In this document: in pieces, positions 1-64,000 of the stretch
How the letters are laid out: each line of letters begins with the position of its first letter
Position numbering within the stretch: position 1 is the stretch's first letter
Assembly (NCBI RefSeq): GCF_964355755.1
Contig: NC_092670.1
Coordinates: forward strand, 29,933,795-29,997,794
Direction: 5' to 3'
Length of the DNA: 64,000 nucleotides
DNA from: Antedon mediterranea
Lineage: Eukaryota > Echinodermata > Crinoidea > Comatulida > Antedonidae
Translations under genes and position numbers: made by a program
Notes under the pieces: generated by a model
Database searches by the model: none
Told to the model about the DNA's origin: nothing
What the model saw: only the letters and a program-made list of their open reading frames with translations

Positions 1-231
1 GAACTGGTGGTCCATCTCCGTTGCAAACCTAAAAAATGAGCCGTTTGGTTGAAGGCTTTGACACGATTAGATTAGAAGAAAGTTGTTGTATGTGTCATCC
101 ACCGCAGGTTATTTCCCTACATTTACATTTATTAAAACAAATTTAAATTTACAGAAGTATTAATGTTAAAACTATTATATGTTTACAGTTTTGTAGCTTT
201 GAAATCTAACTAAAACATAATTAATTTTCAG

Positions 232-1270
232 ATTTCTTGTACACAACAACATTGCATTTATAGAAGATGGAGCGTTCAATGGAACTAATCTTTACTCTCT
301 GTAAGCAAATTTTATGTATTACTTAAACATATATTACGTTTGTTCTCCGTTGTCCAACTGTAACTCAAATAGGCACTATAATGTTTGTGTGGAATACTGT
401 ACGTGTATGCATGGATTTTCGTTTATTTTCCACTTCTCAAATGAATTCAAACAGTTTTAACATACCACTATCTTGTTGTCAATTAATCATCGACGCAGAT
501 ATGCCAATAGAACAATCAGACTGAGCATATGCTATCTACATGGATATGTTTTGTTGTCAAACAAGGCCAACAGCCATTAAGTCGCGTGCTACAATGCATA
601 GTGATACCGGACCGACAGACAAACAGACCGACAGACAGACAGACCGACAGACAGACGGACCGACCGACATAGTGAACTATACTGACCGAAATTACTGAAC
701 ATGTTTAAAAATGTTGAAATGTTTAAAAACATTTATATTTTTTTTAATTTACACGTGCGTAGCCTGTCACTTTTGACGTGCTCGTATAACGTAATTTCGA
801 GTTGGAAAGTAAGTCAAGAAAACAGAAATCGGGCAAGAAGAGTGCGCAATAACATTTAACGCGCAGTGCGCGCGCAAAAATCTGCGCACTCATGGCAATT
901 TTGTAAACGCTTAAAATTGCCTGAAACGTACTCTTATTTCATCGAAAATAAATTTTGAAAATTTTAAGCGCGCTTACGCATGCGTTACATGCGCTACGCA
1001 CGTAATTGTATTGCCATATGATGATTTATGCCCTGAAATTTATGAGTACCAAATTTTATTTAATTGTGATTCATGGTTGTTAAGATATGATTACAAACGT
1101 GATTTCGTTAAATCGTGCGTAGACCGCGTAATTTTTTATTGCGCACCGTGAAAACATAACCACATCGATTCCTGGCCATAAGGAATATTCTGTGAAAAAT
1201 TGACTTAGCTAGATTAAACTGATATCAAGATAAGGTCATAAAGCGATAAAACGCATAGTGATACCGGACC

Positions 1271-1301
<31 letters not shown>

Positions 1302-4300
1302 CGACAGACAGACAGACCGACAGACAGACCGACAGACAGACAAACAGACAGACCGACCGAACGACATAGTGAACTATAGAGTCGCTTCCACGCGACTAAA
1401 ACTATAACAGTTAATTCGCAACGTTCTATAGAGGGCAGCGTTTGAGACAAGAATTGTTGAGTTTCTCGACGTTTCGATCAATATGATTTGATCGTCCTCA
1501 GGAGTAAGAATGCAGAAAGTTCAGGAAATTTGGAATATAAGTGGAAAAGGGTGGGACTGGTGTGAAAGCCAGAAACAATAGCAAGTTCACAGAGTGGGAT
1601 GTATTGAAACTAGCTATAGAAGAGCATTGTTTCTCATGAACAATAGTGAATGGAAACTAGCTATAGCAGAGCATTGTTTCTGATAGGTTCTAAAAGCAAA
1701 GTGATACATGCTAAAAAGAATAGCATTGTCTCCAAGCTGGGTGTGGACTGGCCAAATATAGACCATGTGTCTAGACAGGATTGTGAAATGTACACTGGCC
1801 AGAAACTATGGCATTGTTTACTGTCGATGAAGATTCTTTTTGAATAAAGATAGCCAAATGTCACTGATCACATATCTTGATAAACAGTGTTGTGTTGTGT
1901 TTAGATGTCAATAGGTTCCCTGGTTCGTCTGGAATGCCAACAAGGAACGGAAGCAATTAGTTCAGCATCTTTCCAATTAACTCGGTGTTGTTGTTTGTGA
2001 GAATTTATAATTATTGATGATTTGTCTTGCTCTTCTGTCATGGCCTTGATATTCTTTGAGCCTGGTTTGAAGGTCACGTCCAGTTTCCACAATGCATACC
2101 TTTCCACATTCACATGGTATACAGTACACACTGGCTGTGTTTAGATGGGTTGTCCTTGTGTGTTTGAAGACACTGTGACAATTGTTTTTCTAACCTGCAG
2201 ATTCCTCTATGGTAATAACATTTCCAACATTACGTATAAAACATTGGAAACCAAAGACACAACATTGGAATACATGTGAGATTTTTGTTCTTTGATACTT
2301 TTTTAGCCTAGATAATATAAATACTCGATGATACGTACTTTCAATTTCATTTTAATCACAGTTTAATGATTCAAAGCAAGAAATTAAAATAACGAATACA
2401 GTTAATATTTTCCCCCAGATATCTATTTGACAATCCAATAAAAGAGATCGGAGAAAATGCTCTATCACATATGAAAGAAAATGGAACAGTGTATGTACAT
2501 TCGTATATTATTATATTTAGTTTTTAAGTCATAACAATTTACAAAAGATAATGATAATTTCAATATCACCACAATTGAACCGTCATCATCATCCTCGGTA
2601 TATTTATCAATTTTATTATCATCAATGATCGTCGCAACATTCTCATCAGCATCACCATTACACCATTACAATGTGTTAACAACGTGTTAACTATGCATTA
2701 ATCATGTTATTTTTATTTAGATATCTCAACTGTTGTGGACTGAAATCGATTCCTTCAAACATCGGGAAATTTATTAACATGTAAGTACACTTAAAATAAA
2801 AGATTTGATGTATTGATTTTATTTATATTTTTATGTTACCTTTATTTTTTTATATGTACAAGGTAAGGAGAAAGCTACTGATATCTGGCTATATAATATA
2901 ACAAATATCACCTTTTATATAAGATTTGAAAAAAATGATATTCTTCGCTTCGTGAAAAAGGTAGTCTTTCGAGAAAAATATGATTCCCTCGTGGATGTCA
3001 AATCTGATATTTCACCTCTAAGCAGGTAATATCTGTATAGTACTATACACACAGCCGATTCTGCTACTGTCAAGAGGTATCTATCTATAATATATGTACA
3101 GGATTTCTGCAAACAGCAACGTATATAACTTACTTTAGTTTTATAGATAGATACCTCTTGACAGTAGCAGAATCGGGTCCTACACAGAGTAGATATAATT
3201 GAATCAATATAATTGCATGTTGGGTAGAATTACAAACTAATTGTTTTTTCCTAGTGTTTGTGTTACAGAAGGTACAGAAATCGAAATAAATGGAATTGAA
3301 GAGGAGTTGTTTCGTTATATTGGTAGAGAAATTGGTTTGACATGTAATTCCACGACGAGTAAATGCAGTCCGTGTAAGGAAGGGACATACAGTTTGTATG
3401 ATAACACCAAATGTGGAAAATGCCCACCAGGTATGGTGCAATATTTATAAAATATAATAATCTCTCTAATTTAGTTATGGCAGTAAATAGTAATAATTAA
3501 TAGTAAAAGTATATAACAATAAAACAACTACAGGTACTTATAAATGAAAAAAAAATTACAGGTGGTTTCTATCAAGATAAACGAGGAGTAAATGAAAAGG
3601 GTGGTTACAAAGAATCCTGTCAACGATGTCCTGTTGGAAGTTTTTCAAATAATGCAGGAGCTGCGTCTATTGCCGGTTGTCAGACTTGTCCATCAGGAAC
3701 CAAAACCAATAATATTGCCAATCTAAATGCATGTTATTGCCTTGACAATTTCCATCGAACTGATCGATTTGGGCCATGCATGCCCTGCTCGGAGGGTATT
3801 AACTGTGAAGGAGGATATCAAAATCTAACAAAAGGTTACTGGTGGTCGTGGAACTTTAATGGTGACTGTAAAGTAGGCAAAGAACAAAATAAAAACAATT
3901 GTTTATTGGCTTACACAACATTTGTAACTAAATTAAAAAACGACATGTTTCCTATTACCAACCCAAATCAACTGAAAGATGCTGTATACAAAGGTCCGTT
4001 ACCAAAAGTATATGCTTGTCCACTAGGCAAAAAAAGTTGTAATATTGGACTAAAATTTAATGACACTTGTGTCGAAGGGTACACTGGTTGGCTTTGTGCT
4101 TCATGTGCAAATGGACATTATGAGCTCTTTAACGAATGTCACAAATGTAAAGGGACTGCTGTAACTGTAATTATATTTGTTGGTGTTGCCTTAGCAATAA
4201 TTGGAATGATTTTACTTATATGGAGAATGCAGGAAAGAAATGCGGATCAAAGACAAACCAGCCTAGATTCATTTGTTACCTATTTAAAAATTTCTATTAA

Positions 4301-5521
4301 TTTTTATCAGGTCTTAGGTATACTATCAGAAGTAACCGAAATTCATTGGCCTAAAAACTTTGAATATGCTGGCAAAATACTTCAATATTTTGACGTCATT
4401 AGATATATTAGTATGTTAAGTCCAAGATGTTTACACGACTCTTGGAATGCGTATTCCTCCCTTCATATTGCCATGGCTACACCACTAGTCATACTGTTAA
4501 CTATGTCTACCATTTACTTCATTTGCTACATCTGGAATAAGTGTCATGGAGCGATAACTGAGAGTTGCATACGTGATAGATGTATTGTTATATCCATGTT
4601 GCTCCTTTACCTTACATACGCAAATACATGTGCTGATATATTAGCAGTGGGGCCATGGTCAATTCGTGTATTTAACGTCACAGCAGACGGAAAGGTCAAT
4701 AAAACAGTACTAACGTCAGACTACTCAATTGATATGGACCAACATGGTGGATCTACATATCAAACTAACAAAACACTTGTTTACGTTGCTTTAATATACA
4801 TCATTGGTTTTCCATTGGCCATAGTTTTTATGATATACTATAAAAATGTACGTTTTGATCAACATGAAGAAAATCAGAGGAAAGGGTGGATGATTGGAGT
4901 AAGGTTCTTTTGTGGACAATACAAGCAAACATTTTGGTTTTGGGAATCTTTTGAGCTGTACAACAAGGCTCTGTTGGCACTCATTGCCAACTTAAAAGAT
5001 GACGTGTCCTCAAGTTTGTCTTACTCTCTATTTTTTACTGTCATATTTATTGTATTGCATTTGTACCTTCAACCAATGAAAGAGAAGTCAGAGCAGAGAT
5101 TCCAATTGTTGACTCTTGTCTTTATCGTTGTCAATCTATCTATTGGGGCGATCGTAAACTTGGATCAGAATTTTAATGAAGATGACGTAATTGATTTACT
5201 TCACAAGATAACTCCCGTTATCCTAATTATGCTGAACGTGTCTATCATGCTGGTGGTAACAGGTAAGATATCAATTTTATAATTTTTAAATACTGACTGT
5301 GTAAATATTGGCATATTAAACCACCATATTTTGTCAACAGCTTTATGAAAAATTGTAGTGTGTAATTAAATTTAAATTAATTTTTCTTATTCTTAGGTGA
5401 TTTTTTAAAGAAACTCAATAATAACTGCTGTCGCCGAGAGAGTGGTAGGGGTGTATTGCTTCTTCAAATCGACGATGACCCGGACGAATCACAGTTTGAA
5501 GAAAATAATATTATAATTTAG
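232..5521 (+). CDS. Gene A: LRR / GCC2-GCC3 / multi-pass membrane receptor-like protein, 3' part
   Basis: I assembled seven exons by eye: 232-300, 2201-2275, 2419-2490, 2721-2780, 3255-3430, 3562-5262, 5397-5521. All have AG acceptors and GT donors. The first three encode single leucine-rich repeats (motifs such as FLVHNNI and YLFDNPI) and the fourth a short 20-residue repeat. The next is a cysteine-rich stalk, the 1701-nt exon carries GCC2/GCC3-like cysteine repeats and about eight membrane segments, and the last is a 41-codon cytoplasmic tail. Intron phases are 2 for LRR exons and 1 around the stalk, and the frame stays open throughout. The signal peptide and first LRRs lie upstream of the window. 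The protein is probably a plasma-membrane receptor whose ligand is unknown. It is the first of four tandem paralogues. The exon model is solid; the function is inferred from architecture only. Confidence 0.85.
559..1397 (-). repeat. Dispersed repeat with CTGT/CGGT tracts, copy 1 (inverted)
   Basis: This is one of four copies of the same element in the window (others at 36955, 53439 and 62721). Reading on the minus strand it starts AGTCGCGTG and has CACGCGACT near its other end, a perfect 9-bp inverted repeat. All four copies then run on to a shared GGCCTTGTT. Inside each end sits a (CTGT/CGGT)n tract bordered by TTCACTATGTCGGTCGGT and GGTCCGGTATCACTATG. It lies in the first visible intron of gene A. 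Short open frames rich in SVCLSVG come from the tract and are not genes. Confidence 0.8.
1400..2150 (-). mobile_element. Penelope-like element remnant with GIY-YIG endonuclease fragment
   Basis: Read on the minus strand, 2143 down to about 1901 encodes a degraded GIY-YIG domain. It starts SVYCIPCECGKVCIVETGR, the signature of the Penelope-like element endonuclease. After a frame change near 2030 it continues HRVNWKDAEL, then TREPIDI, matching the usual end of that domain. Lower coordinates to about 1400 look like the eroded 3' end. Frameshifts and stops make it dead. It sits in an intron of gene A, opposite to the gene. Confidence 0.7.
3057..3174. repeat. Perfect 33-bp inverted repeat (small MITE-like hairpin)
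   Basis: The arms 3057-3089 and 3142-3174 are exact reverse complements separated by 52 nt, in the intron just upstream of the cysteine-rich exon of gene A. Related sequence (ACCTCTTGACAG, then CAGAATC) recurs near 40265. A similar CCGATTCTG-containing hairpin occurs at 17862-17910. This suggests a small family of inverted-repeat elements. Confidence 0.7.
3562..5262 (+). CDS. Gene A exon: GCC2/GCC3 cysteine repeats plus about eight membrane segments
   Basis: The exon opens with GGFYQD and cysteine pairs spaced as in GCC2/GCC3 (ephrin-receptor-like) repeats (CQRCPVGSF, CQTCPSGT). It continues with a GYWWSW motif and a closing GYTGWLCASC module. Hydrophobic stretches follow at about 4161-4225, 4280-4335 (weaker), 4455-4535, 4578-4650, 4774-4840, 5018-5070, 5107-5163 and 5207-5260. 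The combination of a GYxGxLCxxC module before a multi-pass region is also seen in large GCC-domain membrane proteins of protists. Here it is joined to an LRR ectodomain. The exon ends in a GT donor and splices in phase 1 to 5397. Confidence 0.85.
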
Positions 5522-5548
5522 CTTCATTAACATTATCGTATATATTTA

Positions 5549-5554
5549 AATAAA
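5549..5554 (+). terminator. Polyadenylation signal candidate for gene A
   Basis: AATAAA lies 28 nt downstream of the gene A stop codon. A second AATAAA occurs near 5845. Either could direct 3' end formation; AT-rich context makes chance matches common. Confidence 0.4.
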
Positions 5555-5559
5555 TATAA

Positions 5560-7290
5560 TGTATAACATAATGTATAGTATACTGTACGTTAATCTATTC
5601 TATTTAAAACTAGATGATAACAGAAATAGAGAATATTTGTTTACATGTAAGTGTTACATTTGTTATAACTAACTAACATTTACATATTTAAGTTGAATAA
5701 CATTTTCTTAGAATTATTCTAGAATGGAAAGTGTCTAGAACGCTTATATTACCATTGAAATTAATGTTATGAAATATAAAAATGTAGAATATCGATAAGT
5801 AATCACAGTTGAAATTAAAATGTTATTGTAAACAAGAATATCAATAAATGTAAAAATGAGAAAAACAAAAAAATGTTGATATAAATGGTAACAATTATTA
5901 TATACAATAATATAATGTTATTGGGTATGTGAACTATTCCGCCATGCCACACGGAGGATGTTGAAGAATTTGAACAATGCTATGGAAGCTCCAACAGTTT
6001 ATTGGTTAGGACGTGTGCGTAGCCAGCAGAATGTTGGGCGGCGGCTTTCTCCAATTCTCATATTATTTCCTCATCTTTATCGTTTAAAAATTAAATAATA
6101 ATCTTTACAACAATTCCAAATTTGAATAATACCATGAAATCCTGCCTTGCATACAAGATTTTATTGAAATAATAATAATTATGATGACATTAATGATTTT
6201 ATTTTTAAATGAAATAATGTTTCAAATATATAAAAAATAGGTTTGTATTAGTAAGAGCTGTACTGTACTAATATACTGTTTGTTTAAAATATGCATACAG
6301 TTACTAGGGTACTAGGACTACATACAATTTTTATATAAATACTTTATCTAAAAATAATGTTGTTCTCTTACTCTTTGCCACCCATAAATGCAGGAAGAGC
6401 CACTTAAAAAAGTGTTTGCTTACGCTGTTGGTAATCCTGTCGGCCTTTGTGGAGAGGCGGAGAGGAATATCCTTCTATCTATTTTAGGTACTCTAATTAT
6501 ATATTTTTAAACACAATGGCAAAATAAATAAAATTAAAATTAAATGATTTGCCTTATTTTTTCAAATGAGTAGGTTTAAGTTTTAATTAAATAATTTGCA
6601 TATTTAAGTCTTTATTTTGTTACGTTTATAAAACCTTTTTTTTCAAGAGCATGCAGTAATGCAGCTGAAGGTTGTAGTCAAACCGAAACATCTTTCTATT
6701 AAAGCTTTCGTTACTTTAAAAACATGTGTTGCTTTTCTTGATTTCTGTGTAAATTTACGTGCCTTTAGTTCAGTTTAGTTCCAGTAATTTACCGTTATGT
6801 TTTCCAGGAAATATGTATATATTTACGTTCATTAAGAGCGAAAATAGCTGTTTTTCCACTAGACGAATAATTTATTCGCGCAAATCGAAAGCGTCAGCTT
6901 ATACGCATGCGTATTTATGCTCCCATCTTCTAAATTCCTCTCTGCGACGAATTCTAGTTCATTAAGTCTCAGCTTCAGTGAGATTGGTAGTTCGAATTGT
7001 TTCTATTTTTTGCGGAGCTAAAAATTGCGCACCCAATCAAAGGTCAGGAAATGAGCTTTGTACACCCATACGAAGCGAAACGCTGAGTAGACACGGGATG
7101 AACATGAAAATCACAACATTCGCTCTGTTAGTGGAAAGGAAAGCGCGATTTTATTCATGCGAAACGACGTTGGATTTGCGGGAACAAATTAGCCTAGTAC
7201 TCTAGTAGCTAGATCAACTTTCGTATGCACTTTGAGGTCCAGAGAATTTGACTTCAGAAATTGGTTTAGGATGGTCAGACAATCATTATT
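5560..7290. other. Intergenic, no gene seen
   Basis: The sequence is AT-rich with only short open frames on either strand, none with a recognisable motif or codon pattern. No exon resembling the receptor family was found. Confidence 0.5.
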
Positions 7291-7293
7291 GGC

Positions 7294-7860
7294 TTGGTTA
7301 CACATTTTGAAAATGTGGCGAAAGGTCAAAAAGTCAGGGTGAAAGTTATCAAACTAAACACCAATAGGTCCTTAAATCTCGACAACCACTGGTCACAGCG
7401 GGGTAATTTTGATCTCAAATTGATCAGAAGGTATACATTTATATTTAGTCTAATGGGACATTTTAGTCAAAAATGACCGAAAATGCCATTTCTGACCTTT
7501 GACCCACACCCCAGGGCATGTATGTATCTCCGTAAATACTGATCGTAGACACTTGAATTTGGTCTTAAATTGTTTGAAATAAACATTTTGTTATTTGTTG
7601 CACATTTTTAAAAATGTTACAAAAGGTCAAAGGGTCTGGGTCAAGGGTTATATGAACAAATATAAATAGCAAGTCAATTTTGGTCTCAAAATGTTCAGAA
7701 GGCATGCTTTCATATTTAATCTAATGGGACATTTTAGTCAAACATTATCAGAAATGCCATTTCTGACCTTTGACCCAAATATCATGGCATCTTCATATCT
7801 TTGTAAGTACTGGTCGTAGAAACTTAAATTTGGTATAAAATTGAACGAATTTAACAAAAT
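7294..7860. repeat. Two diverged tandem units of about 300 bp
   Basis: Two similar stretches, about 7300-7590 and 7600-7850, share landmarks in the same order: AAAGGTCAAA, TAATGGGACATTTTAGTCAA, TGCCATTTCTGACCTTTGAC, then TACTG.TCGTAGA. They form a diverged tandem duplication of a non-coding repeat. The 60-residue open frame inside it is not conserved between units. Confidence 0.7.
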
Positions 7861-8110
7861 AAAAATTGTTGTTGTTGTTTCAAATCTTAACTCAATAGGC
7901 CTACACGCATTTATTAGTTAATCAGCTGTTTCATCTTGTTTAAAAAAGTTAATTTAATTGTGTCACTAGTAAGAATAGAACACAATCTTATTCTCAATTA
8001 TGTTTACACAACACATATTTAAAAGGGGCTTGGGTTGTTGTGTGCAAAGATACTGTGTGTATGGCTTATGTCTTCATCACTAAAAACAAATTAAACAATT
8101 ATGACACATC

Positions 8111-8359
8111 TTACCGAAATGGATTGTTCGGGACCTCAGCATCATCATGGTTGATAACGAAATTGTAAACAAAATAGGGTGGCTGGCTCTGAAAAGAGCC
8201 AGGGTATGTTGTGTACAAAAATAGGTCTGATTTACATACACCGCAGACAACTAGTAAACATTGATGTCGGACTTCAGCTCCGCAGTGGTGTGTGATTTCG
8301 ATGATCGTTTCCACAAATTCCTTTTTTAAAATCACATGCGAATCGAAAAGGGGAAACAA
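8111..8359 (-). CDS. Candidate lone coding exon, unrecognised
   Basis: An 82-codon frame runs from ATG at 8359 on the minus strand and is interrupted by a TAA that is itself part of a consensus donor (GTAAGA). An exon 8359-8115 splicing onward is therefore possible. The peptide has CLLVVCGVC and no motif I recognise. No partner exon was found. It may equally be part of a repeat or chance. Confidence 0.2.
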   Translation of the reverse strand: MFPLFDSHVILKKEFVETIIEITHHCGAEVRHQCLLVVCGVCKSDLFLYTTYPGSFQSQPPYFVYNFVINHDDAEVPNNPFR

Positions 8360-8903
8360 TTAGGGGCTAGGTGGGACAGCAGGACACAATATCAAAAAGC
8401 TTCCGGGTGTAAATAATTTCGTAAACTTGGTGTTATGCTTAATTACTTACTATTTCCAAAAAAATCGGTAATTAAAAATCTTATTTTCTAACAAATAGTA
8501 TAAAAATGGTTTTATAATATTTATGACGAAATTGATTAAATTAATTCAAAGTGTAGTTATAAAAGTTGCAAATGTCGCGAAAGTTGAACGAGATTCAACC
8601 ACTCGCGCGGCGTCACGCTCAGGCACATATCGCCGTCTGACAATATTGAGGGCGCTTGACTTTTTCTATTTATTTTACATTGGTTGAAACAGCTGTGTGT
8701 TGTTTTAGGCTTGTGTAGGCTTGCCTGTGATAGTAGAAGTCGGTTTGGCTTGGATTTTAGGGGTCTAGTTATTGAGACCACGGCGCACGGTAGATTTAAT
8801 ACTGTGTGGGCTTGGCAGGTAATTTATTACTGGTGCCTTAATTATCGTCATATTGGTTATTATTTTAACCTGTGTTTTTGTTTGTTTGTTTCAAAAAGAA
8901 ACT

Positions 8904-9945
8904 ATGTCAGAAAGTGATTTTGACGAGGAATTTTTGGATAGCATGTCCATTGAGGTGGTAGCTCAGCTATCAGAGGAGCGTTTGCAACTCCTAGGTACTA
9001 GGGTTGGAGCATCTATAAATGATTCCATGAATAAATATGACTTGATAAATGTGATTGGAAGTCATGTTGGTTTAATTACTCATGAATCCGTAAAAAACTG
9101 CGGGGAATGAGGTCGAGTTGGCTAGAATCGAGTTGGAAGGTGAAAAATTAATTTTTGAAAGAAGAAAATAAGAGATTCTAGAGATGCAAACTCAAAGAGA
9201 GATGGAAAAAGAAAAACATGAATTTGAGTTAAGGAAATTAGAATTAGTTAACCAAATGGGTCTACACCTAATGATTCAGAGATTACTCAGAATATTAAAT
9301 GGGTTCCCAAGTTTAATGAGGATGAGGTAGAGACGTATTTTTTAGCTTTTGAGAAAATTGCTAATAGATTAAAGTGGCCTGCTAGACACTGGACTGTGTT
9401 GTTACAAACTGCTCTTGTGGGTAAAGCCCAAGAGGTATTTTCTGCATTGGCTGAAGATCAATGTGAGAACTATGATGCGGTCAAAACTGCTGTTTTGTCA
9501 GCTTATGAGTTAGTTCCAGAGGCGTATCGTCAGAAATTTAGGAACTTAGGTAAACCTTATGATCAAACGTTTACAGAATTTGCACGTAAGAAGCAGATTC
9601 TTTTTGATAGATGGTGTAGTTCGGAAGGAGTAAAGGGTGAATTTGGAAAGCTTCGTGAGCTTATGTTAGTTGAGGAGTTTAAATCTTGTTTCCCTACTGA
9701 AGTTCGTACACATCTAGAGGAGCAGAAAGTGGATAATTTAATGAAAGCGGCTTCTGTTGCCGATAATTATGTGCTCACGCACAAGGTGATGAATACCAAA
9801 TCGGTTTCAAAATCTGTTGATGATTCTAAGGTCCAAAGTCAGAAAACTACAGTTAATAGTAGTAGTAAATTTGTCAGAACTTGTTTTGTTTTTACTGCAA
9901 GAAAAAGGGTCATATAAAGGCAGATTGCTGGCTGTTTCAAAGCAA
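8904..9945 (+). pseudogene. gag: gag of the Gmr1-like element, broken
   Basis: A start at 8904 (MSESDFDEEF) opens a gag-like N-terminus. The frame is lost near 9105-9110; a coiled-coil, Glu/Lys-rich stretch follows in another frame to about 9270, and the capsid-like part continues in a third frame from about 9270 to 9880. A CCHC zinc knuckle (CFYCKKKGHIKADC) lies at 9887-9928 after a further frame change. Gag would form the particle and bind element RNA. At least three frame disruptions make it non-functional. Confidence 0.75.
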
Positions 9946-10099
9946 AGCTAAAGGGGATAATAAGAAACCCCAATCACTTCCAAACACGTTGGTTAATACA
10001 GTCCCGTTGAAAGTAACAGCGAGTCATGACGTTGATGAAAGTGAGAAGTTGATCCAATCTTCAGGTCCAGAAAAAGTGCGAAAGCTATTTAAGCATTTC

Positions 10100-11940
10100 C
10101 TCTCTACTGGTTCTGTAGCATTGATCAACGATGTGAATCTGAGTAAAGTTCGTGTCTTAAGAGACACAGGGGCATCACAATCCCTGATATTAGAATCTGC
10201 ATTGTCATTTTCGGACGAGTCTTCTGCTGGAGCAAGTGTGCTCATCCAAGGTGTTGAATGGGGTTGAAAGGAAGTCCCACTTCATGTAATTCGGATTGAA
10301 ACAGATATTGTAAGCGGAGATTTTGTTGTTGGTGTTGTTCCGAGTCTTCCAGTATGGGGTGTCACACTCCTTTTGGGGAATGATTTGGCCGGAGAAAGAG
10401 TGACAGTAGAACCGGTTGTGTGCAAGAGTCCTGTTGAAGACGAAAGCACGGTGTATTTAGAGAAAGAATTATCACATGTGTTTCCATCATGTGCGGTGAC
10501 GCGATCTATGGCAAATAAAACCATAGATGAGGATGAGAGTATTGACTTATGTGATAGGTTTTACGGAGAAATTACAGATCGCGTTTCCCAAGAGGCTGTC
10601 TGCTCAGGTCCCGAGTCACACACTGCCCAGGCTGAACAACAGCACCCAAAAGTGTGTGATTTCGGTCCGACAGTTCTCAATCGGTCCAGGTTAGTGGAAG
10701 AGCAGAGTAAAGATCCTGATTTGGTGTCATTTGGTCAGCAAGCTCTTTCTGTAGAGGAAATGTCTATTGTTCCTGTTTGTTATTTTATAAAGGATGGCAT
10801 AGGTAAGTGGAGGCCACCAGATATTCCAAGTAGTGAAGTTTGGAATGAGATTCACCAGATAGTTATTACTAGGGGATACCGTCAGGATATTATTGGTATT
10901 GCGCATGATGATCCTCTTTCAGGTAATTTAGGTGTCAATAAAACGGTAGACAAAATTCTCAGGCATTTCTTTTGGCCAGGTCTTAGAAAAGATGGGTCTA
11001 ACTATTGTAAATCCTGTCATGCGTGTCAGGTAGTGGGGAAGCCTAATCAAAAGGTTCCAGTAGCCCCACTTAAGCCTATTCCTACATTCGGTGAACCATT
11101 TTCAAGAGTTATTGTTGATTGTGTGGGACCATTACCACGTACTAAAAATGGAAATGAGTATCTATTAACAATAATGTGTGCATCAAGTAGGTTTCCAGAA
11201 GCGATTCCTCTTAGGCGTATTACAGCTAAGAATGTTGTTAAAGCATTGGTAAAATTTTTTACATGGGTAGGATTGCCTAAAACTGTTCAGTCCGATCAAG
11301 AATCAAACTTCATGTCAAAGATATTTAAACAAGTTTTAGAGCAGTTAGGTGTTGTCCATATAAGTTCAAGTGCTTACCATCCACAGTCTCAAGGGGCACT
11401 TGAGAGATTTCATCAGACACTTAAGAATATGATTAAAACCTATTGTTTTCAATGTGAAAAGGAATAGGATGAGGGAGTTCCCTTAATGTTATTTGCTGTT
11501 CGTGAAACAGTTCAAGAATCCTTAGGGTTTAGCCCATTTGAGTTGGTGTATGGTCATTCGGTCCGAGGCCCTCTTAAAATAGTCAAAGAAAGCCTGTTAG
11601 GGAATGCAGAAGAGTCTGTATCGATACTAGATTATGTGTTTGAATTTCGTGATCGATTAAATCGTGCTCGTGAGATGGCTAGAAAGAATCTTGTGAAGGC
11701 TCAGGGTAAAATGAAGAGATTGTTTGATAGGAAATCAGAAAATAGAAGCTTTAATTCAGGTGATGAAGTTTTAGTTATGTTGCCTCTTCCCAGTCAACCA
11801 TTATCTGCAGGATTTGCTGGTCCTTACAAAGTATTAGAAAGAGTAGGAGAAGTTGACTATGTGTTAGATACTCCAGACAGGCGTAACAAGAAGCGACTGT
11901 GTCATATAAAAATGTTGAAACCATACACAGCGAGAAATAA
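10100..11940 (+). pseudogene. pol: Protease and integrase region of pol, broken
   Basis: The protease active site DTG is at 10163-10171. A TGA stop at 10265-10267 breaks the frame, which then resumes unchanged. Integrase follows: an HHCC-type zinc domain (FFWPGL, then CKSCHACQ) near 10970-11030. The catalytic residues are D (11117-11119), D (11294-11296) and E (11402-11404), with 35 residues between the second and third as in the DDE family. A second stop (TAG, 11465-11467) interrupts the frame before the C-terminal domain, which ends near 11940. The integrase would insert element cDNA into the host genome. Confidence 0.85.
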
Positions 11941-11999
11941 TAGTGATACCTGTACGTCAACACCAGTTACGTTTGTTGTTGAAGAGAATTCTGAAGAGT

Positions 12000-13443
12000 T
12001 TAGGGATCCTGATACATGTGTTAAGTTCAGTAATTCAGATGTCCTTGCAAACATTGAAGAGAAAGTTGGTCATTTATCTGGTGATCGTAAGGTTGAAATT
12101 GTTAGTTTGATATTTGGAAATCTGCAGTTGTTTTCGGATGTTCCAGGTCGAACGAACTTAGTGGAGCATGACGTTAAGACAGCTGATTGTTCACCAATAA
12201 AACAAAATCCATATAGAGCAAATCCGTTCAAGATGAAGATATTACAAAATGAGATTGATTACATGATTAAGAATGATACCATCGAGCCTAGTTGCAGTGC
12301 TTGGAGTTCTCCATGTATATTAGTTCCGAAGCCAGATAAATCGTATCGTTTTTGTACTGATTATCGGAAGGTTGATGCCAAATCTACTACAGATTCATAT
12401 CCCATACCGAGGATAGATGACTGTATTGATCGTGTGGGTAGTGCTAAGTTTGTCAGTAAATTTTATCTTTTAAAGGGTTACTGGCAAATTCCTTTAACCG
12501 AGCGAAAGAAGTGTCAGCTTTTGTAACTCCCATGGGTCTTTATCAGTATAAAGTCATGCCTTTCGGTTTAAAGAATGCACCAGTCCCGTTCCAGAGATTG
12601 GTTAATGGTATAATTTCAGGGTTGGAGGGCTGTGAAGCTTATATAGATGATTTGGTTGTTTATAGTGATACATGGGATGTTCATGTGCAGAGAATTAAGG
12701 CAATGTTTGACAGGTTGGCAGCTGCAAAGTTGACAGTAAATTTGGTGAAAAGCGAGTTTTCCTGTGCAGAAATTGTGTTCTTAGGTCATAAAGTTGGTTG
12801 CGGAAAAGTGAAACCATTAAGTGCTAAGATTAAGGCAGTCTGTGATTTCCCAGTTCCAAGGAGTAAGCAGGAGATAATGCGGTTCCTGGGAATGGCTGAG
12901 TTTTATCGACGTTTTTGCAGAAGTTTCTCAACGCTTGTAGCTCCATTAACGAATCTGCTGAAAAAGAATGCGAACTTTGTGTGGTTGGAGGAATGCAATA
13001 ATGCGTTCATTAAAATTAAAGCGATGTTATCAAATGAACCGGTGTTGATGGCTCCACAATTTGATAAATAGTTTTCGTTGATGATTGATGCCAGTGATGT
13101 TGGTTCTGGTGCTGTGTTGGCGCAAACAGACGAGAATGGTGTTGATAAGCCTGTGTGTTTCTACTCGAGAAAATTCAATCAGCATGAGAAACGTTATTCT
13201 ACTGTTGAGAAAGAGACATTAGCTTTGATGTCAGCGTTAAAGCACTTTGAAGTGTATCTTGGATCTACTCCGTTTCCAATTGTAGTTTGGACTGACCACA
13301 ACCCATTAACGTTCTTGGTAAGAATGAAGGACAAAAATCAACGCCTGTTGAGATGGAGTTTAGAAGTTCAAGAAATGAATCTGGAAATTCATCATATCAG
13401 AGGAAAAGACAATGTTGTAGCTGACGCTTTGTCAAGAGTTTAG
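12000..13443 (+). pseudogene. pol: Reverse transcriptase and RNase H region of pol, broken
   Basis: RT motifs are clear: SSPCILVPKPDKSYRFCTDY, then VMPFGLKNAP, then the catalytic YIDD with its aspartates at 12646-12651, and FLGHKV. The frame shifts by one base near 12500-12512, between the early fingers motifs and the palm. A TAG at 13069-13071 separates RT from RNase H. RNase H follows in the same frame with DASD, the VEKETLAL helix, TDHNPL and a terminal ADALSR. The pol frame ends at 13443 with no integrase downstream, which confirms the rearranged order. Confidence 0.85.
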
Positions 13444-13695
13444 ATAAAACATGCATGAAATGATTTTAAAAGTTTTATTGATTTTAAAAGTGTTTATTTA
13501 ATTATAATATGTTAGTTGTGATAGACTGATGCATTAATGGCATACACGGATTTAAAGTAATTAGAACTTGTGAAAATTTAAAGAAGCAGTTGAAGTAAAT
13601 TCATATCAACGACCTGTTAAAATAACTACTGTATAAGAAAGGATTTAAAATGTTATAGTAAACAGTTATAAGTTTAATCATATCAAACTTTCTTT

Positions 13696-13725
13696 AAGTG
13701 GGGGTGTGTGATGAGTTTGTCACAC
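13696..13725 (+). other. Polypurine tract and start of 3' LTR
   Basis: The tract AAGTGGGGGTG at 13696-13706 is followed by TGTGATGAG, a TG start expected of an LTR. The first bases form a small palindrome (TGTGA ... TCACA). The far end of this LTR was not located. Confidence 0.5.
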
Positions 13726-13759
13726 GGAAGTGAGCCCTCTAGAGTAAAAGAGGGGGAGA

Positions 13760-14580
13760 TGAATAAAGATGGACGACAACTACAACGTGTTTTGTTCTTA
13801 TTGTTGGTTTCAGCCTAACGAGCGAGCCCGTAACAGTAGTTGTACTAAGATGACATCGGGTATGAAGCGTCTCACATACACACAGAGCCAAAATTGGATC
13901 TTGGACTTGCACAGTGTATGGACTCTAACCTTACGGTTTTCATTAAATATACCATTTCATGCTATCATTCTAAATAACTAATTTTCTACCTATTGCATTC
14001 CTCTTTTTTCATTCCATCCATCTTATCTTGGTGAAAAGGGAGGATACTACATTTTCCTCCTCTGAGTTTATAGCCTCTCTACTCGAACACAAATAAGAAC
14101 ACAAATAAGATAGTTTAACAAGAAAATTCTAATCATGTATTTTACCGCCATTTTTCATTTCTACATTTTAATTAACATCGTATCTAAAATTTTAAATGAG
14201 AAAATATATGGTTAATACTGAATTCTGGCATCTTATTATGTAAATATACCTGTATTTTAACTACTTTAAACACTTACTTTTAATTGTCACAAATGTACTT
14301 ATATGTATATAATATATTCATCAATGAGAATTTAAATAAACGTGAGAAGAACTCACACAAGACAAACAAATAAAATATACATAGGGAGTCTATTTATCTG
14401 TATGTTTTAGAACCAATTGCTTAGACCTTCAATGGTCTTTAATTACAAAAGGCTTATAGTGTTATTTAGTGACTTAGCCTATGATGGTCCGACACATTTC
14501 ATAGCCGGAAATCTTGATTTCCTCCTGGTCTATTTGGGTAACATATTAAGTTCAAATATCAGCTAAATTTATTATTAATA
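13760..14580. other. 3' LTR remainder and AT-rich spacer, no gene seen
   Basis: The first few hundred bases are probably LTR. The 70-codon frame at 13769 has no recognisable motif and lies in that LTR. The rest is AT-rich with no supported feature. Confidence 0.4.
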
Positions 14581-14584
14581 TTTT

Positions 14585-14760
14585 TTTAACTACTACTTGG
14601 GTGGGTGAGGGCATGTGGCGCAGTGTGTTGGACAATGTGTTGGACTACTGATCGTGTGTTTTATTAAAAAGAAATTACTGGGATAATAATGTTCACCGCT
14701 TAGAGGTTTCACAACATTAGGGGCTATATAAATCCAGGATATTATTATTAGGCCTACTTA
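14585..14760 (+). mobile_element. SINE-like element
   Basis: A possible tRNA-type A box (TGGCGCAGTGTGTTGGA) begins near 14614. The element ends in GGGCTATATAAATCCAG followed by an ATT-rich tail (about 14720-14750), a tail style common in invertebrate SINEs. The B box is not clear, so the assignment is tentative. Confidence 0.45.
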
Positions 14761-15689
14761 ATGACCTAAAAAGAAATTCAATGTTTTCGTAAAACTAAAA
14801 ATTATTACTTATTATAATTATTAAAAAAAAATATTGAGAACAAACTCACTGCTCGTTTTATCTCTGTACTAAACCATACTATTCTCAAATTAAAAATGAC
14901 AAATACAGCCAAACTGATGATGATTTGTTTGTTTGTTTTTTTAGATTTGTATCGCATAATCATATACATGTCATTGAACCTTTCACTTTTGTAAACTGCA
15001 CCGAACTGTCAGAGCAGTAGGTTTTCTTAAAAATACAATAACTCATTGACTAATTGATTTAGTAGATCAACATAACTTAATTTGATGAGATAAATGTTTA
15101 AGATAATATGTTCCCTGATCACTATACATGTTAGAAAGTGCATGCAAAAAATGAGACCACAAATTAAACTTAGCCCCCTCCTATGTCCTAGTCAGGTTTA
15201 AAATTACTATGACTGAATGTAATACTCAACATATATTTCTATCACTTTTTGATTTTCAGGGATATTAGATTTAATAAAGAACACCAAGAGCTTATTGAAA
15301 ATACATTTGCATTTAAATCAAGTTTTTCCGTTAAATTGTAAGTAAAAAGAATAATATGGCATCTCGTTTTTTTGTTAGGTTGTGAGTAACTCTAAAATAT
15401 AAGGGTATTATAATGATATAGACCACACATACTTATCTAACAATATCTACATTTTATTCCTTGGAAATTTAAAATATACGGTAATGCCATTGATTTAGAA
15501 TATTTTACATATATAATACATTTTGCAAAACATAATTCTGCATCATTACGCAAATGAAAACAATGATATCTATTTTTATGACCTAATTTATACTCATCTT
15601 TGAATAGGATTATTGGATATAACGTCCAAGTAATATCAACTGAAACATTTAAAAATGTATCAGATGGAAGCTACCTGTGAGTAAATATT

Positions 15690-15890
15690 TATGCTAGATT
15701 GTAGTCGGTAGGTGTGTATGTGTGTTAGATTGTAGTGGATTGGTGTGTATGTGTCGTGCTATAGATTGTATTGGGTTGGTGTGTATGTGTGTAGTGTTAG
15801 ATTTTAGTGTGTGGGTTGGTGTGTATGTTTGTCGTGTTAGATTGTAGTGGGTTGGTATGTATGTGTGTCGTGTCGCTATATTAATTAAAT
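15690..15890. repeat. Minisatellite, GT-rich, about 40-bp units
   Basis: Imperfect units of the form GATTGTAGTGGGTTGG followed by TGTGTATGTGTG repeat about five times, inside an intron of gene B. Confidence 0.7.
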
Positions 15891-17861
15891 TAATATTACA
15901 GTGAAATCATTGCGTTTGGAATTTTAGATATTTTTTGGAGATATTCATAAACTTCATGTTTAATGTCGTTTTATGATCTAATATTGTATTTAATAACAAG
16001 TTAAGAAGCATACCATCAAGGGCTTTCCAAGGCGGAAACATAGAAGAGATGTAAGTTTTGTATATATTATCTTTTTCTGTTTTCAATAACGGAAAATTGC
16101 ATAACATTTGAATGGATTGAATTAAAAGTGTTACCATCAAATAGCCAAAAATAATTAGTAGAACTTTTATTACTTTTGTACAGTATGTATTTTGTTTCTG
16201 TTTCATTTATTATTTTTGCACGAACGATCACAGATCACTTTGACGTTAACATACTAAGATATATATAAATATAAATTCACCACCAAATTGCCTACCAGCA
16301 AGGATGCTCTAAAATCTTCCCAGACACTATATATTTGCATTTCGATTTACACTATAAGTATGACTGAATGTCACGATTAATATGTATCATATTTACTCAT
16401 CAAGTCAATCGAGTCTAATCTAAGTTGTTAAGCACCTTATATTTAAGACTAGTTTTCATACATTAAAAAAATGGCATTGGCCATTTTGATCAACAGCCTA
16501 TTGCCAGTTCATCAATTATTTGCCGATGCTTTTTTCACTGTATGGGGCGCTTCCAATATACTGCATATATCATAATTATATATCTCAACAATTCGCTTAC
16601 ACCAGACACTCAATTATACATTTTGCTCTAAAGACAAGTTTCATCAAATGACTTATTGTCCAGAAGTACCATTTTAAACCTTTTAACCGTGACCTTTCCC
16701 GCCATTTTCCGACAAACGTTTTCATTAGAGAAAACATAAACAGCCTAGAAATTGTAGTGCTACCATGTTGTTTGTTTCAAATGACGTCCCACCATTTGAT
16801 GGGTTAATTAGAAAATGTGTTTTCAGTTTCAAAAATCACGTGAACGCAAGTAGTAATTCTTTGATCATAGCCATTAATCGCCACGTTCTTAATGTGTCAG
16901 CAATGCATATCCAGTAGAATGCCTTGTTGCATTGACTTCATATTTATATATTTTGTCTGTTATTCTGTACAATCTCAATTCTTTTTTTATCTGTACATTG
17001 AGTTCTTAGATTAAGCTTTTTTTGCTATGGCTATATCGTGGTATCCATGGATTCCGAAATAAAAAGATGAATGCACGAATACCCATCAAAAGCAAAAAAA
17101 AATATTTGCAGGTTAACGACAACGATATCAAGATGAAACTATACTTTTTGTCAAAGCATATGATATCATTGAGTTGTGTAGTAAACCAACGAATCAAAAT
17201 CCATCTGATTGATGAATATAATTATTTCTTTCAGTAATCTTTCAGATAACGATATAACCTTTATACACAAGGACGCATTTATTGCATTGGATAGTATTTT
17301 AGTTCTGTGAGTATCTATCTCTTTTTAAATAACTTTAATTTTTTTGCTTAATATACTTGTTTAAACTAAATATATAATACATTGATAATATACTATTTTG
17401 TTATTGTTTAGTTAAAAATGGACTCATACTGGTGGTTATGTACCTACTAATTAGGCAACCCAACCTTTACCTACTCCTACACCTTCCACATTGTAGAGAT
17501 GTACACATAAATATTAAACTGTTAAACATATTGGAAATACTGTGTTGACATACCACAATAGCATTGTTTATAAACTGCATGCAGGTTCATTTGCTCAAAC
17601 TATGTTAATCAGTTTATCTTACGTATCATACAATTATAATTTTTGAAGATTGCTTGGTTATAACAGACTGACTGAAATACCAATCTTATATGGTATCATG
17701 AGATACGATGGTACATTGTGAGTTTAATGTTGTTTTATTAATAGCCTTTATTGTAGAATTGATTTAATAGAAGTACGTGTCATCAAAACAAAACATCTAA
17801 TCATACATATACAGTAATCAAATTCTTGTGTTAGAGTCCTAATATCAGGATAGGCTACATT

Positions 17862-17910
17862 CACCCGATTCTGTAGCTGTTAGTACACTCAACGTGGACA
17901 GAATCGGGTG
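17862..17910. repeat. Short inverted repeat, MITE-like
   Basis: The 13-nt arms CACCCGATTCTGT (17862-17874) and ACAGAATCGGGTG (17898-17910) flank a 23-nt loop. Related sequence occurs in the hairpin at 3057-3174. Confidence 0.55.
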
Positions 17911-18159
17911 CTACATTTTGTGTTATTTTCTAATAATTATTGTTTAATTGCTAGCTCATGGAAAAAGGTGCAGTTATTCTTATTCCCAAATCTAAAGAAT
18001 GTAAATTTATACACAATGACCTCGGACCTATCTCTCTTACTAGCTTGAGTATTCGAATAATTTGTAGTTAAATGGGTGGTTGAATATATTACAGGTAAGT
18101 TAATTTTTCCCGACAATTTAAAGTAGAAACAAATTTTCAACCTCTCATTACCCTATAAA

Positions 18160-18830
18160 CATGATTGACACGGTCCTTTACTTGAATGTGGAGGAACATA
18201 ATGTTAACCTTTGCGGAATTGATTTTACAAAAGCTTTCGACCTTATCAATAACTCGATTCTTATTAAATAATAATAATTAAACATCGGGGTGAGGTCCAA
18301 TCATCTACAATTTCCTCACTGATCGTACCATAATACCATATATAGCCAGTGCTTGTTGTTCTTTATGTGTGGTGCAACAAAAATAATTTGATTTCAAGCT
18401 TTCTAAATTCCACGTGATGTCCCTTAATTTCCTCAAACCTGCCTTTTTTTTACTAAATGGAACAGAACTTGATATGGTGAACCACATGAAACTTCTCGGC
18501 GGTGGCACCATATCCACCTAATTTGAAATGGGATCTCAAAACTGATGAGATAATCTTTCAGTCATCCGGAAGATTGTTTACCTTGTAAAAGTCAATAATG
18601 ACCTTATTACTGTTTATGTCTCTTATATTAGGCCATCTTAGAATAAGCTTGTCATATGGTATGGTGCTATTACAAAGAAAATTGCCAGTATGTTCAATAA
18701 TATTAAGAGTTGCATACATTATTTATGACAATGCCCTAATTTCCACCGGGTAACCCTCACTCGTGGCAAGAAGAGACTCTCTTGTTTTGTCATTTGGTAA
18801 AGAGTTTAATAAAAGTTGGGAAACTTTCTA
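18160..18830 (+). mobile_element. Degenerate LINE reverse transcriptase fragment
   Basis: The + strand contains broken RT-like peptides in order: CGIDFTKAFDLINNSIL (about 18214-18265), then IYNFLTDRT in another frame (about 18304-18330). Near 18480-18540 comes an MKLLGG/DLKWDL-like piece, and near 18605-18660 a VYVSYIRP piece. These match the middle and end of non-LTR retrotransposon RTs of the jockey/CR1 type. Stops and frameshifts are frequent. It lies in an intron of gene B. Confidence 0.7.
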
Positions 18831-21800
18831 TATATATATATATATAACACCACATGCATAGAACACATGCTATTTATACTGAAAATGTATTAATTAATTT
18901 AAAACGATAAAATGAGGAAATCTGTGAGAATGAGAAAAGGTCGCCCCAACCGAGATATATATAATATATACATTTAAAAATGTACTGTAATTCATTTTCA
19001 CCTGGATTCATTTAAAACATTTAATATAGGCCTAATAATTTAAAAAGAAATGTAAAAATTAATTGTATATACTGTTTCATTTCATGTATTTTTGTATGAA
19101 TGTTAACTTTCTTTTAAACTTGCAAAATTCTATGTGTTTTGAAGTATTTGCTAACATAGGTTTTCAGCCATTAATAAGTGCTGCCTTGTGTATGTTTTTT
19201 AAATAAATATACTGAAATAAATAAATAAATTTACTTTAGATCCACATGTATATACATCAATCATGCCGAATTGGCACTGACGTAAAGAAAACAGATAACA
19301 ACAATAACCCTCACACCATATCAATTTTAAATTAGAAATGATTACTTATTTGAATAACATTTTTTTTCATCAGAACAAAAATGATAATAGCAGTATTATT
19401 TTCTAACCAACATATTGATGAGTAACTGGTTACTATACTATTTAAAATAGTAAATATTATATTATGTTAATTATGTTTTAGAGATTTAAGCTGGAACAAT
19501 CTGTCATCTTTAGAAGGCCATCAATTACCATCAGTTACAAATTTACTCATCAACAAAAATCAAATTCAACGCATCTCAAAAACCGCCTTTGCCAATATGA
19601 CATCTCTTAAATCTTTGTAAGTACCCAACAAAAATAAATCCAGGGATAACAATGTTTGTTTCAACTATCTATATTCTACTCTTGTTTTAGACTGTATGTT
19701 GCATGTGTTCAAATTGAATGCTCCAAAGTTGAGTTTTCATCAAACCATATCTTTTATATTAATCTATATATATTAGAATGTTCTTTGCCGGTCTCCATTG
19801 AGATCCAGCCACTGATACCCACAGCCTTGTCATTTTTCAGTAATTTACCTTTGGATTTATATATACTTATATATATATATAAAAGTAAAATGTACTTATT
19901 TAGTGGCTATAAAAACAACTTTCAACTTTGTTTCCAACTTTATAGGTTTTACATCGTATGAGAGGGTTTTTTCAAAATGGCCGCCTATATCATATCTTAA
20001 CCGCTTACTCCAGAAACTCAATGATCTCAAATCGTTTATAATACATATTTATTAATGACACGTTTCATCAAATGATTACAAGAAATACCATTTCACATTT
20101 AATTATGTGGCTATGATGATGTAACAAAAATTGTTCTGCCATTGTACATTTGTATGATGTCATGAGATTTACGAGATCTAATATTATGGAAGTAGACCAA
20201 ATAAAGACATAGAGATATATTTTTTTAGATTTCTTGTACGCAACTACATAACATTTATCGAAGAAGGGGCGTTCAGTCAAACTAACCTTTTCTATTTGCA
20301 AGTTATTTTATATTTTCTTTATTATGTTTTGTAACCCTGTACAACTGTACTCTTGCGTATACTCAATAATCATGATGATTATTTTTAATTTAACATATTA
20401 GAGATGTTTCACAACCTAAATATATCTATTTTTCTAAGTTAGTAATTTAAAAATCTTTTTTGCATGGCAACGAATGTTGAGGGCTCCCCTTCCTGCAATG
20501 TGTAACTCCGTGGGATGTGTCAGAAAAAAGATAAATTTTCATGAATTCCAAGATTGTTCGTTTAAATAACATAATTCAATGTATTGTTCCATCCTTGCAT
20601 GCGTCAGTCAATCAAAGAGCGTTTTAATTCTTAATAACCAATCACAGTCAAGGATTCACAAACTCGTGGTAGAAATTTTAGCAACCAAACACTTTAATAA
20701 AACCAATTTCAATTAATTGGATTTAAAGATATTCCTAAAGTTGTTACAATGGTAGCTGATTTATTACCCAAATGACGTGATTCAGTTTAGCGGTTTGTTT
20801 ACAAAAGCGCAGTAAAGAATGTCGATTTAATTAATTGCAAAATACACCTACGACGCTGCGCCGTTATCCTAGACATTATTATTGTCGCTAGAATTCAAAC
20901 GTTTAATTCATTTTTCATGATTTTAACTTTGTAGATTCATTTATGGTAATGGAATTACAAAGATCAACAATCAATCATTAACAACCAAAAACACGACACT
21001 GGAATACACGTGAGAATTATTTTAATTGCATTAAGAGTCTAAAAGCTAAAATATAGTAATTGATAATAAGTGTATGTAGTTTAATACTTATTATTGTTTG
21101 AGCAATTCTTTTAAACAACAGCTTGCAAAGATAGGCTATCTTGAGGTATTGAGTATTTTGTTGCCTTGGTTTTACTTTGTAATAAAAAAAAAAAATAATA
21201 AATAAATATTCGTTTATTCAGATTTTGTTGTAAATACATAGCTAATGTTTTACCACCATTTCTAATTTTTCTTCAGATATTTATTTGACAATCCGTTAGA
21301 AGATATCGGTGAAAATGCTTTATCACATATGGCAGAAAAGGGAACCATGTATGCCTGTCAAAATACTAATTATATTTTGCTACTCAGAGACTGCGGCAAT
21401 TAACAAACTCATAGAATAATAAATAAAGACGCATACAACATAGGTTCTTGCTTAAATAGTTTAATTAGTAAATGAACATTTACCCATGTAAAACTGCACA
21501 TAAAAGTCATAAGCAAATATAACAGAGAGGATGCTTGATCAAAGAGGTCGAAAACCCGCCCTCTCCGTTCTCAAAATAGAATTGTGTTCCCAACCCAATT
21601 CTTGATTATCGTATTATAATCAAAGTCTTTACGATCACAATGATATTAGAACAGTATATAATATTGTCATTTCATATACTAGACTTACCATGAACCCTAT
21701 ATATCATCGTATTTGTTGTTAGTGTATGTTGATATCATTCGTTTTTATCTCTATAATCAACTTTAATTTGTTTTCTAGATATCTTAGCTGTGGTGATCTT

Positions 21801-22478
21801 CGATCGTTTCCTTCAAACATTAAACAAAATATTAACATGTAAATACTGATTTATAATTGTACATAAATCAACACATTGCTTTTATTTCCATTTATTGTTT
21901 TCATAATTACGTTTAACAATGGATAACATTATTATTTGTGTGACATTGGCGAGATTTATGTTCATTTTACAAATACAAGTTTCTGTTATGGAACAGACGC
22001 CTGTATTTCACTGATATACGTTATTTCAATACTCATAGAGGACTTGTAACACATTTATTATTTTAATGTCATTATACAATTTTCAAATAACACTTTTTTC
22101 AGTATTTGTGTTAAAGAAGGTACAATAATTGATATGCAGCTTGACAAAGTATCGTTTAAATATGTTGCCACCGAAATTGGTTTGGCATGTAATGCCTCAA
22201 CGGGCCAAAATGTGAAAAATGCCCACCAGGTAACACCTACTTTTTTACTTTTGTGGGATCTTCCCACATTTATTCTATCGTAAAAAAAATCATACCGGAT
22301 CATAGACATTGTAGTCATTCCAGAAAACCCACCCCCCCCCCCTCCCTCCGCACGCAACCCAACATTTAGGTCTTGCTAAATACACACTAAATGCCGAGAG
22401 TGTAAACATTTTAATTTTACCACCACGTTAAGTGTATATACAAAAAAGGCTGATCTTGTTGCATTGACTTGTTTATAG

Positions 22479-22916
22479 GTGGCTTCTATCAAGATCTACG
22501 AGGAGTTATTGAAATGGGTGGTTTTAGAGAATCCTGTTAGCAATGTCCGATTGGAAGTTTCTTGAATCATGCACGAGCGACATATATTGCCGATTGCAAG
22601 ACGTGTCCATCTGGGACTAAAACCAATACATATGCCAATCTAACTGCTTGTTATTACCTTGACAATTTCCATCGTTCCACGTAATCTTTATTGTATTACA
22701 TTTGTTCCTTGAACCAATGAAGAAGAAATCCGAGCAGAGATTTCAACAGTTGACATTAACCTTTATAGTTGTTAATGTATCGATTGGGGCGATTGTAAAC
22801 TTGGACCAGACTGGCAATGGAGATAATGTCATCGAATTACTTCACAAGATTACTCCTATCATTCTACTCATGCTGAACGTTTCCATCATGCTTGTCGTAG
22901 TCGGTAATATATTGTA
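22479..22916 (+). pseudogene. Gene B membrane exon with large internal deletion
   Basis: The exon begins with the family's GGFYQD cysteine repeat but has TAG at 22538-22540. At about 22676-22685 the sequence jumps from the cysteine-rich part (after DNFH) directly to the sixth membrane segment. This removes about 1.3 kb compared with gene A. The last two membrane segments follow intact in sequence. The donor after the final membrane segment reads GTAATA. Confidence 0.85.
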
Positions 22917-22929
22917 TCATACTTAAATT

Positions 22930-24700
22930 ATGTAAGTAAGCAGAGAGAATGATGCACTGTTGAGTTTATTAATCTTGAATAATTTGTAACTTGACTACCA
23001 CAAGTTACGATGTTGGTTTTTATGACTTTACACGTAGTCTGACAAATAACAAATTACATGAAAGACTATGAAGTGTAAAACCGTTGTCTGCAAAAAAAAA
23101 AAACAACATTTCATCTGCAGAGAGCGGAAGCCGTAAACGTAGTCTTGTTTTACGAGTAAAAGCATGTGTGTGAAGGGCTCACTTGAAACAATGAAAAGTA
23201 ATTTGGCCAACTGCAAATTGTCGTTGTCGCTTACGTAAATTTGACTGGATTTTATATTATTCAGCTATCAGAATTACACATACATATCAATGCAATACTG
23301 ATATTATTTTATTTGTCCATAGTAATATAAATACATTTGAAACTGGCATGAAATATAAAAAAAAAGATATACTACACAAATTCAGAAGATTAGCAACAAA
23401 ACAAAATAATATACATTAAAAGCTAGGTTATGTATAATACATACAGATTAAAAGATTTTATCATAAAATCATTAAAACTATTAAAAATACAATATTAAAA
23501 AGTAAGAATTGCACAATTTTACGTTAACACTACAGTTTCCTATCTTTTTTGCCGTGAGTTATCAAATGTATGACGTTGGCTATAAAGGCGTAACGGGATC
23601 GGTTTGTTCTTGTCTTAGGGATGTAATGCCAAATGAAGTGACATTGCCAAATGAGGTTCGCGTGGTCTGTATCGCACAAGGCTAGGTCACTTAATTTGGC
23701 AGCACGTTTCTGGCGAGCTAATCGTTAAATATTGATATTATTATTTCCAAATAAACACAAACTGAAAATTATTACCTGAGTATTTCTAACCTAATAATCT
23801 TTGCTCATTGTATGAAATTAAACCATTATAACTGCAACATACGACGAAAATTTACGATTTTAGTGTAAAAAAACGAAGGCACTGTCATCTTTAAATATAG
23901 AAAACACGACATGCATGATGGGAAGCCTACCGACCCCTTTCTAAACAGCTGGAAAAGCAGACTCGTTTTAGCGCCAAAGGGAAGTGTCTGAAGTCACGTC
24001 TGCATGTATGCGGACATGGTCTGGGACAATTTGCCTTTGGCGCTAAAACGTTGAGTGTTTGAGTTATGGGACGCCATTTCTGCATTTTTTCCTAGTAATA
24101 TTTTGATTTTAAGTTCCTTTCGTCGGTACATTATTCACGTTATTATTTTGTTCGTTTTTATGAATTTCTATGTTTATGTTTTCAAATTAAAATGATTTTT
24201 CGTTGAATATGAATGTATCCCGTTATTCTATTGATTATTATATATATTTTTTTGTTTAACATTGCTTACTATACATGCAGTTTTCTAACCTTTTAGTTTC
24301 ATTTTAAATCATTTCCCGGTGTTTTTATGTATTATGTTATTTATGTTTTTTATTTATAAGTTCTTTAAGAATATGATTTACATGATCACGTTTTTGTCAC
24401 TTATTATACCTAATATAACATTATATTTACTTTGATGTCTGAAACATTAAAACATAAATTCGCAATAATGGCGAACCTAAGTCGCAAATTGTTAGTTAGA
24501 TATTCGTTATAATGTCATCATCTCATTTGTTACACGTGTGTGTGTGACTTATAATAAATAAATAAGGGATGGTAGGCCTAAAGGTAGTCGAGGGGAAATT
24601 CATCAAATTGTTTCATCAAAACAATAACTCATAAGGTTGGAAATATTTAGAACATAAATAGATAATGGAACCAAATTTTGCAATAAAGATGAGATATTGC
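22930..24700. other. Repeat-rich, no gene seen
   Basis: The stretch includes an inverted repeat with exact 17-nt arms at 23964-23980 and 24034-24050 (CGTTTTAGCGCCAAAGG and its complement). Near 23600-23710 there are several AATTTGGC/GCCAAAT words like those at 28500-28565. I see no coding region. Confidence 0.5.
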
Positions 24701-24707
24701 GTTGTTC

Positions 24708-24879
24708 TCTTTTGTTATCAATCTTTTTGTAACGTACCGTAATAGAAGGTAAATAAATATTGGTACCTAATTAATTCAGCATTTTCATCAAGTTTTAACA
24801 ATCTTCGATGTCGGAAACATTCCCAATAATAGAGACTAATTTTGCAATATGTTAGATATTTTATTCAGCTGGTACTTTT
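24708..24879. repeat. Left copy of a 172-bp direct duplication flanking a LINE
   Basis: The segment is repeated at 25852-26024 with a single substitution seen (ATATTGG versus ATAATGG). The LINE fragment lies exactly between the two copies. Confidence 0.9.
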
Positions 24880-25851
24880 TTTTTTTTTTATTTTTTTATT
24901 TCATCATATAATACATTACAAAGGAAAAACATAATCAAATAAAAAATTAAAATTAAAAGCAACAAACAAAAACAACAAAGATATCCATCTAACAAATTAA
25001 ATAAAGGTTCATAAAAATTATTCTACTCTCTAACCATTTCATATTAGATTTATAAATTCTTCTAATTTTATCCATTTTCTATTAAAAATACTGTCCTCGA
25101 AATTCTGATGATAAATACATTTTTCTGTTTCATAAAACCTTTTTAACTCGTTCATTTTCATTTTGATAGTTGGCTTACATTTAACTAGTTTACATTTATA
25201 AATAAATGATTTTACAATTAGAATAATTGCATTAATGGCTTTTAAATTAAAAAACTGATGCGCATCTTGGTATCCGAAAATTATGCTCTCTTTACTAAAA
25301 ATAAATTGCACTCCAGTTTTTGCTGAAATTTTTTCCTGGAGGAGGTTCCATATCCTTTTTACTATTGGACAATTACAGAACAAGTGCTGAATGGTTTCAA
25401 TTTTATCATCTCTAAATGAGCACATTGAAGTTTCTTTTATATTCACTTTAAATAATTGTTCATTTGTTGCAATTATTCTATTTACAATTTTATATTGAAA
25501 ATATATTAAAACAATATTCATTGTACAAGTATGTGGAGCTAGGTAGACTGTTTTCCATTGTTCGCTATTGAATACAAATTTATTTTCTGCCCATTTCTTT
25601 TGTGCTTTCCATGATTTAAACATTGAGTTATTTAAAACATCATAAAAAATACGACATCCCTTCCTTTGTTGAAAGAGTACTTTTATATGAAATGGAATAT
25701 CTGGCAAAACTGTTTTTTTAATTTCACATATCATTAAATTGTTAAATTTTTCCCTAAGAAGCCTTTTTTAATCCTATTAATTTTATATAATTTATCTTAA
25801 TACCATATGTATCTTCGACTTCTTCTAAATTGCCCATTGCTGTTAAACAAA
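24880..25851 (-). mobile_element. 5'-truncated LINE insertion
   Basis: The element reads on the minus strand and ends in a T-run on the + strand at about 24877-24891, which is its A-tail. It carries the last part of ORF2. It is bounded by the 172-bp duplication. The near identity of the flanks indicates a recent event. Confidence 0.8.
25039..25734 (-). pseudogene. C-terminus of LINE ORF2 (zinc-binding region after reverse transcriptase)
   Basis: The 231-codon open frame contains FQYKIVNRIIATNEQLFK, then CSFRDDKIETIQHLFCNC and VKRIWNLL. This is the zinc-binding region that follows the RT in many non-LTR elements, probably of the L1/Tx1 type. The second cysteine of the usual CxxC is replaced (CSFR). 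The RT and endonuclease domains are absent because of 5' truncation, so it cannot support its own movement. Confidence 0.75.
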
Positions 25852-26024
25852 TCTTTTGTTATCAATCTTTTTGTAACGTACCGTAATAGAAGGTAAATAA
25901 ATAATGGTACCTAATTAATTCAGCATTTTCATCAAGTTTTAACAATCTTCGATGTCGGAAACATTCCCAATAATAGAGACTAATTTTGCAATATGTTAGA
26001 TATTTTATTCAGCTGGTACTTTTT
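25852..26024. repeat. Right copy of the 172-bp duplication flanking the LINE
   Basis: It matches 24708-24879 from TCTTTTGTTATCA to CAGCTGGTACTTTT with one substitution seen. Confidence 0.9.
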
Positions 26025-26025
26025 A

Positions 26026-26990
26026 CCTTGATGTCGGAAACATTTAAACATAAATTCGCAATAATGGATCATAAAATTGTGCAATGAAGTCGTGTCATCT
26101 TGTTCATATGATTTGGGAAAAAACTTTGGATGGGATATGGGGTGAGCGAAATTCTAAGAAAGCTAAATACATGATACTTATTTAGAAAAAGCACGTGAAT
26201 TCGCAAATAATTGAACCTAATTTTGCAATGAAGTCGTCATCTCATTTTGTTCATATCGATGTGAGAACAAGTTTGGATGGGAATGTGGTGAGCGAAATTC
26301 TAAGCAAGCTAAATACATGATACTAGTTATTTTAATGTTGGGAACACAACGTAAATTCGCAAATAATTGAACGTAATTTTTTCAAGAAAGTCGTCATCGC
26401 GTTTGTTCATATTACGATGTGGGAAAAAACTTTGGATGGGAATGGGGCGGTGAGCGAAATTCTAAGCAAGTATTACTTCGAAGTCGGGAACAACCTTAAA
26501 TTCGCAATAATGCAATGGAACCTAATTTTGCAATGAAGTCGTCATCTCATTTTGTTCATATCGATGTGAGAACAAGTTTGGATGGGAATGTGGTGAGCGA
26601 AATTCTAAGCAAGCTAAATACATGATACTAGTTATTTTAAGGTTGGGAACACAACGTAAATTCGCAAATAATTGAACGTAATTTTTTCAAGAAAGTCGTC
26701 ATCGCGTTTGTTCATATTACGATGTGGGAAAAAACTTTGGATGGGAATGGGGCGGTGAGCGAAATTCTAAGCAAGTATTACTTCGAAGTCGGGAACAACC
26801 TTAAATTCGCAATAATGCAATGGAACCTAATTTTGCAATGAAGTCGGTCACCTTGTTTGTTCATACGATGTTGGAAACACGTTTGGAGGGGTGGACGAAA
26901 TTCTATAGGAAGCTAAATACAGTTAGTTTTGACGTCGGGAATATTATAATTTATACTTAAATGGAACCTAATTTTGTAATGGAGATTGCA
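26026..26990. repeat. Tandem array, 305-bp period
   Basis: Units 26213-26517 and 26518-26822 are almost identical and a third begins at 26823 but diverges. Each carries GAACCTAATTTTGCAATGAA, then GTGAGCGAAATTCTAAGCAA, then TTCGCAAATAATTGAACG. A related, more diverged unit precedes them (26026-26212), and the LINE duplication at 24708 and 25852 shares words with the array. Confidence 0.85.
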
Positions 26991-26999
26991 TGCGTTATT

Positions 27000-29320
27000 T
27001 TCATCTCCGGTTGTTCATTCCATCAATTCATACGTCGTACTTAAAGTGTAACATGCATGCACTGTTATACTTTGTGGGGTGATGAGAGTGGGATGCTACT
27101 GTAATCAAGTTAATATATTATTTATTGATATACAGTAATTTAATTAGCTATATCGATGGAATAGTTATTACACGCCTATATTTACACATTTTTGCAGCCT
27201 TCACTATTTATAGAATAAATCAGCATTAAATAAGCCAGTGGATAAATCTTTATTGAATTCATTTGAAAGCAATATGCTATATAACATTGAATGTGCAACT
27301 ATAACAATAAAGAAACAAGTATAGAAAAATGGGTAGCTTTAAGAAATACTATTATGCTAATATAGTTTCTAATTTGCTACGATTATCAGAAAAGGAATTC
27401 ACTGTGATACGAGTTACAGGTGGTACTGATCTGATTTTATTTCGTTTCATCTTGTATATAAATACATATTGTATAATCCGGGTTGTAAAATGAAAACAAA
27501 CAAATGAAAATCTCACAAATTCTTTATGTGTAAAATATTTTAAACGAGATATAGATGGTAATGATGATCATTGTCAAGTGTATAAAAAAATATAAGAACA
27601 TTAATGAAAATAGGAGGTAATACGGAATTCATAAATGTAAAAATGTTACTGATGAATTGTAACGACACTTTGAGAATTAACAAATGTGTTAAATAATATG
27701 ATTTTATGTAATGACATAAGATAATATGAATGTGAATAAAAGTGGTGTAGCGCCACAAAAGAGAGAAAAAAAGCTATCGATGGAATGGTTGGTACGAAAT
27801 CCATGATAATTTAGCTAATTATCTGAAATAAATTCGACGGGAACCTGATTTCACAAGGGACCTCTTATATGAGTTTATGAGGATTCCGTTTATATAGAGG
27901 AAATCTCAATATCAGTTCTAGAATTAACCTAAACAGTTCTTTTCTAATGAAGAATCTGGGAAATTTACAATCAAGCAACAACACCACATTCTACGTGAAT
28001 TCTGCTGTACGTGAACTAGCCTTACTACCGCCTGATTATGGTATATAGGCCTACAGTATTAGCTTCAGAATAAATGACGACGCATTCTACAGATATTTAA
28101 AAAAATGAAAATATTAAATTGGCTTCGTCGAGATGTTGTACCTTGATAGACAGAGCCCCAAGCAGACAGCCCACATTACAGATAATCTGCTCTGCAGCAC
28201 AATACAACTGTACATGCGGTGATTCAACTAAAAGCAGTAAAAAGATTTTGGCACACAAGGCGTATCATATCATTTGCGGACCATGACTGAAGCACTTCCG
28301 CTTCGATCTATTCGACGAAAATAAAAAAAGGATAACTATTTTCTGCTTTATACTGTACTTAATTTAATGTAATGGTGATCTAATAACAGGCGTAACAACA
28401 CATAATACATATTGTAGTTTAATACTGACTTAAATATTATTGTTTTATATAAACTGTATTCTAAAAAATGACAATAGAACTTAATTTTGCAATAGTACCT
28501 AATTTGGCGCCTTAGACGCCAAATTAAGTGCGGTACCTCATTTGGTAGTGGTACCTCATTTGGCGTGACAAGGGACACAGAGCCTACCACTTCGGGATTG
28601 AATAAACTGATCTTTAGGGGGATGACTGACATCACCTATTATACGCAAAGCAGCCTGTAATGATCTATCATTATATAATTCATCCAGGTAGATTGGCATA
28701 TCGCCTATAAGATTACCAGCTCTTTTCACAATTTGATTTAGCCCTTAATTGTATCTTATCTTAAATAAATTACCATAGTTACAAATCAGACAGTAAAATA
28801 ATACACTTATATAAATGTGCACAATTAAAAGTGTGTACATATGTGTACACAATTCAAAACTATGATAGGATTTGCCCAATTGTTTTCATTTAAAAACTTT
28901 AATCAATAATTTTAATTGAATAGGGCTAAACATTTTATTCAAATATATAAATTAATTAATTGGGTAACAGATTCATAAAAATCATATAACGAAATAAAAC
29001 TAGATTTTACAGTAATTGGACTTTAACAATTCTGAATAATAATAAAAAACTCATTTAAAGTTTCCATTGCATATGAATTGAGGACCGATTAACATTTACA
29101 TTATATACTTTTAAAATTAAGCTTTATTGCGACTAGTGTAATCAAGTTGTTGTAATTGCCGCTAAAACAAAATCTAATATTTGAAATATATATTTGATAT
29201 AATATAAATACACTAGATACAATTGATTTTTGAAATTAGGAATGGGGGTCAATATGTGTTGGGAATAACTGTAAAAAGTAAATATGAGCAATGTTAAATC
29301 CAATAATGTTTTATATTTTT
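27000..29320. other. Spacer inside the remains of gene B, no gene seen
   Basis: The sequence is AT-rich with short frames only. A perfect hairpin lies at 28500-28526 (arms TAATTTGGCG and CGCCAAATTA, loop 7 nt) within a cluster of ATTTGGC words to 28565. Confidence 0.5.
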
Positions 29321-29323
29321 TAG

Positions 29324-29430
29324 TTGTTTTTTTGCAGAAACTTAAAACGAACTGTTTTCGCCATAATGAACCGGTAAGACTCCCTGAAATCAATAATGAG
29401 GATCCGGAAGAAGATATATTATATTGGTAA
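29324..29430 (+). pseudogene. Displaced last exon of gene B
   Basis: After a TTTTTTAG acceptor the frame begins VVFLQKLKTNCFRH and ends NNEDPEEDILYW before TAA at 29428-29430. It aligns with the last exons of genes A and C (DFLKKL, NNCCRRE or TDCCRRE, DDDP acidic tail). It lies about 6.4 kb beyond the eighth membrane segment of gene B, where A and C have introns of 123-134 nt. The difference is filled by the LINE, tandem array and other repeats. Confidence 0.75.
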
Positions 29431-30566
29431 AAATACAATGGAAATGTTATCTTTTTTATTAATTAATTATGCTTGCTTTTACTGTCATGTTAATATATAC
29501 CATATATATAGTAAAACAGCGTTTCTTTTGAAAGTGGGACAAGTAGTAGAAAAAAAATACAATTTAGCAATAATAACAATTTTACATTTTGAAAGGTTTT
29601 CGAGGGGTATTTTTGGAAAAAGGGAATAAACGTATAATTATATTTAATAGTTTGCATTATTTTGATTATTAGTATTGGTACTTACATTTTATGAAGTTAG
29701 TCTAAATATAATGAATAAAGTGTGGGAATATTTGGTAAATTAGTTCAATCTTCAAATCTTATGGTGAAACGCGTTATTTATCGAATGACTAAACACGTTT
29801 CATAATTCTCAGTGAGGTACCTAAAGAAAATAAATAGTTGTTAAAGTGTGTTGCTCACACGAATGAGGAAGAGATATCATTTTATTATTTGCTTTAACCC
29901 CTGTATATTTAATATTGCTTCATATTAGTACGTTGTATAACATATTTGATTTGTTGGTTTTTTGTCAATAGTATGTTACAGTAGTAGAAATAACGTAATC
30001 TTTCTTTGGTTGTATTTTTTGTTAGTTTTTAATAGTACAATTGTTTTCCCTAGGCAATGTATTGTATGGTACAGGATATAGAATAAATGTAAATAAAATG
30101 TCAGGAAAGGTTTATTCATGAATTTTATAATTGTACAGCTATACTAAAACATTATCAAAAACTGAAGAAAACTATTGCATTAGGTAAACTTTTGGTATCA
30201 TTTAAGCAAATTATTAACCACACCACAAAATAAGAAGACATTTTTACAGCTACCGAAGACACCATGCACTTTTTCTTCTTTTCTTTTCAAATATAAACAG
30301 ATCAATTATATGCAACGTAATGATCCTTTATAGTAGATCATTTTCTCAATAGTAATATAAAAGAAAATATAATCATCAACACATATTTCACATTTATGTT
30401 GCTAATTCATTTTATTAAATTTACTAAAATTCTTTTAAATATTGTTATCGCCGGGTTTATACCAAACATTTTCTAATTATCGATTAAACATTTCTTAGTT
30501 TCCAAGCACTTTCATTATTCCAAATTCTATATACCGTCACAAAAGGCAGAACCTAGCTTTGTCATT

Positions 30567-30576
30567 GGGAATTCCC
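30567..30576. promoter_or_regulatory. Kappa-B-like palindrome 1
   Basis: GGGAATTCCC is a perfect match to the kappa-B consensus GGGRNYYYCC, 935 bp upstream of the gene C TATA box. It lies in a unit repeated at about 30746. Binding is not shown. Confidence 0.35.
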
Positions 30577-30745
30577 CACTCGGCCTCCCATCTAAATCAG
30601 TGTATTTCAAACTGAAGTTCACACATATCTATAAAACATTTAGCCATCTGGAAAACTACAATACAATATTAATTGTTCGGTGATAAAAAGAATTTTATGA
30701 GGAAATAGTATCCTAAATACGGGTCTTCTTTTGTGTCTCCACATA

Positions 30746-30755
30746 GGGAATTCCC
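30746..30755. promoter_or_regulatory. Kappa-B-like palindrome 2
   Basis: This is a second exact GGGAATTCCC, 179 bp from the first and 756 bp upstream of the TATA box. The repeated unit around both sites also shares CCTCCCAT and GAAGTTCAC. Confidence 0.35.
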
Positions 30756-31501
30756 TCAGCCTCCCATATAAATCAATATATTTAAATATGAAGTTCACGC
30801 ATAGACATAACCGTTAACCAATAAAAACAATATAATATTATACTACTGGTTCGGTATGACGATTTTTGACAAATATTATAGGAGGAAAAAGTACAGTTTT
30901 TAATAGTGGGTATCAATTGGGCTGGAAAAACAAGCATACTTACTATCCACTTAATTACACAATAAGGTGTACGTGATTGATCTAGTTCCGACGACAATAA
31001 CTACAACATCTTACATGACTATGTGTAGATGCTTTGTAATGACTCAATAACATGAACGTACGATTTAATATTTACTATTAAAAAGCTAATGTATTCTGTT
31101 TACAGTCCATCATTATTTGTACTTTTTATACATGATACCTGTATTTAGAATGTCAGAGAATATCATTCATTATCATAACTTCTGTAACGTCAAAGAAAAA
31201 CGCAAGAAGACAGAATTAAGAACACAACATTTCTTCATTGAATCGTTTTTAAACATTAAAAAAGCAACTTAAAATAAGTGGTTCGGTTTGCTGTTTATAC
31301 ATAATACGGGTTTGATTCGGGAAATTACCTCATAATTACTCACTAACCATGGCCTATTATTATGAATCGGTGTATTATTTTAATATTTACATAATATCAA
31401 CATTTGAAGAAGATTCGTTTTAATTGTGTTATTTACAATAATGATTGACCTGAAAAATGTTTCTGAATACAAACTAGGTTTCCTTATAACATGGGCCTTG
31501 A

Positions 31502-31509
31502 TATAAATA
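31502..31509 (+). promoter_or_regulatory. TATA box candidate for gene C
   Basis: TATAAATA lies 73 bp upstream of the ATG of gene C. This would place transcription start near 31530-31540 and give a short 5' leader. Confidence 0.5.
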
Positions 31510-31574
31510 CAACCTTAACTATAGTCAAGACGGCCACATAGACCGAATTGCACTGGAATTAACTCCCTGTAGTC

Positions 31575-34500
31575 ATGGTTAAAATGATGTCTCATAAGTA
31601 CTTGGTAATTGTAATATTTTATTTATGGGTTGATTCTACAATTTGCGTTGAAGTTGCATGTGAACTTAGTAATGATACCAGTTTAAAAGCAGTTTGCGAA
31701 TGTACAGCAAGAACAGTGAATTGTAGAAACCGTGGACTCCGTGAATGGCCAGTTGGAATTCCAGTAAATACACGTTATCTGTAAGTTTGTACATTGTGTT
31801 TGTAAACTTATTATTCTGCTTGTTCACTGTGTAAGTGTTTATTTATTTATTTATTATTAAAAAGATAATACATGACAGTTTATGATGAAGCATAAGTGTC
31901 TTACTTATCGAAACAATAGATACGCTGATCAACAAAACAGATCAAATCAGTAGTCTTTGTTTTCATTGTGTGTCGATTCCATAATTCATTATGACCTGCT
32001 TGCCCGATGAACAATTTATGAAACATAGCATAAGAACATTATAACAGCACATACTTGACATTAGCATAGTGTAGGTATTTGTTGATTTACTTTCCGACGG
32101 ATGAATGAATTGACGGGAGAAATGGGATTAGAAAGTCACCCGGAATTATACACATACAAACACATGGTACCGTTTTGGTTCTGTAGTGTGCCGTTTAGAA
32201 ATAATATGAGTGATGTACCACCATGCCAACAAAGCAAAAACATTATAACATGAACCTAATTATATTTCATCTTTTTTGTGTCATCACCGATATGGTTTTT
32301 TTTTTGTGGAATTATAATAATAGCAATATAATACATTACTTAAAATGAGAAAAGCAGAGAGTGTATTACTCTCTGTCATTAATTTTTTATTTTATAGTTA
32401 CATGAATGATAATAACTTGAGAACAATTGATGACGATACGTTGTTAGAGTTACGGAATCTTTTAATTATGTAAGTTTTAAATAACAGTATCTTAGCAAAT
32501 ATGTTTGACATGCATATTTGCAGGTTAAACTAAATATTATAACCTTCTTTAGAAGGAAAAGAGAAAATGTAGAAAATAAGCGACAAAACAATAATTGTGG
32601 TAATTGATTAATGATTAGTATTACGTTAACGTTTCAAACCATGTTTATATCGACAGAGAAATTAATAACAATTCACTTACAAGATTACCAACATTTCCGA
32701 AGTCAATCGGTAGCGTGTAAGTAGTATATTTTTAAAAGATAAATTAGCAATAAGTGTTCATGTTAAAATATCCAAAGTCAATAGGCCTATATGCATATTA
32801 TTGTTATTTTGTTTTTAGTTATGCCTACTAGTGTTATTTTTTCAACATTAATATTCAATAAGTTACGTGACAGTATTTTAGTATTTAGTATCAAACTAAA
32901 TCTGTAGTTTAATAGTGGCTTGAATATATCATAATATTATCATCGTGAAATTGTACTGTTCGCATGTCTTTATATTATCGTAATTGCTACGATATCGTAG
33001 CATGATTATATTTTACTAGAGGGTAAGCTCGTTTCACTCGCCCCCACCCTTCCAGTAAGTGTAGACGATGGTTCTCGGAATGATAAAGACTCTTAGAAAG
33101 ACGTTCTGGCTGGACGTTTCGGTCGGTGTTACCATTATTGAAATGCTTGATATTCGTAAAACTAAACCTACTCTGTTTCATAGTGTCTTATAATTATGAT
33201 TAAAGTCTAGTCTTTATAGGGGGGAGACGGAGGAGACGGAGTTCATTTGAGGGAGGTGCTTATTCGAGGGATACGTTTCATTTTTTGGTTTTAATAATAT
33301 GGTAACATTTACAATCCAATAAAATCCTCTAATAGAAATGAAAAGTGGTAAAAAAGAATAACAAATGCAGGGTAAATTGTAGATAACATTCCGATGAATT
33401 CTACTACAATAATAGTATAATTGTGTTATAAATATAATACAATATTGGGGGGATGTCGATTATAATCTAAGTGATGTTTTATAAGTTGTTGGGCGTTTAT
33501 TCAAATAAATGCCATCCTAATTGGTATAATTAATACATTATTTAGATCTTTTGAAACTAACTAACGTTTCGGCCTAAAAGGGAAGACGTTTTAGACAGCT
33601 AGAAACATAGGCAGAAGTGTCCCAGGCTCCTAACGGGACACAAATAGCCCACAGTTATTCCTGCCAGAGCTTACTCAACAAAACTCGATTTAAAAAAAAG
33701 GTCTTATCATCATTTATCCCGATGTAATTTTATATACACAATATACTCCTATGATTTAAGAATATATTTAATTTGATCTTTATTAATTTGCAGTATAATT
33801 TTTATTTTGTAACTACTGTACCTTCACATGCGTGTTCGAAAAAGAATGGCTATCACCACCAACGGCCAACTTAGTTAAAACCAGCATGACTCACCGTGAA
33901 CCGGGAAATTTTGTTTAAAAACCCTAAGATAATCGTAATAGTATGTTATCAAATCATGGAATGTGGGTTGATTGAGAATCGAAAAACATGTACCTACTAT
34001 TTTCTTTTTCCGTTCATCAATTCTCAACCAGTCATTTTAAAATTTGAACAATAGGTACTTTAAACATTATATTTTCATATTATTTGTGTCTTTGATTTAA
34101 AATATTGCATCAACCCTGTTGTTTTCATTGCCTTTTAATTGGGCAACAAATCTAATTGTCAATCACCTCAGGTTGTCACAGAAACTCCAATCAAAAAGCA
34201 TCATACTTTTAGATCTCCAAAAATGGGCGGTCATAAACTGCAAATAAGGATTTCCCTCATCAAGTTCATGAGGTGGCCAGTTGTAGAGGGTGTTAGTAAT
34301 CTGGTTGAAATTATTTATTATTCATTGAATAATTGATATTTCTGCTAATTTTCAACAGCATTTGAAAGAAGACATGTGTACCTTTCCAACAATGTATTAT
34401 CTGCCAACAAATATTAATCTACTAATTAAAAATGGAATTTAAAATTGGTCTATTTTGAACTTTAATGTGCTGTGTGTGTGACCTCAACCTGTAGGCATGC

Positions 34501-37500
34501 ATCTGAATACCCTTTAGAGACAACGTGACTTCACGGCGGTACAAATTAGAAATTCTTCCGCAGTCTGTTGATTCGCGTCAACCAATCAAAGGGCGATAAT
34601 TCAAAATCGTTCAATCGTGAGCCCTCATAGACTCTCTTTTCCCATATGTTTTGTTGGGTCCAGCAGCTGGGACCTATACATTATAGTCGAGTTTAAAATT
34701 TCTTAAAACTGTTGGCCTTAGAACTATAGCTACCGCAATGATAAAGCTTCTTAATGAGTATGTCCTCTCGGGACATAGCTGGCTAAAGCCACGTCGCGAA
34801 CAAATATCAGTATCAGTAGAACTGCAACACATCAATTATATTCAATAGCATCATTCGGTAGTGTGCAGAGTAGGTGTTTTACTGATATTTTTTGTGTACT
34901 CACGTACACTATTTAAGGTATGTCAGAACAATAACAGAAACGACAACGCGTGTTCGTTGTCAATTTTCCACATTCGGTCTTTTATTCTCAAGCAACACTA
35001 TCTTGAAATAATTTCATTTGGAATAATTACTTCACCTCAGTGTTTTTTAGGGCGCTGATCGAGTTTTTATGCGACATTGATTGACGCTGGTTCCCCACGC
35101 GATTTACAGAATTGTGCCCTTACGTAAAGTTATGTACTGTATAGATGACATCTATGATACCATCATATTCATAACACCTCTTTCTTTCTGTTTGAATACA
35201 TTGAGCGATATGTGTAAGACTACGGTAATAGCATTTAGGATTAACATTGGAACAAATCTAAGTGTATTGCTACACGTGATAATTGATTAATGCAGTAGGC
35301 CTAAATTCAAAATGCAACATTTTTAATTCGTCAGGTATGCAAAACACAACTTGCTGACAGACATATCGACAGCTTTTAATAATCTTCCAAGACTTCATAC
35401 CATGTAAGTTACAATTATCAATGATTTCTTTTTATTGATTGTATCTAATAAAAAGTAAAATAAAAGAACCACATTAAACGTGTTTTGTCGTCATCATCAT
35501 AGCTGTTAATATTGCTATTATTATCATCACCATACACACCCAATACACCTCAGTACATACACAATCAATTATTAACATATTCATTGTCCATAATACAACA
35601 GAATCAAACACAATCGCACTAGCATTCAAATTGTTCATATATACTATAGAAAATGAAAGTATGTTTATATGATTTATACAGATGTTTTCTTGTTTGTTTA
35701 ATGCGTCATATCAATGCATCCTATTTTAAACGTTGGAAATTATTAATTATTATTATTATTAATTACATGATCAAGTTTTCTTTAATCCTAAGTACCTTTA
35801 CATATATTTCGTTTATTTTGTATTACCAAGATATTATGATGCCTGATATCAAGATCATTAATTTTGTTATTTATAAAAATGTTTAATTATTATAATCATC
35901 GTACATTACACTAATTCAAACTATTAAATTATTCCTTCATAGAGACATTCAAAATAACAATATCATAGAATTAAGCAATACTACGTTTAATGGTTCACCA
36001 TTCATAACGACCTTGTAAGTATAACTTCGATAGAAATGTTATTTATAACTGAATTACTACTGTTGCATTAATTTCCACCACCACTGCAGAACTGAACTTC
36101 AGTACCAAAAATTACAACAAATGACCGATCAGTTGCCCACAACTAAAACAAATCATTTATTTTTTTAGTGACATTTCATATAACCATTTACATAGCATTG
36201 AAGCTTTCACTTTTGCAAGCCTCCAAAATACGTCATTAATTCTGTAAGTTTTTTTTGTACAATTTTATGTTTTAAATAAACTGTTAGTAGATGTTTGTAT
36301 TCGGAGTTATTATGATACAAGCGCATAATGTTAAGATACCGCTAATGACCGTTATTTGTAAACATGGTTATTCTTTTCATAATGATGTTTTAAATTATTT
36401 CTTATATTTTCCATAATATTACGAATAATTTTCTCTACTTTATTTATTATTTCATTACATTTGGAAACATAATTTAATCTAAAATCTAATTTAAATTTAA
36501 AAATAAACAGTACCGCAACTCACCGAATGATAAAGCGCAATGTCTTGTAACGTTTCCGTTACATTATACAAAGAATGTGGATAGGTATAATACTGCAGTT
36601 ATCATGATGACAAAGGAATCATTCTATGTATGACTCTTATTTAGTTTTAACAAAGCAACATATCACAATTACTTGGTATTTTCCATATTGTACTCAAACT
36701 AATTGTATTTTATACATGAAAAAAGAAACACACAGCTACACTGTGTTAGGCAATGGTCCACACCACACCAAAGAAGTTAACCAATATAAACGACAGAGCA
36801 AATCAATCATTTTTCTAATCCTATGACGCGCGCATTATAAAACCTTTAGAATAATATATATATAATAGACATATATGTAATCTTGCTGTAAGAACACTGG
36901 ATGTATTTTCATAGTCAATATAATTAGGATGTTAGGTAAATATTCAACTTTATTAGTCGCGTGCAACCAACTCTACAGCTCACTATGTCGGTCGGTCGGT
37001 CGGTTGGTCGGTCGGTTGGTCGGTAAACACACGTGGCCTTGTCTTGATATCAGTTTCATCTATCTAAGTCAATTTTCAGATTATATTCCTTATGGCCAGG
37101 ACTCGATGTGATTATGTTTTTCACGGTGTGCAATCCAAAATTACGCAGTCTACGCAAGATTTAACAAAATCACGTTTGTAATCATATCTTCACAAGCATG
37201 AATCACAATTAAATAAAAATTGGTACTCATAAATTTCAGGTCATATTTCATCATTTGGCAATACAATTACGTGCGTGGCGCATATAACGCATGCGTACGC
37301 GCACTTAAAATTTTCAACATTTATTTTCGATGAAATTAGAGTACGTTTCAGTCAATTTTAAGCGTTTAACAAACTGCAATGAGTGCGCAGATTTTGGCAC
37401 GCGCCCTGCACGTTTAACGTTAATACGCACTCTTTTTGCCCGATTTAATAATTTCATCATATTTGATTCACTTTCCAACTCGAAATTACGTTATACGAGC

Positions 37501-40500
37501 ACGTCAACATTGACAGGCTACGCACGTGTAAATAAAAAAAAATATAAATGTTTGGTTGGTCGGTAAGCACTAACTTGAGCACGCGACTGCAGCCATGTAT
37601 ATGGCCTTGTTGTATATAAACCCACACAACTTAAAGTGTAATCTCTCAATACGGGTTAACTGAGATTCAAAAGCAGATGAAAAAATAACAGAACAATACT
37701 CAATATTAGAATCAACTATAGGAACGATATAAACAAATAATAGCACTGGAGCTAGATATGTCTATACAATGTCTCCAAATGAATTCAAGCATTTTATTTC
37801 CCTTAAAGATAATGTAGTAAATGTGTTTACAAAATGTAAGTTTAATATCGATATAAATTCCTAGGTCATGGTGAACTAACACTTTGTCTAAAATAATTGC
37901 GTTGATCCTATAAGAGAAACACTTGTGTTCCAGTTTAAAGAAACAGACATTGATTTACACTTGGAGATATTGAAAGACAAGCCCCAGTGCTGACTCTCCA
38001 TGCAAGAACAATACCAAGGTCCTCCTTGGCATCATTATCAGAGCCTACAACACGATGGAGCTTCAGGTCATCTAAAGATTCGATTGCCATAAACTATTTT
38101 CAAAATTGAGATCAAATAACCGGATGTGGTCGGCCTATTTGATTCAGTTTCAAACCTAATTATATACACATTTAACCCACGGCTCCGATCTATGATTTAG
38201 GAACAAAGATGTTATAAACTTAAGTTTAAAGTTGTGTAATTTCTGAAGATATTCTGTCGGTCGAAATTCCTGTGTTTGTAAATATGTTCAAACTTTCAAT
38301 TTGTATATATTATATATGTATCTCTTATAATAGTGAATAATTTTAGCTTCTCCTATCAGTCTACTGCATATTCATCATAACAGAGTATTTTTTTCATCAG
38401 TACAGTATTTATTATATTTTTTTGATATTTTAGGTCTATTAATTTTAACCCACAACTCAAAGAGCTTTGTGAAAATTCATTTGCTTTGACAACAATGTTT
38501 AGTGTTACAATGTAAGTAGAGAAGATTACACTACTGTTGTTGAAGTAAACAATATACACTTACTTATAAACAAAATTACAACCAAATACACCGTTTACCA
38601 ACGTCACAACATTACACTCACAAAAACAAAATAATACACCCACAACAATATTGTCGATTTTGTTTTTTTAAGTAGGCTTATAAACACCACATAAGACTAT
38701 CATTCAAATATATGAGCAATCTAAATAATTCCAACATTTTATGTGTGCCCAAAGTTTTCGGAAAAAGCAAAATATAAACGTACTGTATCTGTGATTGAGG
38801 TACCTGTTTATATCTTCTTTTTCAATAGAGTGATTGCATACAACCATAATCTTGTAAACCTTTCTAGTGGAACTTTCAAAAACTTGTCAACTGGAAGCTT
38901 CATGTGGGTAAAATTATCAATCTATGACGATAGTTATGATTATTATGATGTTGCTTATGGTAATTGTAAGGATGAGTAAAATATGAGAGGATTAAGTAAA
39001 TTAACACTAATTAAGCCGATTCTTTAATCATCTTGTTTCTACGTGAATATGGTTATCAAATGAAGAGTTTCTAATTCATTTTTTAGGCTTACGAAAAGTA
39101 AGAATATACAAATGTTTTGGATTTTTTGACTGCACAATTTAAATTTGAGAGGTTGCAGTAGGGTTTTGAGCTTAGCTTGACATTTTAGTGATCCGTACCA
39201 TAATTGTTTCTTTGAATATATTAGACATTTACACAGAAATGGTTTGCGAAGCATACCATCAAAAGCTTTTCAAGGCGGAAACATTAGCTATATGTAAGTA
39301 TTGTTTACTAAAAACAAAATTAAATACAATTTCTACTGTAACTTGTAATGAAACTTACTGACTTATAATTATATAAATATTCTCTTAAAGTGTCTAAATA
39401 AATTATAAAAATACACATATCAAACAGACACAAAATCAGGGAAAACGATGGTAAACATAACTACATTAGACCATGTAACTCAACCGCTGTTTTTTTCAAA
39501 CCTATTTGCATAACTCGAACACACGACGAATGCACAACACACTCCTGCTCTGTTTTCCAGAAAACTTGAAGACAACCAAATTCGATTTATACATAAGGAC
39601 GCCTTTATTGCATTGGACAATATTGAAGAACTGTAAGTACAGTGATGTATATTAAAATCGATGTTGTCATGACATTGACACAAATACTATCAATCTGCAC
39701 TTTTGGGCCGCCCCTGTTTTTAAAACTTTGTTATGCAAAGAATTGATATAGTTTGTATTATTATTGTGCGCTGCCATTATTGCAAGATATTAAAACATAT
39801 TGCAGGGCTGGTGTTTGTTCAGAAATAGTTGACATGTTAGACCCACTCCCCTCGTTGCTGAGGATATGGATTTAAACGATTTGTTGTTGTTTTTAAATAA
39901 TAATAAGAGGCCTTGTTTTAATTTTTTCCACTTATCTAAATGTTTTAAATTTCTAATCATAGTCTTATTTTGTTGTTGTATTAATACTTTAACTTTATAA
40001 AGACGACTAGCTTATAACAATCTTACGGAAATACCAATCTTACCCGCTAACAGCAAGTTTAGACTACTGTGAGTATTTTTTTTAATGTACAGTACTCAAC
40101 TTGCGTCACTGATAGCGCGAAACAAGAGATAATACCAAATAAATAACCTGTAGCTTTGTCTAAAACCGATGTTCAAACGCTGTTTGTATTTACTCAATAT
40201 AGCGCCCTGTATAATATATGTATGTTAAAAGTACAGCATTTATGCAGACAGCATACACTTTATATAGTTATACAGATACATACCTCTTGACAGAATCAGA
40301 ATCTTTAATATTTACACCATTTTTATTTCTAAAATTAAGAATTTGTGTTTTTGTCTCTGAATTTGTGACTTCTTGTAAGAGTTAAAAAGCGTTACTCGCA
40401 TAGATAATATAATTATTCCTATTTATAATATTAATGTCATTACTATTGCTATTGTTATTACTATTGCCTATTATTATTATTATTAGTGTTAGTGTTAGTA

Positions 40501-43500
40501 TTATTATTATTATTATTAATTTAATCATTATCAAATTTCCAAAATGTTTAATTATTGGAATATGGTGTATGTTTTTTTCTGGTCTTGTTTAGTGCTGTAT
40601 TTGATATTTTCTTCTTTAGTGATTTGAGCTGGAACTATATCACATCATTAGAAGGTTGTCAACTTCCTTCAGTTGGGAACATGTTAATGAACAAAAATAA
40701 TATTCAACGTGTCTAAAAAAATGTATTTGCCAATATTTCATCGCTTGAAATGTTGTAAGTATAAACTAGCATGGAATTTAATGATGCCATATCATCGGTT
40801 CTTAATTATTATCAGTGTCAGTGTCAATGTCAATGTAATTGTTATTGTCGTCGTTGTTGTCATCATTTCCGTTGACATTGTCGTCGTCGTTGTCGTTATT
40901 ATTACTTTTCTTTAGCTATTTGAAAAAGAGTATGGATTAGAATTACCTTTTAAGTAAAAGTGCAATTTATGAAAGATGCATACATTTGTTTCGAAATGTG
41001 TACCGAGTTATTTAATGAGCCCGGATATATTGCATCCTCGTTGATCAGTTCAGTGGAGTAATCAAACAAATATGTGTATATTTTTTTAGGATGCTTGTAG
41101 GCAACAACATTACTGTTATCGAAGAAGGAGCATTTAGTGGAACGAATCTTCGCTTTCTGTAAGTTTGTATTTAGCATTTCTTATCCCAAATCATTATCAG
41201 TCTGTTATTCATTGACTGCTGGTGAGCACTTCGTAAACATAGATTTATATATAAAGATTGTCATAGGGAATTAAATGCATTGTGTTTATACCAATTGTGG
41301 GTTAGGGTTAGCACTAAGCTTGATTATGTTGCAAATGTATCTTATATAGACCTTTGGTCACGCTAATTTCAGTGAATTCGAATTTCTTACGATTGCGTCG
41401 TTTTTACATTGGAAATTGAAAATCGACAGGAAAGCGATTGTAAAAAAGCTAAATGTCAAAACGACGTAGAGCAAGTAGAAATCATCGTAGTACAGGTATT
41501 TGACAGAAACTCGGTGACTAAAATTCCATTTGTTATTCGACGGTTTGACAGTACGATGCAATTTTACAACATTACGATTACGCTCACGAAATTTGACTTC
41601 AAGTCAACTTTCTTAATCGTAAACCCAATTATCGTAAAACCAGCCAATTAGAGACGGGGATTATGCGACGTTGACAAGCATCCACAGCTTCCAAAGGTGA
41701 AATACAGTACAAAGGGGCAATCCGAAGGTGCTGTGGGAATTGTTGAAAACGAATAAGTAAAAATATAGCACAATGAGGTGACACAAAAGCTCTGACAACT
41801 ATAACAAAATTGCCACTTGTCACTTCTTATATAAACATAGTAAAAATATGATCGAATCTATATATACATTTACGTAAGGGCAAAATTCGGTAAATCGCGC
41901 GTTACTTTTAGAATTTTTATTCGATGGTATAATATAAAGTTGGTTCGTACGTTCGGCACTGATTTGAACCTAAAGGCTGGTTTCCTGTCGACGTAAGAAG
42001 TCGAATTTTGCAACGATTCTTGCGTTTCATACGTTTCTTACGTCTCTTACGAAAGTTGAGAAAAAATTGACGTCGTTGACGTTAGTCAAGATCGTGTCGG
42101 GCCGCAGAGAAACATCTGTAGTTATGCTGCTCCCGAAAGTTGAAATTTTGGCTGTGAAACACACGTCGTATGCTTACGTCGATTTTAGTGTTGTTACGAA
42201 AGTTGAAATTTTTTTCTTACGTCGGTCGGATTTATGACGTATTTGAAACAACATCTCTGATTGGTGTTTCTTAGAGCGGGTTTTATCATTTTTCGCGCAA
42301 AATGTTGAATGTTGTTATTGTAGCCTACCTGTCAGTGCAGCACACCAACATGTTATTTTCAGTAGATAAGCAAGGTCCTAGTATTAGTAAAATACTTAAT
42401 TAATACTGTATGGTACCGTACTAATAGGAATTGATTTGACCAAATAATCAAACTAGCCTAGGCTAGTAGGCCTATGTATTATTTGTATGAATCAAAATAT
42501 GAATTAATTATCCTGGCCCTCTAGGCCTAGCCTTAAATAGTTTTCAAAATTAAAAAAAGGCAAATCATTTCGAGATTCCTATTATTATTAGACCTACCTA
42601 GGCCCTAGACTAGGCATTGGCCTATTGGCCTATAAGCATATATAATCGAGCATGAGATAGTACTACCGCAGTAAGATACCCATTATTTACAGGCCTAATC
42701 TATATATAAATTTACGTAAGGGCAAAATTCGGTAAATCGCGCTTTACTTCTAGAATTTTTACTCGATGGTATATAAAGTTGGTTCGTACTTTCGGTACTG
42801 ATTTTAACCACCTGATGTAACCCTGTTTACTAATTAAATTAAGTTAGATAATTAGTTATTGACGATTAAAACGAATTTAGGTTCAACGATTTGCCCCAAA
42901 TAGGGGTGTTTTCCGATCGTGGTATACACTGTCTAATAATGGATGTCCATCTTGAAAAATACCCGCCACAAAAATGCGAGGAGGCTTCGCATTTTCCTAT
43001 CTCCTCCTACGATAATTGTTTTTAATAGCTGAAAACCGGTTGAACAGCTAGAGTACAGCATCATAATGTTGAAGACAGGCCGATTTTCTTTAAAAAATAC
43101 TATTTTGATTTAATATACGATTATACAAATGTATTGATTTGCGATGAATGGAACATCCCAATCTCTCAGTCTGCCAGAGTTTGGTTTAACACAAGTAGGT
43201 AAATCTATGAGCCCTTGGTTTAACACATACGGTAGGTAAATATATGGGCCCTTTGAGAATAAACTTGAACAATACTGTAAATACCTATTATAATTACCTA
43301 TTTTTGGTCCTCATTTGAATCGAACATTTCTTACTGTGAATGTTCGTACTGTTAGATGTAATATAAAAATATATACAAATAAACTTATTACTGAGATTGT
43401 GGATAGGCTCTACTGTTAGATATATAAACACATTATTATATACAAATAAACTATACTGACATTTCCTTCTCAACGTTTGTATTAATTAATAATTACCAAA

Positions 43501-46500
43501 AATATAAACGTCGTAGTGGTGTATCGTGACTATATTTCAATCGATTATGACAATGACAGTTTTAACAAAGTATTAAATCGCAAATGTTTTACTGTATTTA
43601 GAGGTATATTATTTATAGGCCTATAAAACATGAAAAAAATATTTCGTTACTGAGTGCATAAAGAATATATTTAAAAATTGTTACATCTAATGTTACATCT
43701 CCCTGGTTACATACAAAACACAAATTGGGTTTCTTTAAATGAGTCCAAATCAAAAATTTGGACTCATTTTGTGATAAGTTTTTCCTTCGGAAGTAATTCC
43801 CAGGGTGCTAATTTTAGTTGACTACATAAATCATAGTCCTGCGGTACGTACATTTGAAATCGCCAGTTTTGCTACTCTGAAATTACTATGTATTCGAGAA
43901 CCATCTAGTAAGAATAAATTTAACAAAACAATATAAATTATACAAAATCAAGCAAACAATTTTTTGTTAAAGTTACATATTAATATTATATTGCTTACAG
44001 GGGCTTTCTATATCTTATCTTGTTGCAAATGTTCATTTTCGCGACGTTTCTACCGATGCTGATTGTTTATTGCACGTCCATAAATAAGAGTATTATATTT
44101 TGATATGAGTTGTAAACTCCCTGATTAGAACATGATTAGGCTAAAATTATAGTAGTAAATACATACAAATGTTATTGTCCGGCTTTATTTCACTATAAGG
44201 ACATACACATTACGTAATAACTCTTGTCGCTCATTGGTTGCTTGTTACGATTGCGCTTACGTCTCTTGCGAAAGTTGACTTCAAGTCAACTTTCGTAAGA
44301 GACGTAAGAAACGTGACGCAAGGGCTTTCATTCAAGCGTAAGATAAAAAATCCCGGTTTCCTGTAAAATCGGAAGAAAACGTCGTAACGCAACAATTGTT
44401 AGGTCATCGGTTTCCTGTAAAATCGTTTGTCGTTACCATTTTTCTTACGTTGCGTCGATTTTATAAATTTTCGATCGTAATCGGTTTCCTGTAAAATCCG
44501 CATTTCTTACGACAAATCGACGTAGTCGCAACAAAAGTGATGTTCTTACGTCGACAGGAAACCAGCCTTAATTAAGTTGAGTTAGATATTAGTTATTGAC
44601 TATCAAAACGATTTGAGGTTTTAACGATTTGCCACAAAAAGGTGTGTTTTCCGATCGTGTTATACACTGTCTAATGGATGCCGATGCTGAAAAATATCCG
44701 CACACAATAATACGAGGATGCTTCGCATTTACCTATCTTCTTCTACGATAATTGTTTTTAATAGCTGAAAACAGCTCCAGTACAGCATCGTAATATTGAA
44801 GACAAACCGATTATCTTTAACAAATACTATTTTGATAGATCTATAGAAATTAAACAGGCGATTTCAAATGTACGTACCACAGGACAATAATACATGTCGT
44901 TTACAGGAACTATAATATACACGGTGATTTATGTAGTCAACCAAAATTAGCACGCTGGGAATTTCTTCCGAAAGAGAAAGTCACAACATGAGTCAAATTT
45001 AAATAAACCCATGTTTTGTATGTAACATTAGGGTCGAGGGATGGAGAAAAGGATGGATGGAAAGAGGAACACTTTTTAAAATATTCATTATCCATTCAGT
45101 AATGAAATAATTGTTTTCATGTTTTACAAATAAATACCACTAAACACAGTGTCACAAAATAAGTCCAAATGTTTTAGTCAAATTTAGACAAATAGTCGAT
45201 TGAAATAGTAAAGTACGTACATTGAAAGATACAGCACTACGACGTTTATATTTTTGTAATAACAGTTTTAATTAATACAAACGTTGAGAAGCAACTGTCA
45301 GTAATAAAGGTGTTTATATAATGTAAAACAGTTTGTAAAAACACCTCTATTCGGGACAAATCGTAAATTCGCTTTAATCGTCAATAAATATTTGTCTAAC
45401 TCAACTTAATTAGTAGGCCTAATGGTTTTCAAGTGTTTCTTAGAGCCAATTTATGCTTAAAATTGGTTCCTGCACACCAAAGTTGTTCTGCGTTAGGGCA
45501 TGTGATTCTTCGTACTGTAGGCCGATCCTAATTGATTTAGTATCTTAGAGCCAGTTCATACGGTACTTAGTTATTTACACGGGTAAGTTGGTTCCTACAC
45601 ACCAAAGATTGCGGTAACTGTTCTCAAGAATGCAACTAACTCGGATAAATAACTATAATGATTAAACCGGCCCATATAAGGTTATGTGATACAGCGGTTT
45701 TGGTAAAAGCATTGAGAAAAAGGTTACGCGCGATTTACTGAAATTACCTAATACGAATATAAATAAAACTCAAAATATGTCCTATAAAAAAAATTGTAAA
45801 AATGAACACAAAGCAAATGAATAGAGTCAAACACGACGTAATCTGTAGCCAAATATAATTGCCATCATGACAATTTTAAAATTAAAAATAAACTCTAGAC
45901 TTGAATATTGTCTGTATTGCATGATATTGGCCTGCCAATCATGTCTCATTATTTAATATGATGGAGTGGTATCTTCATATTTATAAAATTCGCATCAAAC
46001 ATGGATTGTTTTCTTACAACAACGTCTTGCAATTACGGAATACTATAATATATATTTGTTGTATACTATTACTGATACATCTACTGGTATTATTAGCATT
46101 ATATATTTTAACTGATCAATTGAAACATTAAGTTGAGGGGGAGGTTGGTGATGTGGGTGGTGGTTGAACTGCAATAATAAAGTTCATTGTACAGGTATAG
46201 ACGGCGACTGAAAACGCTAGCTCATTATCTGTTTAAAATACCTAGATCCGACCTCTGCAGTCACAGATTTAAACTAGAGGGTACTCCGAGAGTACAAACC
46301 TCCGCCTACTGTAAAATTCCCCTACATAAAATTTTCCCGGAAAAAATATATATATTTTTAAAATTTTTTGTTTGTTTAAAGTGTAAATAGGCTAACTTCA
46401 CACTACAAAGTTGTGGATGAGAGTTTGGTGTAATGGTTAAGTATCCAGCCTCTCACAGATGAGATCGCTGGTTCAAATTCCATTGAGGGCATTTTTTTTT

Positions 46501-49500
46501 ATTATTATTTTTTTATTTCTTTTTTTGTTTTGATTTTTGTGAACATTGATCTTTGACCCTGACCCTTCAAAATTTAACCACAATTATATGATGAGTCATT
46601 GATCACTGTGGCTAAGTTTGGTGAGATTTCAATAAAAACTGTGGTCTCTAGGCAGTAAAATAATTTGTTGTTAGTTGTGACCTTGACTTATGACCTTTTC
46701 CCCTCAAATTCGAACTCGTCCGAGCTTTTGAGGCATATATCACACACACATACAGGGGTGAAAACATAACCTCCTTGGCGGAGGTAACAATCGAATTGAA
46801 TTTCTGTTTTGAGTGTACTTGTCTTTGTGTTATTACGCCTGCGGGAATAGACGCTTGTAGAAGAAAGATTGGAATGTTTCATTCACCGCAAGTCAATTAA
46901 TTGTATAAACTTATATATTAAATCTATCAAAATAGTATTTTTGAAAGAAAATCGGCGTGTCTTCAATATTATGATGCTGTACTCGAGCTGTTCAACCGGT
47001 TTTCAGCTATTAAAAACAATTATCGTAGGAGGAGATAGGTAAACGCAAAGCATCCTCGTATTATTGTGTGCTGGTATTTTTCAAGATGGACATCCATTAG
47101 ACCGTGTTTACCACGATCGGAAAACACCCCTATTTGAGGCAAATCGTTGAACCTTAATTCGTTTTAATTGTCAATAACGAATTATCTAACTCAATTTAAT
47201 TAGTAAACAGGTGGTTTAGTACCGAAAGTACAAACCAACTTTATATACCATCGAGTAAACATTTAGAAGTAACGCGCGATTTCCCGAATATTACGTACAT
47301 TTATATATAGATTAATAATTTCAAAATATAAACGTGTGGTGTATCGTTACATGTACTTTAATATTTCAATCGACTATGACAGTGACAGTTTCAACAAAGT
47401 ATTAACTTGCAAATGTTTTACTTTGTTTATGGGTATATTATTTATTAAACATAAAACAAATATTGCGTTACGGATAGAGAATATATTTAAAGTTGGTTGG
47501 TAAACTGATCGGAACGCCTAATCGTAAGAAAACGTCGCAATCGTAAGCGGAACCAGATTTAACGTTGACTTTAATTACCAACCCAGGGTCAAATGTCAGA
47601 TACCATGATTTCTAAGGACAGAAAACTTCTCTCCTAAAGACTTGTTATAAGACTTAGCTGTTGCATATAAGCATCTCGTATGCATGTGTTGTATTTGATT
47701 ATTTAGAGAGATGTCGCTTTATTATAGCCACTAGCGGCTTTATGGCCGGCTATCTTTGATTAATTGTTGTTATATTGTTTTGCAGATTCCTTTATGGCAA
47801 TGAAATAGAAAAAATTACAAATGGGATGTTTAAAACTGAAAATACAACGCTAGAATACATGTAAGATGTGTTACCGTTACAAAATAACTTTCAACTTTTA
47901 AATAAATCCTAAAAAGAACTTTAAAGAAATAACTAATCTGTAAGTATACATTGACCAAGAAAAATCACCGTTTTGTTCCCTCAGATATCTATTTGACAAT
48001 AACTTAAAACAGATCGAAACAAGTTCTCTCTCCTCCCTGGCAGAAAACGGAACAATGTACGGTAACATGGATGGTTTTTTTTGTTCCAATAAAACAATTG
48101 TAATGGTCAACAATGTGATTAAATATTAAAGTGTAATCTTAATGCTGGTTATCAGTCGACGTAAGATTAAGAGTTTTCAACACGTCTAAAGTTTTGTACG
48201 ATTCTTACGTCTCTTTTGCAAAGTTGAAAAAAAATATGACGTCAATGGCGTTTGTCAAGTTCGTGTCGGTCCGCTCGCAAACTGCTGTAGATATGCCTCT
48301 CCCGAAAGTTAACATTCTGAATTTAAAATTCATGATGCGCGTTTACGACGATTTTAGTGTTGTTACGAAAGTTGAAATTTCATAAAAACATTCAACTATT
48401 CATGACCATTTGAAGCATCGCCTCTGATTGGTGTTTCTTTATCGAGTGGGTTTTCTTATATTTGTATTTCAAATAGTATAAAAGGTACCTATTGCGTATC
48501 CCCATGCACACGACTGTACTAAAGATGCGATGAATGTGATATAATTACAAATATTAAAAAATAATTAAAATGATTGAAGAATACTGTAAATGAAAATACC
48601 AAAGTTTATACTGTTTTAAAAGGAGTTTTTCTAATCAATATCTGCATAATTATCATAGCGGATATTTTGATTTTAGCGAATTAATTTGCATTCAATTCAA
48701 CAACTGTAAACTTCAAGAATCAAGGCTCAAATAACATAGCATTGATTAAATAAGCTCAAATGAACTGCATGCTGAAAAATAATGACGTCATACACATTAT
48801 GCCATATAAATCCATGTATCTCATTGTTTTGTTTTTACGATAGCGCTTCCGTCTCTTACGAAAGTTGACTTCAAGTCAAGAAACGTAAGGAACGTGAAGC
48901 ACGGGCGTTTATTGAAACGTAAGGTCAAAACATCCTGGTTTCATGTAAAATCGGCAAAAATCGTCGAAACACATACAATTTTCTTACATTGCGTCAAAAA
49001 CCAACTTTCTTATGATAAGTCGACGTGATCGTACCAAAACTGTAACGTCGACAGGAAATAATGTCTGTGAAGTTGGTTACTAGTTCCTTATTCAAATTCA
49101 ATTAAATGGACAGTCACAAATATTAAAAAAAACAGATTTTAATACGTAATAACTGTCCAATTGAGTTGTTATTACATCAACATGTTAACCTAATCTACCA
49201 TTTTCCAACCTAGTTCCGCGAAATGTTTTGCATCTACGCCCTCTTCGGCGAAAAAGTAACTGGCTTTATAACACTTGACCTACTTAATTTTGTCACTATA
49301 TTTTTGTATGGATCGATGACACTTGACCTACTTTACGATTTTCAAAATAAAAAAAAACAACTTTAAAAACGTATTGGTTTCAAAATGATTTTCAAGTTAA
49401 AGTAGGCCTACTAGTAAAATTATTGATTTATTGATAATTCTGACGTTTCTTAATACATTCTTGATTTGCAACCCAAGTTCCGCGAACTTTTGTGCATCTA

Positions 49501-52500
49501 CGCCCTCTACGGCGAATAAGTAACTGGCTTTTACGAACGATATCCATACCAAAATATTGTGAAAAAATGAAGTAGGTCAAGTGTTATAACGTTTTTACAT
49601 TTTTTAGGTTAATGTCATTTAAGCAGTTATAACATAATATATGACGTCACAACGACCTTATGACGTCATAGGTACGTCATATGATAATTAAATTATCCTA
49701 CACATTTATAACTACTCGTAATGCACTTACAGTATGTGGTCTATAAGTAAAACCGTTAAGGAGATAATATACAAGACTTCAAAATGGTAAGTGGCGGCCA
49801 TTTAACCCACTTCCCGATGTCCGATGTTGGTAAACATTGGATATGATGTTAATTTGGACAATATCAACGAGGCAAAACAAAAAGAAATTCTGTTGCAATT
49901 TGTTGTAGGTGCAACCATACTTTTACTGGACTATGGTAAAATACTATTTTAACTTGCTATGTTAAAGATATAATTGTCCCCCTAAAAAATAATTTTTTGT
50001 TGTTGAATATGCCATTTTAATATAACATAATAGTTATTCACTATGACCAAAAACTTGATCCAAAAAAAAAACCATTTTCCACCAAAAAAATGTAATTTAA
50101 AGCAAAATATACCTAAATTGTCTGGAAGACAATGGTTTTTGGTTGAAATTAACCATTTCTTTTGTCTTTTTATAAGTGAAATAATTATTTTTGATGATTT
50201 TTTTTTATACAGAAGTGAATAACTTTATTAAAACTGTGAAATTTCCTATTCAAAATCTGATTATATTAATCTTTATTTTTTCATGTTTTTTTGGGGACAA
50301 TACATCTTTAATTAAAAGTCAAGTTATAAGCCAAAATACGTTTAAAATGATGGCGGCCATCTTGGATTTCAACATGGCGGCTGGAATAAAATATTTACAA
50401 CTTTAATAACAATTATTATTTGGAATCTTCACTATCACAAACATAGGTATAGACACCATTTTTAACTTGCTACGTCACTTAAAAGTAAAGTTATAAGCCA
50501 AAATAAGTCTGAAATGGCGGCCATTTTGTTTTTCACGTTTTAAGGGTGAAGATCTAAAAATTGAGCAGGGTAAACACATGTTTTTTTACTTTTAACAAAA
50601 AATGTCTACAGCATTTCATTTTTCTCAAATCTGGACGGACTAGTCTATAATTGAATTTGAATAAGGAACTCGGAACTAGTAACCAACTTAACATACATCA
50701 TGAAATCAGCCTTTAATCTTCATTAACAACTATTGTTAGCCTTATTAATGTACGATCATGTTATACAGTGTATAAAATAACGCAAGGACGTACTTTAATC
50801 AGACTCAGATCAAACGTTTCATATCTTTTGCCGACCAAACCCATAATGTTACAAAATAAGGTGGCATCCAACATGTACGCCAACTAAAAACACATCACAT
50901 GCATCTACTTTTAAAACGTCGTAGTCAACTGGCAAGCTAATCGTCGCCCAGGGACTGCGGTTTGGGTTCAATTTGGCTCGTGATTAGTTGTGATTTAAAT
51001 GACCTATCAACCAATTTTTAAATCAAGAACTCTTAATTTTCTGTCGTCCGATTTTGATGAAATTAACAACATAACTAATTTTGACTACCAATTTACAATA
51101 CCCTCTAACATTCATCATTGTCTTATTTAGATATCTTAACTGTGGTGAACTTCGATCCATTCCTACTAATATTGGCAAACCTATTAACAAGTATGTACCA
51201 TTTATATAGTTACAAACAAAAATAAGTGAACATGTAACTAATTATACAATGTAAATAGACCACCAGCTGTCTTGAATTTGACTGAGATTGTTTAATATTT
51301 GTATATATATATATAATTACTGTTTTTGCCTGATTTGTGTGTATATATATATATATATATATAAATCATACTGTAAATTATAGAAACAGTGCTCATATTC
51401 GGAACATGATCTCATAATCGCGTCGAGCATAACTCATTGGCGAAAGTTCCGTATTTTTTAGTTGTATGAAAAAATGTCTCTGGCGGGATTCGAACCTGCA
51501 ACCTCTCGCTTACAGGGCGAGTTTCATACCCATTAGACCACAGAGCCATGTGTGGTATTATCACAGATTTTCACCCACCAGATACATTCTCTCATACAAC
51601 AAACGCCCTTTACACACAGTGCTACGCAACATCATTGATTTACATATACACAATATTATTTAAAAAAGCCGTTGCGAATTAAAGTTGGAATTTATTCTGA
51701 CTTGTTAAACCTCCACTGATTGTGAGGGCGTTTGTTGTATGAGAGAATGTATCTGGTGGGTGAAAATCTGATTATGTTGATATATGACCAAGATTCAATA
51801 ATCAATATTATTGCTGCAGGGTCCTATTATGGGAACACAACATGAGAGGGGTAAAAAATGTATTTAATAATGTGAAAAGTCACACGGATAAAAGTTGTTG
51901 GACATCGTTCACATACAATGTTAAAATATAAATGACAGCAAATCTATCTTGAAAGTTGGCCAAGACAGAGCCCCGAGTGAACACTCAAAAATATTGTTAT
52001 TCATGTTAAGAGCCAAACGGCTAATTCATTTTGCATTGTAACTGTTACACGTTGGGATGGCATGCACACAAATATTATTGGCTGCAATTTTATCCTTTAA
52101 GTTGTCCCAGACAGTAGCCCAAAAATGCCCGTTGAGTCCTACAAGATTAATCATATGAAGGGCCACGGCCAATTCCTTTTTGATTGGAACTGTTACGTCT
52201 TGTCATATACGAAAATACTCATGACAGCAACTTTATTTTGTAAGTTGGCCCGGAAAGTAGCCCAAAAATGCCCGTTGGGCCCTACAAGAGAGTTACACTG
52301 ATATTCCCCTTGAAATATACGAACGTATTCACGAAAGCACCTTTATCCTGTAAGTTTCCCCAGACACTAGCTCAAAATTTTCGGATAACATTGCATTGAA
52401 ACCATTACAGTACACCATTTCTCTCTAGGATTTAATCATTTGAAGAGTTACAGGGATAGGATAAACTTTTATGATCGCAAAACCTACCTCACACCAACCC

Positions 52501-55500
52501 GCCCGTCTAATTTAAGCTTTTTCAAAATAAAAAAAACAACTTTAAAAACGTATTCAAAATTCAAAATGATTTTCACGTTAGTAGGCCTACTAGTAAAATT
52601 ATTGATTTATTGATAATTCCGTTTCAAGTTAACACCTATTTTAAAAATTCTATACAAATACAATATTTGGTACGGTACATTACAACAAAAACTACTTTTC
52701 CTACCAAAATTTCAATTACAGGTATAGCATAGTATAGGTTAAAACTGTAATATTACTGCTTGGTTTCACAATCTATTATTTGTAATGTGTGTAGGCTGTT
52801 TCTATTCATTTACGTTTTTTTTTTATTGTAAAATCTTTCTGTTATTACATAATTCTGTACTATAAGGCCAAATAATAACATAGGCTACAGTATAAATAAT
52901 TAAGGTTAGGCGAAAACACTTATGTCTTAATTATCACTAATCATCATCGTCCTCATATACACTCTCAGTGTCACCACTCTATGGCTGGCTATCATAGTAA
53001 ATATCGTCTATTTCACTATCTTTTGGAATATCTGTATCTGAATCATACGACTACGTTACTTTATTCGTTTTCGTTCCTTCAAACCAACCAGCCACATAAT
53101 GACCATCGCCATCGTCAAGACATCCAAAATTCAGCGGATGCAGATGTTTTGTTGGTTATGGGGTGTTTGTTAGCCTTCATATCCACCCTAGATATATACT
53201 TTTCCCGTAAAATATGTTGATCAAGTGTTTTGCTGCATGATTGTAAAGATGACCAGTTATTTTCTTTCCCTGGACATTCCTCTTCTTACCCTTTGTCATG
53301 TTATTAATTTAATAATGTTACCTTACCTCATTTATGCCATGTAACTGTTTGAACTGGAATATGTATGCAGTGATTTATTTTATCAAATACTTCATCACTA
53401 CCAAGTAATCTTAACGCACAATAAGTTTTGATATTTTTAGTCGCGTGGACGCGACTCTATAGTTCACTATGTCGGTCGGTTGGTCGGTCTGTCTGTCTGT
53501 CTGTCTGTCGGTCTGTCTGTCTGTCTGTCTGTCGGTCCGGTATCACTATGCGTTTTATCGCTTTCTGACCTTATCTTGATATCAGTTTAATCTAGCTAAG
53601 TAATATTTTCACAGAATATTCCTTATGGCCAGGTGGTTATGTTTTCACGGTGCGCAATAAAAAATTACGCGGTCTACGCACGATTTAACGAAATCACGTT
53701 TGTAATCATATCTTAACAACCATGAATCACAATTAAATAAAATTTGGTACTCATAAATTGCAGGGCATAAATCATCATATGGCAATACAATTACGTGCGT
53801 AGCGCATGTAACGCATGCGTACGCGCGCTTAAAATTTTCAAAAAATGTTATTTCGCACTCTTTTGGCCCGATTTCTGTTTTCTTGACTTACTTTTCAACT
53901 CGAAATTACGTTATACGAGCACGTCAAAAGTGACAGGCTACGCACGTGTAAATTAAAAAAATATAAATGTTTTTAAACATTTCAACATTTTTAAACATGT
54001 TCAGTAATTTCGGTCAGTATAGTTCACTATGTCGGTCGGTCTGTCTGTCGGTCTGTCGGTCTGTCGGTCTGTCTTTCGGTCTGTCGGTCTGTCTGTCGGT
54101 CCGGTATCACTATGCATTGTGCACGCGACTTAATGGCTGTTGGCCTTGTTTTTCTAAATAGGTGAATAGCATTGACTTTACTTTTCTTTAAAAAGCAGAC
54201 TTGAAATCGCATATCGTTGTCGTGGTATATTTGTAACGTTGATGATTAGCTTTCGACTGTTAGCTGAACCGTAATCCATTCCAATATTCGACGTTTCTGG
54301 CATTCTATGGGAGAAACCTGCCGGTACAACAAGTCTGTGTCAGATGAGCACCGTACAACAATTTTCCCTCCAATAACGTCAAAAGTGTGTCTGCTCCTTC
54401 ATGGCAGTTTTAAGTTCGGCAGGCTTCAAGTTTAACCACCAAATTACGATTTATTGTGATACATTTACCACCATGTGAAACAAATAGGTCTTGTCACCTA
54501 TTATTGGACCATAGTGATCATTCTGGACATCGTTTATAAGAAACTGTGCCAGATCTTCCTTACAATTTTCTCTAATTTTATCTAATAGATCTATTACTTT
54601 CTGTTGTTGAACTGTTCTATTGTTAATTTAATTTAATTCTTTAATATTTTGATATCTTTGATATATGGTTCTATATATTTTTCCAAGAGCAGGTGAAGAT
54701 AATTTTCACTGACGAAACATACCAATCATTGTATCTACAACACTTTTCCCATAGACACATAGACTTCCTTTAAACACAGCCATACTCTGTTTAAGTGAGA
54801 CTCAAACCAACGACGGAATGCACTCTCTGAGATGGCTCTTTGTGTGATTAAATCTTGTAGGCATTATTTGGCTATTGTCTAGACCAACTTACAAGATAAT
54901 GTTGTTGTCATGAGTATTTTCGTTTTTTCCCCCAAAGCGTAACAGTTTCAATAGAAAGGGAATTGCCAGTGAAGCCATTCGTGTGATTAACGCTTGTAGG
55001 GTCTAACGAGATTTGTTTGGCTACTGTCTGGGACTAATGTCTGGACTTAGGCTACAAGATAAAGTTGCTGTTATGAGTATTTTGTATTTCTCAAGGCGTA
55101 GCAGTTCCGATAAAAAGGAAATTGGCCGTGTGGTTTTCGTGTGATTAAATCACATGTTCGATATTCATTAAGTCAATATGGATCATGATGGTGATGTTTA
55201 TATACCCACAACTAATTTTTTTTTTGCTAGTGTTTGTGTTACAAAAGATTCAGAGATCGATATAAATATTGGAATGTTATTGAAGTTTATCGCTAGAGGA
55301 ACTGGATTGTCATGTAATCCCACAACCGAAAAGTGCAGTCCTTGTAAGGAAGGGACATACAAGATATGTAATAAGTATAAGTATAAATGTCATATGTGTC
55401 CTCCAGGTAACTTACAAGTGTAAATTATTCTTTGTTTATTTCATTTCTTCAAATATTTAACAATAACGAAAAAATTATAGACGTAAACAAATTTGTTTCG

Positions 55501-58114
55501 TTGTTTATGGCTTTTTTCAAATGAAAATTGGTAAAATTATGAATAATCTTAAAATAAAATGTATTTTATTGTATTTTTTTTATTGTAATTTTTATTAATT
55601 AACAACATTATATGAGTCTGTCTAAGTTTTCAAATGAGTAATTGTTTTGACAGTATGCCTAATTGATCTTATAATTCTTTTTTATTTTACGGTTTGAATA
55701 ATTCCTAGTCTAGTTCCTATCGATCTTCATACAGACATCTGTATCTTAAACTCATATGTTGTTGAATAACTGCATTGTAACCATAGATCGGGATCGAATA
55801 TGAACAAATTAAATAAATTGAAATTTGACCTTCCTATGATTCATTAATTTCTAAACGTATTGTTTATCTAAAGCTTGGTTCTCACTAGGACGCAACGCAA
55901 GGACGTAGACGTAACGTGAGTGAGTTGACCAATCATAAGCGATGGATTATGCGAACTGTCGCTTGTCGTTGGTCAACACGCTTGCATTGCGTTTACGTCC
56001 TTGCGTTGCGTCCTAGTGAGAACCAAGCTTAAGTGAATGATATGATATTTATTATTATATGTATTATAAAAAAATACAATAAATAACATATCAATGACAA
56101 TATGAATTACCTAATTACTTTTGTATGTGTATTGTATCATATTATTTTGAAACTTATTTCGTGGAGTTGTTCGGTTTAATATTGATTTCTTACAGGCGGC
56201 TTCTATCAAGATCGAAGAGGAGTTATTGAAAGGCATAATTACACAGAAACATGTAAAGCATGTCCTATTGGAAGTTTCTCTAATCATGCAGGAGCAGCGT
56301 CTATTGCGGATTGTCATTCGTGTCCATCTGGAACCAATACCAGTAAAAATGCTAGTCTAAATGCTTGTTACTGTCTCGAAAATTTTCATCGAACTGATCG
56401 ATATGGACCGTGCATAGCTTGCCCAAAGGGTGTTACCTGTAAAGGAGGGTATTTGAATTTAACACAGGGTTACTGGTGGTCTTGGGATTTTTCCGGTAAT
56501 TGTGGAGTAGACGATGATTGTTTATCGGCTTACAAAACATTTATAATTAATTTGCAAAACGACAATTTCCCTATTGACGATCCAAATAAACTAAAAGACC
56601 ATACATATAAAGGTCCAATACCACAAATACATATGTGTCCACTAGGAAATAAGAGTTGTAACATTGGATTAGAATTAAATGACACTTGTGCCAAAGGGTA
56701 CACTGGTTGGCTTTGTGCGGCATGTTCAAAAGGATACTATCAGTTATTTAACGCATGTCATAAATGTCAGGAGCCTGTTGTGACTGCAATCATATTTATT
56801 GGTATTATGTTGGTAATAGTTGGAGTCATTTACCTTGTTTGGGGAATTCAACTAAGGAATACAGGTCAGCGACAATCCAAACTTGATTCATTTGTGGTAT
56901 ATTTGAAAATTGCTATTAATTTCTATCAAGTTTTGGGTATATTATCAGAAGTAACCGAAATTCATTGGCCTAAAAACTTTGAGTTTGCTGGTACAATCCT
57001 TGAGTATTTTGACGTTATAAAATACATTAGTATGTTAAGCCCGAGATGCTTACTCGGATCTTGGAATGTATATTCTTCACTTCACATGGCTATGGCCACA
57101 CCACTAGTCATAGTGATAGCTATGTTTACCATTTACTGTATGTGTAATATCTGGTACAACTGTCATGGAGTAATGACTAAGCGCAGGATTATTGACAAAT
57201 GCATCGTTATATCAATGTTGCTTTTTTACCTTACGTATGCGAATATGTGTGCCCACGTCATGGCGGTGGGGCCATGGTCAATTCGTTCATTTATAGTTAC
57301 AGAAGACGGTATAGTCAGTAAAGCAGTACTAACATCAGACTATTCGATTGATCTGGATGCAAATAATGGATCTACGTATCAAACTAACAAAATACTTGTT
57401 TACGTTGCGTTGATATACATCATTGGCTTTCCATTGACAGTAGTTCTTATGCTATACTGGAAACGTTATAATCAGCCTGTAGACAACCACGATAAAGGGT
57501 GGATGATTGATGTGAATTTTTTTTGTGGACAATACAAGAACAGATATTGGTTTTGGGAATCATTTGAATTGTATAATAAGGCTCTACTGGCACTCATTGC
57601 AAATCTGAGAGACGACGTGTCCTCAAGCATGTCATACTCTCTGTTTTTTACTGTCATCTTGATTGTATTGCATTTGTACCTTCAACCAATGAAAGAGAAG
57701 TCAGAGCAGAGATTCCAATTATTGACACTTGTTTTTATCGTTGTCAATCTATCCATTGGGGCAATCGTAAATCTAGATCAGAATTTTAATGAAGATGCCG
57801 TCATTGGTTTGCTTCACAAGATCACCCCTGTCATTCTAATTATGTTGAATGTGTCTATCATGCTGGTCGTAATTGGTAAGATATTAATTATAAAATGCTC
57901 AAATACTGACATATGTAAATATAGGCATATCAAACCGCCAGATTCGGTAAACTGCTTTATGAAAAGTAGGCCTACATTTATTTTTTTTCTCATTTTAGTT
58001 GATTTTTTAAAGAAACTTAAAACAGACTGCTGTCGCCGAGAGAGGGGTGTACTGCTTCTTCGAATTGATGATGACCCGGAGGAATCACATATTGAGGAAA
58101 ATAATATTATATAG
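31575..58114 (+). CDS. Gene C: full-length LRR / GCC2-GCC3 / multi-pass receptor-like gene with one nonsense codon
   Basis: Nineteen exons: 31575-31780, 32398-32469, 32657-32716, 35335-35403, 35943-36014, 36169-36243, 38434-38511, 38829-38903, 39225-39293, 39561-39632, 40003-40068, 40620-40754, 41090-41158, 47786-47860, 47985-48056, 51131-51190, 55231-55406, 56196-57875, 57999-58114. They sum to 3297 nt, exactly 1099 codons. Exon 1 gives a signal peptide (MVKMMSHKYLVIVIFYLWV) and LRR N-terminal cap (CECTARTVNC). Fifteen LRR exons follow, then cysteine-rich stalk, membrane exon and acidic tail. The exception is TAA at 40714-40716 in the 135-nt exon, which would cut the product to 336 residues unless that exon is skipped (frame kept, 1053 residues). 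It is probably a cell-surface recognition receptor, or a recent pseudogene. Confidence 0.85.
32717..35334. other. Gene C intron, no other gene seen
   Basis: The sequence is AT-rich. A short minus-strand frame around 33000-33180 (FNNGNTDRNVQPERL) looks like the 3' end of an old retroelement but is too short to place. Confidence 0.4.
36955..37611 (+). repeat. Dispersed repeat with CGGT tract, copy 2
   Basis: It starts AGTCGCGTG, carries a short CGGT/TGGT tract, and has CACGCGACT at 37580-37588 before a shared GGCCTTGTT. It is the shortest copy; its second tract is reduced to a few bases. It lies in an intron of gene C. Confidence 0.75.
37680..38110 (-). mobile_element. Degenerate LINE reverse transcriptase fragment
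   Basis: On the minus strand the translation gives DDLKLHRVVGSDNDA (about 38070) and, in another frame, DLGIYIDIKLTFCKHI and FKGNKMLEFIWRHC (about 37900-37780). This is the usual order after the catalytic site of non-LTR reverse transcriptases. Frame changes show it is dead. It sits in the gene C intron between 36243 and 38434. Confidence 0.7.
40620..40754 (+). CDS. Gene C double-LRR exon with in-frame TAA
   Basis: This is the only 135-nt exon, carrying two repeats (DLSWNYI and LMNKNNI). Its phase is fixed by both neighbours and by the gene B equivalent at 19482-19616. Where gene B reads CGC ATC TCA, gene C reads CGT GTC TAA, so the change is one base (TCA to TAA) at 40714-40716. Splice sites are intact. 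Both borders are phase 2. Confidence 0.85.
41974..44568. mobile_element. TAA-flanked inverted-repeat element, PIF/Harbinger-like, copy 1
   Basis: The ends AGGCTGGTTTCCTGTCGACG and its reverse complement (44549-44568) are exact terminal inverted repeats. TAA sits on both sides (41971-41973 and 44569-44571), the duplication size and sequence typical of PIF/Harbinger elements. The insertion is inside element E copy 1 and itself carries part of another E copy (42698-43890). No transposase was seen. Confidence 0.7.
42698..43890. mobile_element. Element E, copy 2, rearranged
   Basis: Its start repeats the E left end (TTTACGTAAGGGC, GGTAAATCGCGC) and continues parallel to copy 1 to about 43130. From about 43450 to 43890 it matches E in the opposite orientation (compare 45300-44850), so part has been inverted or E is palindromic. 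Confidence 0.55.
45770..46180. other. Gene C intron spacer, no feature seen
   Basis: AT-rich sequence with no repeat partner or coding frame that I can support. Confidence 0.4.
46421..46790 (+). mobile_element. tRNA-derived SINE (tRNA-Glu-like head)
   Basis: The head carries an A box (TTGGTGTAATGGTTAAG) and a B box (GGTTCAAATTCC, about 46470-46481) with a CTC at the anticodon position. A T-run and a body with TTGATCTTTGACCCTGACCC follow. The region ends CCTTGGCGGAGGT near 46787, whose complement-like ACCTCCGCCT occurs at about 46299, so the SINE may lie inside a small inverted-repeat element. Confidence 0.6.
46900..47490 (-). mobile_element. Element E, copy 3 (inverted)
   Basis: This is a reverse-complement match to 42700-43110 and 44574-44830: GCTGTTCAACCGG, AAAAACAATTATCGTAGG, GGAAAACACCCCTATTTG and ACGCGCGATTT occur in the expected order. 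The left end is at about 47318. Confidence 0.65.
48143..50713. mobile_element. TAA-flanked inverted-repeat element, copy 2, interrupted
   Basis: The left end (TGCTGGTTATCAGTCGACGT) and the body to 49060 match copy 1 at 41974 (shared TCCCGAAAGTT, TTGTTACGAAAGTTGA, TTCAAGTC). The right end GAAATCAGCCTT is displaced to about 50702-50713 by a nested element. TAA flanks the left end, and TTTAA follows the right. It lies in the gene C intron between 48056 and 51131. Confidence 0.6.
49061..50698. mobile_element. Nested 1.6 kb inverted-repeat transposon
   Basis: The left end ATGTCTGTGAAGTTGGTTAC is mirrored by the right end, whose complement reads ATGTATGTTAAGTTGGTTAC. The arms extend through TAGTTCC and TTATTCAAATTCAATTA. 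GAAAT occurs just outside each end (about 49054 and 50702), a candidate target duplication. The interior has repeated CTTGACCTACTT and TGGCGGCCAT words and no convincing gene. Confidence 0.65.
51475..51547 (-). tRNA. tRNA-Thr(UGU)-like sequence, probably pseudogene or SINE head
   Basis: The 73-nt minus-strand sequence folds as a cloverleaf: acceptor GGCTCTG with one mismatch, and anticodon stem CTCGC/GCGAG. The seven-base loop is CCTGTAA with anticodon TGT. The T arm is GCAGG TTCGAAT CCCGC with one mismatch. The usual U33 is replaced by C and the D arm is weak. The internal promoter boxes are good. An inverted repeat starts 17 bp away, so it may belong to a mobile element. Confidence 0.5.
51564..51770. 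repeat. Perfect 45-bp inverted repeat next to the tRNA-like sequence
   Basis: The arms 51564-51608 and 51726-51770 are exact reverse complements (outer words CAGATTTTCACCCACC and GGTGGGTGAAAATCTG) separated by 117 nt. Confidence 0.85.
52937..53299 (-). pseudogene. Degenerate minus-strand ORF inside the composite element
   Basis: From ATG at 53299 one frame gives MTKGKKRNVQGKKITGHLYN and, after several stops, an acidic end (DSDTDIPKDSEIDDIYYD, then a DDDD stop). The sustained amino-acid character in one frame despite stops indicates a decayed coding sequence. I do not recognise the family. Confidence 0.4.
53439..54150 (+). repeat. Dispersed repeat with CTGT/CGGT tracts, copy 3
   Basis: It starts AGTCGCGTG; CACGCGACT is at 54122-54130, followed by the shared end TGGCTGTTGGCCTTGTT. 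Both tract regions are present. Part of the centre is missing compared with copy 4. Confidence 0.8.
54470..54840 (-). pseudogene. Degenerate minus-strand coding remnant, unrecognised
   Basis: Read on the minus strand, one frame gives GKSVVDTMIGMFRQ (about 54750), then VQQQKVIDLLDKIREN, then FLINDVQNDHYGP (about 54530) with scattered stops. Upstream, another frame gives SESAFRRWFESHL. It is probably the eroded product of the surrounding element. Confidence 0.4.
55231..55406 (+). CDS. Gene C cysteine-rich stalk exon
   Basis: The 176-nt exon equals gene A 3255-3430 in length and phase (2 in, 1 out). It reads VCVTKDSEIDI, then LSCNPTTEKCSPCKEGTY, ending CPPG at the GT donor. It joins the last LRR to the GCC2/GCC3 repeats. 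Confidence 0.85.
55872..56029. mobile_element. 158-bp MITE with TAA target duplication
   Basis: The terminal inverted repeats are at least 30 nt long (AGCTTGGTTCTCACTAGGAC and its complement at the far end). TAA lies directly outside each end (55869-55871 and 56030-56032). It sits in the short intron before the membrane exon of gene C. TAA duplication suggests a PIF/Harbinger-type mobiliser. Confidence 0.85.
56196..57875 (+). CDS. Gene C exon: GCC2/GCC3 repeats plus about eight membrane segments
   Basis: It has the same layout as gene A 3562-5262: GGFYQD, cysteine repeats, GYWWSW, GYTGWLCAAC, then the membrane region. Strictly shared stretches include NFYQVLGILSEVTEIHWPKN and SLFFTV. It is 21 nt shorter than the gene A exon, mainly near the sequence after GNC and in the loop after the fifth segment. 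It contains no stop. Confidence 0.88.
57999..58114 (+). CDS. Gene C last exon, acidic cytoplasmic tail
   Basis: It encodes DFLKKLKTDCCRRE, a leucine stretch, DDDPEESH and the C-terminal EENNII. Gene A ends with the same pattern, and gene B's displaced exon keeps an acidic end. The 123-nt intron before it is open in frame, so its retention would also give a product with 41 extra residues. Confidence 0.85.
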
Positions 58115-58411
58115 TTTCAGTGATATCGCTTTTTTTTGTATAGTATACGTTAATAGATTTTTTTTAAACTTAACGGTAAGTTGTGGTAGTAGTGAAGTAT
58201 GCTGTATTGCGATGTTATAAATTTGGTTATGTAATGTTGATTTTTAATTTAAATTAATACATTGTTATTGTAAATAGAGGATAAAAATAATGTTAAGTAA
58301 ATCCTTTGTATTCATGTTTAGTAATTCAGAAACCAAACGTACTAAATGAATGTTAATGTTTACTAATGGTATGATACTAAACGTTAAAATTATGATATGA
58401 AACATTGAATG

Positions 58412-58417
58412 AATAAA
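58412..58417 (+). terminator. Polyadenylation signal candidate for gene C
   Basis: AATAAA lies about 300 nt after the stop codon, with another close by at about 58429. Confidence 0.4.
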
Positions 58418-58429
58418 GTGGTGTGGTAA

Positions 58430-60570
58430 ATAAAAGAAGAAGATAAAAAACAATGTTTATTTTTAAAGATAGTGATGAATAAGGAATTATATACATTTTA
58501 TTTTTGAAAAGTTTTATTTTTTATATTGATACGTTTATTTATTTATTTTTTAAAGTTAGTTTAAATTAAATAATTTTCTAGAGTATAATCATCTGATAAA
58601 TTATTATGGAGTGAAACATGTCAACTGATTGAGATTAGATTGTTTATTATTGTATTACCATTTAAGTGAAATGTTATGGTGGTCTTTTAAAGTAAGTAAC
58701 TGTAAATTGACAAACCAACTTGTTAATTACAGTTTAATACATGTTATTGTATATCAATAAAAAATAATTTTTAAAACAAAATGTAGTTAGAATATGTGGT
58801 AAACAAATTATGTACAATATAATTTCATTGGATATGTATAAATAAATATGCATATAGACATATTAATATACATGAATAGGTGATATAATACTGTATAGAC
58901 AATATGAAACAATATTGATTATAATAATATTATTATTATTCAATGGAACCAATCCGCGAAAGACAAACAAATAGAACTATCTATATAGACAAATAATTAG
59001 ATTAGAGAATATACATTAGTAAATAAAGACCATTGGTAAATGAAAAAATAATGAAAAGAAGACATAATGTTTTAAATTATAGCTGTATTGTAATACAATT
59101 AATAAGAATTGATTCCAGTAATCACTAAACACCACCATTAGAGAATCATACCGTATTGTTCAAGGGTAAACACATTATAAGAGTTTTATATTGAATTGAA
59201 TTATTGAAATATTTTATATATACTGAGCGACCTCTTCAGTCAAAGACTGGTCTCCCTGAGATCAGTGGATGTGATGTACTGGTACACCGAGGGTAACCAT
59301 CTACTCGTATCGAAAGATGTACCATGTTCTTTAAAGTACACGATGAGCTAGATGTTTATTATAGTCCTTATCAGAGAAGATAAACGATACAAACACATTT
59401 CTTATAACAATTTGCAATATTCGGCGACAATATTGCTTACGAGATAATGACCTAGTAGACAGTTAAGTTTCTTTGTGTTATATTTGTATAAAATAATCAT
59501 TTCTACAAACCGTTTTCAATAGTTATTTTTATAGTTAGTGTAAATAATGTTCATGTTATGAGTCAATTATGGACATGCCTGTTTTGGCATAAGAACGAAT
59601 GTTTAAATAGTATGATAATTGTTTTTTCCTGATAAACGTTAACATTATTTAAAAAAATATTGTCTATACAAGACTTATTTTATTCTGTACTTTAGATTAA
59701 CAAATTATAATTAACATTTACATATTATTGCATTCTCATTATAAAAGTGTTTAGGGTGTATTATTATATCTATTTTCTATTTAATTAGTTTGTAGTATGA
59801 CTAAAACTTATAATATTACTACGTTTACCACTGAAAATAATGTTTGTTGAAAGTGTGTTTTTAACTAATTTTACATTTGGTATTTAAGTTAGGATATACG
59901 TACCTTAGATAATTTCTACGTATGGTTGTCAATTTTCAATCGGTAAATTGATGAACTTTGGCAATCGAAACCTCATATATATGTTTTTTTTTTCGTATTT
60001 AAATGAAGAAATTAATTTGTATTGATTAGATATTATATTGCTGTGTTTAGAAAAGAAATAAAAAAGATGACCCTGGAAAGTTTGTTTAAAATATTTGTAT
60101 GTACCTTGTAGCCATGAAGAAATAAATTCGATATGTATTTCGCGTTATGGAACAAGCGACTATAATAAAGAGCACACTCAAAATAGTATAAAAAAACACG
60201 AAACCCATCCTCTTTTGCTTCCATCATGTCTGACAGCTTGTGACTGCAATTAAGAATCGCAAGTATAGGTATTTATTTAAAATTGGTATATTCTACATTC
60301 TATATACTCTACACAGGTAATACACAATTAAAATATAACAAACAACCGTACTTTTCTTTCTTTCTTTTCTTCGTACTTACCCCTATTATACATGTTGTAT
60401 TCATGCAAGTAGTACATCAATACTTTTTAAAACCCTAAACAATTTAAATAGTTCGAATAACTTTCATTGAAAATGAACAAACACCAGTACCTTCCTTTAT
60501 TAAACAAGTGAGGTTTATCTGACAGACAATACAGTCAGGTGTTATTATTGTAACCGTATTGGTTTTAGTA
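58430..60570. other. Intergenic between genes C and D
   Basis: No gene was seen. At about 59222-59390 there is a fragment matching the SINE body at 61500-61680 (shared TTCTTTAAAGT and TATAGTCCTT). The rest is AT-rich. Confidence 0.5.
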
Positions 60571-60577
60571 AAGCTCC

Positions 60578-60586
60578 TATAAAAAA
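60578..60586 (+). promoter_or_regulatory. TATA box candidate for gene D
   Basis: TATAAAAAA lies 61 bp before the first possible ATG and 103 bp before the second. The arrangement is similar to gene C. Confidence 0.5.
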
Positions 60587-60638
60587 GGCACTATTTGATA
60601 ACTTAGGTTACCGTGATAAAGAACCACCTTACACTGAT

Positions 60639-62440
60639 ATGGCATACTGTCGCGTTATTTACTCTGCACCGACTTTCAAAATGTTGTTTTATAATTTCTT
60701 GGTAATTTTCCCGTTGTGTTTATTGGTGGTGGATTCAACGATTTATGTTGATAAAGTTGCTTGCAGTACCAATACCAGTGTGAAAGCAGTTTGTGAATGT
60801 ACAGCAAGAACAGTGAATTGTGCAAACCTAGGACTTACCGAATGGCCAGTTGGAATTCCAAAAAACACGCTGGTTCTGTAAGTCCTTCTTCTCCTTTTAA
60901 TCTCAACAGACCACTAGAAGTGCGAATTCCTTAATAAGAATTTAACTCACCTAATAAATATTATAGTTTTTGGAAATGTTAGAATGTAAAAATATAATCA
61001 AATCGAGTATAATACCCCACTTATATATAATCTAGTTGGGGTTATACATTACGCTTTTGGCTTATTTTGTGTTTTAGTTACAAGTTGTTTGTAACATTAT
61101 AATTCATTTATAGCGACATGAGCAATAACAACCTTGAGAAGATTGAAGAAGATGAACTGCTAGAAATACAGGGACTTCTTACAATGTAAGGTTTTAAACT
61201 ATGTTAAATAAAATACTGAATGTTGAAATTGAAAATAATTTTGGTTTGGAAAATTTACTATTTTATTTAAAGATCAATAGAATGCCAGTCAAATGAAAAT
61301 AATTCCTTATTAAGCAAATAAAAGTCAAGTATGCCATTCCAATTGGGTTTGGCCACGGGCAGTTTATAGACGTCACACACTCAAACACTCACCAGCCTCC
61401 TATTCTTAAAAAGTTGAACATGAAATATGACCATTTTTATTTTTTATTTTATGTCTTTAGGCAATGTGGCAAAGGATTACCAATAGTAAATGTATCACTG
61501 TCCTATCAGAGAGGTGGTAACCCCCCTGATACAGGGGCTATTTTGTGAACCAGTTCACCGGTGTATCTCCCTATCCATCTCGAATACTGAGTTCTTTAAA
61601 GTGTACACATGTTATAACTGTGTACACTGGACCTAAGGTTTATAGTCCTTTTCTGAGAAGACTTGTTCCTCCACCAGAGCGAGTCGGCCTCAAACCCTTG
61701 TCGATGTTGTTGGCTGTTTAGGTACAGTAAACGGCTCCCCTGCCTTAACCGCTCGGCCATTTGACTATGGAAACCATTACATTTTTTTCCATGTAGTACA
61801 GTAAAACCAATATTGAACAACATTAACATATATTTATATTACGGTGTAAAGTAACTAAACATTCAAGGCATTGCTAATAGAATAATAAAAAATCAATAAA
61901 TCAAAAAGTAACAATTAGTAAACAAAGCCTACGATTATTAGGACCGCATTAAGTCTCCATAATATCTGTGCCGGGTTCTATGAAAATGTATGATTGCACA
62001 GTTATTTTTTATTACACACGAAATGTAACTGTTTACCTTTTCTAAACTGTACTTTTTTTTTATTTGAAAAAAGATGAATAAGATGTTTTTTTTTTTTAAT
62101 ATTGTTTTTGACCTAAGTTGTAGGTCTGGTCAGTGTAGGTCTTGATTTTGAAAATTAAAATCAAGCGAGCTTTTGCCCTTTTGCTCTACGCGGGGTTTCC
62201 GTCCTCGTTCAGCTCGCATTAGGACACCTGAGTTACCATTTGACAGATGTACAATGTCAGTAGCTGACTGGTGGGATTGGTTATTAGAAGCAACAAAGAA
62301 CCAATATACTGATATAAAATTCTTTTTCCATTTAGAAGTTTAAACAATAATATACTGTATTCTTATTGCTTCAATTTCAGAAACTTTAGTCACAATTTAC
62401 TTACTAGATTACCAGCGTTTCCGCATAAAATCATCAAAAT
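60639..62440 (+). CDS. Gene D: fourth LRR receptor paralogue, 5' part
   Basis: The exons seen are 60639-60877, 61114-61185 and 62381-62440, matching gene C exons 1-3 in order, length pattern and phase 2. Exon 1 carries a signal peptide and the LRR N-terminal cap (CECTARTVNCANLGL, WPVGIP). Two starts are possible: 60639, or 60681 (MLFYNFLVIFPLCLLVV). The second looks more like a normal signal peptide and aligns better with gene C. The gene continues past the window end. No damage is visible in these exons. Confidence 0.85.
61490..61770 (-). mobile_element. tRNA-derived SINE, minus strand
   Basis: The head, read on the minus strand, has an A box (TGGCCGAGCGGTTAAGGC, 61759-61742) typical of Leu/Ser tRNAs and a B-box-like GGGTTTGAGGCC (61697-61686). 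The body down to 61490 is shared with 59222-59390. It lies in an intron of gene D. Confidence 0.65.
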
Positions 62441-62720
62441 GTAAGTTTATGGTATTATGGTTTTATTATATTCGATTCGAGTGACAGACTTATTTAAGAT
62501 GTATTGTCCCAAAACAAACAAAAAATAAACATGAATTAAATAGGTCCTGTTTAGCAATAATTAGATGAGGCCTTAAAATCCTTTGACAAAAATAAACTAA
62601 AATAATGATTTTGCCTAAATAGACAATTATGCTTTTGATCTAATCAAATCCATTGATTTACAGTACAGATAATATAATAATAATAGATAAATACAAATTT
62701 GACTCCAATACAATATTTTT

Positions 62721-63570
62721 AGTCGCGTGGAAGCGACTCTATAGTTCACTATGTCGGTCGGTCTGTCTGTCTGTCTGTCTGTCGGTCTGTCTGTCGGTCT
62801 GTCTGTCTGTCTGTCTGTCGGTCCGGTATCACTATGCGTTTTATCGCTTTCTGACCTTATCTTGATATCAGTTTAATCTAGCTAGGTCAATTTTTCACAG
62901 TATATTCCTTATGGCCAGGAATCAATGTGGTTATGTTTTCACGGTGCGCAATAAAAAATTACGCGGTCTACGCACGATTTAACGAAATAACGTTTGTAAT
63001 CATATCTTCACAACCATGAATCACAATTAAATAAAATTTGGTACTCATAAATTTCAGGGCATAAATCATCATATGGCAATACAATTACGTGCGTAGCGCA
63101 TGTAACGCATGCGTACGCGCGCTTAACATTTTCAAAATTTATTTTCGATGAAATAAGAGTACATTTCAGGCAATTTTAAGCGTTTACAAAATTGCCATGA
63201 GTGCGCATATTTTTGCGCGCGCACTGCGCGTTAAATGTTGTTGCGCACTCTTTTTGCCCGATTTCTGTTTTCTTGACTTACTTTTCAACTTGAAATTACG
63301 TTATACGAGCACGTCGAAAGTGACAGGCTACGCACGTGTAAATTTAAAAAAAATAAATGTTTTTAAACATTTCAACATTTTTAAACATGTTCAGTAATTT
63401 CGGTCAGTATAGTTCACTATGTCGGTCGGTCGGTCTCTCTTGTCTATCTGTCTGTCGGTCTGTCGGTCTGTCTGTCGGTCTGTCGGTCTGTCTGTCGGTC
63501 TGTCGGTCTGTCTGTCGGTCCGGTATCACTATGCATTGTAGCACGCGACTTAATGGCTGTTGGCCTTGTT
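62721..63570 (+). repeat. Dispersed repeat with CTGT/CGGT tracts, copy 4 (most complete)
   Basis: It begins AGTCGCGTG at 62721, with its inverse CACGCGACT at 63542-63550, then GGCCTTGTT. Two (CTGT/CGGT)n tracts, each between TTCACTATGTCGGTCGGT and GGTCCGGTATCACTATG, sit near the ends in direct orientation. The centre is conserved and rich in alternating CGCGC and GCGTACGCG words. Open frames of SVCLSVG type are tract translations. Confidence 0.8.
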
Positions 63571-63689
63571 CACCGACATTGACATAATTATCATATTCAC
63601 CAAATATTTTTTTAGACTCGTCGCAAATCAAATAATCTTTTCAAATATTTTTTTTATGGAACGCCTCCTCTGCCTTCAGTTCACATTCG

Positions 63690-64000
63690 TCATGCAGTAT
63701 ATAAATCACCATGCAGTGAACATCAATCGTCATTCAGTGCACATCAATCATCGTGCTGTACATACCAATCATCATGCAGTGCACACCAATCATCATGCAG
63801 TACACACCGATCATCATGCAGTGCATACCAATCATCATGCAGTATATACCAATCATTATGCAGTTCACGCACACTAATTGTCATGCAGTACACCAATCAA
63901 CATTCAGTACATACAAATCATCATGCAGTACACACCAATAATCATGTAGTGCACACCAATCATCATGCAGTACACACCAATCATCATGCAGTGCACTCAC
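63690..64000. repeat. Minisatellite, unit about 21 bp, reaching the window end
   Basis: Units of the form CAGTGCACACCAATCATCATG repeat with few changes about 14 times. Spacing has no separate conserved repeat and unique spacer, so it is a plain minisatellite. Confidence 0.85.

Follow-up and report, generated by a model that had tools for sequence, protein, structure and literature searches.

Gene copies in the window

The window (the whole 64-kb stretch of Antedon mediterranea DNA analysed here) carries four gene copies with collinear exons, A, B, C and D, lying head-to-tail on the plus strand, which bears out the four tandem paralogues of the preliminary description. The gene plan of the family runs from a signal peptide with an LRR N-cap through LRR exons, a cysteine stalk and a multi-pass exon to an acidic tail exon, the latter reading RGVLLLxIDDDPxES in copies A and C. 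The proposed common layout holds for the LRRs, the stalk, the GYWWSW/GYTGWLC module, the multi-pass region and the acidic tail, but not every part is present in every copy, copy B being without the first five exons. The receptor array as first described is thus partly confirmed, with corrections on the number of membrane passes, the ends of the copies and the damaged copies. The features are as follows (window positions, all on the plus strand).

Copy A
232-300, 2201-2275, 2419-2490 and 2721-2780 (span 232..2780), plus: four LRR exons in the window, splice-consistent
3255..3441 (both ends approximate), plus: stalk exon with the first CxxC...CPPG unit, by homology to the stalk exons of C and D
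3562..5262, plus: cysteine/DUF7630/membrane exon, open; start inferred from gene C, end at a GT donor
5397..5521, plus: acidic tail exon (GDFLKKL ... RGVLLLQIDDDPDESQFEENNIII, stop)

Copy B
14945..21838, plus: 11 LRR exons, two of them without good splice borders
22095..22914, plus: stalk remnant (frameshifted) and membrane exon from which about 417 residues are deleted
29311..29427, plus: tail-like exon, weak homology to the tail of C (E 0.009)

Gene C
31575..31780, plus: exon 1, signal peptide (by eye) and LRR N-cap
32398..51190, plus: exons 2-16, 15 LRR exons with one LRR each, 60-78 nt, phase 2
40620-40754, plus: exon 12 of these, a double repeat of 135 nt
40714..40716, plus: in-frame TAA in exon 12
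55231..55406, plus: stalk exon
56196..57875, plus: exon with Ephrin_rec_like, GYWWSW, DUF7630 (GYTGWLC) and then about nine predicted transmembrane helices
57999..58114, plus: acidic tail exon with stop

Gene D
60681..60877, plus: exon 1, signal peptide (by eye) and LRR N-cap
61114..62440, plus: exons 2-3 (LRR); remaining exons downstream of the window

Copy A extends past the window start, with seven additional exons 1.7-8.2 kb upstream of the window; a search of the 20 kb upstream did not reveal its exons 1-5, which hold the N-cap and LRRs 1-4. A GT-AG intron separates its membrane exon from its tail exon. For gene C, a reading of the tail as continuation of the membrane exon, where the frame is open, was dropped because copy A has this intron; several genome copies with the tail as a separate piece also oppose it. 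Gene C comprises 19 exons. Since all of its 18 introns are GT-AG and phase-consistent, its exons for LRRs, stalk, membrane part and tail join in a single frame, aside from the one stop. Scanning gene C for phase-2 LRR exons yielded 13 matches at 12 distinct starts, at least one of them likely false, whereas 20 base shuffles averaged 0.6 and the opposite strand gave none. Gene D reaches to about 84,630 in window numbering, with its membrane exon at G000:C1:30016720-30018450; it has no stop across 1060 codons and is open through this exon.

Copy B is a truncated pseudogene, and the tail-like exon at 29311..29427 is perhaps its stranded tail, as its homology suggests. The earlier statement that one copy has decayed was too strong: copy B is broken and the model of gene C contains a premature stop, so that more than one copy is damaged.

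Domains of the ectodomain

The elements of LRR-ectodomain receptors in general are present, namely a signal peptide (read by eye), a cap and tandem LRRs, with a cap score below the Pfam threshold. Of the profiles named in the preliminary description (LRR, LRRNT and GCC2_GCC3), LRR_8 passes clearly in gene D (123.2 bits, cut-off 27), and Ephrin_rec_like / GCC2_GCC3 (PF07699, cut-off 23.1) passes in gene D (23.2 bits) and gene C (24.5-25.1 bits), while LRRNT of gene D reaches 22.5 bits and stays under its cut-off of 25.8. Ephrin_rec_like scores 17.5 bits in copy A, under the cut-off, and is matched at E up to 1 in 13 of 15 family members. The N-cap exon was seen in three (C, D and C7b) of seven copies examined; it is absent in B and in the 20 kb upstream of A, and the sequence of C10 and C7a was covered in part.

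The GYWWSW and GYTGWLC motifs are confirmed. The juxtamembrane module is already modelled by Pfam as DUF7630 (PF24633, cut-off 27), which passes in gene D (27.9 bits), falls just under in the protein of copy A (26.5 bits) and is matched at E up to 1 in all 15 members. Across the genome, DUF7630 is at or over its cut-off in 21 places, every one within matches of the LRR receptor family.

The membrane unit

The membrane unit displays eight hydropathy peaks, and about eight passes had been proposed at first. The charges of the loops suit nine helices better than eight; judged by hydropathy and charge, the unit probably consists of nine helices with the N-terminus outside and the C-terminus inside. 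The ninth, which has no hydropathy peak of its own, would be the WFWExxELxxKALLALI segment. This segment is drawn as a helix in both AlphaFold models, which are of low confidence (mean pLDDT 38.9 for the single sequence and 38.3 for the membrane part with a two-row alignment) and too poor to use. In the family alignment (A1), which takes in 15 of 18 membrane exons and leaves out three near-identical C10 copies and gene D, the residues K238, Q245, E455, E458, K462, H493 and N518 are invariant across all members.

The 15 members matched 24 Pfam families at E up to 1, and no GPCR profile is among them. The absence of 7tm_1 agrees with the earlier judgement that this is not a recognisable rhodopsin-type GPCR; 7tm_2, 7tm_3, Frizzled and GAIN/GPS were not matched either, and DRY and NPxxY motifs were not noticed in the alignment by eye. 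Nor were PKD_channel, TRP or Ion_trans matched at the level of profiles, remote homology aside. The Pfam search also gave no match to TIR, with the tail of gene C included, and none to a kinase. Outside the cysteine part, Pfam matches are weak and scattered, such as DUF6297 (E 0.0076, one member), DUF3185 (E 0.008, one member) and Wzy_C_2 (E 0.04 in four members). Searches of the membrane part against PDB sequences, as single sequence and as profile, gave no match; weak PDB rows (E 0.19 and worse, one of them 'EIF1') lie on the cysteine part only. NCBIfam returned nothing for query P0002, and profile A1 found no relative in viral contigs or in bacterial and archaeal genome contigs. The DNA pattern W[YF]WEVVE occurs in four stretches of the viral contigs, no frame of which is a relative by eye. 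Hence no Pfam or PDB-sequence match assigns the membrane region to a well-described family; such an assignment would have spoken against the preliminary description.

These results bear on two alternative explanations of the unit. The first is a divergent GPCR-like 7TM receptor that has an ectodomain of LGR style and would signal through G proteins, its 7TM fold being hidden by two hydrophobic segments that are additional or misjudged. Among PDB sequences, the LRR part indeed matches LGR4 best, a GPCR with LRR ectodomain (E 4.6e-28), and Ephrin_rec_like domains have been reported in glutamate-type GPCRs of animal relatives, not of animals, in the available text of that study (PMC12716839). However, LGR4 heads 236 distinct chain sequences (E up to 0.001), and the match is unspecific because many other LRR proteins are among the best 60 of these 236. 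As neither the 24 Pfam families nor the PDB sequences provided a 7TM profile, and the eight hydropathy peaks together with the WFWExxELxxKALLALI segment suggest nine helices, we regard this explanation as unlikely.

The second alternative is an LRR-gated channel or transporter, in which a solute would be conducted or carried by the nine-helix unit, with the ectodomain serving as gate or anchor of the unit. Invariant K238, E455, E458, K462 and H493 lie inside predicted helices, which is unusual for a plain anchor and may suggest such a function. However, no animal channel profile was matched, the cut-off is missed by a wide margin in weak rows such as TctB (E 0.79-0.93), and no pore motif could be named, which renders this explanation rather improbable.

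Copy number and evolutionary rates

In the genome, 19 loci carry a complete membrane exon, none with a stop in that exon, and about 10 further loci are decayed or broken. All 19 were included in a tree of membrane exons, and recent paralogue pairs sit on several chromosomes. A model for mitochondrial COX1 gave no match in this assembly, although it matched in 8 of 14 control genomes. The most divergent loci, C3 and C4 (membrane part 28 and 33% identical), each likewise have LRR exons together with a stalk exon and a single membrane exon; the LRR exon scan gave 14 matches at 11 distinct starts in C3 and 9 in C4, with shuffled means of 0.2 and 0.0, respectively.

Rates were compared in two recent pairs, using exons found in both members (6 LRR exons in A/C10 and 10 in C7a/C7b, plus the stalk exon) and skipping stop codons. 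For A/C10, dN/dS is 0.82 in LRR plus stalk versus 0.25 in the cysteine/membrane exon (1995 of 2000 bootstraps); for C7a/C7b the values are 0.77 versus 0.36 (1947 of 2000). In both pairs, dN of the ectodomain exceeds that of the membrane exon in all 2000 bootstraps. A faster outer arm in two recent pairs is the pattern expected of a recognition gene family, and a tandem, fast-turnover multigene family, as first proposed, is supported. The 95% ranges of the ectodomain ratio are 0.45-1.83 and 0.45-1.41; as the ratios themselves are below 1, relaxed constraint accounts for the pattern as well as positive selection does. In the C7 pair, the membrane part alone has dN/dS 0.57, little below the 0.67 of the LRR part. 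Purifying selection acts on the LRR exons as well when older pairs are compared (dN/dS 0.31-0.36). Within the LRRs, scaffold positions 2, 5, 7 and 10 are mostly spared from differences, 3 of 72 differing there versus 54 of 326 elsewhere, in a count made by hand with an approximate register for the double exon.

Premature stops occur in gene C and in C7b; together with the broken copy B, decay may account for part of the speed of the ectodomain. A largely relict family, in which old receptors are on the way to losing their function, constraint on the ectodomain is relaxed and many copies are dead, would fit these stops, the decayed loci and the ectodomain ratios of 0.77-0.82, but is likewise rather improbable, since the membrane exon is uninterrupted at 19 loci, its two parts have dN/dS of 0.18-0.36 in nine of ten region comparisons drawn from five pairs (the tenth has 0.57), the LRR scaffold is spared and gene D is open through its 1060 codons.

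Proposed function

The receptor family is real; it has expanded in its lineage and evolves by birth and death, with putative ligand and transduction. Based on this dataset, we hypothesize that its members are cell-surface recognition receptors composed of an LRR arm, a stalk and a nine-helix signalling unit, and consider this account of the whole reasonably probable. The LRR solenoid (about 16 repeats) would bind a ligand, which would vary from copy to copy. The cysteine stalk (first CxxC unit, Ephrin_rec_like and DUF7630) would couple the solenoid to the conserved membrane unit, in which conserved, buried polar residues, along with the short acidic tail, may relay the signal inward. Copies may have been born by tandem and inter-chromosomal duplication and lost by deletion or nonsense mutation. 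Use in immune or other non-self or chemical recognition is most likely, an expectation drawn entirely from the evolutionary pattern.

A further-reaching possibility, which we regard as doubtful, is that the nine-helix unit represents an unnamed class of membrane module for eukaryotic signalling, distinct from GPCRs and from known channels; in this animal lineage it would have been fused to an LRR arm and expanded, giving a diversifying recognition system in parallel with Toll-like receptors. In protists, multi-pass proteins with EGF/GCC stalks presumably contain motifs resembling 'WyWEvvE..rK', 'L..DysI.C' and 'Y.iGiPl' of member C4. Should the membrane unit prove to be an independent signalling module, it would constitute an animal recognition system outside GPCRs, TLRs and kinase receptors, for which the sequence offers a short list of invariant buried residues. 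Even as an ordinary variant of LRR receptors, the family would offer about 20 copies whose arm and membrane unit, in the pairs tested, differ in evolutionary rate, such that ligand choice and transduction are separately testable.

Comparison with known receptors

Toll-like receptors have an LRR ectodomain with a cap and are expanded in some invertebrates. The Antedon family differs from them in being multi-pass rather than single-pass, and in having no TIR match. LGR receptors (LGR4-6 and relatives) likewise combine a multi-pass membrane unit with a large LRR ectodomain, and LGR genes also tend to have one LRR per phase-2 exon; in contrast, the Antedon family is without a rhodopsin-type 7TM profile and has an extra cysteine stalk. 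For the glutamate-type GPCRs with Ephrin_rec_like, LRRs are not mentioned in the available text (PMC12716839), and the Antedon family in turn has no class C 7TM profile.

In a literature search covering mostly papers outside subscription journals, none of the matches listed describes an animal family with LRRs, GCC and a multi-pass region, and DUF7630 occurs in none of the papers covered. The receptors may form a class of their own; the combination of LRRs with GCC2_GCC3 has already been described in ApLRRTK of Aplysia californica (PMC4200351). According to the available text, ApLRRTK comprises a signal peptide, eight or nine LRRs (both numbers are given) and GCC2_GCC3, followed by a single membrane pass and an intracellular tyrosine kinase (PMC4200351). 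The Antedon family differs in that its membrane unit is multi-pass, DUF7630 is present and the protein ends in a short acidic tail, with no kinase match. As far as the available text goes, ApLRRTK is the closest described design, sharing with the Antedon receptors the signal peptide, the LRRs and the GCC2_GCC3 (Ephrin_rec_like) region.

Gene copies and repeats in the window

The window (C1:29933795-29997794 of a 354-Mb assembly of 18 contigs) carries four copies of one gene (A, B, C and D), all on the plus strand, and the exons of A, B and D match the frames of gene C collinearly (tblastn; window plus 22 kb downstream), which bears out the tandem paralogues of the preliminary description.

Features in and next to the window
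31575-58114, plus strand: gene C, spliced, 19 exons with GT-AG borders
40714-40716, plus strand: in-frame TAA in exon 12 of gene C
9252-13440, plus strand: LTR-retrotransposon-like frames between A and B (integrase, reverse transcriptase, RNase H, gag-like)
25042-25767, minus strand: LINE-type remnant, reverse-transcriptase zinc-binding match (zf-RVT, 31.9 bits)
26209-26921: tandem array, 305-base unit, 2.4 copies, 94% matches, 146-base sub-period
63704-63996: 21-base tandem repeat, about 14 copies, reaching the window end
About 36905-37540, 53430-54150, 62710-63570 and about 70570-71340 (downstream): dispersed repeat, GTCTGTC-rich stretch

The introns between LRR exons of gene C are in phase 2, those at the stalk/membrane and membrane/tail borders in phase 1. 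One decayed copy had been described: copy B is indeed broken (without the first five exons, the stalk exon frameshifted, the membrane exon skipping from about residue 71 to 488), but gene C, 1098 codons when spliced, also has one premature in-frame stop. Gene D is open over 1060 codons to the end of its membrane exon, running beyond the window; a simple motif search did not find its tail exon in the 9.6 kb past that exon. Copy A starts before the window; a search extended 20 kb upstream did not recover the first five exons of this copy. The N-cap exon was seen in C, D and C7b, three of the seven copies examined, with partial sequence for C10 and C7a.

In the LTR-type element, integrase (H2C2, rve) precedes reverse transcriptase and RNase H, and the gag-like frame matches the SCAN domain (49.9 bits). 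We take this domain order to recall the Gmr1 group of Gypsy elements, the proposed source of SCAN. The LINE-type remnant sits between the membrane remnant of copy B and a tail-like exon at 29311, and the GTCTGTC-rich repeat recurs between exons of genes C and D.

Distribution and common plan of the family

A genome protein search returned at least 57 matching pieces. The paralogue count proposed in the preliminary description gave, as lower bounds, about ten fragmentary loci and 19 whose membrane exon is complete (stop codons in 0/19). Of the 19, contig C1 carries seven, C10 four, C2, C5 and C7 two apiece, and C3 and C4 a single one. Beyond D, C1 has further copies in the same direction: two broken ones at 30.05 and 30.09 Mb, then two more at 30.13 and 30.16 Mb. 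DUF7630 occurs at no fewer than 21 places in the genome, all 21 within family matches. With the divergent C4 membrane part as query, 34 scored candidates yielded at least 51 matches, every one at a family locus, even at E up to 10.

In the tree, copy A clusters with four C10 copies (99/100) and one C1 copy pairs with one C7 copy (100/98); there are therefore recent duplicates on different chromosomes. The C3 and C4 loci form long branches of unsure placement. Three C10 loci (G000:C10:13732366-13734287, 13821987-13823901, 13908271-13910190) have an identical membrane-exon fragment pattern, as would follow from two duplications of a single broken copy.

The pattern AG-[LRR exon of 60-81 nt]-GT was scanned against 20 base shuffles and the opposite strand. 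Gene C gave 13 matches, of which at least one looks false, at 12 distinct starts (shuffle mean 0.6; opposite strand 0), C3 gave 14 at 11 starts (0.2; 1), C4 nine (0.0; 0) and C2 nine (0.1; 0). The ectodomain plan is thus shared by the most divergent members of the family.

Domains and membrane topology

In Pfam, gene D matches LRR_8 (123.2 bits), LRR_5 (58.4), LRR_4 (45.9), DUF7630 (27.9; cut-off 27) and Ephrin_rec_like (23.2; cut-off 23.1), with LRRNT (22.5) under its cut-off of 25.8. For DUF7630 and Ephrin_rec_like, gene C reaches 31.1 and 24.5, and copy A lies under both cut-offs (26.5 and 17.5). Beyond the cysteine part, matches of 15 members are weak and scattered (best DUF6297, E 0.0076, one member).

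The alignment displays eight hydropathy peaks in the membrane part, as the earlier "about eight-pass" implied, but in our reading the loop charges fit an N-out/C-in topology with the WFWESFELYNKALLALIANL segment counted as a ninth helix; both AlphaFold models, each weak, draw a helix there. Invariant residues in or near helices include K238, Y244, Q245, P303, T347, Y348, C352, G411-P413, W452, W454, E455, E458, K462, H493 and N518. GPCR and animal channel families are absent from the 24 Pfam families matched by the 15 members, in line with the earlier view that no rhodopsin-type GPCR is recognisable. The membrane motifs may resemble those of protist multi-pass proteins.

Rates of evolution and possible function

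Two recent pairs were compared (A with a C10 copy; C7a with C7b; dS about 0.08-0.11). dN/dS in the LRR and stalk exons was 0.82 (210 codons) and 0.77 (294 codons), respectively, versus 0.25 (568) and 0.36 (569) in the cysteine/membrane exon, a contrast recovered in 1995/2000 and 1947/2000 bootstraps. At finer division, the values for the A/C10 and C7 pairs were 0.80 and 0.67 in the LRRs, 0.84 and 1.03 in the first stalk exon, and 0.26 and 0.57 in the membrane part; LRRs and membrane part thus lie close in the C7 pair. Older pairs are under purifying selection in all regions (LRR 0.31-0.36, membrane part 0.18-0.20). LRR changes are scarce at scaffold positions 2, 5, 7 and 10 (3/72) compared with other positions (54/326, the 54 including one stop, in C7b). 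These patterns fit the fast-turnover recognition genes proposed earlier, but may also reflect relaxed constraint.

The best reading is a surface receptor: its LRR arm would meet ligands that vary, and its conserved unit of nine helices would transduce. Less likely rivals are a hidden 7TM receptor, a gated channel and a relict family. By analogy, immunity would be the likeliest use.

Comparison with known receptors

Among the papers listed by literature searches, none describes the present architecture of LRRs, cysteine stalk and multi-pass region. A study of Eph evolution places the origin of Ephrin_rec_like in ancient eukaryotes; LRRNT and LRR_8 are named in the legend to one of its figures (PMC6993872). 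Choanoflagellates and other relatives of animals have glutamate-type GPCRs with Ephrin_rec_like domains, which are reported as not found in those of animals (PMC12716839). Aplysia ApLRRTK combines a signal peptide, LRRs and GCC2_GCC3 with a tyrosine kinase and a single membrane pass (PMC4200351).
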